From Bacteroidota bacterium (GTDB lineage Bacteria; Bacteroidota; Bacteroidia; Bacteroidales; Prolixibacteraceae), in contig JAUXUF010000094.1 in assembly GCA_030684645.1 (NCBI GenBank), positions 1 to 64,000 of the forward strand: a DNA stretch of 64,000 nucleotides, in the 5' to 3' direction. Shown here piece after piece: positions 1 to 64,000 of this stretch. The position numbers and the translations under genes are program-made. Numbering within the stretch: the first letter of the stretch is position 1; the number at the start of each line of letters is the position of its first letter. The notes below the pieces were generated by a model. It saw only the letters and a list, made by a program, of their open reading frames with translations. It did no database searches and had not been told where the DNA came from.

Positions 1-37
1 CATAGAATAGTCAGAAGGGGTTCTCTCTCCTACAATT

Positions 38-112
38 GTCGAGTAGGTCAGCGGCATTGCTGCCGCTTTCCCCTCTAAGAACCGTACTTGAAAGTTTCCC
101 CTCATACGGCTC
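38..112 (-). ncRNA. Group II intron 3' end: domains V and VI
   Basis: On the minus strand, positions 112-79 form a 34-nt hairpin that begins GAGCCGTATG and ends GTACGGTTC, the typical form of the catalytic domain V of a bacterial group II intron. Positions about 76-40 then form a second hairpin (GCGGCA / TGCCGC inner stem) with an unpaired A in GACC on its 3' side, as expected for the branch-point domain VI. The intron would end at CTCGAC near position 38, fitting the usual AY 3' end, and positions 1-37 would be 3' exon. The 20-nt spacing between the end of the maturase frame and domain V is normal. The 5' half of the intron is not in the window. Confidence 0.8.
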
Positions 113-131
113 AAGCAACTCAAAGTTTCCG

Positions 132-1268
132 TTAAGAAACCGGCTCAAAATCTTCATTATTATTCAGGTTGTAGATTCTCCTGCAGCAACTGACATGAAC
201 AAGGGATTTAACTGTTTTGCCATTTGTATTAATACTGGCCAAATACCAATCTTTTTCCTTGTTGATCGGATCGTTACAGATCGGGCATGCACGTTTTTGT
301 TTCTTCCATAAGCTTAACAATGATTCCCGACCTTTAAGTGAAATGAGCATTTTGTAGGTTTCCCTTTTATCAAAATATTCTTTCCATTCCGGATCGTAAG
401 GATTGGCATCGCATTGGGTCTTGACGTACCGAGTGATTTTGGTGTCAGATAATCGTTTGAGTATCATTGTTCTTTTTACACCCTTAAAATTATAATCTAC
501 CGCAAACCTCCAATTCATATTTCCAATTTTGCGGAAATACTTTCGTGTAACCCATTTTGTATTCTTCATTGGATGTCTCCTTTTTGACCATTGCATTAAC
601 TTCCAAAAGATTTGATGGTCTGCTTTACAGAAAGTATCCGAGGAAACACAGTGCTTGTAATAATTCGCCCATCCTGTGATCTTAGGGTTCAGAAACCGAA
701 TCAATGTATCCTGCGTGCAGGTTTTATTGGATTCGATGGTTTCTCTAATCTTATCGAGAAACTTCTTTACTTTTTCCTTTGATGGTTTGATGAGAAATTT
801 ACCATCGTACTTTCTTATATTAAAACCCAGAAAGTCAAAGCCTTCATCAATGTGAGTTATCTTTGTTTTCTCTTCTGAGAGGGTAAGTCCTCTTACTGAA
901 AGAAACTCTTTGACTAATGGCATGATTTCATGTTCCAATATTTCTTTGTTTCTGCCTGTGATAATGAAATCATCGGCATAACGTACGAGGTTCACTTTAA
1001 AGGCAAGAGCTTTTTTGCTTATACCTCTTTTGCGAAATCTCAATGCAAGCATTGTTTGGAGACCATCCAGCGTCATATTAGCAAGAGTTGGGGAAATAAT
1101 CCCTCCTTGTGGTGTACCTTCTTCTGTCGGAAACAGCTCTTTATTAAAAACAAATCCGCTTTTCAACCATTTCTTTAACATCACTTTATCCATCGGGATA
1201 TTATTTAGTAACCAGTCATGGCTTATGTGGTCGAAGCATCCTTTGATGTCAGCTTCGAGTATCCAAGA
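132..1268 (-). pseudogene. ltrA: Group II intron reverse transcriptase/maturase, N-terminally truncated
   Basis: This is the intron-encoded protein that helps splicing and reverse transcribes the intron during retrohoming. Visible from the ATG at 1193 are the RT motif TPQGGIISPTLAN (residues 27-39), the catalytic YADD (72-75), the LGF maturase segment, and a C-terminal CxxC...HxxC region (about 295-335) in the HNH position. The reading frame continues upstream of that ATG through WILEADIKGCFDHISHDWLL, the first conserved RT block, and then hits a stop at 1278-1280. The RT finger region (roughly the first 100 or more residues of a normal 450-600-residue protein) is therefore missing. The C-terminal zinc-like region lacks the usual HH pair of an HNH nuclease, so DNA cleavage may be lost or divergent. 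It lies back to back with a truncated restriction gene. I judge it a remnant. Confidence 0.85.
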
Positions 1269-2216
1269 GCAACAGCATTAGTCAATATTTCACACATAGG
1301 AAAATCTATCTCAATCGTTCCCGAAAAAATTCAGGAAGTTGATTATTTTTTGGAACAAACCGACAGAGAACCTTGCTTTGTAAACGATGAAAATCAATAT
1401 GTGGCCTATCTTGGAAATGCCGAAATGCCAACACTTCTGACTGACAATAGAGATTTACTTGAACAAAAAATTAGGACAGAATTTCCTCAAATCGAAGTAA
1501 GCGAAATGCTCACTTTATTACAACTTAAAGACATTTTTGCCGAAGAATTAGAAAACCGAAAAGAGCAAATTCTTACCGAGCAAATTATGGCAATAAAAGA
1601 CTACCGTCTTTTCGAAGAAATCAATACAACTTTTGACCAAATACTTGACAATTCATTATACGACAATCCTTTAATGTTGGAATGGAATACTTGGCGAGCA
1701 ATGACAATGTTGGACGGAGGAAAGATTAAAGCAAACTTGAAATTTGATGACTTTGGAAATCCAATGTCCACGGCACAAGGAAATATGGCTGATATTGTTT
1801 GCGATTATGATGCTTTTGGATTAACCGTAGAAGTAACAATGCAAGGTGGACAACGACAATACGAAACAGAGAGCGAACCTGTTACAAGACATCTTGCAAA
1901 AGTAAAACGAGAGACTAACAAACCTGCATATTGTTTATTTATTGCCCCGAATATTAATGATGCGTGTATTGCTCATTTTTATGCTTTACACAAAATGAAT
2001 ATCAGCTATTATGGAGGAACTTCAACAATAGTTCCATTACCATTAAGCGTTTTCATTAAAATGGTTCAAGACTCTCATAACGCAAATTATGTTCCCGAGT
2101 CAAGACATATTCAACAGTTTTTTGAACACTCAAATGAATTGGCAAACACGACAAACAACGAAGTTGAATGGTATAATGGAATAACACAAAAAGCATTAAA
2201 TTGGCTGACAGAATAA
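1218..2216 (+). pseudogene. AlwI/MlyI-family type II restriction endonuclease, 5'-truncated
   Basis: Members of this family (AlwI, MlyI, PleI, BstNBI) cut outside short asymmetric sites. The C-terminal catalytic part is well preserved: LEWNTWR (about residue 153), GNMADIV with its Asp, TVEVT with its Glu, then QRQYETESEPVTRH, followed by YCLFIAPNI. This is the order seen in MlyI-type enzymes. Family members are about 550-600 residues; only about 310 residues here are homologous. The first 18 or so codons, including the ATG at 1218, are antisense to the neighbouring reverse transcriptase, so the true 5' end has been replaced at about 1268-1285. No methyltransferase is nearby. The nuclease half keeps all key acidic residues but the DNA-recognition half is missing, so a working enzyme is unlikely. 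Confidence 0.8.
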
Positions 2217-2415
2217 AGGGCGATCGGCTAACAGCGTATTAATCCTTTGACCAAAAATCTGAGTTACTTGGTTCGAATGCCCACAAACAAATTACTCCGT
2301 TTCCAAATCGAATTAATGTATTGCCAAAATCCTTTTTGTAATACTTACATCCAGCTCATTGTTCGAATTTTATGTACTTTATATCCGGGTTAGTACAAAA
2401 AGCTCAATTATTTGC

Positions 2416-2423
2416 TATTTTTG
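2416..2423 (+). promoter_or_regulatory. Possible -7 element for psd-pssA
   Basis: TATTTTTG at this position matches the Bacteroidota -7 consensus TAnnTTTG and lies 20 bp before the psd start codon. No good TTTG is seen at the -33 position (only TTAG about 22 bp upstream), so support is partial. Confidence 0.35.
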
Positions 2424-2442
2424 ACCCAAAATCTAAGAATTA

Positions 2443-3099
2443 ATGATGAAAGTCCATAAAGCCGGTATCCGAACAATCAATTATGCAACTGTTGGTCTCG
2501 CAGCCCTCATTCTATTTTCGTGGGTTTTCATTACTGACAGCACCATTAAATTTGGTGTTCTGGCTTCAGCAGCCTTGGTGTATTTATTGATGATTCAATT
2601 CTTCAGGTACCCGCAACGTACTATCAATCACATGGAACATGTAATTTTATCGCCAGCCGACGGTAAAATATGCGAAATAAAAGAAACCATTGAGAATGAA
2701 TATCTAAAAACCAAATGTCTCCAGGTTTCCATATTCATGTCACCAACCAATGTTCACATCAACTGGATTCCCATTCCTGGAATTATTACCTACATGAAAC
2801 ACAAGGACGGTGAGTTTTATGCTGCCTTCAAAGACAAATCGGCAGAAGAGAATGAACGGACCACAACAGCCATAAAAATAAAAGATGGACGCGAAATTGT
2901 GATGCGCCAGATTGCCGGAGCAATGGCTCGTCGAATTATCAACTATGTTACTGTTGGTGATGCAGTTGATCAGACTACTGAACTCGGATTTATCCGTTTT
3001 GGCTCCCGGGTTGACCTGTATTTACCGCTCGACACCAAATTGAGCGTCAAAATAAACGACAAAGTAAAAGGATCGCAAACCATTATAGGCGAAATTTAA
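2443..3099 (+). CDS. psd: Phosphatidylserine decarboxylase proenzyme
   Basis: The enzyme decarboxylates phosphatidylserine to phosphatidylethanolamine at the inner membrane. The 218-residue length fits the short soluble-type family. Two N-terminal hydrophobic segments (about residues 15-55) are followed by SPADGKI and by FMSPTNVHINWIP, which carries the conserved His. The self-cleavage site is the Gly-Ser in GFIRFGSRVDLY (about 187-188), where the serine becomes the pyruvoyl group. The next gene, 2 bp downstream, makes its substrate. A second in-frame ATG lies at 2446; either could start the protein. Confidence 0.95.
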   Translation: MMKVHKAGIRTINYATVGLAALILFSWVFITDSTIKFGVLASAALVYLLMIQFFRYPQRTINHMEHVILSPADGKICEIKETIENEYLKTKCLQVSIFMSPTNVHINWIPIPGIITYMKHKDGEFYAAFKDKSAEENERTTTAIKIKDGREIVMRQIAGAMARRIINYVTVGDAVDQTTELGFIRFGSRVDLYLPLDTKLSVKINDKVKGSQTIIGEI

Positions 3100-3101
3100 C
3101 C

Positions 3102-3854
3102 ATGAGCCGTATCAGCAGTTTCTTTTTCTGGGTTCCGAATACCATCACTGCCATGAACCTGGTGTGTGGTAGTTTATCTGTATTTTTTGCCGTTGACGGT
3201 CAATTAGGCTGGGCATCTGTTTTTATTTTTGCCGCTGCCATCTTTGATTTCATGGATGGTTTTTCAGCCCGTTTACTGAAAGCCTATTCAGCCATCGGTA
3301 AAGAATTGGATTCGCTGGCTGACCTGGTTTCCTTTGGACTCGCACCTGCGGCCATCGTGTTTACCATGCTCGAATTAACGCTGTTCGGAAAAAATCAGCC
3401 TATTCAGGATATCGAAGCCAACTGGAGTCAATGGATCGTGCTTTATACCAGCCTGGTTATTCCGGTTGCCGGAGCTTTCCGCCTGGCCAAATTCAATACT
3501 GACGACCGTCAGAGTGAACAGTTCCTTGGAATGCCCATTCCGGCCAATGCCATCTTTTTTGCATCACTTGGATTAATTCTGGAATTGGGAACCAAACAAA
3601 GCATTGTGCCCATCATCCTGAACAAATATGTACTCCTTTCTGCGGTATTTATCTGTGCTTTCCTGATGGTTTCCGAATTACCCATGTTCAACCTGAAATT
3701 CAAAAACCTGAAACTGAAAGAGAACGCCCTCCGCTATTTCTTTTTGGCAACTACCCTCTTGATGTTGGTTTTCCTTCAACTTTATGCCCTGCCCCTGATC
3801 ATCATCTGGTATGTATTACTCTCCGGAATAAGCTATCTGACCGGAATAAAGTAA
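3102..3854 (+). CDS. pssA: CDP-diacylglycerol--serine O-phosphatidyltransferase
   Basis: An integral membrane enzyme that joins serine to CDP-diacylglycerol, releasing CMP. The CDP-alcohol phosphotransferase signature D-G-x2-A-R-x8-G-x3-D-x3-D is complete in FMDGFSARLLKAYSAIGKEL followed by DSLADLVSFG (about residues 50-82). Several hydrophobic helices follow, ending at residue 250. It is translationally linked to psd (2 bp spacing), so the pair forms a phosphatidylethanolamine operon closed by the hairpin at 3876-3908. Confidence 0.95.
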   Translation: MSRISSFFFWVPNTITAMNLVCGSLSVFFAVDGQLGWASVFIFAAAIFDFMDGFSARLLKAYSAIGKELDSLADLVSFGLAPAAIVFTMLELTLFGKNQPIQDIEANWSQWIVLYTSLVIPVAGAFRLAKFNTDDRQSEQFLGMPIPANAIFFASLGLILELGTKQSIVPIILNKYVLLSAVFICAFLMVSELPMFNLKFKNLKLKENALRYFFLATTLLMLVFLQLYALPLIIIWYVLLSGISYLTGIK

Positions 3855-3875
3855 AACATTCTAAAAAGATTCAAC

Positions 3876-3908
3876 AAAAAGCGCCTCCGGATAGAGACGC
3901 CTGTTTTT
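3876..3908. terminator. Bidirectional terminator between pssA and the permease gene
   Basis: An A-run, a GCGCCTC / GAGACGC stem with one mismatch, and a CTGTTTTT run lie between two convergent genes. The A- and T-tracts allow use from either side. Confidence 0.6.
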
Positions 3909-4014
3909 ATTAGTCAGGCTCAGGTAAAGTGCAACAATAAGTGCTAAACCTACCTATATCATAGGACAACTTTCTGAATCCTTGATTTCCTAAATTCGCA
4001 ATAGTCGCAAATAT

Positions 4015-5439
4015 TTATTCCATCTCATGATTATTTTCATTAGCATCTGCTTTCGAATTTCTTCTCTGCAGGAAAAGATAGACCGGAATACCTGATAGAA
4101 TGAGAGTCATGCCTATAGCTGCTTCACGTGGCCGGGTTAAGATGGTATTGAAGAACAAACCGATACAAAAGAGAATAAAAATGGCCGGTACGTATGGGTA
4201 CCCCCACACTTTATACGGTCGGTGTACATCGGGCATCTTGCGACGTAAAATAAATACTCCCAACGACGTGGCTCCGTAAAAAATAAAGACGGCAAAAATG
4301 ATCATGTCTGTCAACTGATCGAAAGTTCCTGACAAAACCAGTATGGATGCCCATATACCCTGCCACAACAGCGAGTTACCCGGAACGTTGGTTTTATTAA
4401 GTTTCCCGATACCCGAAAAGAAAAGCCGGTCGCGAGCCATCGCATAATAAGGGCGGGCACCTGTTAGAATACTGGCATTTGTACAACCCAATGTTGTAAC
4501 CAGGATCAACAACGAAATAAACAGTACCCCGCCTGTCCCCCAGAAACTCCTGACCGCCTCAACAGCTGCAATCTGATTACCTGAAACATGAATCTGTTCC
4601 AGTTGCGGAATGGACAATAGCGAAAGGTAGGTCACATTAACCAGCAAATAAGTGAAGATCACCACAAAGACACCCATCACGATTCCTTTCGGAATATTTC
4701 TGTATGGGTTTTTAATCTCACCGCCGATAAATCCAACTGAAACCCATCCCTGATAAGCCCAGAAAGCAGCCAGCATAGCTGTGTAAAAGGAAGAGAGAGA
4801 CACCGTTCCACTTGTCAGATCCCTGACATCCATAAAATTTGCAGGTCTGGAAACCGTGCTGCTCAAACCAAAGAAAACGATTATAAGAAGACCTGCGCAC
4901 ACCAGCAAGAGAATGGCTTTACTCGCCCCAGCCCCGCTTTTTAAACCTGAAATATTGAGGGACGTTAAAAGTAAAATCAGCAGAATAGCTGTCAGCTTGA
5001 CTCCAAAATCCTGAAAAGGAAAGAAAACGCCGCCTACCGTAAAATGTTGCAGGGAGGGAAATAGTTCAGGAATAGGGACAATACTGTTCAATGATTGTGC
5101 AAAAACATAGGCTAACGACGAGATGGTTGCAGTCTGAATCACTGTAAACAAAGACCAGCCGTATAAAAATGCAAAAAAACGATTGTAAATCTTTTTAAAA
5201 TAGACAAATTCACCGCCTGTATCTGCCAGTAATCCAGCAACTTCGGCATTGCTCAATGCACCAAAAAGCGTGATAATCCCACCAACAATCCATGCCAGCA
5301 GTATCCATACCGAAGAATGAAGTTCAGCAGCCATCGGGGCAATTTTTTTATATACGCCTGAACCAATTATGTTTGCAATCACAAAAATGATGACATAACC
5401 TAAACCAAGTGTCCTGACCAAATTCCGTTGATTACCCAT
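4015..5439 (-). CDS. APC-family amino acid permease
   Basis: A 474-residue membrane transporter of the amino acid-polyamine-organocation superfamily. About 12 hydrophobic segments are visible. The first contains the unwound-helix motif IGSGVYKK in TM1 that binds the substrate backbone in this family. GEFVYFKKIYNRFFAFLYGW after TM2 is typical of the LAT/PotE-like branch. The frame is open 21 codons further upstream, but MGNQRNLVRTLG at 5439 is the natural start because TM1 follows it closely. The substrate cannot be read from sequence. It is a single gene, convergent with pssA. Confidence 0.85.
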   Translation of the reverse strand: MGNQRNLVRTLGLGYVIIFVIANIIGSGVYKKIAPMAAELHSSVWILLAWIVGGIITLFGALSNAEVAGLLADTGGEFVYFKKIYNRFFAFLYGWSLFTVIQTATISSLAYVFAQSLNSIVPIPELFPSLQHFTVGGVFFPFQDFGVKLTAILLILLLTSLNISGLKSGAGASKAILLLVCAGLLIIVFFGLSSTVSRPANFMDVRDLTSGTVSLSSFYTAMLAAFWAYQGWVSVGFIGGEIKNPYRNIPKGIVMGVFVVIFTYLLVNVTYLSLLSIPQLEQIHVSGNQIAAVEAVRSFWGTGGVLFISLLILVTTLGCTNASILTGARPYYAMARDRLFFSGIGKLNKTNVPGNSLLWQGIWASILVLSGTFDQLTDMIIFAVFIFYGATSLGVFILRRKMPDVHRPYKVWGYPYVPAIFILFCIGLFFNTILTRPREAAIGMTLILSGIPVYLFLQRRNSKADANENNHEME

Positions 5440-5502
5440 AGGAAAGCATTTGAAAATATTTGAAGATCCTAAATTAAGAAATAAGTTGAGTTTTAGATTC
5501 AC

Positions 5503-6019
5503 TCTATGGATTTGCTGAGTCTTTCCTATTTATCCTGGCAAACTTAAATCCTTGACTAGTCATTTCCTGTACTTTTATTTTTTGAATGGCTACACTATAT
5601 TATTCGAAAATCTTTCCAATTATAAAATTTATTGAAAACTCATTTTCAGGCAATCAGGAGCTTGAACTGAACTCAACAATCTGTCACTAAATGAACATTA
5701 ATGCAATGTAACTCAATCATTTGATCCTTATATTGCTTACTGAAAGGCATAAAATAAAATCTTCACGTCCCTGATTCAAAAAAAATTGTAATGAAAAAAT
5801 AAAAAATAAAAAATTAGAAAATAAAATCAAAATTACTATATTTCCCCTCAGCCTTGGATGTCATAATTTTTCACAAAGCGATTTTATCATAATCCGTCAG
5901 ATACTGGCATTCAATGTTACAATCAAATAAATATATATTTATTCTACTGAATTTCAGATATTTGTATTTTATTGTGTATTAAAAAAAGTGTACTTAATCT
6001 TTTAAACTAACAATCAATT
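5503..6019. other. AT-rich intergenic region
   Basis: About 520 bp separates two divergent genes. It is strongly AT-rich, especially around 5790-5840 and 5930-5990, with A-tracts. I see no open reading frame with family likeness, no RNA gene and no clean TAnnTTTG promoter. It presumably holds the promoters of both flanking genes. Confidence 0.5.
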
Positions 6020-6907
6020 ATGGAATCAAATTTCTTCAACGTGGTATTATTGCCTTTGGCACTTGGTATTGTTATGCTGGGGCTTGGACTTTCCTTAACC
6101 ATTAACGACTTTAAAAGAGTGGTTACTTATCCCAAGGCAATGATGATTGGCCTAGCCAGTCAAATGCTTATTTTGCCTGTGGTATGTTTTTTTATCGCAA
6201 AATCTTTTGGCCTTTCACCCGAACTTGCGGTAGGTTTAATGCTTCTGGCTGCGTCACCTGGCGGCCCAACAGCTAACCTATACAGTCACTTGTCTAAAGG
6301 TGATGTCGCCCTGAATATATCACTAACTGCAGTGAACAGCCTCTTAACCCTATTTACCTTGCCATTTATTGTCAATTTTGCTATTCATTATTTTATGGAG
6401 AGCGGGCAGGTAATTCCAATGCAGTTTAAAAAAGTCATGGAAGTATTTGCAATTGTTTTAGTACCCGTATCCATTGGAATGATCTTAAAAGCAAAATTTC
6501 CGTCACTTTCTTCAATACTCGATAAGCCTGTAAAGATCTTATCTGCCTTGTTTCTTGTTTTCATTATTGCAGGAGTTGTTTATCAGGAAAAGGAAAATAT
6601 AATTTCCTATTTCGAAATGGTTGGTGTTGCTGCTCTTGTCTTCAACCTTTTGAGTATAGCGGTAGGATATTATCTTCCGCGTATGTTTAGTCTAAAGGAA
6701 AATCAAGCCATTGCTATTGGTATGGAGATCGGAATTCACAATGGAACACTTGCCATTTATATTGCACTTTCTGTTGTAGGCAATAGTGTAATGAGCATTC
6801 CTCCTGCCATTTATAGCCTAATTATGTTTTTTACGGCAGCGGCTTTTGGCGTTTTTGTAAACAATAGAAGAATAGCAAAATCGAAACAGATACTCGACGT
6901 AGCTTAG
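6020..6907 (+). CDS. BASS-family sodium-dependent symporter
   Basis: A 295-residue protein with about nine or ten hydrophobic helices, of the bile acid:sodium symporter (SBF) family. LGLGLSLTINDFKRV near the N-terminus, AASPGGPTANLYSHL (about residues 92-106) and EIGIHNGTLAIYIALSV (about 238-254) are the two crossover regions that bind sodium in ASBT-type folds. Family members carry bile acids, pantoate, pyruvate or other organic anions, so the substrate is open. It stands alone and ends at a strong terminator. Confidence 0.85.
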   Translation: MESNFFNVVLLPLALGIVMLGLGLSLTINDFKRVVTYPKAMMIGLASQMLILPVVCFFIAKSFGLSPELAVGLMLLAASPGGPTANLYSHLSKGDVALNISLTAVNSLLTLFTLPFIVNFAIHYFMESGQVIPMQFKKVMEVFAIVLVPVSIGMILKAKFPSLSSILDKPVKILSALFLVFIIAGVVYQEKENIISYFEMVGVAALVFNLLSIAVGYYLPRMFSLKENQAIAIGMEIGIHNGTLAIYIALSVVGNSVMSIPPAIYSLIMFFTAAAFGVFVNNRRIAKSKQILDVA

Positions 6908-6951
6908 GATTTTTCTATTCTTGTCAGATACTTTATTGAATTCCTGAGTAC

Positions 6952-6987
6952 AAAAAGGCTGTTTGAAACTCTTCAAACAGCTTTTTT
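6952..6987 (+). terminator. Rho-independent terminator of the symporter gene
   Basis: A perfect 10-bp stem GCTGTTTGAA / TTCAAACAGC with a 4-nt loop is preceded by AAAAAG and followed by six T. Confidence 0.9.
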
Positions 6988-7128
6988 AATTTTTACCAAC
7001 TAAGGACTAAAAGCATTTAATTTTTTGAGATTCAGCCATTTTTTCATGGTTAATTTTATCTTTGCCTTTGAACAATCCCCCGTTTTAAACTTTATTTTTC
7101 GGGCAATTCAACTGCCGGCGCTGATCTT

Positions 7129-9525
7129 ATGAGTGAAGAATTAAAATGTATTCATTGTGGTAATTCGTGCGGGAAGTCCCCTGTACTTTTCGATGGAAAT
7201 CCGTTCTGCTGCTCAGGTTGTTCAACCGTTTACCAGATACTTAATACCAATCAGCTCAAACAATATTACCAGATCGAACAAATGCCGGGAGTCCGGATTG
7301 AGGATGAGAAACAGCCTGTAGATGAAACTTATGCTTTCCTCGATCTGGAAAATTTCAAATCCAAAATCCTGAATTTTTCGGAAGGCGGCATTTCCAAAGT
7401 CAGCTTTTTCATTCCTGAAATCCATTGCGCTTCGTGTATCTGGCTACTCGAAAATCTGCACAGTTTGAACAAAGGAATTATTCAGTCGTTTGTCAATTTT
7501 CCAAAGAAAGAAATCAACATCACCTTTAACGAAAGCGAAATAACCTTGCGTCAACTTGTTGCTTTGCTGGTAAGTATCCACTATATTCCTGAAATCAACC
7601 AACACAGCATCGAGAAAAGATCAACCGATCAATCGGACAAAAAACTGTTCATCAAAATCGGAATCGCCGCATTCAGTTTTATGAATGCCATGATTTATCA
7701 TTTTCCACAATACCTGCCCGGACACGAATTCCTGGAAACAGATATTAAACGGATGTTTGGCTGGCTGAGCGTTCTTTTGGCAGTTCCTGTTTTGACATAC
7801 AGCGCAAACGACTATTTTCTGACGGCATACAAAAGCATAAAAAAAGGAATCATCAGCATTGATTTGCCGATTGCACTGGGTCTGATTACGCTTTTCACGC
7901 AAAGCCTTATCGAAATCATTTCGGAGCGTGGAATTGGGTACATTGATTCGTTGACCGGGCTGGTCTTTTTCATGCTGATTGGACGCTGGTACCAGGGTAA
8001 AACCTATCAGGCACTTTCATTTGAGCGCGATTACAAAACTTACTTTCCGCTGGCAGTAACCCGAATGACCGAAACCAGCACGGTTACTATCCCGTTGGAA
8101 GAATTAAAAGCAGGCGACCGAATTCTGGTCAGAAACCAGGAAATTATACCGGCCGATTCGATCCTGAAAAGCGGAACGGCCAGCATCGATTACAGTTTTG
8201 TGACTGGCGAATCGATGCCGGTAGCCAAAAAAGAGGGCGATTTTGTGTTCGCAGGAGGCCGTCAGATGGGCAGTGCCATCGAATTGAGCATCGAAAAGGA
8301 GGTTCAGCAAAGTTACCTGACCCAACTCTGGAACCAGACTGAAAACCCGTCAAAAGCCGATTATAAACTGAATACCATTGTCAACCGGGTCAGCCAGTAT
8401 TTTACCGTTGTTGTTGTGCTGATTGCCGTTGGATCTGGAATATACTGGTCACTAAACCAGCCCGAACTGGCTCTTTTTTCGTTCACTTCGGTATTGATTA
8501 TTGCCTGCCCGTGCGCGTTGGCACTGACCGTTCCGTTTACCTTCGGAAGCACCATGAGGCAATTTGGCCGAAAAGGTTTTTACTTGAAGAATACTGCTGT
8601 CATCGAACATCTTGATAAAGTGGACACAGTAGTTTTTGATAAAACAGGCACCCTAACCAATGCTCAATCATCTGAGATCCGATTTGTAGGAAAAAAACTC
8701 AACTCGGTTCAGCTGCAACGAATAAAATCACTGGTTTTTCATTCGTCCCATCCTTTAAGTAAAACCATATATAATTCGATCGAAGGAGATGAATTGTTTG
8801 AAGTGAAAGACTTTCAGGAAATACCTGCTTTAGGAATAACCGGACTGATCCATGGATTACGGATAAATCTGGGGTCCAGATATTTTGTTTCAGGAGAAAA
8901 AAAAGAAGATGAAAGCCTGACAACCGAAGTTTGGGTGTATCTGGAAGATTCTGTTGCGGGCTACTTCCAACTCGAGAATGAATACCGTTCGGGCCTTCAT
9001 GAAGTCATTCGGAAATTGGATAAAACGTATGAACTTCATCTTTTAACCGGCGATAATGACGCCGAAAAGGCCAACCTGATTCACTATTTTGGAACCGGGA
9101 AAAATCTGCATTTCGATCAATCGCCGACAGACAAGCTGAATTATATCCGGAAATTGCAAAAAGAAGGCCGGAAAGTTCTGATGATTGGCGATGGCTTAAA
9201 CGATGCCGGGGCGCTGAACGAAAGTTATGTAGGCATCGTAATTGCCGACAATGTGTTCAACTTTTCGCCGGCCTGTGATGCCATCCTTCAGGCGAAACAG
9301 TTTGCCAGTCTGGATAAATTCATCCATTTCACCCGTAAAAGCATAAAAATCGTCAATACAGGCTTCCTGATTTCATTTCTATACAACCTGGTGGGCCTGA
9401 CATTTGCTGTCCAGGGAAACCTAACTCCGATTGTAGCAGCCATACTCATGCCAATTAGTTCTGTTTCGGTAGTTGTGTTTGCCAGTTTTTCAGTAAGTTT
9501 ATCGGCAAAATTTTCCAGATTTTAA
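7129..9525 (+). CDS. ccoI: Copper-translocating P-type ATPase for cbb3 oxidase assembly
   Basis: CcoI/FixI exports copper across the membrane for insertion into the cbb3 oxidase. The 798-residue protein starts with a Cys-rich metal-binding segment (CIHC at 7-10, CCSGC at 27-31), then an HMA-like domain with CASC (100-103). Eight membrane helices, the TGES actuator motif, the CPC ion-binding motif in ACPCALALT (about 459-463), the phosphorylation site DKTGTLT (about 504) and GDGLNDAGAL follow. It opens the cco block and is 10 bp from ccoS. The N-terminal Cys-rich extension is typical of CcoI rather than of general copper-efflux ATPases. Confidence 0.93.
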   Translation: MSEELKCIHCGNSCGKSPVLFDGNPFCCSGCSTVYQILNTNQLKQYYQIEQMPGVRIEDEKQPVDETYAFLDLENFKSKILNFSEGGISKVSFFIPEIHCASCIWLLENLHSLNKGIIQSFVNFPKKEINITFNESEITLRQLVALLVSIHYIPEINQHSIEKRSTDQSDKKLFIKIGIAAFSFMNAMIYHFPQYLPGHEFLETDIKRMFGWLSVLLAVPVLTYSANDYFLTAYKSIKKGIISIDLPIALGLITLFTQSLIEIISERGIGYIDSLTGLVFFMLIGRWYQGKTYQALSFERDYKTYFPLAVTRMTETSTVTIPLEELKAGDRILVRNQEIIPADSILKSGTASIDYSFVTGESMPVAKKEGDFVFAGGRQMGSAIELSIEKEVQQSYLTQLWNQTENPSKADYKLNTIVNRVSQYFTVVVVLIAVGSGIYWSLNQPELALFSFTSVLIIACPCALALTVPFTFGSTMRQFGRKGFYLKNTAVIEHLDKVDTVVFDKTGTLTNAQSSEIRFVGKKLNSVQLQRIKSLVFHSSHPLSKTIYNSIEGDELFEVKDFQEIPALGITGLIHGLRINLGSRYFVSGEKKEDESLTTEVWVYLEDSVAGYFQLENEYRSGLHEVIRKLDKTYELHLLTGDNDAEKANLIHYFGTGKNLHFDQSPTDKLNYIRKLQKEGRKVLMIGDGLNDAGALNESYVGIVIADNVFNFSPACDAILQAKQFASLDKFIHFTRKSIKIVNTGFLISFLYNLVGLTFAVQGNLTPIVAAILMPISSVSVVVFASFSVSLSAKFSRF

Positions 9526-9535
9526 AATTGATAAT

Positions 9536-9754
9536 ATGTCAGTAGTTTTTATATTGGTATTTGTGGCCATCATCATGGCAAGTGCATTTTTAATCGCCTT
9601 TATCTGGGCGGTCAGGAATGGCCAGTATGAAGATACCTATACCCCTTCGGTCAGGATTTTATTTGACGATCTGCTGGTAAAGAAGGAAGAAAATGAGAAT
9701 GAAGGGAAAAGCCCCACCCCCAACCCTTCCCCAAAAGGGAAGGGAGTTTCGTAG
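9536..9754 (+). CDS. ccoS: cbb3 oxidase assembly protein CcoS
   Basis: CcoS is a small single-span protein needed for cofactor insertion into cbb3 oxidase. One hydrophobic segment (residues 4-26) is followed by WAVRNGQYEDTYTPSVRILFDD, the conserved tail in which the Gln/Asp-rich stretch follows the helix. The last 14 or so residues (KSPTPNPSPKGKGVS) are not part of the family: they are translated from a C-rich palindromic repeat that also occurs elsewhere in the window. The tail is probably neutral. Confidence 0.9.
   Translation: MSVVFILVFVAIIMASAFLIAFIWAVRNGQYEDTYTPSVRILFDDLLVKKEENENEGKSPTPNPSPKGKGVS
9707..9750. repeat. C-rich palindromic repeat inside the ccoS 3' end
   Basis: The sequence pattern AAGCCCCACCCCCAACCCTTCCCC then AAAA then GGGAAGGGAGTTT is a member of a repeat family seen again at about 12968, 13088, 47949 and 48110-48191. 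The core is an inverted repeat (CCCTTCCCC / GGGAAGGG). It supplies the last codons and the stop region of ccoS. Confidence 0.8.
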
Positions 9755-9881
9755 CGATTGTTTTAATTGGAATGAGAACAGTTCATTCGGCAGGAAAACA
9801 AACAAATATTGCACGGAAATAAGATATGCAACAATTGATGAAAACTGGAATTTGAGCCTTAAAAAAACTAAAAACTAAAAT

Positions 9882-12023
9882 ATGGAATTACAAAAGTTTT
9901 CTTACGACAATCGCATGACCAGAAACTTTGCGATTGCGACTATTGTTTGGGGGGTTGTGGGTTTGTTGGCAGGTTTGTTAATTGCTCTTCAGATTTTTAT
10001 TCCTGCGATGAATTTTGGGCTTGAGTTTACCACCTTTGGGCGAACCCGACCGGTTCATACCAATGCAATAATTTTTGCCTTTGTAGGAAATGCCATTTTT
10101 ACAGCGATTTATTATTCGTTGCAACGATTGCTTAAAACCCGGATTTACAGCGAATTGCTCAGTAAAATTCATTTTTGGGGCTGGCAATCGATTATTGTAG
10201 CCGCTGCCGTTACTTTATTGGCCGGATTTACTACAGGAAAAGAATATGCTGAACTGGAATGGCCGATTGACATTGCCATTACTTTAATATGGGTGGTGTT
10301 TGGCTGGAACATGTTTGGAACTATTTTGCAGCGCCGCACCAGCCACATTTATGTGTCGATCTGGTTTTACATTGCTACCTGGGTTACCGTAGCCGTTTTG
10401 CATATTTTCAATTCGCTGGCCTTGCCGGTTAGTTTCCTGAAAAGTTATACGCTTTATGCTGGGGTCCAGGATGCACTGGTACAATGGTGGTACGGTCACA
10501 ATGCGGTTGCATTCTTCCTGACGACACCTTTCCTCGGGATCATGTATTATTTTGTACCAAAAGTCTCCGGTCGTCCGGTTTATTCATACAAGCTCTCGAT
10601 TGTTCACTTCTGGTCGCTTATCTTCCTGTATATCTGGGCGGGTCCGCACCATTTACTGTACAGTTCGCTGCCCGATTGGCTTCAAGCACTGGGTACTACT
10701 TTCTCGGTAATGCTTATTGCTCCAAGCTGGGGTGGGATGATCAACGGTTTGCTGACCCTGCGCGGTGCCTGGGATAAAGTTCGCAAAGAACCGGTTTTAA
10801 AAATGTTTGTTGTGGGAATAACAGCCTACGGAATGTCCACTTTCGAAGGTCCAATGATGTCGTTCAAAACGGTAAATGCCATCAGCCATTTTACCGACTG
10901 GACCATTGGCCACGTTCACATTGGGGCATTGGGTTGGAACGGTATGTTGACCTTCGGGGTGATATACTGGCTTGTACCAAGATTGTACAACACTAAACTG
11001 TATTCGAACAAGCTGGCCAATATCCACTTCTGGATAGCTACGCTTGCCATTATATTCTATGCCATCCCTCTTTATATTGGAGGAATCACACAGGCGTTGA
11101 TGTGGAAACAATTTACTCCTGACGGGTTTTTGATGTATCCGAATTTTCTGGAAACAGTGGCCCAGCTTATCCCAATGTACACCATCAGGGCATTCGGCGG
11201 AGGTTTGTATGTTACAGGGTTCTTGATTCTGGTTTTCAACATTGTAAAAACCATTCAGGCTGGATCGTTTGTTGCTGAAGAAGAAGCCGAAGCGCCAGCC
11301 TTGCATGCCAATTCAGAAATTAAAACCCAATCGGAAACCTGGCATCGCTTTTTGGAACGCAAACCAATCCGGTTCCTGATTCTTGCAACCGTTGCCATTC
11401 TGATTGGCGGTATCGTTGAGGTTATCCCAACTTACCTGGTTAAATCAAATATCCCAACCATTTCAAGCGTAAAACCTTACACTCCACTCGAATTGCAAGG
11501 ACGCGACATTTACGTAAAAGAAGGTTGCTATAACTGCCATTCACAGATGGTCAGGCCATTCCGCTCCGAAACTGAACGCTACGGCGAATATTCCAAGGCA
11601 GGCGAATCGGTTTACGATCACCCGTTCCAGTTTGGATCGAAACGTACCGGACCAGACCTTGCCCGCGAAGGGGTAAAAACCGGTAAAATGTACAAGCCAA
11701 ATTCATGGCATTATAACCATTTCATCGACCCACAAAAGATGAACCAGGCGTCAATTATGCCCAAATATCCCTGGCTGGCTAAAAAGGAAATCGATATTCA
11801 GTCAACTCCGGCAAAAATCAGGGCCATGATCACACTGGGAGTTCCGTACCCCGCCAATTACGATCAAATTGCTATCAACGATCTGAAATCACAGGCCGAC
11901 AGTATTGCGAAAGATCTGGCTGCTGCCGGAATCCAAACTGAAAGTAATCTCGAAATCATTGCTCTGATTGCATATGTACAGCGTCTAGGCGTTGATATTT
12001 CGAATAAACCTGTAAAAAAATAA
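9882..12023 (+). CDS. ccoNO: cbb3-type cytochrome c oxidase subunits I and II (fused CcoN-CcoO)
   Basis: The 713-residue fusion carries the catalytic CcoN part (about 1-465) and the membrane-anchored monoheme cytochrome CcoO (about 480-713). Heme and copper ligands of CcoN are visible: VHTNAIIFAF, YGHNAVAFF, AGPHHLLYSSLPDWLQ, and IGHVHIGALGWNG. In CcoO the heme c site is CYNCH (about 548-552) with downstream SQMVRPFRSETERYG and a methionine ligand in NQASIMPKYPWL. Fused CcoNO is common in Bacteroidota. It reduces oxygen at low concentration and pumps protons. Confidence 0.96.
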   Translation: MELQKFSYDNRMTRNFAIATIVWGVVGLLAGLLIALQIFIPAMNFGLEFTTFGRTRPVHTNAIIFAFVGNAIFTAIYYSLQRLLKTRIYSELLSKIHFWGWQSIIVAAAVTLLAGFTTGKEYAELEWPIDIAITLIWVVFGWNMFGTILQRRTSHIYVSIWFYIATWVTVAVLHIFNSLALPVSFLKSYTLYAGVQDALVQWWYGHNAVAFFLTTPFLGIMYYFVPKVSGRPVYSYKLSIVHFWSLIFLYIWAGPHHLLYSSLPDWLQALGTTFSVMLIAPSWGGMINGLLTLRGAWDKVRKEPVLKMFVVGITAYGMSTFEGPMMSFKTVNAISHFTDWTIGHVHIGALGWNGMLTFGVIYWLVPRLYNTKLYSNKLANIHFWIATLAIIFYAIPLYIGGITQALMWKQFTPDGFLMYPNFLETVAQLIPMYTIRAFGGGLYVTGFLILVFNIVKTIQAGSFVAEEEAEAPALHANSEIKTQSETWHRFLERKPIRFLILATVAILIGGIVEVIPTYLVKSNIPTISSVKPYTPLELQGRDIYVKEGCYNCHSQMVRPFRSETERYGEYSKAGESVYDHPFQFGSKRTGPDLAREGVKTGKMYKPNSWHYNHFIDPQKMNQASIMPKYPWLAKKEIDIQSTPAKIRAMITLGVPYPANYDQIAINDLKSQADSIAKDLAAAGIQTESNLEIIALIAYVQRLGVDISNKPVKK

Positions 12024-12026
12024 GCC

Positions 12027-12227
12027 ATGCTGACAGATTCATTCCGCAATCTATATCATGTAGAAATCTATGCGCTGATAGGGTTTATCATCTTTTTTAC
12101 CTTTTTCATTTTCGTGTCTGTTCAGACATTCCGGATGGACAAGGAAGAAGAAGCCAGATTGAGCAATATACCTTTGGAAGATGGTGAAATAAAAAGTAAA
12201 GAAATTGCCGGTGGCCAGATTCAGTAG
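12027..12227 (+). CDS. ccoQ: cbb3 oxidase small subunit (CcoQ-like)
   Basis: A 66-residue protein with one membrane helix (about residues 14-36) and a charged cytoplasmic tail beginning RMDKEEEARL. Size, topology and position between ccoNO and ccoP match CcoQ/FixQ, which stabilises the assembled complex. It starts 3 bp after the ccoNO stop. Sequence identity in this family is low, so position carries much of the assignment. Confidence 0.8.
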   Translation: MLTDSFRNLYHVEIYALIGFIIFFTFFIFVSVQTFRMDKEEEARLSNIPLEDGEIKSKEIAGGQIQ

Positions 12228-12236
12228 GACAAAATG

Positions 12237-12268
12237 CTGTCAACCAGCATTCAGTTGTTGGTTGACAG
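12237..12268 (+). other. Intercistronic hairpin between ccoQ and ccoP
   Basis: CTGTCAACCAGCA pairs with TGTTGGTTGACAG (13 bp with one G-U) around a 6-nt loop. No T-run follows, so it does not look like a terminator. It may be an mRNA-stability or processing element within the operon. Confidence 0.55.
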
Positions 12269-12345
12269 AAGCCTGACCTGAAATCAAAAATTTAAAAGAA
12301 AGACTTAAAGTAATTTAAAATGAATTAATTGCAAAATCTGGAATT

Positions 12346-12969
12346 ATGCAAACAAATGAAGATCAGAAAGTAAACGAACAAAACGGGTCTCATCAGGAAG
12401 TTGATGATGCAAGTCAAATCAAATATTTTGGAGGACACGAATACGACGGCATAAAAGAGCTTGACAATCCGCTTCCGCCATGGTTGAAATATATATTTTA
12501 TATAACCATCATCCTTGCGTTTTCCTATTGGACACGACTCTTTGTTTTTCATGATGACAACATCATACAACGCAGGGAATACGCCAAAGAAATGGCTGTT
12601 GCCAATGCAAAAACAGATGTTGCGGTGAAGGAAGAAGCTTCAAGGGCCGCTGCTGCTGCACCTTTGACCAAAGAGCAAATTCTTTCGGATGGAAAAGTTA
12701 CGTTCGATAAAATCTGTTTCGTTTGTCATGGAAAATTTGGCGAAGGATTGGTGGGACCAAATTTCACTGATGATTATTGGATTAAAGGCGGAAGACCTGA
12801 AGATTTGAAAAAAGTGATCACTGAAGGTGTGCTTGATAAAGGGATGCTCTCATATAAAAGTCAACTAAACAACGCTCAAATTGATCACGTGATCGCCTAT
12901 ATTCTAAGCTTACAGGGAACCAACCCACCCAATCCAAAAGCGCCTCAGGGAGTAAAGGTTGAGAAATAA
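12346..12969 (+). CDS. ccoP: cbb3 oxidase subunit III, single-heme form
   Basis: CcoP passes electrons from the bc1 complex or a soluble cytochrome to CcoO. The N-terminal domain is visible as HEYDGIKELDNPLPPWLKYI followed by a membrane helix (about residues 47-68). One c-type heme site, CFVCH (about 124-128), lies in the cytochrome c domain, and GMLSYKSQL supplies a likely Met ligand. Canonical proteobacterial CcoP has two CxxCH sites and about 300 residues; this one has one and 207. Confidence 0.93.
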   Translation: MQTNEDQKVNEQNGSHQEVDDASQIKYFGGHEYDGIKELDNPLPPWLKYIFYITIILAFSYWTRLFVFHDDNIIQRREYAKEMAVANAKTDVAVKEEASRAAAAAPLTKEQILSDGKVTFDKICFVCHGKFGEGLVGPNFTDDYWIKGGRPEDLKKVITEGVLDKGMLSYKSQLNNAQIDHVIAYILSLQGTNPPNPKAPQGVKVEK

Positions 12970-13010
12970 AAGCACCATCCCCAACCCATCCCCTATAGGG
13001 AAGGGAGTTT
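12968..13010. repeat. C-rich palindromic repeat, copy 2
   Basis: AGCACCATCCCCAACCCATC, then a CCCTATAGGG core and AAGGGAGTTT, immediately follow the ccoP stop codon. It has the same layout as the repeat at 9707-9750. Confidence 0.75.
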
Positions 13011-13087
13011 ACACAAAGCATACTTATAAAGGATTATCTTTAAAGAAATAGTTATATGTCGATAAACAAAACTACGAATACTGGTTC

Positions 13088-13129
13088 TTTAAGCCCCCTC
13101 CTCATGAGGGGGATGAGGGGAGGCTTTTC
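13088..13129. repeat. C-rich palindromic repeat, copy 3, in the ccoG leader
   Basis: AAGCCCCCTCCTCATGAGGG continues into GGATGAGGGGAGGCTT, giving an outer AAGCC / GGCTT pair and an inner CCCTC / GAGGG pair. It ends 3 bp before the ccoG start codon, so the hairpin occupies the translation start region. Copies 2 and 3 face each other around a 77-bp spacer. Confidence 0.75.
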
Positions 13130-13131
13130 TC

Positions 13132-14550
13132 ATGCAAACCCCTGAAACCTATCAGGAATCAACCTTCAGAGACAGGCCAACCACTTTCAGTAAAGAGGGT
13201 AAACGGCTGTGGTTATTTCCCAAAATGCCTAAAGGAAAATTGTACACGATCCGGAGAATTATTGCCTTGACCTTGCTGACCTTCTTTTACGCCGCCCCCT
13301 TCCTGCGATTCAGGGGTGAACCACTGATCTTTCTGAATTTTCTGGAACGAAAATTTATCCTGTTTGGAAATACTTTTTACCCTCAGGATTTTTATTTGCT
13401 GGTTTTGGCAGTCATCGCACTCATTGTATTCATCGTGTTGTTTACCGTTGTTTATGGGAGGGTATTTTGTGGATGGGTCTGTCCTCAAACGGTTTTTCTT
13501 GAATTTTTATATCGCCCCATCGAATACCTGATTGACGGCAATTCGGAACAGCAGCAGAAACTGGCAGTTCAGGAGATGGATTTCATAAAAGCTTTGAAAC
13601 GTATCCTGAAACATGGGATATACCTGGTCATCTCATTTTTCACCATTTTAACTTTTATCTCTTACGTAACGGGGACCGTCGAACTTGGCAAAATGACCGA
13701 TGGTTGGCCCTTTAAGGAATCTGGTTTACTGATGGGTGTTCTGATTTTTACCGGCATTCATTATTTTGTATTTGCCTGGTTTCGCGAACAAGTATGCACC
13801 ATGGTTTGTCCTTATGGCCGTTTGCAAGGAGTCATGCTAGATGTCAATACTATTTTGGTGGCCTACGATTACAAACGTGGCGAACCACGTGGCAAAGGAG
13901 AACGTGGCATAAAGGGCGACTGCATCAATTGTTACAATTGCGTGGATGTTTGTCCCACCGGGATTGACATTCGCAACGGAACCCAACTCGAATGCATCAA
14001 CTGCACGGCTTGCATCGATGCCTGCAACTCGGTCATGAAAAAAGTGAGAAAACCAAGCGGACTAATTCGTTTTGCTTCCGAAAAATCTATTTCTGAAGGA
14101 AAAAAAGTCAAATTCAATGCCCGGGTTATCGCCTACTCATTGGTTCTGGTTGTTCTACTCTCGCTCATCACGTATTTATTCACCGTTCGCGGCGCAGTTG
14201 AAACCATAATCATCCGTTCGCAGGGAACCATGTACCAGGAATATGGGAATGATCATTACAGCAATTTATACAACCTGCAAACAATCAACAAAACCAATTC
14301 GGAGGTTAAACTCGAATTAAAACTTATTTCTCCGGAAGGTGAAATCATCCTTTTGGGAGATTCAATTCAGGCAAAAAAAGGAGAAGTTGCTGAACGGAAT
14401 TTGCTCATTGTCCTGAAGAAGGAAACCGTAAAAACATCGAACTGTCCACTGGAGATTGGGATTTTCGAAAACGGGAAACTAATTGATCAAATTAAATCCA
14501 CATTTATTGGGCCAAATTCGTTGGATAGAGAAGCGACTGGGCGAAAATGA
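13132..14550 (+). CDS. ccoG: cbb3 oxidase accessory iron-sulfur protein CcoG
   Basis: CcoG (FixG/RdxA) is a membrane protein that reduces cupric copper for the oxidase. Membrane helices carry CGWVCPQTVFLEFLYRPIEY (about residue 115) and CTMVCPYGR (about 222). Two ferredoxin-type [4Fe-4S] clusters follow: CINCYNCVDVCPTG (from 264) and CINCTACIDAC (from 287). A further helix and a C-terminal IgFixG domain complete the 472-residue protein, the usual length. The start codon lies directly against a palindromic repeat. Confidence 0.95.
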   Translation: MQTPETYQESTFRDRPTTFSKEGKRLWLFPKMPKGKLYTIRRIIALTLLTFFYAAPFLRFRGEPLIFLNFLERKFILFGNTFYPQDFYLLVLAVIALIVFIVLFTVVYGRVFCGWVCPQTVFLEFLYRPIEYLIDGNSEQQQKLAVQEMDFIKALKRILKHGIYLVISFFTILTFISYVTGTVELGKMTDGWPFKESGLLMGVLIFTGIHYFVFAWFREQVCTMVCPYGRLQGVMLDVNTILVAYDYKRGEPRGKGERGIKGDCINCYNCVDVCPTGIDIRNGTQLECINCTACIDACNSVMKKVRKPSGLIRFASEKSISEGKKVKFNARVIAYSLVLVVLLSLITYLFTVRGAVETIIIRSQGTMYQEYGNDHYSNLYNLQTINKTNSEVKLELKLISPEGEIILLGDSIQAKKGEVAERNLLIVLKKETVKTSNCPLEIGIFENGKLIDQIKSTFIGPNSLDREATGRK

Positions 14551-14629
14551 GAAGATGAGAAGATGAGAAAGCGTGGATCACTCTTGAAATTTGAATCCAC
14601 TTCGAAAAGTTTACCATATAAAAAAGCAT

Positions 14630-14785
14630 TATAAGAGCAACTTTTTGAAACCAGAGGTTTCACATGTTTATAGAAATCAATGAATTAAAACGATGTACGA
14701 CTCCTTATGGAGTCGAATTTGGCAACACAACCTCTTTTCTATAAACATTTGACCTCTCTGAGGTCAAAAAAATAACTTTTAAGAG
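14630..14785. repeat. Interspersed dyad element with three internal hairpins
   Basis: The gap between ccoG and ccoH holds a symmetric structure. A 13-bp inverted repeat, ATGTTTATAGAAA at 14664-14676 and its exact complement TTTCTATAAACAT at 14736-14748, flanks a central hairpin CGACTCC-TTAT-GGAGTCG (14698-14715). Outside it sit two more hairpins: GAAACC-AGA-GGTTTC (14647-14661) and GACCTC-TCT-GAGGTC (14751-14765). The outer arms (AACTTTTTGA / TCAAAAAAATAAC) are roughly complementary. No gene is encoded. It looks like a small non-autonomous mobile or REP-type element. Confidence 0.75.
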
Positions 14786-14822
14786 AGACTCAAAGTTGAA
14801 AGTTGAGATTTAACAATGGATT

Positions 14823-15275
14823 ATGAAGATAAAATTTAATTGGGGAACAGGGATTGTAATTGCATTGATCGTGATGATCAGCGGAATGATTTTTTTAGTT
14901 TCGATTGCGGTGAGGCAGGATTACGATCTGGTTGACAAAGACTATTACCAGAAATCGATCAATTACCAGCAACACATCGAGGAAGTTGGAAATACAGAAA
15001 GATTGGCAGAAAAGGTTCAGCTTGAACTTTCGGCTGATTCACTTAAACTAATATTTCCAAAACTGACTAATGTTCAGGATTATTCAGGTGAGATACATTT
15101 TTACAGCCCGGTGGAAGAAAAAAGAGACCTGATCCTGCATGTGAAACTGGATTCCGTATATTCGCAATCAATCGATTTGAAAAGTCTGAAAAGCGGAAGA
15201 TATCAGGTAAAAATTGACTGGATAGCCAATAAGGGTTCCTATTATCAGGAAGAAGAGATTGCGGTCGGAAAGTAA
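14823..15275 (+). CDS. ccoH: FixH family protein
   Basis: FixH/CcoH is a membrane-anchored protein required for stable cbb3 oxidase. The 150-residue protein has one N-terminal membrane helix (about residues 8-29), then VRQDYDLVDKDYYQKSINYQ, the conserved motif after the anchor, and a periplasmic beta-rich domain. It follows ccoG as in other cco clusters, separated by a repeat element. Confidence 0.88.
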   Translation: MKIKFNWGTGIVIALIVMISGMIFLVSIAVRQDYDLVDKDYYQKSINYQQHIEEVGNTERLAEKVQLELSADSLKLIFPKLTNVQDYSGEIHFYSPVEEKRDLILHVKLDSVYSQSIDLKSLKSGRYQVKIDWIANKGSYYQEEEIAVGK

Positions 15276-15369
15276 TTATATGATAGTTAGCAAACATAAA
15301 AATTACACACTACTAAACTTGATTGAGAAAAAATCTTTACTTTTGATGGAAGTTTGAAAAAAGATAATT

Positions 15370-15606
15370 ATGGACATGACAACTCAAATAAAAAACAACT
15401 TGATCTCCAGGATTAAAGCCTCGAAAGATTTGAATTTTCTGAAAGCAGTGCAGACTATTTTTGATTCATCTGAACAATCCTTGTTTCAATTATCTTCAGA
15501 GCAACAAGATTCCATCGAAAAAGGCAGAGATGAAATCAGGAATGGTGACTCAATTGAAAATGATCTTCTAATGGTTGAAATGAAAGAATGGCTCACAAAA
15601 AAATAA
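15370..15606 (+). CDS. Antitoxin component of a type II toxin-antitoxin pair (probable)
   Basis: A 78-residue charged protein that overlaps the next gene by 19 bp. It has no clear DNA-binding motif by eye; the C-terminal half (IEKGRDEIRNGDSIENDLLM) resembles the helical tails of small addiction-module proteins often seen next to RelE/ParE toxins in Bacteroidota. Assignment rests mainly on size, overlap and partner. The pair sits inside the oxidase gene block, on the same strand, with no link to respiration that I can see. Confidence 0.7.
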   Translation: MDMTTQIKNNLISRIKASKDLNFLKAVQTIFDSSEQSLFQLSSEQQDSIEKGRDEIRNGDSIENDLLMVEMKEWLTKK

Positions 15607-15908
15607 TTTGGTCTTCGCTTGCAAGCCATCAAATGAAAGCTGTTCTTGATTTTTATATTCAAAGAAATGGAAGTTCAGTTTACAGCTTAAAAATCTTGAA
15701 TGAAATTGAAGATTTATCAAAAGCCCTTTCAGAAAATGAATTCATTGGGAGACTTACATCAAATAAAATGACCCGCGTAATCCCAATGAAAGTTTATTTG
15801 ATCTTTTATGAAATCAATAAAAATCAGATCAAAATAGTTTCCTTTTGGGACAATCGTCAAAGTAATAACAATCTTATTTCTGTTTTATCTCAGAATCCAA
15901 TACAATAG
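15588..15908 (+). CDS. RelE/ParE-superfamily toxin
   Basis: A 106-residue basic protein with the fold order of RelE/ParE toxins: KIIWSSLASHQMKAVLDFYI at the N-terminus (beta strand and helix), a central helix pair, then MTRVIPMKVYLIFYEINKNQ and IKIVSFWDNRQSNN, the paired strands at the end. RelE members cut mRNA in the ribosome and ParE members poison gyrase; which one this is cannot be told. It overlaps its antitoxin by 19 bp. Confidence 0.8.
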   Translation: MAHKKIIWSSLASHQMKAVLDFYIQRNGSSVYSLKILNEIEDLSKALSENEFIGRLTSNKMTRVIPMKVYLIFYEINKNQIKIVSFWDNRQSNNNLISVLSQNPIQ

Positions 15909-15969
15909 TATTTCTCGTAACCTATCTCAAAAAAATCGGGAACTTACTTCGAGATTCTGAAACAAATTC

Positions 15970-16716
15970 ATGGACAACCTGAAACTTGAAACTCTTTTTA
16001 TGGACTTTATCACACCTTTAACCATCGGCCTTATCGGTAGCTTTCACTGCATCGGGATGTGCGGCCCCATTGTGGTTGCCCTTCCGCTGAAAAAGCACAA
16101 TCTGACATCAAAAATAGCCGGGGCGATTTTGTATAACTCAGGCAGGGTGCTCACTTATAGCATTTTAGGTATTTTATTCGGTTTACTTGGCCGGGGAATC
16201 CACCTGGCTGGTTTCCAGCAATTGATCTCGGTTCTGCTTGGCGCGGCAATGATTATGAGTGTTCTGTTCCCTTTCTTTTTCAGAAAAAGAATCACCATCA
16301 GCAGTTTATTCACCGGTTTCGCCTCCCGGTTAATTCTCAGACTGAAAAAGCTGTTTACTGACCGATCGTACTTTTCGTTGTTGATGATCGGATTATTAAA
16401 TGGCCTGCTTCCATGCGGATTGGTTTACGTGGCCATTGCAGGAGCAATCAACTCAGGAACTGTATTTTCAGGAGCGATTTTTATGATGTTTTTCGGGTTG
16501 GGAACGGTTCCGTTACTCATGCTTGCTACACTTGCAAGCGATGCCATCAGTCACCGAATCAGGTTGAAAATGCAAAAAGTGGTGCCTTATTTTATCTTCA
16601 TGCTGGGTGTACTATTTATTCTCCGGGGAATGTCGCTGGGAATTCCATACATAAGTCCGACCACTGAGAAACTGGCGCCAAAAGAAGTGGTTGAAAAAGG
16701 AAGTTGTTGCAAATAG
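15970..16716 (+). CDS. TauE/SafE-like (DsbD_2) membrane protein of the oxidase cluster
   Basis: A 248-residue membrane protein with about six helices. GLIGSFHCIGMCGPIVVALPL near the start and GLLNGLLPCGLVYVAIAGAI (about residues 140-160) form the internally repeated half-motif with paired Cys/Pro residues of the DsbD_2 branch, often annotated as sulfite exporter TauE/SafE. Homologues commonly sit in cco operons, where a role in copper supply or cytochrome maturation is suspected. The C-terminus ends in CCK, a possible metal-binding tail. An alternative start is M11 (16000), closer to the first helix. Confidence 0.85.
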   Translation: MDNLKLETLFMDFITPLTIGLIGSFHCIGMCGPIVVALPLKKHNLTSKIAGAILYNSGRVLTYSILGILFGLLGRGIHLAGFQQLISVLLGAAMIMSVLFPFFFRKRITISSLFTGFASRLILRLKKLFTDRSYFSLLMIGLLNGLLPCGLVYVAIAGAINSGTVFSGAIFMMFFGLGTVPLLMLATLASDAISHRIRLKMQKVVPYFIFMLGVLFILRGMSLGIPYISPTTEKLAPKEVVEKGSCCK

Positions 16717-17117
16717 CGGTTTGATTCTAAAAACAGGAAAAAAACAGAAGGCCCAAACGAAAATAATTGTAATTTGATCACATTTTTAAATTGGAAAAGG
16801 CAATGCCCGATATTTTAGTTTATTTTGTACAGTCATTCTATCGTCAGAAGTGAGCATACTGAAATGAGGCATTTCAAGCGGTTGTCAGGAATAAATCCGG
16901 AAAATGATTGAATGGTTTTATTAGAAAGAAGAAAAAAAACAGGAAAATTTGATTTTTTATAAACATTCAGTACTGTTTTGGGTTTATTAGGACAAAACAG
17001 ATCAGGAGAAAAGACAAGAATAAAAGCAATAAATAAAAGAGAGATAGTCATCTTACACGAATCAAATACAAGATGGCACATCAAAAGAGAAGAATTTATT
17101 GAAAACCAAAAATCAAG
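16717..17117. other. Intergenic region before the SCO/caa3 operon
   Basis: About 400 bp, AT-rich, with no coding likeness on either strand and no hairpin followed by a T-run. It probably contains the promoter of the caa3 operon; several TTTG and TATTTTG strings occur but none forms a clean -33/-7 pair. Confidence 0.4.
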
Positions 17118-18005
17118 ATGAATCAAAATCAAGAAATAAGTACGCATTATCATGTCTATTCCCCAAATGAATCTTCGCCATTGATTGGATCTGTTTTTCA
17201 CTTTTTTTCGAAAAAAACACTTCATTTGCTTGTCCTTTTTATTCTTTTATCCGGTATAAATGTTTTTGGGCAAAAGCTTTTTGACGACAAAACCAAAGAT
17301 CCTGAAATCGGCCTGGTCGAACATTTGGATGAATTTCTTCCTACCGATATCTATCTGATAGATGAGAACAATCAGCGGGTTTGCCTGACCGATCTGATTG
17401 ACAAACCTACCATTATCAATTTCGTTTATTTCCGTTGCCCCGGAATTTGCAGTCCACTCATGGAAGGACTTGCCAATGTGATGGATGCGTCAGACCTTGT
17501 TCCCGGAGTCGATTACCAGGTTTTTACAATCAGTTTTGATCCGCAGGAAACTATTGATCTGGGAATCCGGAAAAAGAACAGCTACCTGAACCTGGTAAAA
17601 AAGAAAGAAATCATTGCAAAAGGATGGAAGTTTTTTGTTTCTGATAGCGCAAGTATTATTAAAGGAACCAATGCCGTTGGGTTTAAATACAAGCGGACAG
17701 GCAAGGATTATGCCCATGCAGCTGCAGTTGCTGTTGTGAGTCCGAAGGGTAAAATCACCCGTTACCTGACCGGAATTTACTTTCTGCCCTTTGATCTGAA
17801 AATGGCAATCATCGAATCGTCAAAAGGAATGTCAGCCCCAACCATTAATAAAATCATGCAGTATTGCTTTTCATATGATCCGATAGGAAAGGCCTATGTT
17901 ATGAATGTAACCAAGATTACAGGAACCTTGATTCTTTTCATTGCCGCATTGTTTTTTCTGGCGCTGATCTTCAAACCAAAAAGAAAAATAAATAAACATA
18001 TTTGA
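17118..18005 (+). CDS. SCO1/SenC/PrrC family copper chaperone
   Basis: SCO proteins deliver copper to the CuA centre of cytochrome oxidase. The thioredoxin-like domain carries the copper-binding CPGIC motif (Cys about 106 and 110) and the distal His in YAHAAAV (about 199). An N-terminal hydrophobic segment (about residues 34-52) anchors or exports the protein, and a second helix (about 268-287) sits near the C-terminus, so it is probably held at both ends. It ends 3 bp before the oxidase subunit I gene. Confidence 0.92.
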   Translation: MNQNQEISTHYHVYSPNESSPLIGSVFHFFSKKTLHLLVLFILLSGINVFGQKLFDDKTKDPEIGLVEHLDEFLPTDIYLIDENNQRVCLTDLIDKPTIINFVYFRCPGICSPLMEGLANVMDASDLVPGVDYQVFTISFDPQETIDLGIRKKNSYLNLVKKKEIIAKGWKFFVSDSASIIKGTNAVGFKYKRTGKDYAHAAAVAVVSPKGKITRYLTGIYFLPFDLKMAIIESSKGMSAPTINKIMQYCFSYDPIGKAYVMNVTKITGTLILFIAALFFLALIFKPKRKINKHI

Positions 18006-18008
18006 TTT

Positions 18009-19622
18009 ATGCAAACAGCAGCTCAAATCCCGCACGATGTAAATTACCTCGAATACAAGGGGAAATACAAGGGAATATTTAGTTGGATTTTCTCGACCGA
18101 TCACAAGCGTATCGCGCTATTGTACCTATACTCCATGATGACAATGTTCGTCGTTGGTGTGTCATTGGGACTGGCCATGAAACTTGAATTAATTGCTCCG
18201 GGGAAAACCATAATGGATCCGCAGACATACAATGCGTTATTTACGGTTCATGGTGTAATCATGATTTTCATGATTGTAATTCCTGGTCTTCCGGCAGTAT
18301 TTGGAAACTTTATGCTGCCCATCATGATCGGGGCCAAAGACGTGGCATTCCCGAAAGTGAATTTACTGTCGTGGTATTTTTATGTACTGGGGGCAGTATT
18401 GGTCATTTCATCAGTTCTATTCGGAAATGGAATACCAGACACTGGCTGGACTTTTTACGCGCCATACAGTTTTAAAACAGGGACCAACCTGTTGCCCGCC
18501 ATTTTTGGGGCATTTGTACTTGGGTTCTCTTCCATTTTAACCGGATTGAACTTTATTGTCACCATTCACCGGATGCGTGCACCGGGCATGACCTGGTTTA
18601 AAATGCCCCTGTTTCCATGGTCATTATACGGAACTGCCTGGATTCAGCTGCTGGCTACGCCGGTAGTGGGAATCACCCTTGTCCTGGTTGCTCTGGAACG
18701 AATCTTTAGCATAGGCGTGTTTGACCCTGCACTTGGGGGCGACCCGGTTTTGTATCAGCATTTATTCTGGATTTATTCGCATCCGGCAGTTTATGTTATG
18801 ATTCTACCAGCCATGGGCGCTATTTCTGAAATTATTCCGACCTTCTCGCAAAAACATATTTTTGGATACAAGGCAATTATTGCATCGACTTTGGCCATCG
18901 CCTTTGTTGGCTATTTTGTATGGGGTCACCATATGTTTACTTCAGGAATGAGCGGCACGGCCCAATATACTTTTTCGATTTTGACATTCATTGTGGCCAT
19001 ACCCAGTGCAATCAAAGTTTTTAACTGGATTTCGACCATGCACAAAGGTTCAATCAATCCCGACATTCCTTTTTTATGGGCAGTGACCTTTATTTTCGTT
19101 TTTATGATCGGCGGTTTCTCAGGGCTGGTTTTGGGCGCTTTGGCAACCAATGTTTACGTACATGATACCGCTTTCGTGGTGGCACACTTTCATTTCATCG
19201 TTTTTGGTGGTGTAGGATTTGCTTTTTTTGGTGCCATGCATTATTGGTTTCCCAAAATGTTTGGCCGCATGTACGATAAAGTCTGGGCCAAAGTTGGCTG
19301 GGCCTTTTTCACCGTCGGATTCCTCACCTTGTATTCACCGATGTTTTACCTTGGTATGATTGGTATGCCCCGTCGCTATTACGATTATTTACCAGAATTC
19401 CACGCGGCGAATATTCTTTCGACACTCGGTTCATGGGTCATGACTTTTGGCTTGCTGATCATTATTATCAACCTGTTCCGTTCGGCTAAAAACGGGGCCA
19501 TTGCTCCAATAAATCCATGGAACGGAAAGACACTCGAATGGACAGTGCCCTCGCCGCCCCCGGTTGAGAATTTTGATGAAATACCAGTTTACGGTGAAAA
19601 AGACGGACCTTACGAATATTAA
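18009..19622 (+). CDS. ctaD: caa3-type cytochrome c oxidase subunit I
   Basis: Catalytic heme-copper subunit, 537 residues with about 12 helices. Ligands visible: TVHGVIMIF (low-spin heme His), HPAVY (CuB His and the cross-linked Tyr), WGHHMFTSG (two CuB His) and AHFHFIVFGG (heme a3 and a His). The D-channel helix reads IYSHPAVYVM (from about 255): the usual Glu of A1 oxidases is absent and a Tyr-Ser pair precedes the His. This is the YSHPXV motif known from A2-type enzymes such as the Rhodothermus marinus caa3 oxidase. Confidence 0.96.
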   Translation: MQTAAQIPHDVNYLEYKGKYKGIFSWIFSTDHKRIALLYLYSMMTMFVVGVSLGLAMKLELIAPGKTIMDPQTYNALFTVHGVIMIFMIVIPGLPAVFGNFMLPIMIGAKDVAFPKVNLLSWYFYVLGAVLVISSVLFGNGIPDTGWTFYAPYSFKTGTNLLPAIFGAFVLGFSSILTGLNFIVTIHRMRAPGMTWFKMPLFPWSLYGTAWIQLLATPVVGITLVLVALERIFSIGVFDPALGGDPVLYQHLFWIYSHPAVYVMILPAMGAISEIIPTFSQKHIFGYKAIIASTLAIAFVGYFVWGHHMFTSGMSGTAQYTFSILTFIVAIPSAIKVFNWISTMHKGSINPDIPFLWAVTFIFVFMIGGFSGLVLGALATNVYVHDTAFVVAHFHFIVFGGVGFAFFGAMHYWFPKMFGRMYDKVWAKVGWAFFTVGFLTLYSPMFYLGMIGMPRRYYDYLPEFHAANILSTLGSWVMTFGLLIIIINLFRSAKNGAIAPINPWNGKTLEWTVPSPPPVENFDEIPVYGEKDGPYEY

Positions 19623-19639
19623 TAATTGGATACTACTTT

Positions 19640-20260
19640 ATGGAACATGTAACACAACATTCAGATCCGCATTACGATCAGGAAGCTTCCAAATTGGGAA
19701 TGTGGCTTTTTATATTCACCGAACTGCTCCTGTTTGGAGGCTTGTTCATTGTTTATTCGATTTACCGGTTCCTGAATCCTGAAGCCTTTCAATTGGCTGC
19801 ACAGGCACTGAATCCGGTTATTGGAGCTATCAACACCATCATTCTGCTGGTGAGCAGTATGACGATAGCCATGTCAACTTCAGCGCTTCAGAAGAAGAAC
19901 AAAGGCCTAACGGTGTTTTTGCTGGAAATCACCATAATGCTTGCGCTGATTTTCCTGATCAACAAATATTTTGAATGGGGAATAAAATTTGATCATGGAA
20001 TATGGCCAGGATCGGAACATATGATTAATGATATGAGCAAAGGCGAAATTCTGTTTTTCGGACTCTATTTTGTCATGACAGGTCTTCATGCGCTACACAT
20101 CATTATTGGTATGATCATTATTATTGTGGCTCTGAACAAGGTTCAAAAAGGAACGGTACACGCTGATCGTCCATCGTTGCTCGAAAATGCCGGTTTATAC
20201 TGGCACCTTGTCGATTTGATCTGGATATTCCTGTTCCCTTTGTTCTATTTAATACACTAA
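19640..20260 (+). CDS. ctaE: Cytochrome c oxidase subunit III
   Basis: A 206-residue membrane protein with five helices, the length of the short bacterial form. SKLGMWLFIFTELLLFGGLF at the start and GLHALHIIIGMI (about residues 152-163) are family signatures; YWHLVDLIWIFLFPLFYL closes the protein. Subunit III stabilises proton uptake into subunit I. It is 17 bp downstream of ctaD. Confidence 0.95.
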   Translation: MEHVTQHSDPHYDQEASKLGMWLFIFTELLLFGGLFIVYSIYRFLNPEAFQLAAQALNPVIGAINTIILLVSSMTIAMSTSALQKKNKGLTVFLLEITIMLALIFLINKYFEWGIKFDHGIWPGSEHMINDMSKGEILFFGLYFVMTGLHALHIIIGMIIIIVALNKVQKGTVHADRPSLLENAGLYWHLVDLIWIFLFPLFYLIH

Positions 20261-20276
20261 GAAAAAGCTTTTCAAG

Positions 20277-20561
20277 ATGGAAAATGAAAAACATCATATC
20301 GTACCATACAGGGTGTACTTTTATATCCTGTTGGCGCTGATTACCCTTACATTTGGGTCGATTGGGATTACCCATATCAACGTTGGAGAATATTCTGTTT
20401 TAGGTGCACTCATCTTCTCGACCATAAAATCATTTCTTGTTTTAACCTGGTTTATGCACCTGAAGTTCGACCAACCCTTTCTGCGCATCATGGTAGGTTT
20501 TGTTGCCCTGGTGTTCTTAGCAGTTATATTCATTACATTTTTAGATTACTATTACAGATAA
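20277..20561 (+). CDS. Cytochrome c oxidase subunit IV (prokaryotic type)
   Basis: A 94-residue protein with three hydrophobic helices. The middle one contains STIKSFLVLTWFMHLKFD, the conserved region of the small subunit IV/CtaF family found with bacterial caa3 and bo3 oxidases. Its place between subunits III and II supports the call. Confidence 0.88.
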   Translation: MENEKHHIVPYRVYFYILLALITLTFGSIGITHINVGEYSVLGALIFSTIKSFLVLTWFMHLKFDQPFLRIMVGFVALVFLAVIFITFLDYYYR

Positions 20562-20567
20562 AAGCTT

Positions 20568-21512
20568 ATGTATATCTTATCAAATACTGCAAATGCATCC
20601 AATTTTGTGGCGGGGGTGGACAAAGCCTTTTTACTCATCATGGGTATTTCCTTTGTTTTTCTGATTGGGCTCACGTTTACCATGTTGTATTTCGTTTTCA
20701 AGTACAACCACAAAAAAAATCCGGTTGCAACCCAGATCAAAGGAAGCACAAAGCTTGAAATTATCTGGACCGTAATTCCTACCATCCTGGTTTTAATCAT
20801 GTTTTATTACGGCTGGGCTGGTTGGGCGCCAATGCGAACAGCGCCGAAAGACACCTTCAACATTACGGTTACCGGCCGGATGTGGAATTATACATTCGAT
20901 TACGAAAACGGCAAAAAAACGGATACACTTTATGTGCCCCTGAACAAAGCCGTAAAAATGAAACTGATTTCACTCGACGTCATTCATGGATTCTACATTC
21001 CGGCATTCCGGATCAAAGAAGATGTGGTTCCCGGCAGAGAAAAAATGGCCTGGTTTATTCCTGAACGGGAAGGACTTTTCGAATTGTTCTGCTCCGAATA
21101 CTGTGGATTAGACCACTCGTACATGTACACCTATGTAAAGGTTATGCCTGAAGAGAAATTTAATTCCTGGTATGCCGATACCATAAAACATGTGGAAGTA
21201 GCCGTTGATTCTCCGACTGCCAACGGAAAGCGGATCATGAAAAACATTGGTTGTTTTGCCTGCCATAACACTGACGGCACCAAACTGGTCGGACCATCAT
21301 TCAAAGGAATATACGGACATCAGGTTACTGTAACAACAGGCGGAAACGAGCGGGAAATTACTGTCGATGATGAATACATCAAACGCTCCATTTATGAACC
21401 GAATGCTGATGTGGTAAAGGGTTTTAACAAAGGTTTGATGTTGTCATACACCGGCCAGCTTTCGGAAGACGATGTGAAACAGATTACAGAATACCTGAAA
21501 ACGCTTAAATGA
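20568..21512 (+). CDS. ctaC: caa3 oxidase subunit II with fused cytochrome c
   Basis: Subunit II accepts electrons at the CuA centre and passes them to subunit I. Two N-terminal helices are followed by the cupredoxin domain with DVIHGFYIP (first His) and CSEYCGLDHSYM (from about 175: two Cys, His, Met), a complete CuA site. A C-terminal cytochrome c domain has CFACH (about 229-233) and a Met in GLMLSY, making this a caa3 enzyme. It overlaps the next gene by 4 bp (ATGA). Confidence 0.96.
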   Translation: MYILSNTANASNFVAGVDKAFLLIMGISFVFLIGLTFTMLYFVFKYNHKKNPVATQIKGSTKLEIIWTVIPTILVLIMFYYGWAGWAPMRTAPKDTFNITVTGRMWNYTFDYENGKKTDTLYVPLNKAVKMKLISLDVIHGFYIPAFRIKEDVVPGREKMAWFIPEREGLFELFCSEYCGLDHSYMYTYVKVMPEEKFNSWYADTIKHVEVAVDSPTANGKRIMKNIGCFACHNTDGTKLVGPSFKGIYGHQVTVTTGGNEREITVDDEYIKRSIYEPNADVVKGFNKGLMLSYTGQLSEDDVKQITEYLKTLK

Positions 21513-22384
21513 CCAGATCAAGGCTAATTTACTGGATAAAAATAATAGCAGAACTGGGCAAAGTACGTATTTCTTTGCCCATTGCTTTATCCGCACTTAC
21601 CGGATATACCTTGCAAACAGGAAGGTTCGATGATCAAGCCTGGATGCTGATGGCTGGAGTTTTCCTGATGTCATGCAGTTCTGGTGCCATCAATCACATT
21701 CAGGAATACCAAACTGACGCACTGATGCCAAGGACGAAAAACCGGCCAATACCATCAGGAAAAATCAGTTTGAAAGGTGCGGTACTGGTAGCTATTTCCT
21801 TTCTTATCTATGGCGCTTTTATATTAATTGCCAACTTCCCATTAATCGTATTTCTAACCAGTTTACTGACTTTACTGGCATACAACGCCATATACACCCC
21901 GCTTAAAAAAGTTACCGCCTTTGCAGTTGTTCCCGGTTCGCTGGTTGGAGCTCTGCCCCCTTACATTGGCTGGTTTGCCGGTGGAGGTGATTGGATGAAC
22001 GGACCTATTTTCTGGATAGCTTTGTTCTTTTTTATCGGACAAATTCCTCATTTCTGGTTGTTATTGCTCATGTTTGGAAAAGAATATACGCTCGCCGGAT
22101 ATCCAAGCCTGAATTCGGTATTTAGCGACAACCAGATTAAGCGGTTAAGCTTTACCTGGATTCTGGCCACCATCGCCACTGCGTTTATCGTTTCTATTAA
22201 AGTCCTGGAAAACTCAACGACCCTGTTCTTTCTTTTGATCTATATTTTCTATGTACTGTTTTCACTTTCGGCAAGCATACTGGTCAAAAAAGACATTCAG
22301 GCACGTCCGGCTTTTCTGAAACTGAATTTCCTTTATCTTTTGATGATGATCATTCTGATTGTCGATAGTCTTTCCAGAAGCTAG
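21509..22384 (+). CDS. ctaB: Protoheme IX farnesyltransferase
   Basis: A UbiA-family membrane prenyltransferase that converts heme b to heme o, the precursor of heme a. The first Asp-rich site is altered to NHIQEYQTDALMPRTKNRPI (about residues 59-78), as normal for heme O synthases, and YTPLKK (about 129) follows. It is translationally coupled to the subunit II gene. No heme A synthase (CtaA) is seen in the window. Confidence 0.93.
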   Translation: MTRSRLIYWIKIIAELGKVRISLPIALSALTGYTLQTGRFDDQAWMLMAGVFLMSCSSGAINHIQEYQTDALMPRTKNRPIPSGKISLKGAVLVAISFLIYGAFILIANFPLIVFLTSLLTLLAYNAIYTPLKKVTAFAVVPGSLVGALPPYIGWFAGGGDWMNGPIFWIALFFFIGQIPHFWLLLLMFGKEYTLAGYPSLNSVFSDNQIKRLSFTWILATIATAFIVSIKVLENSTTLFFLLIYIFYVLFSLSASILVKKDIQARPAFLKLNFLYLLMMIILIVDSLSRS

Positions 22385-22467
22385 AAAGTCAGTCCTGTGA
22401 CTGCCTTCTTTTAAACAAATGCTTCATTCACTTGTTTCATTACCAAAACTATAATACCAAAATCATC

Positions 22468-22929
22468 ATGTTTTATATCGGATTTTTTTCAGGGATTGTT
22501 ATTATCGGGCTATTTTTAACTTTTATATTTCCCAGAATGTTGTTTTCAGTGAATGAAAGCAAATACGATTTCGACCAGACAGCCGAAATCCTTTCTGAAT
22601 CAGTAAAAACGAATGATTGGCGAATGCCCCATCAGTATGACCTTCAACAAATCATGGCCAACAACGGGTTCGAGGTAAAACCGGTAAAAGTATTTTCGAT
22701 ATGCAAGCCCGATATAGCTGTTCAGATTTTGAAAACCGACAACGACAGGCATATCGCTTCGATGATGCCTTGCCGTGTTGCCATTTATGAGAAATCGGAC
22801 GGAAAAACGTATATTTCACGGATAAATGCCGGTATGTTCGCTAAGTTGCTGGTAGGGAAAGCCAGCATGGTGATGGCCGATGCAGGAGTAGGCAGCGAAA
22901 CAATTCTGAAATCAGTGATAAAATCTTAA
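22468..22929 (+). CDS. DUF302 domain protein with N-terminal membrane anchor
   Basis: The ATG at 22468 gives a 153-residue protein; the frame also runs upstream to a TTG at 22432, which is less likely because the hydrophobic helix begins at the ATG. After the anchor comes the DUF302 domain with VFSICKPDIAVQIL, MMPCRVAIYEK and ISRINAGM, a fold also found in proteins that handle small molecules or metals. It lies downstream of the oxidase operon. A role in metal handling is a guess. Confidence 0.8.
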   Translation: MFYIGFFSGIVIIGLFLTFIFPRMLFSVNESKYDFDQTAEILSESVKTNDWRMPHQYDLQQIMANNGFEVKPVKVFSICKPDIAVQILKTDNDRHIASMMPCRVAIYEKSDGKTYISRINAGMFAKLLVGKASMVMADAGVGSETILKSVIKS

Positions 22930-22991
22930 ATTTATCGATTGTTTGTTCAATACCTGAAGTCTTTTTAAACTATTCATAAAAATTACAAATC

Positions 22992-23309
22992 ATGAAAAAA
23001 TATTTATTAATTGCACTTGTTAGTCTGGCAATTGGTGCCTGTAACTCACCACAGAAATCAGCTGATAAAAGCAAAGCTCCGGTTGTTATGGTTGAAGCTA
23101 ATCTTAAAATTGAAGGAATGACCTGCACCGGATGCGAACAATCGGTTGCCAAAGGAGTCAACCAATTGGCTGGTATTGATAGTATTAGCGCCAACCACCT
23201 GGATTCAACGGCCTTTGTCAGGTTTGATGCATCGCAAACCGATTTGACAAAAATTACTGAAGCCATTGAAAAACGTGGTTATCAAGTGGTTGCCAGCGCA
23301 AAAGAATAA
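22992..23309 (+). CDS. Heavy-metal-associated (HMA) domain lipoprotein
   Basis: A 105-residue protein with a lipoprotein signal (LAIGAC, Cys about 17) and one HMA domain with MTCTGCEQSV carrying the CxxC copper-binding pair. It would be a periplasmic or outer-membrane-anchored copper carrier. Position right after two copper oxidases suggests a role in copper delivery or buffering. The operon ends directly after it. Confidence 0.88.
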   Translation: MKKYLLIALVSLAIGACNSPQKSADKSKAPVVMVEANLKIEGMTCTGCEQSVAKGVNQLAGIDSISANHLDSTAFVRFDASQTDLTKITEAIEKRGYQVVASAKE

Positions 23310-23336
23310 GTCAACTGGCAAAAGTATTTGAAGATT

Positions 23337-23367
23337 TAAAGACGCTCAATATCAGCGTCTTTTTTCG
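23337..23367 (+). terminator. Terminator of the oxidase gene block
   Basis: AAGACGCT / AGCGTCTT stem with a 7-nt loop, followed by a run of T. Confidence 0.85.
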
Positions 23368-23536
23368 TTAGAAATGGATTATCCGGAATAGATTCAGCAA
23401 CCTTGTCAGTCAAACGGACGATCACCTGAACATCAAAACTGAAAGTCTCAGAAGTCTATTGAATCGTATCTGCCATTATTGACTTTGATTCCGGCCCTTC
23501 CGAATCTGAAATAGGTCTTCGGTGTTTACGGAATAA

Positions 23537-24829
23537 TCAGGTGTTTTTCAAAACACTTTCATAAACCACCACCATTTTTTTAGCCTGGTGGTGAATGTCA
23601 AAATGTGCTTTCACTCCGGAAAGTCCGGCAGTACTTAATGACTGGAGTTTCTCTCCGTTTAAAATGAGAGACCCCAAAGCGTCGGCTAAATGCGAAGGAA
23701 TATTTTCAGCATAAATCAGTCCTCCTCCACTTGTTTCAATCACTTCCGGGAATGCCCCCAAAGCGGGCTGAACCATTGGTATTCCGGAGGCCATTGCTTC
23801 GAGCATATACAAGCCAAATGCTTCGCCATTCAGCACCGGAACAGAAATCAGACGAACAGAATCGAAGAATTTCTGCCTTTCTTCTCCTTCAAATTCTTCT
23901 ACCCAATAGACCTCATCATCCAATCCGGCATTTGACAGTTTATGTTTCTGTTCTTTAATAAAGTGCAGGTCATCACCGGTTTTTCCTCCGGTAATTTTTA
24001 ATTTCACGGTGGAATATTCCGGATTTTTCCGGAGAATAATAAACGCATCGACCAAAACCGCCAGTCCGTTTTCTTCGCACATCCGCGATAGATAACCAAT
24101 TACCGGTTCTTTTTCCATAATATTTTTGGGCAAATAATCAGCAGGATCAACACCGATATGAACGGTGTGCATCTGCTCTTCCTCAACAGTCATTTTTTCA
24201 TGAATCTCAGCTGCATAATAATCACTAACCGAAATAAATGCATCAACATCGGCTCCACGTTCGCTCATTAAATCCCAAACTTCTTTGCGGTATTTATCTT
24301 CCATCACATCCACCCAAACATCTTCGTCCTGAAGAGAACAAACCACCGGTATATTCATCCGTTGTTTGATCCGCCGTGCAAGACCAAGCAGCAAGGCATT
24401 CGACAAATGAACTACATCCGGTTTCGCTTCATCGGCCAGCCAGTCAACCATACGCTCCAGCTCTTCCTTTTGCTGACCTTCTTCGCCCAACAGCATCGAA
24501 ACGGTCATGTCTTCCAGTCCGCTGGCACGCGTCGATCCAGCTTTGTGCGCAGCAAACTGAAGGACACTTTTCGAATCCAACGCATTTTCGATAAAAGCCG
24601 GCATGTGCCTGAAAATCGGAAAGCGCTGCTTCAGATAAAGGTTTACCGCGCCATAAAAAACCGGCACATCGTTCAGATCGTGTGCATCGTCGAACAGAGG
24701 CAAATACATTGGAACTTTGATTACCTGATGCCCCAGGTCTTTCAGCGCCTTGACATATTTGCTGTCGCGAAGGCAGTTTCCGCAGTAGAAACTACCGCCA
24801 GAACCGGGAATAATGTGTGCTATTTTCAT
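23537..24829 (-). CDS. Glycosyltransferase family 4 protein
   Basis: A 430-residue GT-B glycosyltransferase. The N-terminal acceptor domain starts MKIAHIIPGSGGSFYCGNCL, with a Gly-rich loop. The C-terminal donor domain has VIGYLSRM, and EAFGLYMLEAMASGIPMVQP (about residues 335-355), the E-x7-E motif that binds the nucleotide-sugar in GT4. Its sugar and acceptor are unknown. It is followed downstream by a propeller protein on the same strand (70 bp gap). Confidence 0.85.
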   Translation of the reverse strand: MKIAHIIPGSGGSFYCGNCLRDSKYVKALKDLGHQVIKVPMYLPLFDDAHDLNDVPVFYGAVNLYLKQRFPIFRHMPAFIENALDSKSVLQFAAHKAGSTRASGLEDMTVSMLLGEEGQQKEELERMVDWLADEAKPDVVHLSNALLLGLARRIKQRMNIPVVCSLQDEDVWVDVMEDKYRKEVWDLMSERGADVDAFISVSDYYAAEIHEKMTVEEEQMHTVHIGVDPADYLPKNIMEKEPVIGYLSRMCEENGLAVLVDAFIILRKNPEYSTVKLKITGGKTGDDLHFIKEQKHKLSNAGLDDEVYWVEEFEGEERQKFFDSVRLISVPVLNGEAFGLYMLEAMASGIPMVQPALGAFPEVIETSGGGLIYAENIPSHLADALGSLILNGEKLQSLSTAGLSGVKAHFDIHHQAKKMVVVYESVLKNT

Positions 24830-24898
24830 ATATCAGTGTCTGGTTGTCAAATAAATCAGATATCGGTCAAATCAGAATTTAAGGCGTAATCAGGTCAC

Positions 24899-26173
24899 TC
24901 ATTTCCCAATCCGGTATAAAAACTTGTCTGTCCGTAAAATGATGTTGTCGCGAACAATCGCCGGAGTCGCCTTGATCATTCCGTCCAACGGATTTTCGGC
25001 TAGCAGCTGAAAACTCAATCCCGGTTTAATCACATAAGTTTTCCCTTTCACGCTGAATAAATAAATGTTTCCGGAGGCATACAAAACGGAAGCATTGAAC
25101 TGATCTTTCAGCTTGGTTTTCCAGATCACTGCACCGTTTTTGGCATTCAGGCAAGTTAGGTCGCCACGCTCGTGGACCATGTAAATCAGGCTATCGACAA
25201 TCACCGGTGTTGAAATTTGAGGAACATCCACTCCGGTTTCCCAGGGAACATGCGTTTTGGTGACATCACCTGTTCCACTTGGATCGACTGCAAGCAAACG
25301 GGCATAAAAAGTTCCTCCTTCCGGAAACATCCAGCCTGAATTGACAAAAACCATTCCTGCGTAACTCAAAGGCATACTGACGGTGGAATCACCTCCATAA
25401 AAAACCTGCCAGATTTCCTTTCCTGTTTCAGGTTCATAGGCAATACATAGCTGAGCCCCATTGCTGATCAGCTGATCTTTGCCGTTGACTTCGACCACTA
25501 TTGGCGTACAATAGGCTTTTCGGTAAACGGGTTCCACATCCTTGTAAAACTCCCAAGGTCTTGTAGTTTTCCAAACGGTTTTCCCGCTGAACTTATCCAA
25601 AGCTATCAGGTATTGAACATCCGTTCCTTCAATATGCAGAATCAGCAGATTTTTATAGATGATTGGCGAAGATGCAGCTCCCTGCATGTGCTCACAATTC
25701 AGGTCGGTGCGGGTCCAAACGATTTTGAAAGTCTGTGTATTGATGCATGCAGTTCCGTAGGTTCCAAAATGCACATAAACGAAATCCTCTTCAATACAAG
25801 GAGTTGGAGTGGCATAACTGTTGGTTGGGTGAATGTGCTGAACTTCAGCTGGCTTAAAAAGTGATACTTCTTTCAGAATTTTTCCTGAATCATAATCGGT
25901 ACAAACGACAAACATTTCCTCACCATTTTGAGTTGCAGAACTGGTCCAAACCTGACCACCAAAAACGACCGGTGACGACCAGGCTACTCCCCGAATCTCA
26001 GTCTTCCAAAGAATAGCACTGTTTTCGCTCCAGCTAACCGGAGCGTTTTTGCTAAGCGAATGCCCGTCGAGTTTGCTTCCACGAAGATGTGTCCAGTTTT
26101 CCTGGCCTTGGGCCAATAATCCGGAAGTAACACAGATAGCAAGGAATAGAAGGGTAGAAAGTTTTCGGTTCAT
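24899..26173 (-). CDS. Exported PQQ-like beta-propeller protein
   Basis: The start at 26173 gives a signal peptide (RKLSTLLFLAICVTSGLLAQ), so the protein is exported. The rest is a set of beta-propeller blades, each with the signature A-x-D-x-x-S/T-G-x-x-x-W: for example ALDKFSGKTVWKT, AYEPETGKEIWQ and CLNAKNGAVIWKT. These PQQ-like repeats here lack an obvious enzymatic domain, so a scaffold or sensing role is more likely than dehydrogenase activity. The family often appears in planctomycete-like and Bacteroidota genomes as outer-membrane or periplasmic proteins. Confidence 0.85.
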   Translation of the reverse strand: MNRKLSTLLFLAICVTSGLLAQGQENWTHLRGSKLDGHSLSKNAPVSWSENSAILWKTEIRGVAWSSPVVFGGQVWTSSATQNGEEMFVVCTDYDSGKILKEVSLFKPAEVQHIHPTNSYATPTPCIEEDFVYVHFGTYGTACINTQTFKIVWTRTDLNCEHMQGAASSPIIYKNLLILHIEGTDVQYLIALDKFSGKTVWKTTRPWEFYKDVEPVYRKAYCTPIVVEVNGKDQLISNGAQLCIAYEPETGKEIWQVFYGGDSTVSMPLSYAGMVFVNSGWMFPEGGTFYARLLAVDPSGTGDVTKTHVPWETGVDVPQISTPVIVDSLIYMVHERGDLTCLNAKNGAVIWKTKLKDQFNASVLYASGNIYLFSVKGKTYVIKPGLSFQLLAENPLDGMIKATPAIVRDNIILRTDKFLYRIGK

Positions 26174-26226
26174 TGGTTTTGGTTTTTGGGAAGTACGAAT
26201 ATGCTGATTTTTTATCAAAGGCAAAA

Positions 26227-26259
26227 ACTCATCCGATGACTCAGAGTCATCGGATGAGT
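26227..26259 (-). terminator. Terminator of pepD with perfect 15-bp stem
   Basis: ACTCATCCGATGACT pairs perfectly with AGTCATCGGATGAGT around a 3-nt loop. On the minus strand the stem runs into TTTTTG, so it ends transcription from the dipeptidase gene just upstream. Confidence 0.8.
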
Positions 26260-26269
26260 AAACAACATC

Positions 26270-27724
26270 TCAACGAATATTTTCCAGTATATCAACCAAC
26301 AATTTCCAGAATTTATCAACTGTTTCGATGTTGATCCGTTCATCGGGCGAATGCGCTCCGCGAATGGTCGGTCCGAAGGAAACCATGTCGAGTTCCGGGT
26401 ATTTTTCTAGGAATAAAACACATTCCAATCCGGCATGAATGGATTTGACTAACGGATCGTTTCCGAACAATTTTTTGTATGAATCAGCAGCAATTTTTGC
26501 AACTTCCGAATCAGGATTTGGCGTCCATCCCGGATATCCGTCGGAATGCGCGACAGAAGCTCCGGCCAAAAGCATCGCAGACTCAACCATTTCGGCAGCC
26601 ATGTATTTGCGGCTGTCAATTTCGCTGCGTTGGCTGGTTGTCAGCACAATTTCATTATTGCCTGAGAACTTTACCGAAGCCAGGTTGGTCGAAGTCTCAA
26701 CCATCCCAATCATCCGGCTGCTCATTTCCAGAACGCCATGCGGACAGGCAGCAATCAATTTAAATAACCTGGTTTTTGTATCAGAATCAATAACAAAATC
26801 AGGCAAATTAACCGATTGATGAAGCAATCTGAGATTTGGCTCCGAACGTTCAAATTCAAATTCCATTTCCGAAGCAAAAACATTCCATTCTACAATGAAG
26901 TTTTCCTTTTGTGAATTATGAATGACAACCACTGCCGAGGCCTCCCGGGCAATAGCATTCCGAAGGTTTCCGCCATTAAATGCAGCAAGGTGCAAATCAA
27001 ATTTTTTATCTGCATCCAACAAAAACCGGTTTAGTATTTTATTGGCATTTCCCCGGTTTTTATTGATATCGTCGCCCGAATGACCGCCCAGAAGCCCTTT
27101 CACCTCCAGTTTGGCAGCAAACGAACCGGCAGGCAAAGATTCCGGAGTAAAATTTAAGGTTCCAACAGTATCAATTCCACCGGCACATCCGATAAACAAT
27201 TCGCCCTCGTCTTCCGAATCGAGGTTGAGCAAAATGTTGCCAGTCAAAAATCCAGGTTGCAGCGCAAACGCTCCGGAAAGACCTGTCTCTTCATCAACAG
27301 TAAATAAACATTCGATGGGACCATGAGACAAATTGGTAGCAGTAAGAACCACCATTTGAGCGGCCATTCCAATACCATCGTCTGAGCCCAGCGTAGTTCC
27401 TTCAGCCCTCACCCAACCTTTATCGATAAAAGGTTTTATGGCGTCGGTATCGAAATTGTGCTGAGTTTCGCTATTTTTTTCGCAAACCATGTCAACGTGC
27501 GATTGCAAAACTACTACCTGGTCCTTTTCCCGTCCTGAAGTTGCCGGTTTGCAGATCAATACATTTCCAATCTTGTCCTGGCGAGTTTTCAGACCATTCT
27601 TTTCAGCAAAATCAAGCAGAAAACGAATGATCTTTTCTTCCTTCCTGGAAGGTCGGGGCACCTGGCAGATTTCCTCGAAATAATTCCACAAAGGCTGTGG
27701 CGACAGTTTACTTAAACGCTTCAT
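26270..27724 (-). CDS. pepD: Aminoacyl-histidine dipeptidase (cytosol non-specific dipeptidase)
   Basis: A 484-residue M20 metallopeptidase that hydrolyses dipeptides in the cytoplasm. Motifs: LQSHVDMVCEK (first zinc His and catalytic Asp), GTTLGSDDGIGMA (bridging Asp), LFTVDEETGLSGA (catalytic and metal Glu), NLDSEDEG, and a late His in RGAHSPDERI. The two domains and the length match bacterial PepD. It is a single gene with its own terminator. Confidence 0.95.
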   Translation of the reverse strand: MKRLSKLSPQPLWNYFEEICQVPRPSRKEEKIIRFLLDFAEKNGLKTRQDKIGNVLICKPATSGREKDQVVVLQSHVDMVCEKNSETQHNFDTDAIKPFIDKGWVRAEGTTLGSDDGIGMAAQMVVLTATNLSHGPIECLFTVDEETGLSGAFALQPGFLTGNILLNLDSEDEGELFIGCAGGIDTVGTLNFTPESLPAGSFAAKLEVKGLLGGHSGDDINKNRGNANKILNRFLLDADKKFDLHLAAFNGGNLRNAIAREASAVVVIHNSQKENFIVEWNVFASEMEFEFERSEPNLRLLHQSVNLPDFVIDSDTKTRLFKLIAACPHGVLEMSSRMIGMVETSTNLASVKFSGNNEIVLTTSQRSEIDSRKYMAAEMVESAMLLAGASVAHSDGYPGWTPNPDSEVAKIAADSYKKLFGNDPLVKSIHAGLECVLFLEKYPELDMVSFGPTIRGAHSPDERINIETVDKFWKLLVDILENIR

Positions 27725-27833
27725 AGTTTCTGTTTTTTGAATGTATAAATCTATCGAATATTTAGGTTAATCTGAATAATAAACTGAATAAACCCATGGA
27801 ATATTCATCACTCCGCAGTTTTTTTAATTTTTC

Positions 27834-28001
27834 ATGGACAACGAAATTGACGAAAAAGCTGACAGGCAACGCATCAGTTTCAACGAAGTGGTTGAAAAGA
27901 TGCCAAAACCGGGAAAGAAATGTCGAACTATTACAAAGAAATCCGCAGGATTGGATTGGCGCTGTTTTCAGCAATACCAAAATGCTAATTGTATTGCTTA
28001 A
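27834..28001 (+). pseudogene. Possible frameshifted small gene fragment
   Basis: An ATG at 27834 opens a 55-codon frame whose first 22 codons read as a natural charged peptide (MDNEIDEKADRQRISFNEVV). After about 27900 this frame becomes unlikely, while the third frame reads DAKTGKEMSNYYKEIRRIGL and ends in a stop soon after (about 27992). A one-base change in the A-run near 27900 would join the two into a peptide of about 50 residues. I do not recognise the family. It runs convergent to the lipoprotein gene at 27985. Confidence 0.25.
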
Positions 28002-29109
28002 AAAATTGAGATAACCTGTTAACCACCTGATCACCTAAGGACAATGAAAAATGATCGAAGAAAATCTGATTATCAGGACTGATTGATATATGTGTTTGAC
28101 TAATACCAGATTTATATGAATAATTCAGTTCTTCAGTGTAATTCCATGGAATATTATCTTTATAAACAGTTTTATGATCAGATGGAGAAGTAATTTTCAA
28201 AACCGCATTGGCTTTCATTAATAACCGGCTAAGCGTTTTCTGATTTGAAATACGGTTATTGGGAGGTCCTACATATTTCACCCAAACATACTTTCCATCG
28301 ACTAATGTTAATATTTTGGAAGGATTTGGTATTACTTCACCTCCATATTCTATAATTTTCGATTCCAATTCGAAATCATATATTTCGATCTGAACAATTT
28401 GATCAGGATTCGTAATCTTATGGTTTGAAGCTTCTTCCGGAGAATAGAAAGAAATAAAACCGCTGTATGGAAAATTCTCTCGAAGCTTATAAAACATTGT
28501 CTGATAGAATGTTTTAGTTGAAAAACTCAGAACATTATTTTGGGTATAAGCTGAAACAGGTTCTATAATCACTTTGAAGGTAGCGCGTTCTTTCGATTCA
28601 TGGATTTTCTCACCAACATCTTTATACTTCGGAATTAATTTTTCAGCCTTGGTAAAATAATAATAAGCTTCTTTCGCCTTTTCTTTGGTGTTCTGAGTTA
28701 ACAAATCAGTTCCGATGCCATAAAGTTCAGCAACAGCTCTTTGGGTAATATCAGGAATTTCAGAAGCATAAATTTTAGGTTCACAAATCAGTCTTGAGGC
28801 TGTTGAATTGTATCGGATTTCATCGGATAAATCATTTGTCTTCTGCATGATATCCAGTGTTTTCGCCCATCTGAACTTATCGTTGCTCAATAAAATCCTG
28901 TCAATTTCATTTTGATAATAAACCAGAGCTTCAGAATAGGTCTTTTGAAGTATTTGGCCTGCCCTTTTATTATCAGCATCACAACTCAACCGATAAGTGG
29001 CTTTATTGATCACCTCAGCATAATTGTGCTTTTTCAATAACCGTTTATCTGTTGAACAGCTACTAAAAAAAACAAAAAGGCACAGCAGAAATAGTAGGTT
29101 TTTGGTCAT
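27985..29109 (-). CDS. Lipoprotein of unknown function, paralogue 2
   Basis: A 374-residue protein with a lipoprotein signal (FVFFSSCSTD, Cys about 18). The N-terminal part is helical and TPR-like (NYAEVINKATYRLSCDADNK, then YYYFTKAEKLIPKYKDVGEK); the C-terminal part is beta-rich. It shares its whole plan with the gene at 29264-30415: same order of YYQNEIDRIL / YYQEEIDQIL, a W-K/A-x-TL-x-IMQ segment, FYSPEEA, and the same last residues FKQYN. The two arose by tandem duplication. No function can be assigned. Confidence 0.8.
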   Translation of the reverse strand: MTKNLLFLLCLFVFFSSCSTDKRLLKKHNYAEVINKATYRLSCDADNKRAGQILQKTYSEALVYYQNEIDRILLSNDKFRWAKTLDIMQKTNDLSDEIRYNSTASRLICEPKIYASEIPDITQRAVAELYGIGTDLLTQNTKEKAKEAYYYFTKAEKLIPKYKDVGEKIHESKERATFKVIIEPVSAYTQNNVLSFSTKTFYQTMFYKLRENFPYSGFISFYSPEEASNHKITNPDQIVQIEIYDFELESKIIEYGGEVIPNPSKILTLVDGKYVWVKYVGPPNNRISNQKTLSRLLMKANAVLKITSPSDHKTVYKDNIPWNYTEELNYSYKSGISQTHISISPDNQIFFDHFSLSLGDQVVNRLSQFFKQYN

Positions 29110-29263
29110 TTTTTGAGATAAAAAACAATTATCTCATTCAGGGTACAAAGCAAGTGCCATGATTGCACTTTGACAGAATTGTTTTTTATGAAAAATGGTG
29201 TTGTACAATAGGTGACAGAAACAATTCGAACCAATCATTTCAATATTTTTACTTTATATTAAC

Positions 29264-30415
29264 CTAATTGTACTGCTTAAAATAGTTAGTCAACTTGTCG
29301 GTTAACTGATTGAAGATTGGTTTTGTAAACAGCACAAACATATCCTGTGCCGGTGGTGGCATCAAAACCTTGTTATTGACAATATTGATCAGGTTATTAT
29401 CCAGCACTTCCTTGTCGCCAATAAAAACGCCGTACTTGTTTTCCCACGTAAATTGTCCCGGAACCTTGTCAGTAAAAACTATTTTTTGTGACTGAAAGTC
29501 AACGGCTTTCAGTTCCAGAAGTCCGCCCGAAGCTACCTGGTCGGTTACAATTTTAATTTTGCCTCTTTTCAGCACTGTTCGGGTTCGGGTAGCCATTGAA
29601 TCTTTGGAAATTTTAACCTGATATTTTTCTTCCACCTCGCGAGAAAGGTCTTTCTCTTCTTCAAAATGTTGCGGGCGACCGATAAAAAAATCGTAGAATC
29701 CCATCTGCAAAACCATGTCCGGATATTTCAGCCTGGCATTATCAGCCTCTTCCGGAGAATAGAAGTGCATAAAATCCTTTTCCTGAAACTGCTGGTTCAG
29801 CATCTGGAAAACATTGTCGTAAAAAAACTGAGCCGAATATTCGTACTTTCCGTTTACCGGTATTTGTTCAACCACCACTTTCAGGGTGGCTTTGTCTTTC
29901 GATTCTACTATCTTTTGCCGGGTATCTTTAAATCCCCGAACCAGCCCATCAGCATTCAGAAAATGAAAATAGGCTTGTTTGGCCGTTTCACGAGTATTCC
30001 GGTTCAGGGCATCCATTCCGGCATCATAATACTCCTGAGCAGCACGGTTTTGGACATCGGTCAATTCAGACGTGTAGTTTTTGGTTGAAGATACCAGGCT
30101 TCGGGCTGCAGGTATCCGACGGATTTCATCGGAGATCTGATTGACAGTTTGCATAATTTCGAGCGTCCGTTTCCATTTGAACGGTTCATTGCCGGTTAAT
30201 ATCTGATCAATTTCTTCCTGGTAATAAACAACTGCCATTGGGTAACCATCGCGAACGACCTGGGTTGCCTTGCGGTTATCCGGATCGTTGCTTAAACGAT
30301 TTGCAGCCTTCATGATAGCATCGTAATAATTGCCTTGCTGCAACGACTTTAACCCTGTTGAACACGAATTCAACAACAATACACATGTGATCAGGATGTA
30401 GAAATATTTTCGCAT
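29264..30415 (-). CDS. Lipoprotein of unknown function, paralogue 1
   Basis: The ATG at 30415 gives a signal with lipobox LLLNSCSTG; an upstream ATG at 30442 would add nine residues before it. A helical region with TPR-like spacing (GNYYDAIMKAANRLSNDPDN; QAYFHFLNADGLVRGFKDTR) precedes a beta-rich half. It is the upstream member of a tandem pair with the gene at 27985. I do not recognise a named domain. Outer-membrane attachment in the periplasm is inferred from the lipobox. Confidence 0.8.
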   Translation of the reverse strand: MRKYFYILITCVLLLNSCSTGLKSLQQGNYYDAIMKAANRLSNDPDNRKATQVVRDGYPMAVVYYQEEIDQILTGNEPFKWKRTLEIMQTVNQISDEIRRIPAARSLVSSTKNYTSELTDVQNRAAQEYYDAGMDALNRNTRETAKQAYFHFLNADGLVRGFKDTRQKIVESKDKATLKVVVEQIPVNGKYEYSAQFFYDNVFQMLNQQFQEKDFMHFYSPEEADNARLKYPDMVLQMGFYDFFIGRPQHFEEEKDLSREVEEKYQVKISKDSMATRTRTVLKRGKIKIVTDQVASGGLLELKAVDFQSQKIVFTDKVPGQFTWENKYGVFIGDKEVLDNNLINIVNNKVLMPPPAQDMFVLFTKPIFNQLTDKLTNYFKQYN

Positions 30416-30507
30416 AAATCTGATGTTAATGACTCTTTTCAAGCCTGAACAAAACTATTGATTTCGGATTAGAAATTCGCTACTGCTAAGCAATTAAAGT
30501 CCACCAA

Positions 30508-31287
30508 TTATAGCCTTTCCAGGCGTTTTGCTTCGTCCCAGATAACATCCATTTCGGCCAGACTCATCTTTTTCAGGTCTTTGCCTTTTTGTAAAGTCTG
30601 GCTTTCGAGAAAATTAAACCGTATGATAAACTTCAGGTTGGTACGTTCCAAGGCAGTTTCCGGATCGATGCCATATAGGCGGGCGGCGTTTACCATAGCG
30701 AAAAACAGGTCGCCAAACTCACCTTCAATTTTATCTTTATCAACGGCATCAATTTCGACGCTCAGTTCGTTGATTTCTTCCTTCACCTTGTCCCAAACCT
30801 GTTCGCGGTATTCCCAGTCGAACCCTACCCCACTGGCTTTTTCCTGGATGCGGTTTGCCTTAACCAAAGCTGGCATAGCTGCCGGAACACCTTCCAGAAC
30901 ACGAGTGTTTCCACCTTTTTCCGAAAGTTTCAGCGTTTCCCAATTTTGCTCCACTTCACGTGCACAGGCAACATCAACGTCGCCAAACACATGCGGATGA
31001 CGGTAAATCAGCTTTTCGTTGATGGAGTTCAGCACATCGGCCATATCGAAAGCACCTTTTTCGGAACCGATTTTGGCATAAAAAACGATATGCAGCATGA
31101 GGTCACCCAGTTCCTTTTTGATCCCGTTTAGATCATTGTTCAGGATGGCATCGGCCAGTTCGTAAGTTTCTTCGATGGTTAGTTTCCGGAGCGATTCGAG
31201 GGTTTGCTCTTTGTCCCACGGACATTTTTCGCGCAGCTCGTCCATGATTTCCAGGAGGCGGGCAAAAGCAATTAATTTATCGTTCAT
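30508..31287 (-). CDS. mazG: Nucleoside triphosphate pyrophosphohydrolase
   Basis: MazG hydrolyses NTPs to NMPs and pyrophosphate, cleaning the pool of damaged nucleotides. Two MazG domains are visible in 259 residues: CPWDKEQTLESLRKLTIEET with EETYELADAI and KKELGDLMLHIVF in the first, and EINELSVEIDAVDKDKIEGE then FGDLFFAMVNAARL in the second. The E-E-x-x-E and E-x-x-D metal-binding sets are present. Length matches the two-domain form of Escherichia coli. Confidence 0.95.
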   Translation of the reverse strand: MNDKLIAFARLLEIMDELREKCPWDKEQTLESLRKLTIEETYELADAILNNDLNGIKKELGDLMLHIVFYAKIGSEKGAFDMADVLNSINEKLIYRHPHVFGDVDVACAREVEQNWETLKLSEKGGNTRVLEGVPAAMPALVKANRIQEKASGVGFDWEYREQVWDKVKEEINELSVEIDAVDKDKIEGEFGDLFFAMVNAARLYGIDPETALERTNLKFIIRFNFLESQTLQKGKDLKKMSLAEMDVIWDEAKRLERL

Positions 31288-31309
31288 TTTTTTGGTATTA
31301 TCTCTCTAA

Positions 31310-31325
31310 AACCGACAAATCGGTT
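31310..31325 (-). terminator. Possible terminator of the vapBC pair
   Basis: AACCGA-CAAA-TCGGTT stem-loop followed on the minus strand by a short T-run (GGTTTTAG). It lies 47 bp after the toxin stop codon. The T-run is short, so confidence is moderate. Confidence 0.4.
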
Positions 31326-31371
31326 CATTTCTGGATTTTTTTCCTTTTCTTTCTCCAGGTACTATAAATGA

Positions 31372-31764
31372 TTATTTTTCCCACGGATTTATGGTGGCCA
31401 AACCAGTAATATTTTTAAAGTCTTCAATATTTCTGGTAACCAAGGTGAGCCCATAAACCATAGCAGTAGCTGCGATAATTGCATCAGGAAGTTTGATTCG
31501 ATGAGTTTTGCGAATTTCAGCAGTTTTTAGTTTTATAACTTGTTCGAGTTCAATCACAAGAACATCGCTGATAAAACCATTCAACACCTCCAAATCTTTT
31601 TCTGTAGCAGTCTTCCAGCAAAGGAGTTCTATTTCTGTAATTGCAGAAATAATTGGTGATTCATTGATTAATAGTTCATCGATAAACTTTTCTGCCGAGG
31701 GTGAAAATTGCTGTTGCAGGTAGTAAATTGCAGTATTGGTATCCCAAAGGTATTTTATTCCCAT
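31372..31764 (-). CDS. vapC: PIN-domain toxin VapC
   Basis: A 130-residue PIN-domain ribonuclease. Acidic active-site residues are visible in KYLWDTNTAIYYL (Asp about 8), SAITEIELL (Glu), LPDAIIAATA (Asp about 97) and LVTRNIEDF. VapC toxins cut tRNA or rRNA when not bound by the antitoxin. It overlaps the antitoxin gene by 10 bp, as usual for vapBC. Confidence 0.9.
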   Translation of the reverse strand: MGIKYLWDTNTAIYYLQQQFSPSAEKFIDELLINESPIISAITEIELLCWKTATEKDLEVLNGFISDVLVIELEQVIKLKTAEIRKTHRIKLPDAIIAATAMVYGLTLVTRNIEDFKNITGLATINPWEK

Positions 31765-31964
31765 GAGTTTCGGAGTTCATTTAATTGATTGTCAATTTCA
31801 ATCAAAGGTTGTTTTTGCATAGCTCCTTTGTATTTAGCTTCCCATTTGATCTGTGTTTCTTTTAATGGCTTCTCACGACGAACGCGAATAAGTTGCAACG
31901 ATTCTAAATCCTGCAAAAGCTTAATAACCTTATCGTTTACTATATCAATGGTTAACGTTTTCAT
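31755..31964 (-). CDS. vapB: Antitoxin of the VapBC pair
   Basis: A 69-residue protein upstream of and overlapping vapC. The N-terminal part (MKTLTIDIVNDKVIKLLQDL) looks like a short strand-helix element common in Bacteroidota PIN-toxin partners. No AbrB or RHH motif is certain by eye, so the call rests on context. Confidence 0.75.
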   Translation of the reverse strand: MKTLTIDIVNDKVIKLLQDLESLQLIRVRREKPLKETQIKWEAKYKGAMQKQPLIEIDNQLNELRNSWE

Positions 31965-32059
31965 AATATCAAAGTTAATCTAATCACAATTTTTATTCAA
32001 AGATAAAAATATTCGTTGGAACATTCCGACTTTTCACTCAAAACGGCTTTCCTGCCCCA

Positions 32060-35000
32060 TTACCCGAAAATTTCCCTCAATTCCTTGTTGCTAAGTTTAC
32101 CAATCCAGTTTTCTCCGGTGGCAACGGTCATGTCGGCCAAATGTTTTTTCTTTTGGATCATTTCATCAATCCGTTCCTCAAACGTATTTTTAGTGATAAT
32201 TCGGTGTACCATCACGTTTTTCTTTTGCCCGATACGATAAGCCCGGTCAGTAGCCTGGTTTTCGACTGCAGGGTTCCACCAAAGATCGTAATGAATAACA
32301 TGTGATGCGGCAGTGAGGTTTAATCCGGTTCCGGCTGCCTTGAGCGAAAGCAGGAATATTTTGTCGGCACGGTTGTTCTGAAACCTATCGACCATTTGCT
32401 GACGTTGGGTTACGTTGCAACCGCCGTGATAGAACATCGGTTTTTCGCCAAAACGCTCTTCAATAAAGCGTTCGAGCAACTTACCCATCTCGCTGAACTG
32501 GGTAAATATCAACACTTTTTCACCGCTATCCACAATGCTTTCAAGCAATTCGAACAACAGTTCTGTTTTTCCTGAAAGCGAGGCATCGAACTTTCCGTTT
32601 TTCAGGAATTGAGTTGGATGGTTGCAAATTTGTTTCAATGCCAGGATCATTTGAAGCACCAAACCTTGCCGTTTGAAAAGCGATTCGTGATCGGATGAAG
32701 AAATCCCTTCGATTTCGTCCATGGCCAACTGCATGGTTTTTTCGTACAGTATGGCTTGCGATTTGGTGAGTACCGAAAACTGGTTTTGTTCAATTTTATC
32801 AGGGAGGTCGGAAATGATGCTCTTATCGCTTTTCATCCGGCGCATCATGAAAGGCGCAGTAACTTTCCGAAACCGTTGTACAACTTTCTCATCGCTAAAA
32901 ACCTGAATGGGCTGTGCATAATCATCCTTGAAGGTTTTGACTGTTCCCAGGTAGCCTTTGTTCGAAAAGTCCATGATCGACCAAAATTCGGTAAGCCGGT
33001 TTTCGACCGGGGTACCGCTCATGGCAATCCGTATCTGCGAACCAATACTTTTAACAGCTTTACTTTGAGCGGTATCGTGGTTTTTAATGTTCTGGGCTTC
33101 GTCGATGATCATGACCTGCCACTTGTGTTTTTTGAGCAAATCGGCATCGCTGCGTACCACGCCATAAGTAGTCAGCATGACATCGGCTTTAAACTCCTTC
33201 AGGTCGCGGCCTGTACCGTGGTGAATGTGCGAACTCAGTGAAGGGGCAAACTTTTCGATTTCGGACTGCCAGTTAGTGAGTAAACCTGTCGGAACCACTA
33301 CCAATGCTTTATGTTTATCATTAATCGCCTTTTCTTCTTTGAATTTCAGGAGAATAGATATGACCTGAAGTGTTTTTCCCAATCCCATGTCGTCGGCAAT
33401 TATACTTCCGAAACCGATGCGGCTGTTGCGGTACATCCACGAATATCCGCGCAACTGGTAGGGTCTCAGCTGGGCAACCAATCCCTCCGGAAGCTGGATG
33501 TTTTCGCTGGAAGTAAGCTCAACAATCATTTTTCGAACTTCGTCGGTCAGTACAACAGGCGCACCTTCGTACTCTTCGCACAAAGCAGTTTGCAGCATTT
33601 GATAGGAATTCAGTGGCTTGGTCTGTGTAAATTGCCTGTGCAGTTTTTCAAGGTCGGCTTCATCCACATAAATGTAGTTTTCCCTGAATTTAATGAGGCC
33701 AGCCGCATTTTTTATCAATTTTTTATATTCTTCAGGCGACATGACCTGATCGCCAATGGCTACCTGCCAATCGAACGAAAGTAAATCGTCTAATCGAATA
33801 AATGCCTGCCCTTCGGCTTCATTCCGTTTCAGTTTTACTGAAGCTTTTGGCCGCAGCAATTCCTGAAGCGATTTGGGAAGCATGGTTTTTATATCCAACA
33901 GACGGATTGCCGGCAACATTTCCATCAGGAATGGCGCGAACTCTTTGCTGTCGAAAAGGATAGGCCGCGCACCCTGAAGGTTGATGCAATCATCTAGTCC
34001 CCGGATAAATGGTGATAGCAGCGACAAGGGCTGCAATATTTTAAACCGCTGTTTTTCATACTGTTGCTCGGTAAGTATTTTACTAAGCGGAATGGGCAGT
34101 TGATCGGGATCGGTGGTGTCTTCAATGCTGATTTCAACCTCAAAACTGTCATCATCGCGTTCGGTAACCGTAATTACCGGTTTGTAAGTTTCTGAAGTCA
34201 GGAAATAACGGTCGAGCCAAACTTTGATGCCCCCGCTGAGCGCATTTTCACCTACACCTTTAAATTCCTTCGATTTATTCCTGAAAAACAAATCTGCAAA
34301 AATATCGCCATCAGTTGGTTTGGCCAAAGCCTTCACCAACTCGGTAATAAAGAAAGAAAGCAAGGGAATTGCCTGATTCTCGAGTGGCAATACCAGTTCC
34401 TTTTTTCGAATGATATGATTGGCCGATAACATTCCGGAAGGGAGTATTTTTTCCAACTTCTCGACCAGTTGTTTCACCCGGCTATCAATCATGGCAGGCA
34501 ACCAGCGAACAACAAAATGCTTGTTTTCGAGCTGGACAATTTGAGGAACAACTGCCCCATTCGAAACCAAATGCAATGAAGTAAAAAACGCTTTGTGCAT
34601 TGCCACCACCGAAGGTTGAAAATCGGGAAGATGATCGGGATTCAACTGAAAAAGAAGTGGAATAAGCTCACTGATTTGCTTGCAGTTATGGCTTTCTCCG
34701 GTCAATTGCTTTTCGTCATTACCATTAACCAGAATACCGATTGTTGAGCGGACACTTAGTGGTTGCAGGTTTGTTTTTGGTAAAAACACTGCTTCCAGCG
34801 CCAGCTTTTTGGTCAATAAACGTTGTGTATCTTTCGATATGCGGATGAATTGCTGTGCATATTTTTCTTTGAAGTTTCCGGCATGATAAAACGGTGGCGA
34901 ATCGGGAAGTAATTGAACCAGGGGCTCGGCAATGTTTTGGAGCTGCGAAAAATCTATACGCTGATAAGTTTGTTCTGTATCAAAATCGTCCAGCTTCATG

Positions 35001-35581
35001 GCTTTCCCTTTCAATAAACCGGCAAATTGGACAATCTCGGCTTTCTTTTGGTCGGCAATAAATATTCCACGTTTCTTCAGTTCTTCGATCAAATTAACTT
35101 TATGAATTTCGAAAACCAGGAACGGATTGTTGTCAATTTCGCGGCTTACCATGTAAATAACAGCGGCCAGATGTTTGCACGGCACAGCCCAGTCGGGACA
35201 AGAGCATTGCATTTTGAAATCGGTCCATTGTTTCGGAAAAACTTTCAGCCCAACTTGTTCGGCAATAGTCAGAATTTCGGGGTCTAATTCGCGGTTCAGC
35301 AGTTTGGAAATCAGCACGGGGCGATCAATGATTTTGACCATCAGCTGCTCCACCTGATCTTCGAAGAATGGTGGTACAATCAGGTTTACTTTATATGGCG
35401 AAGGGCGGCTTCCGGCAACTTTGGCCACAATTTGGTTCTCCTTGATTTTCACATCCTTCACATGACCACTGCGCGCATACGATGCCCCGCGGGGCAAACG
35501 GTTGTCGTAGTCAATATGATCCAACGAACGAAGCCAATGTTCGCCCCACCAGGTTTTTCCAAAATTACTTGCCATAGCCAT
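32060..35581 (-). CDS. SWIM zinc finger-SNF2 helicase-like ATPase
   Basis: A 1173-residue DNA-dependent ATPase of the SNF2/RapA group. The N-terminal SWIM zinc finger reads MQCSCPDWAVPCKHLAAVIY (about residues 123-142). A middle region without clear motifs is followed by the helicase core: ADDMGLGKTLQVISI (Walker A, about 728), IIDEAQNIKN (DEAQ box, about 825), MSGTPVENRL, and the C-terminal half with FTQFSEMGKLLERF, LSLKAAGTGLNLTAA and DRAYRIGQ. Bacterial members are linked to transcription recycling or DNA repair. A second ATG two codons in is an alternative start. Confidence 0.92.
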   Translation of the reverse strand: MAMASNFGKTWWGEHWLRSLDHIDYDNRLPRGASYARSGHVKDVKIKENQIVAKVAGSRPSPYKVNLIVPPFFEDQVEQLMVKIIDRPVLISKLLNRELDPEILTIAEQVGLKVFPKQWTDFKMQCSCPDWAVPCKHLAAVIYMVSREIDNNPFLVFEIHKVNLIEELKKRGIFIADQKKAEIVQFAGLLKGKAMKLDDFDTEQTYQRIDFSQLQNIAEPLVQLLPDSPPFYHAGNFKEKYAQQFIRISKDTQRLLTKKLALEAVFLPKTNLQPLSVRSTIGILVNGNDEKQLTGESHNCKQISELIPLLFQLNPDHLPDFQPSVVAMHKAFFTSLHLVSNGAVVPQIVQLENKHFVVRWLPAMIDSRVKQLVEKLEKILPSGMLSANHIIRKKELVLPLENQAIPLLSFFITELVKALAKPTDGDIFADLFFRNKSKEFKGVGENALSGGIKVWLDRYFLTSETYKPVITVTERDDDSFEVEISIEDTTDPDQLPIPLSKILTEQQYEKQRFKILQPLSLLSPFIRGLDDCINLQGARPILFDSKEFAPFLMEMLPAIRLLDIKTMLPKSLQELLRPKASVKLKRNEAEGQAFIRLDDLLSFDWQVAIGDQVMSPEEYKKLIKNAAGLIKFRENYIYVDEADLEKLHRQFTQTKPLNSYQMLQTALCEEYEGAPVVLTDEVRKMIVELTSSENIQLPEGLVAQLRPYQLRGYSWMYRNSRIGFGSIIADDMGLGKTLQVISILLKFKEEKAINDKHKALVVVPTGLLTNWQSEIEKFAPSLSSHIHHGTGRDLKEFKADVMLTTYGVVRSDADLLKKHKWQVMIIDEAQNIKNHDTAQSKAVKSIGSQIRIAMSGTPVENRLTEFWSIMDFSNKGYLGTVKTFKDDYAQPIQVFSDEKVVQRFRKVTAPFMMRRMKSDKSIISDLPDKIEQNQFSVLTKSQAILYEKTMQLAMDEIEGISSSDHESLFKRQGLVLQMILALKQICNHPTQFLKNGKFDASLSGKTELLFELLESIVDSGEKVLIFTQFSEMGKLLERFIEERFGEKPMFYHGGCNVTQRQQMVDRFQNNRADKIFLLSLKAAGTGLNLTAASHVIHYDLWWNPAVENQATDRAYRIGQKKNVMVHRIITKNTFEERIDEMIQKKKHLADMTVATGENWIGKLSNKELREIFG

Positions 35582-35687
35582 TATAAAATTTGATGTTTTT
35601 TGAAATCACTGAAGTTTACAAAACTATTGATTTTTGGGAACTATCTGATTTTGGGCTTGGATTTATTTGAAATATTTTCAGACAATC

Positions 35688-35748
35688 GGGTGCGGAGATT
35701 TTTAATCTCCGGAATCTTTTCTTTAAGCGATTAAAAATCGCGACACCC
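35688..35748. repeat. Imperfect inverted-repeat element with two hairpins
   Basis: Left arm GGGTGCGGAGATTTTTAATC is nearly the complement of the right arm GATTAAAAATCGCGACACCC. Each arm folds alone: GGAGATT-TTT-AATCTCC and GCGAT-TAAAA-ATCGC. It lies between the SNF2 gene and htpG, just past the htpG terminator. It resembles REP-type elements of Bacteroidota. Confidence 0.65.
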
Positions 35749-35750
35749 AC

Positions 35751-35781
35751 AAAAAAAGCTGCCCCTTTAGGAGCAGCTTTC
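35751..35781 (-). terminator. Terminator of htpG
   Basis: AAGCTGCTCC / GGGGCAGCTT stem (one mismatch) with a TAAA loop, followed by a run of T on the minus strand, 24 bp after the htpG stop. Confidence 0.8.
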
Positions 35782-35804
35782 AAATTTATCAGATTTTCAA
35801 TTCC

Positions 35805-37856
35805 TTATTTGATCAGCTCGAAACTGCGTTTTACGAATTTATCGAGATCCTCACCTTTCAGCATTCCGTTTGCAAGTAATGCCAGATCAACCAGTTGTTT
35901 GGCCAATTTGTTTTCTTTTCCAAACACTGTCAGCTTTCCCTTGCGTTCATCCTGTAAAAGGTTGATCGCTTTTTCAAGCTCTTCTGATTTTTCCTTTTCT
36001 TCAGCCGGGATTTCCTCCTCTTTCTTGTTCTTTTTTGACTTTTCGAGTTTATCCTTTTCTGTACTCTTCGTTTTCAAATCGCTGCTGATGCGTTCCAAAT
36101 CTTCACCCAAAGCGGCATCGCGATCTGCAAATATATGCTTAATCAGCGGATGAGATGTATTCACCACCAGGTTCAGGTTTTCAGGAAGATCGCCGTAGAA
36201 ACTCATTCCGCCCTGCATCTGGCTCATATCTTTCATCCGGCGCATAAACTCATTGCGGGTAATGACCATCGGATTACCATTTTCGCCCAAATCTTTGAAA
36301 TCGACGATGAAGCCGAAATCTTTATTCTCCGGACAAACAGCTTTGAAAATCGGGCTCAGCTCATTCTTTTCTTCCCAGCTCAATTCATGCTTCGGACTTT
36401 CTTTAACAATCAGGTGTTCAGCAACCTCCGAATCGACGCGAACAAATCGTTTGTTGCTGAATTTTTGTTCCAACTGGTTGATGAGTGGCGTTGAAAGCAC
36501 ATTGTTCATCAGCAGGACATCATATCCTTTGTTCTTTGCAGCCTGTACAAAAGAGAACTGTTCTTCAGGATGATTGGTATATAAATAGATCAGGTTTTTA
36601 TCCTTATCCGTTTGTTCTCCTTTAATCAATGTTTCGTATTCATCTATGGTAAAATATTTACCATCAACATTCTTGAACAGGAAGAAATTCAATGCTTTTT
36701 CGTAGAACTTTTCTTCGGTCAGCATACCGTATTCGATGAATAACCGCAGATCGTCCCATTTTGCTTCGAAGTCTTCACGTTTATCAGTAAACAATTGATT
36801 TAAACGGTCGGCCACTTTTTTGGTGATGTGGCTGCTGATTTTCTTCACATTCGAATCGCTTTGCAGGTACGAACGCGAAACGTTTAGCGGAATATCCGGA
36901 GAGTCGAGAACACCATGCAACAAAGTCAGGAATTCAGGAACAATGCCTTCAACCGAATCGGTTACAAAAACCTGGTTTGAATAGAGTTGAATCTTGTTTT
37001 TCTGGACTTCCATGGTATTTTTCAGTTTCGGAAAATACAAAATACCAGTCAGGTTGAACGGATAATCCACGTTCAGATGAATATTGAAAAGTGGATCTTC
37101 GGCCATTGGATACAACTGATGATAGAATTTGGAATAATCCTCCTCTGTCAGGTCAACAGGTTTTTTTGTCCATGCCGGAGCCACGTCGTTGATCTGGTTA
37201 TCCTCATCGGTATCCACTTCTTTTCCGTCTTTCCAGTTTGTTTTTTTACCAAAAACTACCGGAACCGGCAGAAATTTGCAGTATTTGTTCAGGATATCAG
37301 AAATACGTGATTTTTCCAAAAACTCTTCCGAATCGGAATTCATGTGCATGATGATATCGGTTCCAACCTCTGCCCTTTCGCCTTCTTCCAGCATGTATTC
37401 CGGGCTTCCGTCGCACTCCCAGCGAATGGCATTAGCGCCATCGCGGTATGATTTGGAAATGATATCAACCTGGCTTGAAACCATGAATGACGAATAAAAA
37501 CCAAGACCGAAATGACCGATAATCGCATTGGCATCGTCTTTATACTTTTCCAGAAACTCTTCAGCTCCGGAAAAAGCAATCTGGTTGATGAATTTTTCAA
37601 CTTCTTCGGCCGTCATCCCGATACCATTATCTGAAACTGTTATGGTTTTCGCGTCTTTATCGATTTTCACCTGAACTTTGGCATTCAACATTTCGCCTGA
37701 ATATTCGCCGCGGTTGGCAAGCGTGCGCAGTTTCTGAGTAGCGTCAACTGCATTCGATATGATTTCACGAAGGAAGATATCGTGATCGGAATACAGAAAC
37801 TTTTTAATTATTGGAAATAAATTGTCACTGGTTACACCAATTTTTCCTTTTTTCAT
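35805..37856 (-). CDS. htpG: Chaperone protein HtpG (Hsp90)
   Basis: A 683-residue ATP-dependent chaperone. The GHKL ATPase domain has LREIISNAVDATQKL (Glu and Asn of motif N), VSDNGIGMTAEEV and GHFGLGFYSSFMV. The middle domain contains LNVSRSYLQSDSNVKKI with the ATP-sensing Arg. A charged Lys/Glu-rich stretch (about residues 600-635) lies in the dimerisation domain; no MEEVD tail, as expected for bacteria. It is a single gene with its own terminator. Confidence 0.97.
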   Translation of the reverse strand: MKKGKIGVTSDNLFPIIKKFLYSDHDIFLREIISNAVDATQKLRTLANRGEYSGEMLNAKVQVKIDKDAKTITVSDNGIGMTAEEVEKFINQIAFSGAEEFLEKYKDDANAIIGHFGLGFYSSFMVSSQVDIISKSYRDGANAIRWECDGSPEYMLEEGERAEVGTDIIMHMNSDSEEFLEKSRISDILNKYCKFLPVPVVFGKKTNWKDGKEVDTDEDNQINDVAPAWTKKPVDLTEEDYSKFYHQLYPMAEDPLFNIHLNVDYPFNLTGILYFPKLKNTMEVQKNKIQLYSNQVFVTDSVEGIVPEFLTLLHGVLDSPDIPLNVSRSYLQSDSNVKKISSHITKKVADRLNQLFTDKREDFEAKWDDLRLFIEYGMLTEEKFYEKALNFFLFKNVDGKYFTIDEYETLIKGEQTDKDKNLIYLYTNHPEEQFSFVQAAKNKGYDVLLMNNVLSTPLINQLEQKFSNKRFVRVDSEVAEHLIVKESPKHELSWEEKNELSPIFKAVCPENKDFGFIVDFKDLGENGNPMVITRNEFMRRMKDMSQMQGGMSFYGDLPENLNLVVNTSHPLIKHIFADRDAALGEDLERISSDLKTKSTEKDKLEKSKKNKKEEEIPAEEKEKSEELEKAINLLQDERKGKLTVFGKENKLAKQLVDLALLANGMLKGEDLDKFVKRSFELIK

Positions 37857-38051
37857 GGTACTTATCTTTTTAGTTAAACATTCATTTTGTGAGCCTTATT
37901 TTTTCAAAGACTATACCACGGTCGAAAAATGACTTTTTGTCACCGAAGTTGACACTGAGGTCAAAATCAGGGTGACAAAAACTGATTTTATTCTGCTTTT
38001 ATCTGACGGAAAGGAGCTATTTTGCAGCGCATTTATAATTTCATCAACACC

Positions 38052-39518
38052 ATGACAAAGCTTGAATCTTATTTTGATTCTTTTCGAAAAGAAATTATCG
38101 GCATTGACCAGCATTTTAAATCGTCGTATGGTGAAAAAAAGATGATTTATGCCGACTGGATTGCCAGTGGCAGACTTTACAAACCCATTGAAAAACAGAT
38201 TACTGAGGTACTTGGGCCTTTTGTCGGAAATACTCATTCCGAAACCAGTGAAACAGGGGCGCTGATGACCCATGCCTATCATCAGGCGCAACAAATCATC
38301 AAAGCACATGTGAATGCCGGACCAAATGATATTATCATTACTTCCGGTTCAGGAATGACAGCGGTGATCAACAAGTTTCAGCGAATGTTGGGATTGAAAT
38401 ACTGCGGACAGGTTAATCACACCGGATGTATTGCTGAGCGCGAACGTCCGGTGGTTTTTATCACCCACATGGAACACCATTCAAATCACACCAGCTGGTA
38501 CGAAACCAATGCCGATGTGGTAATTATTGATCCGGATAAAAACATGCAGGTTTCTCCGGGAAACCTTCGGAAAAAGCTTGAGGAATATAAAGACCGGTCA
38601 TTTAAAATAGGCTCGTTTACGGCATGTTCCAATGTAACCGGTATTCGCACTCCGGTTTACGAGTTGGCTCAAATCATGCACGAATTCGGTGGCGTAGTGT
38701 TCATCGACTTCGCTGCGTCTGCACCATACGATCCAATGGATATGCATCCGGCTGATCCAAAGCAGAAACTGGATGCCATTCTATTTTCACCGCACAAATT
38801 TCTGGGTGGACCCGGATCTTCCGGAGTTTTGGTTTTTGACCAATCGATGTACCACAATTCCGTTCCTGATCAACCGGGTGGCGGAACTGTGGATTGGACC
38901 AATCCCTGGGGAGAATACAAATATGTTGATGATATTGAATTACGCGAAGATGGCGGGACCCCGGGCTTTTTACAAACCATCAGGACAGCACTTTGCATCA
39001 GGCTAAAAGAAAAAATGGGTATTGAAAACATCCATCAGCGCGAAAATGAATTGCTGCAAATCGCTTTCGAAGGACTCGACAGTATTCCTGAAGTTAAAAT
39101 CATGGATAATGACCATCGGAACAGAATGGGTGTTATCTCATTCTATGTGGTTAAAATCCATTACAATCTGATCGTCAAATTACTCAATGATTTGTATGGC
39201 ATTCAGGTTCGGGGAGGTTGTGCCTGCGCCGGAACTTACGGTCATATTCTTCTGGAAGTGAGCCACGAATTATCGGATGAAATTACCCACCGGATTGATC
39301 TGGGTGACCTGTCGTTAAAACCCGGCTGGGTTCGCTGGTCATTGCATCCAACGATGACCAATAATGAAGTTGAAGTCTTTATCCGGGCACTTCAGGATAT
39401 AGTGGCCAATCATGAAGAATATGCTGAAAATTACACCTATTTCCCAAAAGAAAACATTTTCAGGCACCGGAATGAAAACCAATATGAAACGATTGTAAAA
39501 GATTGGTTTGTCGGCTAA
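38052..39518 (+). CDS. Class V PLP-dependent aminotransferase / cysteine desulfurase-like enzyme
   Basis: A 488-residue fold-type I PLP enzyme. SSGMTAVIN-type phosphate loop is seen as TSGSGMTAVINKF (about residues 98-110), HMEHHSNHTSWYET holds the ring-stacking His, VFIDFAASAPYDPMDMH the Asp that pairs with the pyridine N, and LFSPHKFLGGPGSSG the Schiff-base Lys. GGCACAGTYGH near the C-terminus resembles the mobile-loop Cys of Csd/SufS-type enzymes. The first ATG of the frame is at 38022 but MTKLESYFDSF at 38052 fits the fold better. True substrate unknown. Confidence 0.85.
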   Translation: MTKLESYFDSFRKEIIGIDQHFKSSYGEKKMIYADWIASGRLYKPIEKQITEVLGPFVGNTHSETSETGALMTHAYHQAQQIIKAHVNAGPNDIIITSGSGMTAVINKFQRMLGLKYCGQVNHTGCIAERERPVVFITHMEHHSNHTSWYETNADVVIIDPDKNMQVSPGNLRKKLEEYKDRSFKIGSFTACSNVTGIRTPVYELAQIMHEFGGVVFIDFAASAPYDPMDMHPADPKQKLDAILFSPHKFLGGPGSSGVLVFDQSMYHNSVPDQPGGGTVDWTNPWGEYKYVDDIELREDGGTPGFLQTIRTALCIRLKEKMGIENIHQRENELLQIAFEGLDSIPEVKIMDNDHRNRMGVISFYVVKIHYNLIVKLLNDLYGIQVRGGCACAGTYGHILLEVSHELSDEITHRIDLGDLSLKPGWVRWSLHPTMTNNEVEVFIRALQDIVANHEEYAENYTYFPKENIFRHRNENQYETIVKDWFVG

Positions 39519-39541
39519 GGTCAGGACATGTCCTGACCTTA
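39516..39541. repeat. Perfect 26-bp palindrome overlapping a stop codon
   Basis: The palindrome runs from the TAA stop of the aminotransferase gene; each half is TAAGGTCAGGACA, with ATGT at the centre. It sits between two convergent genes and can fold as a hairpin in both transcripts, but no T-run follows, so termination is uncertain. It has the look of an interspersed repeat. Confidence 0.6.
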
Positions 39542-39581
39542 CGATACACAACATATTTGGAACTTATTATCTTTCCCGAAT

Positions 39582-41540
39582 TTATTCATTAACCATCGGT
39601 AAAAATCCAAAATCCTTGCTATACCGCATCATTTGCGAAGTGTAATCTTCATCGTACCGAATCAATACATCGGCAGATGTTCCACAAGGGTATACTTTAA
39701 GTTCATAAACCGGATTTAAAAATCCGGAATATGGAGCCAGATCGAGCTTTTTGAATCGTTCGAGTACTTCGATATGAAGCTGCCGATCAACTTTTACCCC
39801 GAAGTTTTCAACCAGATTCCGGGCTGCTTCCAGATCGCCTTCCGACTTGATTCGCTGAATCTCTTTGAGTAACTGGCCAAATAAATCGCGCAAAGCCGAA
39901 TAATCATTTATTTTCACGTATGTTTTGCCTTCTGAACTGAAAAACTCAACCACATTTTTCCCCTTACCGGCTTCATATACCCAACGGGTAATCAACTGAC
40001 GGTTCCGCATGTGCGATTCTTCAATGTCTTTTCCGGGTTCAATGCGGGTGAGTTGGGTAAGGAGTCCGTTCCGCAAATAACCGTCAAATTCAGCTTTTGC
40101 AGCGTCAATTGAAGGTACCAGACCTAGTTTTACCAATTGATCATCCATGATGTAGTACAAAGCAAAAAGATCGGCACGGGTTTCTTCGATGGTCGAATAA
40201 TAGTTCTTCAAATTATCCGTATTTACTCCTTTCCGAACTTTACCTGAACCATGCCCCAAACATTCGTGCAGGTCGGTATGCAAGTTTCCGGCCAGATAGC
40301 CGTATTGACGGGTTCTTTCAATTTCTTCGGTAGAAGCAGCAAATTCTTCCAACATTCCGTTATTCATCGAATCAAGGAAATAAGCCTGGGTAATGTTCTC
40401 GATGGTAACCGATTTGGATCCATATTTCTCTCGAATCCATTCAGCATTTGGCAAATTAATCCCGATTGGTGTTGCCGGATAACAATCGCCAGCCAGAATT
40501 GCCACATTAATGACCTTAGCACTTACACCCTTAACTTCTGCTTTTTTAAATTCAGGATCAACAGGTGAATGATCTTCGAACCACTGGGCATTTTCGCTCA
40601 AAATTGTTGCACGTTTACTGGCTTCCGTGTCTTTGTAATTCACAATCGATTCCCAACTGCCTTTTATTCCAAGGGCATCGCCGTACACCTCAATAAAACC
40701 GTTCACAAAATCAACTTCCCCGTCCAGTTCTTTGACCCAATCGATGCTGTACTGGTCAAATAAGGCCAAGTCACCCGTTGCGTAATACTGAACCAAATGA
40801 CCGATATACTTTTTCTGAAGGTCATTTTCGGCATAATCAATGGCCTTGTTCAGCCAGAAAATGATTTGTTCTATTGCCGGACCATACTTACCTCCAAGTT
40901 TCCAAACCTTTTCCACCAGACAGCCATCTTCTTTCACCAACGTTGAATTCAGGCCAAATGAAACAGGCTCGGAACCTGCATGGGCTTTTAGTTCAGCATA
41001 AAGTATTTCAGCTTCGCTCTGTTCAACATTCTGATAGTAATTGTTGGATGAAGATACCAGGAGATCTTTTTCAGGATCAAGATTTACCCGTTTTTTCTCT
41101 CTTTCCGGATTAAAAATCACCTCCTGAATTTCAGAAATGAATTCATGTCTGTTTTTTCCTGAAGGCAATTTAAAATCTGACCAGTTGGAATGAGCAATCA
41201 ACTCTTTAAAATAGATTTCCGGGAAACCTGCAGGTAATTTTTCGGTTGAATAGTGATGGTGAATTCCGTTGGAAAACCATACCCGCTTCAGGTAAATTTC
41301 GAACAATTTAAATTCAGGAGTTTCGCGGTTTCCACTGAAGGTTTTCCATATTGTTTCGAGAACTGTCCGGACACTTAAATTATATCGGTTGTTCTGATCC
41401 CATAAAATATCGCGGCCACAGAGCGCTGCCTGCGACAGATTATAAATGTAGAGTTTCTTTTGCAGGTCGAGATTTTCGAACTCAGGAACTGAATAGCGCA
41501 GTATTTTCAGGTCAGCAAATTTTTCAGCAAAAACATCCAT
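39582..41540 (-). CDS. Dipeptidyl-peptidase III-like zinc peptidase (family M49)
   Basis: A 652-residue metallopeptidase removing dipeptides from peptide N-termini. The zinc site is LHECLGHGSGK (about residues 421-431), a variant of the M49 HELLGH motif in which the two His ligands and the Glu are kept but the middle pair is Cys-Leu. The third ligand lies in EETRADLFALYYI (about 451-463). No signal peptide is seen, so it is probably cytoplasmic. The gene starts 9 bp after trmH and is probably co-transcribed with it. Confidence 0.88.
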   Translation of the reverse strand: MDVFAEKFADLKILRYSVPEFENLDLQKKLYIYNLSQAALCGRDILWDQNNRYNLSVRTVLETIWKTFSGNRETPEFKLFEIYLKRVWFSNGIHHHYSTEKLPAGFPEIYFKELIAHSNWSDFKLPSGKNRHEFISEIQEVIFNPEREKKRVNLDPEKDLLVSSSNNYYQNVEQSEAEILYAELKAHAGSEPVSFGLNSTLVKEDGCLVEKVWKLGGKYGPAIEQIIFWLNKAIDYAENDLQKKYIGHLVQYYATGDLALFDQYSIDWVKELDGEVDFVNGFIEVYGDALGIKGSWESIVNYKDTEASKRATILSENAQWFEDHSPVDPEFKKAEVKGVSAKVINVAILAGDCYPATPIGINLPNAEWIREKYGSKSVTIENITQAYFLDSMNNGMLEEFAASTEEIERTRQYGYLAGNLHTDLHECLGHGSGKVRKGVNTDNLKNYYSTIEETRADLFALYYIMDDQLVKLGLVPSIDAAKAEFDGYLRNGLLTQLTRIEPGKDIEESHMRNRQLITRWVYEAGKGKNVVEFFSSEGKTYVKINDYSALRDLFGQLLKEIQRIKSEGDLEAARNLVENFGVKVDRQLHIEVLERFKKLDLAPYSGFLNPVYELKVYPCGTSADVLIRYDEDYTSQMMRYSKDFGFLPMVNE

Positions 41541-41548
41541 GGATTTTG

Positions 41549-42223
41549 TTATTTATTAAGTTCTTCAAATTTCTTCTCGAGAAGATCAACTCTTTTGATC
41601 GACAAGCGTAACCAATGGAGCAAAAGTTTTTGCTTCTCCAAGTCGGTGAGGTGCCAGTCGATTGAAGGATGGTTACGAAGTTTGTGTGTGAGATGATGCA
41701 ATGTTACCGCTACAGAAACAGATAAATTCAGGCTTTCGGTGAAACCAACCATGGGGATTTTCATGAATTCATCGGCCTCATTTTTTGCAATATCAGTTAA
41801 TCCGGGTCGTTCAGTTCCAAAAATGAAAGCAGCTTTTCCTTTTTCCAAATCAAAATCTTCCAGATCAACATCATGTTCGTGCGGACTGGCAGCAATAATC
41901 CGATAACCGTCCTGTTTCAATTTGCTGATGGTATCAGCAGTATTCATACTTCCTTTATTATATCGGTTAACCGAAACCCAATTCGATGCTCCCCTCACCA
42001 CATCAGCATTTACCTGAAATTGATTTCTGTTTTCGATCACATGTACATTTTGAATTCCAAAACAATCAGCAGAACGCACTACTGCGCTGGCATTCTGTGT
42101 CTGGAAAATATCTTCGAGAACAACAGTAATGAAATTCGTTCGAAGCGACAGTGTTTTATTAAAAAGTGCAAGCCTTTCAGGAGTAACAAATCCGGAAAGG
42201 AACTGGATTAACTGTTGTTCCAT
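41549..42223 (-). CDS. trmH: tRNA (guanosine-2'-O)-methyltransferase
   Basis: A 224-residue SPOUT (SpoU) RNA methyltransferase using S-adenosylmethionine. Motif 1 is VVLEDIFQTQNASAVVRSAD (Asn-Arg pair), motif 2 is AFIFGTERPGLTD and motif 3 is IPMVGFTESLNLSVSVAVTL. Length and N-terminal QFLSGFVTPERLALF fit TrmH, which methylates G18 in tRNA. An active-site Arg and the deep trefoil knot are implied by the motifs. Confidence 0.9.
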   Translation of the reverse strand: MEQQLIQFLSGFVTPERLALFNKTLSLRTNFITVVLEDIFQTQNASAVVRSADCFGIQNVHVIENRNQFQVNADVVRGASNWVSVNRYNKGSMNTADTISKLKQDGYRIIAASPHEHDVDLEDFDLEKGKAAFIFGTERPGLTDIAKNEADEFMKIPMVGFTESLNLSVSVAVTLHHLTHKLRNHPSIDWHLTDLEKQKLLLHWLRLSIKRVDLLEKKFEELNK

Positions 42224-42242
42224 ATTGTTTCAATTGGCCGGG

Positions 42243-42250
42243 CAAAGATA
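42243..42250 (-). promoter_or_regulatory. Possible -7 element for trmH
   Basis: On the minus strand TATCTTTG fits TAnnTTTG, 20 bp before the trmH start and just past the HU terminator. No TTTG is seen at the -33 position. Confidence 0.35.
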
Positions 42251-42251
42251 A

Positions 42252-42286
42252 AAAAAAGGGGCGCATAATTTTTATGCACCCCTTTT
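42252..42286 (-). terminator. Terminator of the HU gene
   Basis: Stem AAAAGGGGTGCATAA pairs with TTATGCGCCCC and trailing T with one mismatch; on the minus strand it ends in a run of eight T. Confidence 0.85.
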
Positions 42287-42307
42287 GAAAATTTTCAAGG
42301 ACAAATA

Positions 42308-42577
42308 CTAAATACCGTCAGCTAATTCAGCACCCGGTTTAAATTTAACAACCTTTTTTTCAGCAATTTCAATTGTTTTACCTGTTTGTGGGTTTCTGCC
42401 GGTTCTTGCGCTGCGCGAAGCAACTGAGAAAGAGCCAAATCCAATAAGGGCAACACGGTCGCCATTTTTCAAGGCATCAGAGGTGGCATCAACAAAAGCG
42501 TCTAAAGCTTTTTTAGAATCGGCTTTAGTTAAGTTAGCTTTTTCAGCAATTGCATCGATTAATTGTGCTTTGTTCAT
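42308..42577 (-). CDS. hup: HU family DNA-binding protein
   Basis: An 89-residue histone-like dimer that bends DNA. MNKAQLIDAIAEKANLTKAD is the helical start, GFGSFSVASRSARTGRNPQT contains the DNA-contacting arm with its intercalating Pro region, and TIEIAEKKVVKFKPG closes the fold. Length matches HU exactly. It is a single gene with its own terminator. Confidence 0.96.
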   Translation of the reverse strand: MNKAQLIDAIAEKANLTKADSKKALDAFVDATSDALKNGDRVALIGFGSFSVASRSARTGRNPQTGKTIEIAEKKVVKFKPGAELADGI

Positions 42578-42793
42578 AAGAAAACTTGTTTAAGGTTAAA
42601 AAATATGTGAATTAAAAATTGTACAAAATTGTCATTTCAAAGAAATCAAAAAATACGAAACATTAATAAAATCAATGCTTTCAAATGGTCTGATTTAATT
42701 TGACACTAAATTCCTAAATATGATTCAAAAAAGCAACCCTTCTAGCAAGTTTTTTTCAAAAAAAATAATTGCCATAAAATTTCATCAAATGGC

Positions 42794-42823
42794 TTTGCAG
42801 AATAAGAAATTGTTCTACTTTTG
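42794..42823 (+). promoter_or_regulatory. Bacteroidota-type promoter of tRNA-Ser
   Basis: TTTG at 42794-42797 and TACTTTTG at 42816-42823, 18 bp apart, match the -33 TTTG and -7 TAnnTTTG consensus. Transcription would start about 5 bp before the tRNA. This is the clearest promoter in the window. Confidence 0.75.
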
Positions 42824-42834
42824 CATCCGCCTTT

Positions 42835-42921
42835 GGAGAGATGGCAGAGTGGTCGAACGCGGCGGTCTTGAAAACCGTTGACCGTGTGAGCGGTCCGGGG
42901 GTTCGAATCCCTCTCTCTCCG
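42835..42921 (+). tRNA. tRNA-Ser(UGA)
   Basis: The acceptor stem is GGAGAGA (42835-42841) with TCTCTCC (42914-42920) and discriminator G. The anticodon loop reads CTTGAAA, giving anticodon UGA for serine. A long variable arm (ACCGTGTGAGCGGT) and GTTCGAATC T-loop are typical of tRNA-Ser. CCA is not encoded. The gene is 87 nt. Confidence 0.97.
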
Positions 42922-42929
42922 CAAAACTT

Positions 42930-42967
42930 AAAGACCTGATTCTAAACGAGTTTCAGGTCTTTTTCTT
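42930..42967 (+). terminator. Terminator of tRNA-Ser
   Basis: AAAGACCTGA / TCAGGTCTTT stem around a 13-nt loop, followed by T-rich sequence. Confidence 0.85.
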
Positions 42968-43333
42968 TATTCCAAATTTCACATACAAGTCTTTCCTGAT
43001 TGAATATTCACGATGTAGTCCCAGAAATTCTCTCTTTTTTTTCAAGCATTATTTATAAAAATAGCCTTTGAAGGATAATCAAAAAGAAAAATATTATGAC
43101 AAAAGGTTGATCATGCCAAGACAGAAAAATTACGGAAAAACCTAATTTTGTTGCTACGAACCTAAGTTCCACGTCAAAACGATAAGAAAATAAAGCGTAT
43201 TTTTAAAAATAATCTCTTTGACTTTACGATATGGATACCTGTCAGACGACTTTAGCTACAAACATAAAACCCGTTTCGATCAATAAATCCCCAAGCCATT
43301 TCGAGATTAAAACAAACAGGTAAAGTATATTTT
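42968..43333. other. Intergenic region without visible features
   Basis: About 365 bp of AT-rich sequence between the tRNA terminator and the end of the GH95 gene. I see no reading frame with family likeness, no strong hairpin and no promoter match. Confidence 0.45.
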
Positions 43334-45742
43334 CTACCAAATCAATTCCATGGTTTGTTCTTTTTTCAGATTAATTTCCTTTTTCTCATTGCCGTAATAG
43401 ATTGTCGTTTTTCCTGAATTTTTCGCAAAAACACTCAGCTTTTTGATGGTCATGCCAGTCCATTCCATCGACACTTCAAGACCGCCACGGGCACAGATTC
43501 CCTTTACTGAACCTTCATTCCAGGCTTCAGGAAGAGCTGGCAACAAATGGATTTCATTTTCGGTTGACTGAACCAGCATTTCGGCAATAGCTGCCGCTCC
43601 GCCAAAATTACCATCAATCTGGAAAGGCGGATGAGCATCAAACAAATTTGGATAGGTTCCTCCGCCTCGTTGATAATTGGTTTTTACACCATCGGGTTCA
43701 ACGTATTTCAGCAATTCGCGGTACATCTTATAGGCATGGTTTCCATCCAACAGTCTAGCCCAAAGGTTAATCCGCCACCCTTTCGACCAGCCTGTCGTTT
43801 CATCACCTTTAATTTCGAGTGTTTTCCGGCAGGCATTTGCCAGTTCGGGAGTTTGTAATGGTGTAATTTGGCTTCCGGGGAAAAGTCCGAATAGATGAGA
43901 CTGGTGCCGGTGTTGCGGGTCCTGATCATCCCAGTCGTAATACCATTCCTGAAGATTACCTTTTTTGCCGATCTGGTATGGATGCAATTTTGCCAGTGCC
44001 TGTTCCAATTTACTTCTGAAATCAGCATCCAGATTCAAAACTTTCGAAGCCTGAATGGTTTGCTGAAAACATTCGCGTATCATAGCCAGATCAGCAGTTC
44101 CGCCATACAAAGTAGCGCCAGCATATCCGTCAGGAGTCATGTATTTATTTTCCGGAGAAGTGGAAGGCGAAGTAATCAGTTTCCCAGTCTTGTCTTCAAC
44201 CAGCCATTCCAGACAAAACGTGGCAGCTCCTTTCATCAGGTCGTAGCCTTCATTTTTCAGGAATTTCAGGTCGTGAGTAAATAGATAATGTTGCCAAAGA
44301 TGCGTGCTAAGCCAGGCGCCACCCATGTTCCAGCAGGCCCATACCGGATCGCCATTACCAAAATCGCCAACCGGATTGCTCATGGCCCAAATATCAGAGT
44401 TGTGGCAAACTGTCCAGCCATTTACACCGTAAAATGTTTTTGCAGTAACTTTTCCGGTACTGGCCACATTTTTAATAAAACTGAGCAGCGATTGGTGCAT
44501 TTCCGATAAATTGGTATTTTCTGCCAACCAGTAATTTTCTTCAGCATTGATGTTGGTGGTATAATTGCTACTCCAAGGCGGACGGATATGTGGATTCCAG
44601 ATTCCCTGTAAATTGGCCGGAACGCCCGGTGTTCGCGAACTGCTGATCAACAAGTAACGGCCAAACTGAAAATACAACACTTCCAGATTTTTATCTTCTT
44701 TTCCTTCAGCATAACGCCTCAGCCGCTCATCGGTCGGTAAATCAGGAGCATCTGTTTTTCCGAGGTTCAGGCTGACACGATTGAAATATTTCTGAAAATC
44801 AGCAAGATGAGATTTTTTCAACTTATCGTATGATTTCGATAATGCTCCTTTAAGTTGATTATCAGCCAATAGCTCAGCATTCAAACCTTCGGATACCGGA
44901 TTTTTATCGAAGCCATTAAAACTGGTTGCAACCGAAACAAACACCAAGGCTTCGGTTCCTTCTGAAAGACCTACTGATTGGTCAGTTGCGGTAAGTTTTC
45001 CATCCTTGTTTTTAATCTTGATCCGGGTGGCAAAGCGAATACCTTTCGTTTCATCAAAAGTTACGGCATTGGGCTTGTTCCCGCGATAATTTGGTTCGGC
45101 ATGAGTGGGTGCGAAACCCTTTGCTTTCAATATATTGTCAGTTATTGATACCGAATTTTTAAGCTGACTTTCGAATTTTATCCCAAAGTTTAAAGCTCCT
45201 TTCTGGCTGCTTGTCAGCTTGATCACCATCATCTGATCGGGATAGGAAACGAAATATTCGCGGGTAAATTTTACTCCTTTTACTTCGTAACTGACTTTTG
45301 AAATGGCTTCTGAAATATTCAGTTCGCGGTGATAATTCTGCGGATCGCCCTCATGCTTAAATTCCAGGAAAAGAGTTCCAAGCGGTGAGTATGATTCGGA
45401 AAAACTACCCTGTATTTTTTTATTCAGCTGATCTGCCAGTTTATAATCTTCATTTTTCAGCGCTTCGCGAATAGCCGGAATATTTTTGTAAGCTTCCGGA
45501 TTCATGTTGGGATTGACCGGTTCGCCCGACCAAAGAGTGGCGTCGTTCAGAAATATTTTATCGGATGTGACACCTCCAAAAACAGAAGCGCCCATCTTAC
45601 CGTTTCCGAGTACTAAACTTTCCTCGAAATACTGAGCGGGTTGTTTGTACCACAACGTGTTGGCCGATTGCGCCTGGCATAGATCAGCTCCGAATAGTAT
45701 CAGAATAAAAGTCAATAGGAAAAGATAATTCTTCATGATCAT
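43334..45742 (-). CDS. Glycoside hydrolase family 95 (alpha-L-fucosidase/galactosidase)
   Basis: An exported 802-residue enzyme with signal peptide YLFLLTFILILFGADLCQAQ. GH95 landmarks: WYKQPAQYFEESLVLGNGKM, then FGGVTSDKIFLNDATLWSGE at the start of the N-terminal beta domain; TTNINAEENYWLAE (the Asn pair of the base site); SPSTSPENKYM (general-acid Glu); and QIDGNFGGAAAIAEML (Asp after the barrel). GH95 enzymes mostly remove alpha-1,2-linked L-fucose by inversion; some act on L-galactose. It is the last gene of the right-hand minus-strand series, 79 bp from the toroid gene. A second ATG two codons in (45736) is an alternative start. Confidence 0.93.
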   Translation of the reverse strand: MIMKNYLFLLTFILILFGADLCQAQSANTLWYKQPAQYFEESLVLGNGKMGASVFGGVTSDKIFLNDATLWSGEPVNPNMNPEAYKNIPAIREALKNEDYKLADQLNKKIQGSFSESYSPLGTLFLEFKHEGDPQNYHRELNISEAISKVSYEVKGVKFTREYFVSYPDQMMVIKLTSSQKGALNFGIKFESQLKNSVSITDNILKAKGFAPTHAEPNYRGNKPNAVTFDETKGIRFATRIKIKNKDGKLTATDQSVGLSEGTEALVFVSVATSFNGFDKNPVSEGLNAELLADNQLKGALSKSYDKLKKSHLADFQKYFNRVSLNLGKTDAPDLPTDERLRRYAEGKEDKNLEVLYFQFGRYLLISSSRTPGVPANLQGIWNPHIRPPWSSNYTTNINAEENYWLAENTNLSEMHQSLLSFIKNVASTGKVTAKTFYGVNGWTVCHNSDIWAMSNPVGDFGNGDPVWACWNMGGAWLSTHLWQHYLFTHDLKFLKNEGYDLMKGAATFCLEWLVEDKTGKLITSPSTSPENKYMTPDGYAGATLYGGTADLAMIRECFQQTIQASKVLNLDADFRSKLEQALAKLHPYQIGKKGNLQEWYYDWDDQDPQHRHQSHLFGLFPGSQITPLQTPELANACRKTLEIKGDETTGWSKGWRINLWARLLDGNHAYKMYRELLKYVEPDGVKTNYQRGGGTYPNLFDAHPPFQIDGNFGGAAAIAEMLVQSTENEIHLLPALPEAWNEGSVKGICARGGLEVSMEWTGMTIKKLSVFAKNSGKTTIYYGNEKKEINLKKEQTMELIW

Positions 45743-45821
45743 CGATTTAGGATTTAGTTATCCAAAGAAACAATATAAGGAAAGAATTCGATTCGGCTTC
45801 AAAAAAATAGCGTTCAACATC

Positions 45822-46748
45822 CTATTCAAATTCGAAATTCCTGATAATCCGCATGGCCCTAAAGGTATTCCAGCGGCTTGGTCTGCCTGGAATTTCCATA
45901 TCAAAATGCGTCTGGCCCGGATGTTTGGCCTGAAGTAACCATTTTCGCTCGGAAGTCCGCTTTTTTAAAAGTAACTCTATGGCATCATCCATTCGTCTGT
46001 CATAAGTAATTTTTGCATCCTGAAAATAGTCTAGAGCCCTCAGAACATCATATCTCCAGCGGCAGGGATATGAAAAACGGGTAAACTTTTCATCGATTAT
46101 TTCTCCTGTTTTATCCGATTTATACAAACGGTGCTGAAGAATAAATTCAACCGACTCATTGGCCATTTGCTGCAATTCAGACAACCGGTAGGTATATCCA
46201 TTGCGGGAATATTCCAGAATACCTTCCAGAACCGAAAGAGTGGTATGCAGTGAACTGTGAATTGCTCCTTTCATGTTGGAATTACAGTTAAAACCGCCAT
46301 CTTTCATTTGCTGGCTGATCAAAAAATCAATTACCGATTCGATTTGACCTTCCGAAGCGCCAAAATATGCAGCGTAATTCAGAAACATACCATTTAGGCA
46401 AACATCGCTGTGTTTTATGGTAGAGATCGGATGAATCCCACCATCGGCACACTTTTCATATCCGATAATCAGGTCAAGCGTTTGTCTGATTTCGGGAAGT
46501 AACGGATTGATGTCCAGATTTTTTAATTCGAGTAAAGTATAATGCGATGAAGTCCATTTGGGCTGATAAAAACTGCGTCCCCAGTGACCATTCGGAAGCC
46601 GTCTAGATAAAAGTTCCTTTCCCCAGCCTTCGGTTGATATTCGCTTTCGAAAATTAGGTTTTTCCGAATTCAACAAATCGCGGAAAACCTGGTATTGAAT
46701 GGAAATATCTCCTTCCAAGAGCCATTGAATGACTGGGTTGCTGATCAT
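45822..46748 (-). CDS. Prenyltransferase/squalene cyclase-like alpha/alpha-toroid protein
   Basis: A 308-residue protein without a signal peptide. Repeated helical units with Gly-Gly-Phe or His-Trp-Gly turns (GHWGRSFYQPKWTSSHYTLL, YEKCADGGIHPIS, QQMKDGGFNCNSNMKGAIHS) mark the alpha/alpha6 toroid fold of terpene cyclases and prenyltransferases. The Asp-rich DxDD catalytic motif of cyclases is not seen, so it is more likely a relative with unknown activity. It is 46 bp downstream of the epimerase gene. Confidence 0.7.
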   Translation of the reverse strand: MISNPVIQWLLEGDISIQYQVFRDLLNSEKPNFRKRISTEGWGKELLSRRLPNGHWGRSFYQPKWTSSHYTLLELKNLDINPLLPEIRQTLDLIIGYEKCADGGIHPISTIKHSDVCLNGMFLNYAAYFGASEGQIESVIDFLISQQMKDGGFNCNSNMKGAIHSSLHTTLSVLEGILEYSRNGYTYRLSELQQMANESVEFILQHRLYKSDKTGEIIDEKFTRFSYPCRWRYDVLRALDYFQDAKITYDRRMDDAIELLLKKRTSERKWLLQAKHPGQTHFDMEIPGRPSRWNTFRAMRIIRNFEFE

Positions 46749-46794
46749 TGGGTAGGTTCTTTGGGATACTTTCTCCTTTATTTCGTTGAAATGA

Positions 46795-48054
46795 CTACTT
46801 TTCTTTGAATACCGCTTGTATCATATTAATTCCGACCCCAGGCTGATCAATTAGAGTTACTTTCCCATTTACTACCTGAACACCTTTGTACGGATCGTTC
46901 GAAATCAGCAGGTTCCCATCCAGATCGGCCCAGTCGGTTTTGGGAGACAGTTGAGCTGCTGCTGAAACTGCACACGAAGTTTCGGTCATGCAACCGATCA
47001 TTACCTTCATTCCCATCGATTTGGCCAGCGTAAGCATCTGGTGGGCTTCGCGCATTCCGGTGCATTTCATCAGTTTGATGTTTATTCCGGAATAAACTCC
47101 GTTGGCTTTCATCACATCCGGAAGTCGTTGCACGGCTTCATCGGCAACCGTGGGCAGCGGACTGTGTGCGGTTAGCCAGGCCATATCGTCGATGGCTGTT
47201 TTGGACATCGGCTGCTCCACAAAAACGACACCTTTTTCCTTTAACCAGTGAATCATGTCGAGCGCCATCTGTTTGTCGGTCCAGCCTTGGTTAACATCTA
47301 CACAAAGCGGCACATCAGTAACCGACCGAATGGTTTCAATCATTTCGCGATCGGTTTTCTGTCCGAGTTTGACTTTCAAAATCCGGTAAGGAGTAGCTTC
47401 GGCAACCTTTTGCCTCACCACTTCCGGAGTATCGATGCCGATGGTAAATGAGGTGTTGGGCGTATCAGCCGGATCGAATCCCCATATTTTATACCAGGGC
47501 TGACCCATTATTTTGCCAACCAGGTCGTGCAGGGCAATGTCAACAGCAGCCTTTGCTGCACAATTTCCGGGCATAACCGAATCAACATGCCGAAGTATAT
47601 CTTCCATCTGAAACGGGTCGTTAAACTGGCTCAGATTAAGCATAGAAAGAAATTTCGTTGCAGTAACAACACTTTCGCCCAGGTAAGGAGGCATGGAAGC
47701 CTCGCCATAACCGGTAACACCTTCAAATTCGAGACTTGTCAGAACGTCCGGAGTACTTTTGCGTGAACTGTTGGCGATCGTAAAGGTATGCCGCAATTGT
47801 AAATCGTAGGGTACAAAGCGTAAAACCAGTCCTTTCCCTGAATTTTTGGTGGTTTTCTTTTTCATGGCTGCAAATAGAGTTTCGATCCCGGTTAAACCGG
47901 CAACAGCTGTTAATCCTGTAGTTCGTATAAAATTGCGTCGGGAAAATGGAAGCCTCTCCCCAACCCTCTCCTCAGGGAATAGCCCCTCCCCAACCCTCCC
48001 CTCAAGGGAGGGAGTAAAACCGCTTTGATTGTTATTTTTCGAAATTTTGGTCAT
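46795..48054 (-). CDS. L-Ala-D/L-Glu (dipeptide) epimerase, exported form
   Basis: An enolase-superfamily enzyme that epimerises L-Ala-D-Glu from murein. Active-site residues: LKVKLGQ (K-x-K pair), CVDVNQGW (metal Asp), VEQPM (metal Glu), TVADEAV (metal Asp) and NIKLMKCTG (second catalytic Lys). A twin-arginine-like signal SRRNFIRTTGLTAVAGLTG occurs at about residues 38-57. The 37 residues before it (including TPSLEGRVGEG and FPEERVGERLP) are translated from two copies of a C-rich palindromic repeat. An alternative start inside or after the repeat would remove them; no ATG lies between, so the long form may be real or a GTG/TTG start is used. Confidence 0.9.
   Translation of the reverse strand: MTKISKNNNQSGFTPSLEGRVGEGLFPEERVGERLPFSRRNFIRTTGLTAVAGLTGIETLFAAMKKKTTKNSGKGLVLRFVPYDLQLRHTFTIANSSRKSTPDVLTSLEFEGVTGYGEASMPPYLGESVVTATKFLSMLNLSQFNDPFQMEDILRHVDSVMPGNCAAKAAVDIALHDLVGKIMGQPWYKIWGFDPADTPNTSFTIGIDTPEVVRQKVAEATPYRILKVKLGQKTDREMIETIRSVTDVPLCVDVNQGWTDKQMALDMIHWLKEKGVVFVEQPMSKTAIDDMAWLTAHSPLPTVADEAVQRLPDVMKANGVYSGINIKLMKCTGMREAHQMLTLAKSMGMKVMIGCMTETSCAVSAAAQLSPKTDWADLDGNLLISNDPYKGVQVVNGKVTLIDQPGVGINMIQAVFKEK
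47949..48016. repeat. C-rich palindromic repeat, double copy, inside the epimerase 5' end
   Basis: AGCCTCTCCCCAACCCTCTC and AGCCCCTCCCCAACCCTCCC are two tandem half-copies, and the second ends in CTCAAGGGAGGGAG. They encode the peptides with the pattern TPSLEGRVGEG / PEERVGERLP on the minus strand. Same family as the repeats at 9.7, 13.0 and 13.1 kb. Confidence 0.8.
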
Positions 48055-48104
48055 TTATTATTTTATTGATTGTTCTTAATAATCTGTTATTCTTCATTCA
48101 ACGC

Positions 48105-48191
48105 TCTCTTAAAGTCCTCCCTTGAGGGGAGGATTTAGGTGGGGCTTCCTCTTTAAGCCCCCTCTTGTGGAGGGGGTTGGGGGAGGCTTTA
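48105..48191. repeat. C-rich palindromic repeats, two further copies
   Basis: AAGTCCTCCCTTGAGGGGAG with TTAGGTGGGGCTTCC (48114-48150), then TTTAAGCCCCCTCTTGTGGA leading into GGGGGTTGGGGGAGGCTTTA (48152-48191), lie between the epimerase start and the NlpC/P60 stop. Each folds by pairing its C-rich and G-rich halves. The second copy reaches into the last codons of the NlpC/P60 gene. Confidence 0.75.
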
Positions 48192-49370
48192 ATACCACGG
48201 ATGATTTTTCACCAGCACAATTCCTTCGGTGTTCAGTGAATTCATGATCCGGCCAGCAGCTACCAGATCCTTCCGGTCAGAAGCGCTAAAATCAGGAGAT
48301 TTGGGATTGATATTATTGATGCGTACTAATCCGGCGGCAGCATTAATATATTTATCGTTTCCCAGGTACAAGCCAACATGCGTGATTCGCTGAGCACTCC
48401 GGCCAAAAAAGAGCAAATCGCCAGGCGCCAGGTTCGGGATATCATTAAAATCGGGATGCTCACCATATCTGGCTTGCTGCGAGGCATCGCGCGCCAGGAT
48501 AATTCCCTGGGAAAAATAGGCAGTTTTGGTCATACCTGAACAATCAACCGCTTTGCACGAGGTTCCACCCCACAAGTAAGGCACGCCCATTAATTGTTTT
48601 GCAACTGATATTACGGCCTGAACATCAGGTTTCTGACTGGTCCATTTCTGCCAGGAAAGACAATCCGATTTTTTAACAAAACCGCTACGGCCATCAGGAA
48701 AACGAACCTTTAAAAATCCTTTAGTTACGGACTCAACCTCCAGTAAATCGCCCATTACCAAATCACTGACGATCTCACTTTTACGGCTGGGAGAAGCGAA
48801 AACATTCCCCATTATCCGTTTATAAATATAACGGTTTGATTTTTTCCAGCCATTCAACTCTGCTGAAGTTAAGCGCTTAAATGCGCTTCCTTCCATCCAT
48901 CCAATGTAGTAATCGGGGGTTTGCACCCGGTACCATCCGCCCTTGTGATCCAATACTTTTAATGGAGTTCCCATCAAAGCCTGAGAAAGCATTTCCGCAG
49001 CATGATCGGGTTTTGAACGCATACTTGAAGCGGAAAGTGTGACCAGGCCCCAGGTTTTGTCGCCTAATGAAGCGTCAGGCAAAACCTTGATCGAATCGAC
49101 AAATTGAAATCCATTCGTTTTCAGGAGTTTTATTATTGCTATTTTTCCTTCCGGAAGATTGGTTTCACCTTTTACTATTAGCACTGGCTGTAGCGGGTCG
49201 CTCAGCGAAATATCCAGTATAGCCACCCGTTTATCAGGAACCAGTTGCTTCTGAATGGTCTGAATCTCTCCATTCAGGTTTTTGAAGGACGTAGTCTGAG
49301 CGTCAGCAAACAATCCGGCAGAAATTACCAGAAGGATATTCAGCAGTATTTTAGAAAAAATTGTTTTCAT
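48189..49370 (-). CDS. NlpC/P60 (C40) cell-wall peptidase with SH3-like domains
   Basis: A 393-residue exported enzyme (signal LLNILLVISAGLFADAQ). The middle carries bacterial SH3 domains (GLVTLSASSMRSKPDHAAEM; GNVFASPSRKSEIVSDLVMG). The C-terminal NlpC/P60 domain has the nucleophile Cys in VDCSGMTKTAYFSQG (about residue 278) and His in ITHVGLYLGND (about 330), followed by a third polar residue. SH3-NlpC proteins such as YkfC cut gamma-D-Glu-L-diamino acid bonds in muropeptides, which fits with the dipeptide epimerase next door. Confidence 0.92.
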   Translation of the reverse strand: MKTIFSKILLNILLVISAGLFADAQTTSFKNLNGEIQTIQKQLVPDKRVAILDISLSDPLQPVLIVKGETNLPEGKIAIIKLLKTNGFQFVDSIKVLPDASLGDKTWGLVTLSASSMRSKPDHAAEMLSQALMGTPLKVLDHKGGWYRVQTPDYYIGWMEGSAFKRLTSAELNGWKKSNRYIYKRIMGNVFASPSRKSEIVSDLVMGDLLEVESVTKGFLKVRFPDGRSGFVKKSDCLSWQKWTSQKPDVQAVISVAKQLMGVPYLWGGTSCKAVDCSGMTKTAYFSQGIILARDASQQARYGEHPDFNDIPNLAPGDLLFFGRSAQRITHVGLYLGNDKYINAAAGLVRINNINPKSPDFSASDRKDLVAAGRIMNSLNTEGIVLVKNHPWY

Positions 49371-49389
49371 TTCAGTATTGGTTTAGAAC

Positions 49390-50853
49390 TTATTTAATTG
49401 TAAAAACAGCTGACCGTGCTGATTCAACATGATCGTTGTTGGATGCGGTCACAAAATAACTCTTTCCGGCCAAGCCAACAAATTGAGTGTCAGAAAAAAC
49501 CTGGACAGCATGTGCCTGGTAGAAATTTAATAATACCTTATCTTTTTCGAGCAAATATACGGCATATTTTTCTGCACTTGAAACTGCATCCCAACTTAGC
49601 TTTGATCCGGATAAAGTTACCAATGGAGCCGCTGCTGCAGGAGCCGTCAACTGGCCCATAACAGGCAGCAACGATGGATATTGATATTTGGTTTTCAAAA
49701 AACTGGACAGCTCCTGATTTTCCAGATATTTCATCCGGAAAAAGAAACAACCATTCAAATTGGTATTCTTGCGGACTTCTTCAATCTGGCGGTCGAATTC
49801 AGTGACCGAACCATAAGCCGGATATGCTGGATCCTTAAACTTGTAAGCTGCAATCCCGATTACCATTGGAATTCCACGCGCATTACTGCTCCAGAATGCG
49901 GCCTGTTTTCCAAAATCAGCAGTTGCATGACCAAACTCCCAATATATCTGAGGAGCCAGGTAATCGACCCATTTGTTATCGAGCCAGATGAACGGATCAG
50001 CATATAAATCAAGACTGTTTTCGCGTCGGCCCGAGGGCGAAATTCCAAACAAAACGCCGGGTTTATTGGCTTTGGTCACCTGGTTAACTTCGGAAACCAT
50101 CAGGTTGACATTATCGGCCCGCCAGGTATGAATATCTTTCCCGTTTCCGTATTTTTCAAAAGCAGCCTTGTCGTCAAACCCAAACGGGTTACTGGTCGAT
50201 TTTGCCCCGGATGGATAAAAATAATCGTCAAAATGAATGGCATCCACATCATATCGGGTAATGATGTCCTTAACCACAGCCATCAGATGTGCCCTCACTT
50301 CTGGCAAACCCGGATTAAAATACCGGTTGCCCGCAAAAGTTACCATCCATGATGGATTTTTTACGGCCACATGACTGGAAGCAAGCACTACCGAAGTGGC
50401 GCCAATCCGGTAAGGATTCAGCCAGGCATGAAATTCCATGCCCCGTTTGTGAGCTTCATCAATGGCAAACTTCAGCGGATCGTAACCGGGATCCTGACCT
50501 TGCACGCCAGTCAGATAAATGGACCAAGGTTCGAGGTCCGACGGATAAAAAGCATCGGCTGTTGGACGGATTTGCATAATCACAGCATTAAAATTCAGCA
50601 TTCGACAATGTTCCAGATGTACAAGAAGTTCAGACTTTTGGGCATCCGGATTGGCTTTGGTTGTGGGCCAGTCGTAGTTACCCACCGTGGCAATCCAGGC
50701 CGCCCGTATTTCTTTTTTATCGGGTACAATTTGGTCTTTTTCGGCATCATAAGGACGGGTTGCCTCGTCGATTTCCGGAATAGTATCGTCCTTCCGGCAT
50801 GACCAAACCAAAGAAATCAGGATCAAAATGATCAGTAGTTTATTGCGGTTCAT
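49390..50853 (-). CDS. Family 10-like glycosyl hydrolase (GHL10) lipoprotein
   Basis: A 487-residue lipoprotein (LILISLVWSCRKD). The catalytic TIM barrel has EIRAAWIATVGNYDWPTTKA (about residues 47-66), NAVIMQIRPTADAFYPS and DAIHFDDYFYPSG (about 205-217), the signature of the GHL10/DUF187 family, in which the FDDYFYP Asp acts in catalysis. The C-terminal part (about 395-487) is a fibronectin type III-like domain. Homologues such as YngK are linked to cell-wall or peptidoglycan glycan breakdown. It lies 20 bp upstream of the NlpC/P60 gene. Confidence 0.88.
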   Translation of the reverse strand: MNRNKLLIILILISLVWSCRKDDTIPEIDEATRPYDAEKDQIVPDKKEIRAAWIATVGNYDWPTTKANPDAQKSELLVHLEHCRMLNFNAVIMQIRPTADAFYPSDLEPWSIYLTGVQGQDPGYDPLKFAIDEAHKRGMEFHAWLNPYRIGATSVVLASSHVAVKNPSWMVTFAGNRYFNPGLPEVRAHLMAVVKDIITRYDVDAIHFDDYFYPSGAKSTSNPFGFDDKAAFEKYGNGKDIHTWRADNVNLMVSEVNQVTKANKPGVLFGISPSGRRENSLDLYADPFIWLDNKWVDYLAPQIYWEFGHATADFGKQAAFWSSNARGIPMVIGIAAYKFKDPAYPAYGSVTEFDRQIEEVRKNTNLNGCFFFRMKYLENQELSSFLKTKYQYPSLLPVMGQLTAPAAAAPLVTLSGSKLSWDAVSSAEKYAVYLLEKDKVLLNFYQAHAVQVFSDTQFVGLAGKSYFVTASNNDHVESARSAVFTIK

Positions 50854-50879
50854 TATAATTTTATTCTTCTTCTGATTTT

Positions 50880-50899
50880 AGACGCGATGAATCGCGTCT
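50880..50899. repeat. AGACGCGAT hairpin repeat
   Basis: AGACGCGAT-GA-ATCGCGTCT is a perfect 9-bp stem with a 2-nt loop, 9 bp after the end of the metallophosphoesterase gene. Hairpins of this sequence are common interspersed repeats in Bacteroidota. It may also slow or end transcription. Confidence 0.6.
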
Positions 50900-50907
50900 C
50901 TACAATA

Positions 50908-52746
50908 TTAAAATTCGAGGCAAGCCACACATCCATCCATGGATGAAACCAAAACCTGGTTATTGCTGATCGGGTTGACGGCATTGATCAGGGCATTCGA
51001 TAGTTTATATTTCCAGGCAACCTGGTGCGTCTGTTTGTCGATGGCCACTATAATCCCACTCCCGGTTGGTACAAAAATCAGATTTTCGTTTTCAACAATG
51101 GGAGATGGTGCAATTTCGTAACCCAGTTCGGCCTGACATTCCCAGGCCAGCGATTGTTTGTTGGGAAGGGTATGAAATGCCAATACGTTTCCTTCCTGCA
51201 TATTTTTGATGTACACCAGCTTTCCATCGTTTGAAATCCCAATCGATTCGCGACAGGAATATTTTCCGGAGTCCCAGATTTCGGCGCCAGTTTTGGCATC
51301 GAGAGCAGTCATGCGACGATCGGGGGCCACGATGAAAACCTTACCGTTGGCTGCAACCGGCCAGACTGCAGCAGGCGACAACATCCGGTTGGCATATTTT
51401 TCATGTTTCCAAAGCAGTTTCCCGGTTTGCTTATCGAGGGCATAAAACGAATTTCCCCACGAACCGAAATAAACAGCTCCTTCAAAAACCAAAGGTTTTG
51501 TTTCCACAAAGTTTGTCACTCCGTCAAATTGCCACATCAGTTTTCCGGACAATAAATCAATCGCCCGGAATATTCCTTCGGAAGACCCGATGTAAACGGT
51601 ATTCTGATCGATGACCGGCGATGCAACAATCGGTTTGCCGGTTTCCAGTTTCCATTCAGGTTTACCGGATTTCAGGTTCAGGCAGTAAATGTTTTTGTCA
51701 GTCGATGCACAAACTATATGATTTCCGCTGATCGCTGGTGTTGAGTATATTTTACCTGACGTCTGAAAAAGCCAGCTAATTTTTCCGGAGTTTTTATCCA
51801 AAGCAACAATTTCGCCTTTGGTGTTGGCATAAACGGCGAACTTTCCCATGCAGGTAATACCTGTTCCAATGTCGCACTGATCCTGAAACTGCCATTCGAC
51901 TTTTACCTGAGGATATTTTGAATTGATTGAAAAGTCAGGACGTGGCCATTTGGTGGTGTCCTGAAGAAAATTTCTCATGCTCAAAGGCACTTTACACCAA
52001 ACCGGATTTGTTTTTACTCCCGGAGTTCGTTCGGAATAAAAGAGTGTATCAGGAGTTAATGTAGCTATGTTGTACCCGCCAATTTCATTTTTAGCCCGAA
52101 GGTTCGAACGCCCCATCACGCCGGGAATTCCCTCAAAGTTGAACAATTTGTTGGCGTGACCGTGTCCCAACAGACTGACCTGAATGTTGCGGGTTTTTAA
52201 TTTGTCAATCACCTCATAACCGTTTGAAAGCGATTCGTCTAGCGGATAGTGATTGACAAAAATAATAGGCTCATCTGGATTTTTCATATGCCCCAGAATG
52301 GAATCAAGAAAAACCATTTGCTCGCGGGGAACCAATCCTGGAGCCATGCGCATGTTGGGACCGCTGGCTGTTCCGATGAATAAAAATCCGTTCTTTTCGA
52401 AGGCAAAGCCTTCAGCGCCGAAGATCCGGACAAAGCTGTTATTCCCGCTTTCCGACCATTTCGAATCGTGATTTCCCGGAACGATGTACCAGGGCTTATT
52501 GAGTTTGCTGATTATTTCCTTTGCTTCCAGCAATTCCTGATCGGAGCCAAATTCAGTGATATCTCCTGAAAGGATTACCAGATCAACATCGGTTTGCCGA
52601 TTAATATCATCTATTGTTCGGACCAGGTCCTCTGATGCTGTCGAACCTCCGGTATGAGTATCGGTAATATGGGCAAAGCGGATCGTTTGGGCTGAAACGA
52701 ATCCAATTTGCAGAATGAGGAAGAAAAGTAGAGTTAAAATTCGCAT
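50908..52746 (-). CDS. Metallophosphoesterase fused to a PQQ-like beta-propeller
   Basis: A 612-residue exported protein (signal RILTLLFFLILQIGFVSAQ). N-terminal calcineurin-like domain: FAHITDTHTGGST (first two metal ligands), ILSGDITEFGSD, VPGNHDSKW and FVNHYPLDES, then LLGHGHANKL. From about residue 280 the second half is a beta-propeller whose blades carry ALDKNSGKISW, CLNLKSGKPEW, AIDLLSGKLMW, ALDKQTGKLLW and ALDAKTGAEIW. The same propeller family forms a separate protein at 24899. The hydrolysed substrate is unknown; a phosphodiester or phosphomonoester in the periplasm is the broad expectation. Confidence 0.9.
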   Translation of the reverse strand: MRILTLLFFLILQIGFVSAQTIRFAHITDTHTGGSTASEDLVRTIDDINRQTDVDLVILSGDITEFGSDQELLEAKEIISKLNKPWYIVPGNHDSKWSESGNNSFVRIFGAEGFAFEKNGFLFIGTASGPNMRMAPGLVPREQMVFLDSILGHMKNPDEPIIFVNHYPLDESLSNGYEVIDKLKTRNIQVSLLGHGHANKLFNFEGIPGVMGRSNLRAKNEIGGYNIATLTPDTLFYSERTPGVKTNPVWCKVPLSMRNFLQDTTKWPRPDFSINSKYPQVKVEWQFQDQCDIGTGITCMGKFAVYANTKGEIVALDKNSGKISWLFQTSGKIYSTPAISGNHIVCASTDKNIYCLNLKSGKPEWKLETGKPIVASPVIDQNTVYIGSSEGIFRAIDLLSGKLMWQFDGVTNFVETKPLVFEGAVYFGSWGNSFYALDKQTGKLLWKHEKYANRMLSPAAVWPVAANGKVFIVAPDRRMTALDAKTGAEIWDSGKYSCRESIGISNDGKLVYIKNMQEGNVLAFHTLPNKQSLAWECQAELGYEIAPSPIVENENLIFVPTGSGIIVAIDKQTHQVAWKYKLSNALINAVNPISNNQVLVSSMDGCVACLEF

Positions 52747-52762
52747 TTTTTAAAAATATCGG

Positions 52763-53779
52763 TTATTTGGCTTTTCTGACCCAATCGATTATCCCTTTTC
52801 GAATCTTTTTGGCGACCTTCATCTGGAAGGAACGATCCATGATCTGTTTTTCATCAGCTTCATTGCTTAAAAAGGCACCTTCGACCAGGCAATTCGGATA
52901 TTCTGTCGGGCCATTCAGCGAAAAATTAAAACTGCCAATGTTGCCGAAATCATTCAAGCCGAGTTCAAGTAATCGGTCTAAAACAGCTACGGAGAGCGGC
53001 TTAAATCCGATGTACCGATAATAAGTACTTACCCCTTTCACGTTCGGATTTGAAGCCGAGTTGTTATGAATACTGATTAAAAGATCAGGATTAGTCTCGC
53101 GAAGCATCAACAAACGATCAGTCATACTGAGATCAATATTTTTTTTATACTTGATCGAATAGCCCCAAAGTTGTGCATGCTTCAACTCAATTGTCACGCG
53201 GAAAAGATCATCTTCAAGCTGTTCATGATACACATTTTTGATTTCTTTGGCTGACTTGAGCTGGGTGATCCAGTTGGTATTTCCGGTTGCCCCATAGATA
53301 TCGACAACAATGCGCGAGGGATCAATCAGTTGAATACTTTGATAGGGAAGTCGTTCATCAAGACCGATTGTTACATAGTCCTGCTTTTCGTCTCCTGATA
53401 CATTCCAGGAAGAAGTAAGATAATAATCGGGTTTCCTGATATCACTCAAAAGCTTCACATTCTCTTTTGGAATAAATGCCCGATGATTTCGTGAGAGACG
53501 GACGATATAATCATTCCTGAGACTATCTACAATTTGCAGAACAATCGCGGTATCCAAATAAGTCATCTTGGCCCCACCGAGCCGGTCAATTCCGGGGCCA
53601 TACTTGAGGAAAGGCATTAAACCCTGAGTTCTTCCACTAAGTATAATTTCTTTCTTCTGGATTGCAATGCTGTCGCTTTGTCCAAATGAAAAAGTATAAC
53701 AAGATATTCCAATAACAAGGATAAAAGCTTTTAAGAAGCCAAATCGCACAAACTGGCTCAGAAAATTTCGTGAAAGCAT
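52763..53779 (-). pseudogene. N-acetylmuramoyl-L-alanine amidase with catalytic core deleted
   Basis: A 338-residue exported protein (signal in AFILVIGISCYTFSFGQ). The N-terminal domains match Bacteroidota cell-wall amidases (SH3-like part and an AMIN-like part ending in HAQLWGYSIKY). It then passes directly into IDLSMTDRLLMLRETNPDLL and ISIHNNSASNPNVKGVSTYY, and CLVEGAFLSN follows. In complete Amidase_3 enzymes an additional segment with the zinc motif DxGHGG and the Glu of EKD lies between these points; here about 50-70 residues are gone in frame. The junction is at an 8-bp homopolymer (53139-53146). Two of four metal/catalytic residues remain (His of SIHNN, Glu of VEG). Activity is unlikely. 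Confidence 0.75.
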
Positions 53780-53813
53780 TGTAATAAAATTACAGGGTAA
53801 TAGTTGACAAAAA

Positions 53814-53850
53814 ATATAAAGGCTATCATAAGTTTGACAGCCTTTATATA
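53814..53850 (-). terminator. Terminator of the DUF4251 gene
   Basis: TATAAAGGCTGTCAA pairs with TGATAGCCTTTATA (one mismatch) and runs into TTTTTT on the minus strand. It separates the SusCD-linked genes from the amidase gene. Confidence 0.75.
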
Positions 53851-53871
53851 ATTATTTACAGATCAGATGGA

Positions 53872-54519
53872 TTAGACTACACCAGGTCTTTTAAAGTATT
53901 TCGATTCAGCCCTGGGAACTATTTCTCCGGAGAATTGCCTTACTCCCCCACTTTTTGAAGAGGAAGCATCCTTCTGTGATGATGAAAAAGCTTCACCTAC
54001 TGAGGGTAAAGCAGTTTCACTCCCCCTTGAAGTTAAAACTTCCGCCTTTGATTGTGATCCAGTTTCACCTTTTTTTTGCGAAATAGTTCTGCTTGTTGGT
54101 GTTACAATGACGTCAGCATAATTACCTCCTTTTTTTAGTCTAATTTCAACTTTTGCAGTTAAAAAAGAACCTTTGCACTGCATTTCGATCTTGATATTAC
54201 CTTTTTTATCGGCAGTTTGCTTGTAATCAGATACAGTTACCCTATTCGTATATTCATTACCTGCCACGATTGTCCCCTGCATGAATACAAATTCCTTCTC
54301 ATAAGAGAGGAAATTTGCATCATCAGAATTTGTTTCAATAGTGCCACTGCCTGATTCATAGGCATCAACTATAATGACAAAGTCCTTTGCTTCAATAGCA
54401 GAAACTGCTTTTTCAAATTGTGCCGCTGCAGCAGCTTCTTTGTCAGCTTTCTTATTCTGAGCAAATGAAACGGTCAGAGTAATACCAATTAGTCCAACAA
54501 TTAAAAATATTTTCTTCAT
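53872..54519 (-). CDS. DUF4251-like exported protein with Ser-rich tail
   Basis: A 215-residue protein with signal peptide FLIVGLIGITLTVSFAQ. The middle (about 38-150) fits the DUF4251 pattern: FEKAVSAIEAKDFVIIVDAY, then NFLSYEKEFVFMQ, KGNIKIEMQCKGSFLTAKVE and KGGNYADVIVTP. The last 65 residues are rich in Ser, Lys and Glu (SSSQKDASSSKSGGV) and look disordered. The gene follows the DUF4397-like lipoprotein by 7 bp and belongs to the SusCD transcript. Function unknown. Confidence 0.7.
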   Translation of the reverse strand: MKKIFLIVGLIGITLTVSFAQNKKADKEAAAAAQFEKAVSAIEAKDFVIIVDAYESGSGTIETNSDDANFLSYEKEFVFMQGTIVAGNEYTNRVTVSDYKQTADKKGNIKIEMQCKGSFLTAKVEIRLKKGGNYADVIVTPTSRTISQKKGETGSQSKAEVLTSRGSETALPSVGEAFSSSQKDASSSKSGGVRQFSGEIVPRAESKYFKRPGVV

Positions 54520-54525
54520 CTCTCT

Positions 54526-55371
54526 TTAGTTTAATACAATAGTACTCAACCTGATAGACTGTTCAGCATATTTGGCGCCCTCTTTTCCGTTTATATGGAA
54601 AATATAGTTCCTCCCTTTACCCAGTTGAAAGCCTGTAAAAACCACATCTGCCAAGGCACCTGTAGAGGTTGGATAAGCCTTAAGAAGTTTCCCTGCAGCA
54701 TCAAAAACAGCAAAAACCATTGCAGTTTCTGTTCCTGACCATACAGTACCACTCTTTACCAATTTATAAGGAATGAGTTTGGATGCTTCCTTGAAACCGC
54801 ATGAAGCGATATCAATATACTTGTATGGACTTGCAGTTGTTCCTGCCCCCCTTCTACCCTTCAAAAAAAGCGTTCCGTAAGGAGTTACACCATCAGCTTT
54901 ATAAAACAGGTTCACAAATTGAATATGTGCCAAGGTATCGGCCCAGGCATCGCTGGAAGGAAATACGTCGGCATCCTTTACAACAAAAGGAACTTCAGTA
55001 AGACTATGAATAAAAACCGAGTATTTTCCGGAAGCAACCGTAAAAGAATTGCTGTATTGCAAAACATCTTTAGTTGTACTTTTGTAAACATCAACTTTTA
55101 CGCTACCCTGAGGCACAACATGATATCTAGCTGAACTGTTCGGGAAAATACCACCTAAAGCGGTGGTGACTTCAGAGACCAACTGGTCATTGTATGTTAG
55201 TCTTGTTAAACTCTGCGTTGAGCTGGTTACCAGAGGAGCGTCGTACACTAACCTCACTTCTGCAGATTTGGCCAGGTCTATATCTGTGCTTCCGAATGTG
55301 ATTTCATTCAACTGGCAGGATGCCAACAGAAACACCATTAAGACAGAAACTAATGCTAATATTGTTTTCAT
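54526..55371 (-). CDS. DUF4397-like lipoprotein downstream of SusD
   Basis: A 281-residue lipoprotein (lipobox VFLLASCQLN, Cys about 19). Two Ig-like beta domains are likely: KSAEVRLVYDAPLVTSS, PQGSVKVDVYKSTTKDV, SNSFTVASGKYSVFIHSL, then AHIQFVNLFYKADGVTPYGT and LGKGRNYIFHIN. This is the pattern of DUF4397 surface lipoproteins that follow SusCD pairs. It lies 26 bp downstream of SusD. A ligand-binding surface role is plausible but not shown. Confidence 0.75.
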   Translation of the reverse strand: MKTILALVSVLMVFLLASCQLNEITFGSTDIDLAKSAEVRLVYDAPLVTSSTQSLTRLTYNDQLVSEVTTALGGIFPNSSARYHVVPQGSVKVDVYKSTTKDVLQYSNSFTVASGKYSVFIHSLTEVPFVVKDADVFPSSDAWADTLAHIQFVNLFYKADGVTPYGTLFLKGRRGAGTTASPYKYIDIASCGFKEASKLIPYKLVKSGTVWSGTETAMVFAVFDAAGKLLKAYPTSTGALADVVFTGFQLGKGRNYIFHINGKEGAKYAEQSIRLSTIVLN

Positions 55372-55397
55372 TATCAGTCGTTTTTATATGATTGTTA

Positions 55398-57188
55398 TTA
55401 ATTAGCAGGCAAAGTAAACCAAACCATTGAGGTATTATACTCATCAGCATCGCCAGGGATTGGCAAAAGCTTCTGTAATGAAGGTAGGTTCCACATGTAC
55501 TCCGAGTTATAACGCGGACGTAGTCGGTAGGCAGGTGATCCTATGTTAGCCGGTGCAAACTTAGTCCTTCTGTTAAGCACATCGGCTGCAGGCAAGTAAA
55601 ATCCTTTATAAACTCTTGAAGGATCAGAATCCAGCTTATGGTAAACCATGTCACTTGTCCATGAAGTTCCGCTCACCGGCACACCACCAGCGCCAACAAC
55701 AAGATCGTAATGATAACGGCGAAGGTCATTCCAGGTATCCAAACTCCATGGGAACAAAGCAACATACTTTTGCATCATGATGTTTGAAAGTGAAAAGTTT
55801 GCAAGGGACATGTTGTTTACAAACTTACTGTTCATGTATTCTGTTGCCAGGGTGCTGAATCGTGCTGCTGTAATTTTATCACCAATGACAGAGGTTTGTT
55901 TAGATCCGGTTTTAACAATTGTTCCTGGAACTATCAGGCTTTTGACAAAATCCATATGCCCCGCTACACCGTTTTTGAATGCAGCAAATGCTTCAGCTTT
56001 TTGTCCTTTAAGATAGAGAGCTTCAGCTTTAACAAACTGAATTTCAGCATAAGTAGAAAGAGGCCACGGCGCTTCGTCCCGGTAAAGCCATCTTCCTGTT
56101 CCATTCTTAGCCACAGTTGGAGCTGTGGTTGATCCCCATAAGGTACAGGCCGCAGTATTGGTCAATTTTGTACCCACAAATTTATAGGTACCCTTCTTTA
56201 CTTTACTCTGGTCAACCATCATTGTATCCAAGGTTCCCAGTAAAAGAATTGATCTTGGGTCAAGAGTAGCTGTATCAGTCACCATCTGGTATGGACTTAG
56301 TCCTTCTATCGCACCTGAACTGTTGTAATTCGGGATCGTACCGGTCAAAACCTGAACAATATAGTCAGACTGGGTAAAAGCATTGGTTAAGTTTCCTCTT
56401 AAAACTCCAAAGAAATTTGAAGTTGAAGAGACTCCTGTTGCCTGAAACTTCAGGGATGCATCATCAGCTGCACTGGTGAATGATTTGTCAGCACAAATGA
56501 TGGCAGAATCCAGGTAGGCGGTATTTTTCTTTGCCATTGCAATATAGTTTCTGGCCAAAACAGCATAGGCAAATTTTTTCCATTTTGCAGCATCTCCCTT
56601 ATAAATAAGGTCTGTGGTTGCCAGGCTACCAGGATATACCGTATTATCAGTCTTTTCAAATTCGGCAATTGCCTGCTTTGCCCATGAACGAACTTTAGAG
56701 AATGCATACTCCTGACTGTCATAATTGTGAGACAGGAGACCGGGAACAAACGCATCCTTTACCGGTAGATCTCCGTGTAATGAGGCGAGGATGTGCCAGG
56801 AATAAGCTTTAACGGTTAAAGCTATCCCGGCAAGTTTATACTGTTCAAGGTCTCTTCCGTCATTAATAATACGCTCGACATTCATACCCTGAAGCCAGTA
56901 GGTCATTCGCCAGCATTCGCCTGCAGCATCGCTTCCGGCGATGAAAGTATGCAAAACACCAAAATTGGAAACGTAGGTTGAAGTCCCGCTAAAATATTCA
57001 GAAAGTGGTGCAACAGCCCGTAGGTCATAAGCTATACCCTCATAAGAGGCAAGTACTGGTCCCAACCGAAGAATTGGGTTAACCCAGTCAGGAGCGTCAA
57101 CGTTTTTATTTATATCCAGCCAGGTTTTAGTACAAGAGCTAGTACCAATGACCAGAAGTATAATGAATGATATTATTATCTTTCTCAT
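55398..57188 (-). CDS. SusD/RagB-family nutrient-binding lipoprotein
   Basis: A 596-residue outer-membrane lipoprotein (lipobox LVIGTSSCTKTW). The N-terminus WLDINKNVDAPDWVNPILRL and the TPR helices (AVLARNYIAMAKKN; AEIQFVKAEALYLKGQKAEA) mark the SusD-like_2 branch. It caps the SusC channel and hands over the ligand. It begins 12 bp after the SusC gene end. No sugar or peptide specificity can be read from the sequence. Confidence 0.93.
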   Translation of the reverse strand: MRKIIISFIILLVIGTSSCTKTWLDINKNVDAPDWVNPILRLGPVLASYEGIAYDLRAVAPLSEYFSGTSTYVSNFGVLHTFIAGSDAAGECWRMTYWLQGMNVERIINDGRDLEQYKLAGIALTVKAYSWHILASLHGDLPVKDAFVPGLLSHNYDSQEYAFSKVRSWAKQAIAEFEKTDNTVYPGSLATTDLIYKGDAAKWKKFAYAVLARNYIAMAKKNTAYLDSAIICADKSFTSAADDASLKFQATGVSSTSNFFGVLRGNLTNAFTQSDYIVQVLTGTIPNYNSSGAIEGLSPYQMVTDTATLDPRSILLLGTLDTMMVDQSKVKKGTYKFVGTKLTNTAACTLWGSTTAPTVAKNGTGRWLYRDEAPWPLSTYAEIQFVKAEALYLKGQKAEAFAAFKNGVAGHMDFVKSLIVPGTIVKTGSKQTSVIGDKITAARFSTLATEYMNSKFVNNMSLANFSLSNIMMQKYVALFPWSLDTWNDLRRYHYDLVVGAGGVPVSGTSWTSDMVYHKLDSDPSRVYKGFYLPAADVLNRRTKFAPANIGSPAYRLRPRYNSEYMWNLPSLQKLLPIPGDADEYNTSMVWFTLPAN

Positions 57189-57200
57189 CGCTTTAATGAA

Positions 57201-60200
57201 TTAAAATGTTACACTTAGACCAAATGATATTCCCCTGGGGGCTGCAATGGCCATCATATCCTGACCAACTCCGCCTGTTCCGCCCAGTGCAGCTGAGTTA
57301 GAGTTACCTACCACATCAATTCCGGAATAGTTTGTCCATACGAACAAGTCTGATCCTGTGACAAAAACTGAAGCCGCGGAAATAAGTTTATTGGTACTGG
57401 TTGCTAACCATTTTTTGTCCAAATTATACGAAAGTCTTACTTCTGCCAATCTCAGATAGTTGATATTCTGCTCGATCCAGTCAGGATCAGCTCCGGAGTA
57501 ACCATATTGCAGATCGCCCAATTTTACGCCAATCGTATTGGTTGTTGGAGTAGTTGTCTCTTCATAAGTATCTTTCAATACTCCGTTGAACACTACAGGA
57601 GCTGCTTCTCTTTGGATAACAGATTCCGTGCTATATCCGTATTGCTGCATATAACGCTTGGTACCGTTAACAACTGTTGCACCAACACGTCCATCGAGCA
57701 GGGCATATATTGAAATATTTTTATACTTAACAGAAGCAAAGAAACTTGGTAGAAATTTTGGTTCACGATCGGCCAGATAACTCCATTTACCTGAAATCAA
57801 AGGGAAGCCTGTAGATGGTTCAATCAGAACCTGACCATTTAGATTTCGTTGATAATCCTGCCCGGTTAATGAGGTAATAGGGAAACCAACTTTAATACCG
57901 TTTCTGATGTTTCCTGAATTCCATGTGTATGCATTATAATACTCCGATACATTTTCAGGAAGCGACACCACATTACTCCAGTTCTTCGTTAAATTGATTC
58001 CTGCATTGACTGTCAGGTTGCGGCTCTTTACAAGATCGCCGGCAATTCTCAACTCAACGCCGCTGGTTTTAAACGAACCCACATTCATATTATTCAATAC
58101 GAATCCTGTGGCGTAACTCATACGGAAACCTGTAATGATCTGATCTTTTGAGAAGGTATTGTAATAGGAAAAATCAATATCAAGCCTGTTTTTGAAAAGA
58201 CGTGACTCAATACCAACTTCCCATGCCGTGTTCATTTCCGGACGAAGGTTCGGGTTTGGTCCTGTAAAACCATAACGATAACCTCCGTATGATGTGGCAG
58301 CTGCCTCAAGAGCCGGATAAATAGAAAGTGGAGGAGCATCTTTACCTACCTGGGTAACTGACCCTCTAAGTTTTAGATAGCTGAATGTTTCTGAATGAGA
58401 TTTGAAGAAAGGAAGTTCAGAAACGATAAAACTTGCGTCAGCTGCCGGATAGAAATAGCTGTTATTATTGACCGGCAAAGTAGATGACCAGTCATTACGA
58501 CCACGAAGAGTCAGGAATGCCATATTATTATAGGAGAACTCAAATGACCCGGATACTGCCTGAAGACGTCTCATAACCGTTCTTGTAGTATTGACAAGAG
58601 TTGAGATATCACAGTTATTAATGGATTGGAAATCAGCAACCATGAATTTTTCTCCATGAACAGATAAAGTTCTGGAGCCTTGTTCAACCTGGTGATAACC
58701 AACCTGAGCAGATGCGTTAAACTTGCCTAATTCTTTCTTATAAGTTGAGATAATGTTAATCGTAGGGTTCGATTCATTGACTTTAGATTGGTCATAAGAA
58801 CCGGTTCCAGTAGCAGTAGAAGACCACTGAGGGTGACGAACAATGATCATGGTCGTTGAACTAACGTCGAAACCCACCTGGGCACGAATCAACATGTCTT
58901 TAATCGGGATAATATTAACGACCATATTTGAAATGAAACGTTGGGTTTCATCATAGTTTTTGTTCTTGTACAGGTCAAAATATGGATTTAAGATGTCAAC
59001 ATCGGCATATCGGTTTGGATAGCGGATATCTCCTTTAGCATCCAGATATTGCGTCATATCGTCAGTCAACGGCCAAACCATAGCTCTTTGTAAAACACCA
59101 CCTGTACCTTTTGCAACTTTTGTATTGCTTACATTGGCATAGGTAAGCGATGCCTCAATGTTCATCCATTTGGAGAGCTTGGCAGTTCCTGATGCTGAGA
59201 TATTATCACGGGTATAACTGGAAGTAGGCACGATACCAGTCTGCTGTGTAGTGCTCGCTGCAGCACGAAAGGTCAACGACTCGCTACCTGCCTCAAAAGA
59301 CAAATTATGTTTTTGGCTCACACCTGTTTGGAATAAATTTGCCAGGTTGTCATATAACTGTGTACCCGGGGCATATTCTGCACCAAATCTTCTGGAAGTA
59401 TAATAGTTTGTGTTACCATACATACCATTATCATACTTGGTCTGCATTTCCGGATAACGATAAGCCTGATCTAAACGGAAGTAGTTATTGTAATTAACGA
59501 TTCCTCTTCCAATTTTTCCTTTTTTCGTTGTAATGATAATTGCTCCGTTTGAAGCATCACTGCCATATAGCGCTGCGGCAGCCGCCCCTTTCAGTACGGT
59601 AATACTTTGAATGTCCTCAGGGTTAAGATCCGATCCGCGATTCGAAAAATCCAGGTTTCGGTCAGCCACAACAGGATCAGCACCCGCTTTTGATGCAAGT
59701 CCACCAATCGGATTGAAAGTCGTGTTGCTCATTGGAATACCGTCAATTACATAGAGTGGCTGGTTATTACCTGAAATAGAAGTTGCTCCGCGGATAAGAA
59801 CAGAACTTGAAGATCCCGGAGTTCCACCTGAATTGGTAATCTGCACACCGGCCACACGCCCTTGCAGAGAATTAACGAAGTTTTCACGTCCTGACTCAGC
59901 AATTTCTGAACCCTTTACAGTTTGAGTAGAAGCTCCAACTGCCCGGGCAGACCTCTTTATACCGAACTCTGCAGTAACAACAGCTTCGTCCAACATAATG
60001 TCTGTGGTTTCCAGTCTTACATTGATCGTGGTGGAATTACCAACTACGATCTCCTGTGGAGTATAGCCTACAGAGGTAAATACAAGTGTTTGACCACTTG
60101 CTACCTGAATACTGTATCCACCAGACATATCAGTCAAGGTACCTTTCCCGGTACCTTTAATCGACACAGTAGCTCCTGGTAAGGATTCATTACTGCTCGC

Positions 60201-60299
60201 ATCAACCACCTGACCTTTTACGGTAAGTGTTTGTGCGCCGGAAGTCTGCGTAAGCATGATTCCCAGCCCTATTAAACACATTAGAAGGATTGCTTTCAT
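57201..60299 (-). CDS. SusC/RagA-family TonB-linked outer-membrane transporter
   Basis: A 1032-residue TonB-dependent transporter. After a signal peptide (ILLMCLIGLGIMLTQTSGAQ) comes the carboxypeptidase-regulatory-like domain (LTVKGQVVDASSNESLPGAT, about residues 25-100), the plug (SGRENFVNSLQGRVAGVQIT; GNNQPLYVIDGIPM; SIT-VLKGAAAAALYG-SDASNGAIIITTKK) and the 22-strand barrel with the NPDW/LRLAEVRLSYNLDK pattern near the end. Together with SusD it forms a lidded import pump energised by TonB. It opens the SusC-SusD-lipoprotein-DUF4251 transcript. Confidence 0.95.
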   Translation of the reverse strand: MKAILLMCLIGLGIMLTQTSGAQTLTVKGQVVDASSNESLPGATVSIKGTGKGTLTDMSGGYSIQVASGQTLVFTSVGYTPQEIVVGNSTTINVRLETTDIMLDEAVVTAEFGIKRSARAVGASTQTVKGSEIAESGRENFVNSLQGRVAGVQITNSGGTPGSSSSVLIRGATSISGNNQPLYVIDGIPMSNTTFNPIGGLASKAGADPVVADRNLDFSNRGSDLNPEDIQSITVLKGAAAAALYGSDASNGAIIITTKKGKIGRGIVNYNNYFRLDQAYRYPEMQTKYDNGMYGNTNYYTSRRFGAEYAPGTQLYDNLANLFQTGVSQKHNLSFEAGSESLTFRAAASTTQQTGIVPTSSYTRDNISASGTAKLSKWMNIEASLTYANVSNTKVAKGTGGVLQRAMVWPLTDDMTQYLDAKGDIRYPNRYADVDILNPYFDLYKNKNYDETQRFISNMVVNIIPIKDMLIRAQVGFDVSSTTMIIVRHPQWSSTATGTGSYDQSKVNESNPTINIISTYKKELGKFNASAQVGYHQVEQGSRTLSVHGEKFMVADFQSINNCDISTLVNTTRTVMRRLQAVSGSFEFSYNNMAFLTLRGRNDWSSTLPVNNNSYFYPAADASFIVSELPFFKSHSETFSYLKLRGSVTQVGKDAPPLSIYPALEAAATSYGGYRYGFTGPNPNLRPEMNTAWEVGIESRLFKNRLDIDFSYYNTFSKDQIITGFRMSYATGFVLNNMNVGSFKTSGVELRIAGDLVKSRNLTVNAGINLTKNWSNVVSLPENVSEYYNAYTWNSGNIRNGIKVGFPITSLTGQDYQRNLNGQVLIEPSTGFPLISGKWSYLADREPKFLPSFFASVKYKNISIYALLDGRVGATVVNGTKRYMQQYGYSTESVIQREAAPVVFNGVLKDTYEETTTPTTNTIGVKLGDLQYGYSGADPDWIEQNINYLRLAEVRLSYNLDKKWLATSTNKLISAASVFVTGSDLFVWTNYSGIDVVGNSNSAALGGTGGVGQDMMAIAAPRGISFGLSVTF

Positions 60300-60756
60300 T
60301 TCATTTCAATTAATTTTGGTTTATGTGAAATATAGAATTAAATTATTGATCTAATACAGAAATAAGTAGCAATTGATTCTTTGTTAAGACAGCAAAATTA
60401 GTTACCATAAAAAAAACAAAGTGTCTGTAAAAATGATCAGAACAACAACACGGAGCCAACGGGGATCAAATATTAACACTAAATCGTGCCACTAAATTAA
60501 AACATTATTACCAAAAAATATGTGTTTTTGTAACATGTAATACCAATTTCTTTATTAAAAAATTTAACTTTTTTTAACAGATTGATTTACAAAGTTTTAA
60601 AAAACACAAATCAGGATATTATTTTTTATAACATATCCAGAACTGAAATTTTCGTCTTTCTGTTTAGTCAGAACTAAACTTCTGAAAAAAAAACAAGGTT
60701 ATTTCAATTCCCTTTATCTTTTTTCGACTTCTTTATTATTCTCATATATCCTGATA
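60300..60756. other. Upstream region of SusC
   Basis: About 457 bp of AT-rich sequence between SusC and the DUF1343 gene. On the minus strand TTTG (60420-60417) and TAATTTTG (60400-60393) lie 16 bp apart and resemble the -33/-7 consensus, though spacing is shorter than the usual 18-21. I see no sigma/anti-sigma gene or hybrid two-component regulator. No reading frame of note. Confidence 0.4.
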
Positions 60757-61998
60757 CTATGGATACAGCAAGTACTTTTTGCGAATATTTTTGAAATTTG
60801 ACAAGCCGGGTTCCCAGGAATCACGAATCTCTTTTTCAGATTTTCCGGCAATAATCTGGTCTTTGAGGAAGTTCACTCCAGCCAGTTTGTCGAAATTTCC
60901 CATTTGTCTGCTTTGTTTGTAATCGAAGAATTTATCTTTAAACGGATATGTCTGATAAAGCTCTATCAGCCATTTCAGGTTAATCTGCCCGGTTTTGCGG
61001 AATTCGCTGGTATCGAATTTCCGGAGATCGAGACCATAACATGCTTTATCCTGATGCAGTGGCGTTTCGCTCATTCCATTTATACGGACCGGAGTAAACG
61101 AAAATTCGTATTTGCCCTTTAAATCAGGATTTCCAAGTACAGTAAACGGAAAATGTGTTCCGCGCCCCTGACTGATAATTGTTCCTTCAAACAAGCATAG
61201 CGAAGGGTATAAAAGTATGGATTGTTGAGTATTCAAATTGGGTGATGGAGAAACCGGTAATACATATTCCATATCATGGGTATAATTGGCTACTGGTATC
61301 ACAGATATTTTACACTCAACCTGATTGGCTAGCCATCCTTCTCCGTTGTACATCCGTGCCAGTTCGCCAATCGTCATTCCGTGTGTGATCGGAATCGGGA
61401 ACATTCCAATACCTGATTTCAGTTTCATGTCGAGAATGGGGCCGTCAACGCTAAAACCATTTGGGTTTGGACGGTCGAAAATCAACAATTCCTTGTTATT
61501 ATCAGCACAGGCTTCCATCACCCTGGCCAGCAAATTGATGTAGGTATAAAACCTGGCTCCCACATCCTGAATATCAAAGATCATCAGGTCAACATCAGCC
61601 AGATCTTCTTTCGATGGTTTACTTTTCTTTCCGTAAAGCGATATTTCCTGAATTCCGGTTTTGGCATCGATGCTGTCGGATACCACTGCTCCGGCGCTGG
61701 CTGTTCCGCGAAAACCATGCTCCGGACCAAAAATCTTGACGATTTTCACTCCCAACGATTTCAGGCTGTCGATCATTGAAACTTTTCCGATGACGGAAGT
61801 TTGATTGGCAACCACCGCAATCCGTTTACCCTGTAATAGCGGAAGGTATTTGTCGGTTCGTTCGGCTCCGGTTTTGATACTGGTTTGTGCCGACGAAGTA
61901 TTATCAACATTCAACCTTTTTTGAGGTGGATTTCCGCAGGAAATAAGAAAAGAAAAGATAAAGGTCAAAATCAATACAGAAGCGGTAATTGTTTTCAT
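60757..61998 (-). CDS. DUF1343 protein, exo-beta-N-acetylmuramidase (NamZ family), copy 1
   Basis: NamZ enzymes release N-acetylmuramic acid from the ends of murein glycan. A 413-residue lipoprotein (lipobox FLISCGNP). Landmarks: LLQGKRIAVVANQTSVIG, FGPEHGFRGTASAG, LMIFDIQDVGARFYTYIN, IFDRPNPNGFSVDGPIL and PITHGMTIGELARMY, then SPSPNLNTQQS. The gene is read after the URO-D-like gene with a 34-bp gap. Confidence 0.92.
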   Translation of the reverse strand: MKTITASVLILTFIFSFLISCGNPPQKRLNVDNTSSAQTSIKTGAERTDKYLPLLQGKRIAVVANQTSVIGKVSMIDSLKSLGVKIVKIFGPEHGFRGTASAGAVVSDSIDAKTGIQEISLYGKKSKPSKEDLADVDLMIFDIQDVGARFYTYINLLARVMEACADNNKELLIFDRPNPNGFSVDGPILDMKLKSGIGMFPIPITHGMTIGELARMYNGEGWLANQVECKISVIPVANYTHDMEYVLPVSPSPNLNTQQSILLYPSLCLFEGTIISQGRGTHFPFTVLGNPDLKGKYEFSFTPVRINGMSETPLHQDKACYGLDLRKFDTSEFRKTGQINLKWLIELYQTYPFKDKFFDYKQSRQMGNFDKLAGVNFLKDQIIAGKSEKEIRDSWEPGLSNFKNIRKKYLLYP

Positions 61999-62032
61999 AA
62001 AATGGACTTAATAAGTTGAATTTACTTTGCGC

Positions 62033-63064
62033 TTATTCATTGACAACTTCAATCATTGCCAAATAATTTTCGATTGGGACATATGCCGGAATGCTGTTGC
62101 CTGAACCCAATGCATAAGCCGTTGAACCTGTCATCGCCAGCATTTTCCGGCACCGTACTTTTATCTTTTCCGGTTCGCCGCGAACCAGAAAATCCATGTC
62201 GATACCGCCCATAATTGCTATCCGGTCGTGCCAAAGTTCCCAGGCCTTTTCGATCGGTAAAATTGTATCCTCAAACGAATGTTTGGCATCGTATTTTAAA
62301 TCCTCAACGATATCGTCAATCACATCGGTTAAATTACCACAGGAATGAAGGATGGCATATTTGCTGTTTCTGTGAATGGCTTCCACCATTCGTTTATGCC
62401 ATGGGAAAACATGTTGACGCAAAGTTTCGGGCGATAGCATGGTCTGGGTTTTGAATCCCCAGTCGTCGTTTACAATCAGCGCCCCAACCGGCGCCACCGA
62501 GCTGCATATTTCATAAAATCTCAGCAATCGTGAACCTACCGCATCAAAAATCTCTTTGGTCAGTTCCTCGTCTTCATAAATCATGAAACAAAGGTTTTCA
62601 AATCCAACCAGTTCAATTACATTTTCCAGGAGACCTCCAGGCCCTGGAATGATCAGTTTCATTCCGTCGTTCAGGAAAGAAGCCGATTTCAGCAAAAGCT
62701 CAAAATTGCCCTTTTCGGGATCCGGCCAATTATAGGATTCAAATGATTTTCGGTCGGTTATTACAGCACCATCGTTCAGCGAAACGGTTTCTTTCTTTTC
62801 ATGACCTGCAGTCTCAAAGGAGAACGTATCGAAATACCGCGACGGAATAGTGGCGTAATCGTAACCGGCCGCATAAAAAAACCGGATGATTGATTTTATT
62901 TGATCTATAGGATTGTTCAGGGAAGAAAATGATTCGTCGTTAACGAACGAAATCAAATCTCCGTTCACAAAGTATTCAAAAAGCACCGGCCTGTCAGGTG
63001 TCTGACGGCAAAGCACTTTCTCCAATTGATGAAAGTCAGCAGGATATTTACGGGGTGCAATCAT
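62033..63064 (-). CDS. Uroporphyrinogen decarboxylase-like family protein
   Basis: A 343-residue TIM-barrel protein of the URO-D/methyltransferase superfamily. VLFEYFVNGDLISFVNDE, GPGGLLENVIELVGFENLCF, LIVNDDWGFKTQTMLSPETL, ILHSCGNLTDVIDDIVEDLK and IMGGIDMDFLVRGEP are typical of the corrinoid-methyltransferase-like branch rather than of HemE. SCGN in this branch often binds zinc or the substrate. It overlaps the upstream NamZ gene by 4 bp (ATGA), so the two are coupled. The substrate is unknown. Confidence 0.85.
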   Translation of the reverse strand: MIAPRKYPADFHQLEKVLCRQTPDRPVLFEYFVNGDLISFVNDESFSSLNNPIDQIKSIIRFFYAAGYDYATIPSRYFDTFSFETAGHEKKETVSLNDGAVITDRKSFESYNWPDPEKGNFELLLKSASFLNDGMKLIIPGPGGLLENVIELVGFENLCFMIYEDEELTKEIFDAVGSRLLRFYEICSSVAPVGALIVNDDWGFKTQTMLSPETLRQHVFPWHKRMVEAIHRNSKYAILHSCGNLTDVIDDIVEDLKYDAKHSFEDTILPIEKAWELWHDRIAIMGGIDMDFLVRGEPEKIKVRCRKMLAMTGSTAYALGSGNSIPAYVPIENYLAMIEVVNE

Positions 63065-64000
63065 TTATATAAATAATATTTCTTCGACAACCGTTGAAAT
63101 GCCGCTTCATCTTTTCGCCAATAGGATAACATTTCATCCACTTTCATATTTTTCGACATCAGTAAACGGATTTGATCGGAGCCGCAAACCTTGTCGAACA
63201 TGTTGAAACGCTTCTCCGTTTCCGGCCCAAAACATTTTTCATCGGGATACAAAGCAGCCATTTCCTGCATCACATAAAACTGGATTTCAGTCAGCCTGAC
63301 CTTTTTGTAGTCGGTCAGATAATATTGAACACCCGAATAGTTCTTCCCCTGGCCAACGGCATAGAAAGGTTTCAGGTAAATCGGACGAAATAATACTCCC
63401 GGCAAATGCAGGTCATTCATCCTTTTGGACAATAAACCGGCATCAATAGAATCTTTCGCAAACAACTGGAATGGAAGGGTATAGCCCACTCCTATCGACA
63501 TAAAACTGAATTCACCCAAAATACCGGAAGCCGCATAATAACAGGCCGAAGAAGCTTGCGGAATATGCGGTGATGTCAAAACCCATGGCAAACCGGTTTG
63601 TTCGAAATTCATTTTTCGTTTCCATCCTTTCATGGGCACGACGGTCAGTTTACACTGCTTATCCAGCATCTTTTCGCCGTTTAGCAGTCTAGCCAATTCG
63701 CCGCAGGTAAGTCCGTAGATATATGGGATTTTGAATTGGCTCACAAACGAGATGAATTTGTCTTCAGCCAGATTGCCTTCCACTTTCAATCCACCAACCG
63801 GATTCGGACGGTCGAGTATGACAAATTCGATGTTATTTTCGGCAGCCGCTTCCATCGCCAGTCCCATGGTACTGATAAACGTGTATGAACGGCATCCGAT
63901 ATCCTGAATGTCATACACCAAAACATCCACATTTTTCAACATATCGGCCGATGCTTTCCGGGTTTTTCCGTATAGTGAATAAACAGGAATTCCAGTCTGT
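63061..64000 (-). CDS. DUF1343 protein, exo-beta-N-acetylmuramidase (NamZ family), copy 2, cut by the window
   Basis: The frame is open to the window end: before the first internal ATG (63942) it reads GIPVYSLYGKTRKASADM, so the N-terminal 90 or so residues lie outside. Landmarks match copy 1: LVYDIQDIGCRSYTFISTMG, ILDRPNPVGGLKVEGNL and YGLTCGELARLLNGE. The first-domain GPEHGFRG motif should be beyond the edge. It is coupled to the next gene by an ATGA overlap. Confidence 0.9.
   Translation of the reverse strand, partial: QTGIPVYSLYGKTRKASADMLKNVDVLVYDIQDIGCRSYTFISTMGLAMEAAAENNIEFVILDRPNPVGGLKVEGNLAEDKFISFVSQFKIPYIYGLTCGELARLLNGEKMLDKQCKLTVVPMKGWKRKMNFEQTGLPWVLTSPHIPQASSACYYAASGILGEFSFMSIGVGYTLPFQLFAKDSIDAGLLSKRMNDLHLPGVLFRPIYLKPFYAVGQGKNYSGVQYYLTDYKKVRLTEIQFYVMQEMAALYPDEKCFGPETEKRFNMFDKVCGSDQIRLLMSKNMKVDEMLSYWRKDEAAFQRLSKKYYLYK

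Follow-up and report, generated by a model that had tools for sequence, protein, structure and literature searches.

The analysed stretch of DNA (the window, 64,000 nucleotides), from a member of the Bacteroidota, contains a run of genes that all lie on the minus strand (Table 1). The open reading frames and their Pfam matches bear out the gene content and shared strand given in a preliminary description, in which the named genes were correct but the phosphoesterase/propeller and URO-D-like genes were passed over. The cluster runs 8.5 kb beyond the window edge on the upstream side, where genes for GH3/beta-lactamase-like, DUF4922, glycosyltransferase and xanthan-lyase-like proteins are found; the contig ends at position 72776.

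Table 1. Genes of the SusCD-containing cluster within the window.
Feature	Coordinates	Strand	Basis and remarks
GH95 enzyme	43334..45742	-	Pfam; neighbour within the genus only, outside the conserved set
Toroid-like protein	45822..46748	-	No Pfam match; outside the conserved set
Dipeptide epimerase with Tat-type (RR) N-terminal extension	46795..48054	-	Pfam; 3iji, 519 bits
YkfC-like NlpC/P60 peptidase with SH3 domains	48189..49370	-	Pfam; best solved relative 3npf
GHL10 glycosidase-like protein, lipoprotein by sequence	49390..50853	-	Pfam; lipobox by eye
Calcineurin-like phosphoesterase fused to PQQ-type propeller	50908..52746	-	Pfam
AMIN and truncated Amidase_3 protein, probably inactive	52763..53779	-	Pfam; alignment to relatives
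DUF4251 protein	53872..54519	-	Pfam
Accessory lipoprotein after SusD	54526..55371	-	Lipobox by eye; no Pfam match
SusD-like protein, 596 aa, lipoprotein by sequence	55398..57188	-	SusD-like_2; lipobox by eye; SusD fold
SusC-type TonB-dependent outer-membrane transporter, 1032 aa	57201..60299	-	CarbopepD_reg_2, Plug, TonB barrel
NamZ-family protein, lipoprotein by sequence	60757..61998	-	NamZ_N 252 bits, NamZ_C 124.6 bits
URO-D family protein between the two NamZ genes	62033..63064	-	Pfam
Second NamZ-family protein	63061..64296 (cut by the window edge at 64000)	-	Full length, 411 aa, in L003

The NamZ, GHL10 and NlpC/P60 proteins point toward peptidoglycan as the target of the locus, a target that the GH95 enzyme does not fit. 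First, both NamZ proteins carry nearly full-length NamZ_N and NamZ_C domains and are predicted to be exo-beta-N-acetylmuramidases; the GH171 protein of a Urechidicola locus and the YbbC protein of a Tannerella forsythia operon, both compared below, are presumably members of the same family. The URO-D gene also occurs in the genomes G047, G095, G045 and G097, near NamZ or GH3/beta-lactamase genes. Next, the NlpC/P60 peptidase and the epimerase are encoded by adjacent genes and have strong sequence matches in the Bacteroides YkfC-like peptidase and dipeptide epimerase (3npf and 3iji). The similarity of the epimerase to solved dipeptide epimerases (519 bits to 3iji, 136.5 bits to 3jva) predicts an L-Ala-D/L-Glu epimerase. 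The match to 3iji starts at residue 78 of 419, and a Tat-type extension, recognized by a pattern of our own in the window protein and in 53 of 73 relatives, suggests that the enzyme is apparently exported. Finally, what had been described as an Amidase_3 relative does match the AMIN and Amidase_3 families, but lacks 71 residues containing a GHGG stretch that is present in four aligned relatives; its Amidase_3 profile match begins only at position 42, the catalytic domain is incomplete and the protein is probably inactive.

The susC and susD genes are adjacent, with 12 bp between them, and the combination of regulatory, plug and barrel domains in SusC with a partner of the SusD fold identifies a SusCD pair, a type of importer best known from plant-sugar uptake. 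In a SusC tree the window protein belongs to a well-supported clade that spans several Bacteroidota families. The closest solved SusC is BT2264 (5fq6) at 363 bits, the runner-up reaching 166, and the SusD fold adds to the likeness with the Bacteroides thetaiotaomicron BT2261-64 system, as compared by score and fold alone. The BT2264 complex contained oligopeptides, a point that speaks for import of peptidoglycan fragments, the reading favoured below, as well as for its main rival. In this rival reading the pair imports oligopeptides in general, as a system of the BT2263-64/RagAB type, and would often neighbour peptidoglycan genes for the reason that its cargo includes stem peptides. The SusD model has a mean pLDDT of 66 and its best fold matches are tied, with chitin-binding SusD proteins fitting about as well as others, and therefore it does not tell a sugar from a peptide ligand.

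Of 80 clade loci, 30 have a peptidoglycan-salvage marker at a distance of no more than about 10 kb, as compared to none of 40 other SusD loci. A pattern-based scan gave 261 loci, of which the best 80 were used; many are cut by contig ends, and they do not constitute a census. The control loci come from nine genomes, 15 of the 40 from the window's own genome; the SusD of the window itself was excluded from them, as were a few weak places and those that were pieces of the same gene. The marker queries derive from the genome of the window, its contig included, and from two relatives, and therefore favour near relatives. With the 20 nearest relatives removed, the marker is present in 23 of the remaining 60. 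The 20 nearest include five loci (L126, L128, L129, L131 and L135) from the same records as the genomes of the window's family. The marker is on the SusD strand in 29 of the 30 marker-bearing loci, the gene order around SusCD varies between them, and they are labelled in their records as Prolixibacteraceae, Paludibacteraceae, Porphyromonadaceae, Rikenellaceae, Tannerellaceae, Marinilabiliaceae, Sphingobacteriaceae (7/8) and Flavobacteriaceae, some of these names looking doubtful, as L131 is labelled Odoribacter and falls in the window's genus. The preliminary description had called for a look at synteny in relatives, where unrelated neighbourhoods of SusCD and NamZ genes would have spoken against it; the comparison did not refute it, salvage markers recurring near the clade SusCD in differing gene orders and in several families. 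A class-wide search by SusD alignment, with at most six candidates scored per genome, found only the window's gene among 197 genomes and is uninformative on distribution.

When the neighbours of the same best 80 of 261 loci are clustered without the marker list, the lipoprotein (69/80), DUF4251 (23/80) and NamZ (20/80) clusters come out, followed further down by the epimerase (14/80), NlpC/P60 (12/80), GHL10 (10/80) and phosphoesterase/propeller (9/80) clusters, with second SusCD pairs interspersed; MurQ- and AmpG-like genes also occur near the clade SusCD. The commonest recurrent enzyme is thus the glycan-acting NamZ, and a general oligopeptide importer would need neither NamZ nor the MurQ- and AmpG-like genes. 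On the other hand, six of the 80 loci share an M3 oligopeptidase gene, a peptidase that is M24-like on our reading only is likewise found in six, and 50 of the 80 have no salvage marker within reach. Among the 20 nearest relatives, 13 are marker-free (L130, L132-L134 and L136-L144), with SusD proteins 67-75% identical to that of the window; ten of the 13 group together as sister to the subclade that holds the window's SusC, and L136 and L144 fall outside the clade in the tree, where we think another SusC of each locus was taken. Taken together, the oligopeptide importer appears rather unlikely, but it is a serious competitor.

Another substrate to consider is a different amino-sugar glycan, either chitin-like or from glycoproteins, with the salvage genes shared for GlcNAc metabolism. 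The chitin-binding SusD proteins among the best fold matches and the GH95 gene in the window are consistent with such a substrate, as is a GH9-polysaccharide deacetylase fusion found in 9/80 clade loci (best 80 of 261) but in 0/40 controls. However, a GH9-deacetylase gene is also found next to the murKQ-like pair of the window's genome, no chitinase is among those recurrent neighbour clusters, a part of all, that were named, and the NlpC/P60 peptidase and the dipeptide epimerase act on peptides, which together make this substrate highly improbable.

The pair could also have come to lie by chance inside a cell-wall recycling cluster with which it shares no substrate. Distantly related SusCD pairs are found near the epimerase in eight loci of the window's family (L052-L054, L080, L086, L090, L094 and L104), and in 62 of the 74 epimerase loci a SusC together with a SusD is not recognizable, although the one-query SusD detection is insensitive and some SusC-like gene is present in 29 of the 74. 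The density of SusCD near the epimerase, with a SusC and a SusD match in the other 12 of the 74, is a raw count and is not used as evidence. Against such hitchhiking, salvage genes repeatedly accompany this one clade, in many families and in varied gene orders, with 0/40 in the controls, and we regard a chance placement as very unlikely. Of the 74 epimerase loci, six have a GH95 gene nearby, and these six all belong to the window's genus; the toroid protein has neither a Pfam match nor a homolog in the neighbourhoods scanned; both are outside the conserved set, in line with the doubt initially expressed about them. GH95 was also considered as the mark of a fucoside locus, a reading dropped because in four of these six loci GH95 stays near the epimerase while SusC was not detected. 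In copy number, a second NamZ is present class-wide in 45/50 with the clade versus 4/118, and within the window's family in 5/9 versus 19/91 (p 0.03), a weak association, so that lineage may explain much of the contrast; the counts include fragment matches (e.g. G210, G324, G065 and G076), and the contrast is only suggestive.

Later steps of salvage are represented elsewhere in the genome. A MurNAc kinase, MurQ and an AmpG-like permease had been anticipated beyond the right edge of the window; genes resembling all three exist, as a MurK-MurQ-like and an AmpG-SpoIID-like pair, but on other contigs (C214 and C124) of the 408-contig assembly, where a wider linkage is possible. The MurQ-like match, at 289 bits, falls short of the curated cut-off (302), and the adjacent kinase is named MurK, and the gene beside the AmpG-like one SpoIID (LytB), from reading their sequences. 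Two stretches that share a reading frame match the AmpG family at 100.9 and 77.2 bits, both below the cut-off of 350 bits.

An importer pair beside wall-degrading enzymes, with relatives often beside salvage genes, probably imports wall pieces of other bacteria, and we therefore favour, with modest confidence, peptidoglycan-fragment scavenging as the function of the locus, in which SusCD would import fragments for processing by NamZ, NlpC/P60 and the epimerase. The reactions of these three enzymes and of MurK and MurQ are known from their families. In the proposed scheme, soluble fragments that other bacteria shed, either muropeptides or freed stem peptides, would be imported by the SusC barrel with the SusD lid and the accessory lipoprotein. 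Terminal MurNAc would be removed by NamZ outside the cytoplasm, where NlpC/P60 would also separate L-Ala-gamma-D-Glu from the diamino acid and the epimerase, which is apparently exported, would convert L-Ala-D-Glu to L-Ala-L-Glu; the amidase step lost from the truncated Amidase_3 protein may be provided by the xanthan-lyase-like protein. To cross the inner membrane, sugars and peptides would then use an AmpG-like permease or a different carrier, after which MurNAc would be converted to GlcNAc-6-P by MurK and MurQ. We infer the SusCD substrate, the amidase step, the order of steps and, from signal sequences identified by eye, the compartments.

A close comparison is offered by T. forsythia, an organism in which peptidoglycan salvage has been studied at its inner-membrane and cytoplasmic steps. 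Its Tanf_08345-08385 operon, shown to be a single transcript, serves muropeptide and MurNAc use (PMC5388701). The window cluster combines NamZ, xanthan-lyase-like, glycosyltransferase and DUF4922 genes, a salvage gene set of the T. forsythia type; it shares with the operon the xanthan-lyase-like, glycosyltransferase, DUF4922 and YbbC-type genes (PMC5388701), the DUF4922 gene corresponding by its position in L184 to the second gene annotated as glycosyltransferase. MurK-, MurQ- and AmpG-like genes of the window's genome add to the likeness, and a SusCD pair of the clade is the operon's neighbour in T. forsythia, its SusC starting 1.6 kb from the start of the operon's first gene and in divergent orientation. 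In contrast to T. forsythia, the SusCD, NlpC/P60 and epimerase genes of the window share the strand of NamZ, whereas its AmpG/SpoIID-like and MurKQ-like pairs are on other contigs. The computed masses of the T. forsythia clade-locus proteins are those of the vesicle proteins Tanf_08335, 08330 and 08325. In the available text of PMC5388701 the term SusC occurs 0 times and the operon passages do not mention the pair; nor does an outer-membrane transporter for fragments come up in the available portions of three T. forsythia texts (PMC5388701, PMC5790795, PMC7670621). It is conceivable, at somewhat less than even confidence, that the clade is a dedicated importer of peptidoglycan fragments across the outer membrane in many Bacteroidota, and that Tanf_08335/08330 provide the missing outer-membrane step for a MurNAc auxotroph dependent on wall fragments. 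With candidate proteins of the clade in cultured T. forsythia, this step is directly testable; if true, it would extend SusCD systems past polysaccharides and plain peptides and bear on the sharing of wall fragments in microbial communities.

A partial precedent for a SusCD locus beside murein genes is found in a mussel symbiont, Urechidicola, in which a SusCD locus full of such genes was presented in 2023 as a PUL of unknown substrate source (PMC10199937). In the main text, as available, the word peptidoglycan is absent, and the section on the locus does not propose peptidoglycan import (PMC10199937). As described there, the locus has two SusCD pairs together with murQ, nagB, ampG, an Ala-Glu epimerase, an amidase, GH3, GH18, GH10 and GH171, and resembles the window by this description of gene content (PMC10199937).

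Comparison across the phylum strengthens the reading of the window's SusCD pair as a putative importer of peptidoglycan fragments, towards which we lean modestly. Among the clade loci, which carry relatives of this pair and represent the best 80 of 261 loci from a SusD-alignment scan of named genomes, 30 have at least one salvage marker (NamZ, epimerase, YkfC-like NlpC/P60, MurQ, MurK, AmpG, SpoIID, GH3/beta-lactamase or AMIN-amidase; blastp at 100 bits or more), versus 0/40 control loci centred on different SusD genes (p 5e-7 by Fisher's test, with kinship ignored). This favours the muropeptide-directed role proposed in the preliminary description. The ratio is 24/80 to 0/40 with a stricter marker list and 32/80 to 3/40 at a 60-bit limit, and a marker is present in 23 of the 60 clade loci that remain without the 20 closest relatives. 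A SusC tree was built on 77 rows, namely the window, six controls and 70 of the 80 loci. Of its 71 non-control rows, 69 sit on one long stem with an SH-aLRT support of 100%, and at least 12 changes of marker state occur in it.

The nearest relatives count against peptidoglycan import. No marker lies within reach in 13 of the 20 closest (L130, L132-L134, L136-L144), which keep SusD and mostly also SusC, the lipoprotein and DUF4251, and ten of these 13 form the sister group to the window's subclade (support 92). Markers are likewise absent from those of the 80 clade loci in records labelled Muribaculaceae (0/5), Chitinophagaceae (0/5) and Dysgonomonadaceae (0/2). In L132-L134, L137-L140 and L142 genes read as LpxK-like and, by Pfam in L132, as dihydrouridine synthase take the place of wall genes near the clade SusCD.

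The gene inventory previously described, all on one strand, is confirmed. In the direction of transcription, the minus strand encodes xanthan-lyase-like, glycosyltransferase, DUF4922, GH3/beta-lactamase-like, NamZ, URO-D and NamZ proteins, followed by SusC, SusD, lipoprotein, DUF4251, AMIN/Amidase_3, phosphoesterase-propeller, GHL10, NlpC/P60, epimerase, toroid-like and GH95 proteins, on contig C121, which ends at position 72776 and of which the window covers 1-64000. Since the intergenic gaps from SusC to NlpC/P60 measure only 6 to 92 bp, a single transcript from SusC downward is likely, and the NamZ group, the end of which lies 457 bp from SusC, would by its spacing form a second. In the SusD-alignment scan, the window's SusD has its closest named matches in assemblies from metagenomes, one under the label Odoribacter sp. 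(86%) and two under Prolixibacteraceae (85 and 81%).

Features of the window, its genome and the T. forsythia clade locus L184
Feature	Position	Strand	Remark
Phosphoesterase-propeller	50908-52746	-	calcineurin-like phosphoesterase fused to PQQ-type propeller
AMIN/Amidase_3 protein	52763-53779	-	in-frame loss of 71 residues including GHGG stretch
URO-D family protein	62033-63064	-	4-base gene overlap with NamZ
GH3/beta-lactamase-like	L003 (window's contig):1470-3389	-	beta-lactamase domain present, GH3 catalytic domain absent
GH9 + polysaccharide deacetylase fusion	L123 (own genome, C214):11419-13878		divergent to murKQ-like pair
L184 xanthan-lyase-like	start 5303	-	
L184 MurK-like kinase	start 5638	+	
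L184 SusC	start 6883	+	
L184 SusD	start 10001	+	

Among solved proteins, the epimerase is closest to 3iji (519 bits; runner-up 136.5), and 3npf and 3pvq are the top matches of the NlpC/P60 protein. An RR-type N-terminal extension, scored by a home-made pattern, is found on the epimerase of the window and 53 of 73 relatives and is absent in 20, which suggests that the enzyme is exported. The deletion in the Amidase_3 domain is unique to the window's genome among five aligned, the four relatives being intact; a sixth copy, split over two frames in G097, was left out. In the window and two congeners the GH3/beta-lactamase-like protein has a length of 633-639 aa, whereas 13 genomes from other genera encode versions of 997-1013 aa (certain further rows being shorter fragments), hence the GH3 catalytic part is absent from all three short forms. 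Both the Pfam match of this protein to GH3_C and that of the xanthan-lyase-like protein to Amidase_3 fall below cut-off. The phosphoesterase-propeller fusion recurs at loci carrying NamZ, MurQ or epimerase, and a URO-D family gene occurs near NamZ or GH3/beta-lactamase also in G047, G095, G045 and G097; we know of no part for this family in wall salvage.

MurNAc kinase, MurQ and AmpG, looked for as companions, have similar genes in the genome, located on contigs C214 and C124 and not on the window's. On C214 a MurQ-like gene (289 bits versus a cut-off of 302) adjoins a MurK-like gene, and on C124 a SpoIID-like frame adjoins one that resembles AmpG (100.9 and 77.2 bits versus 350), the MurK and SpoIID labels being assigned by eye. 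As MurA is present (434.9 bits), MurNAc auxotrophy would not be expected from the gene content. The GH9-deacetylase fusion, seen in 9/80 clade SusCD loci (L148, L151, L161, L166, L174, L178, L181, L184, L187) versus 0/40 controls, might, speculatively, provide a deacetylase and glucosaminidase step on wall glycan.

Within the family, 9 of 100 genomes, including the window's, contain the clade SusD with an identity of at least 48%, and there are epimerase matches at E up to 1e-30 in 76, that of G018 being a distant paralog only. In the fetched epimerase neighbourhoods of 74 genomes (window and G018 left out), NlpC/P60 is present in 61, NamZ in 10, a SusC plus SusD match in 12 and a clade SusD in five, one without its SusC in that stretch. 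Members of the window's genus have the pair upstream of the epimerase, and G045, G069 and G007 have it downstream. SusCD pairs of distant kinship, with a SusD identity of about 21-29%, are located near the epimerase in L052, L053, L054, L080, L086, L090, L094 and L104, as if the importer slot were refilled.

The locus has partial precedent in print. No paper among the best matches listed, which mostly exclude subscription literature, names a SusCD pair as an importer of peptidoglycan fragments, nor do the available portions of PMC6080902, PMC7670621, PMC11382707, PMC11658791, PMC6987092, PMC10877868, PMC10811738 and PMC7768429 propose one. The nearest precedent, in an excerpt of PMC10199937, is a SusCD locus with murQ, ampG, epimerase, amidase and GH171, the legend of which calls most genes murein-related, and the BT2261-64 and RagAB structures hold oligopeptides (PMC7782687, in part).

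The Tannerella forsythia locus L184 lies on NZ_JUET01000082, the contig that also bears Tanf_08345-08385. According to the accessible text of PMC5388701, these genes, beginning with the xanthan-lyase-like one, form one transcript by RT-PCR, and AmpG function and growth on muropeptides were tested. The computed masses of the L184 SusC (113.7), SusD (71.2), lipoprotein (32.6), second SusC (117.4) and second SusD (67.5 kDa) equal the vesicle-proteome values tabled for Tanf_08335, 08330, 08325, 08320 and 08315, respectively, in the part of PMC4604654 available, the tags being assigned through order and mass. The same table places Tanf_08335 second-highest in its TonB-associated list, in a column that seems to be the protein score. 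At 100 bits, a gene of the superfamily named in a quoted passage (name not reproduced) occurs in 4/80 clade loci versus 0/40 controls, among which there are two weaker matches.
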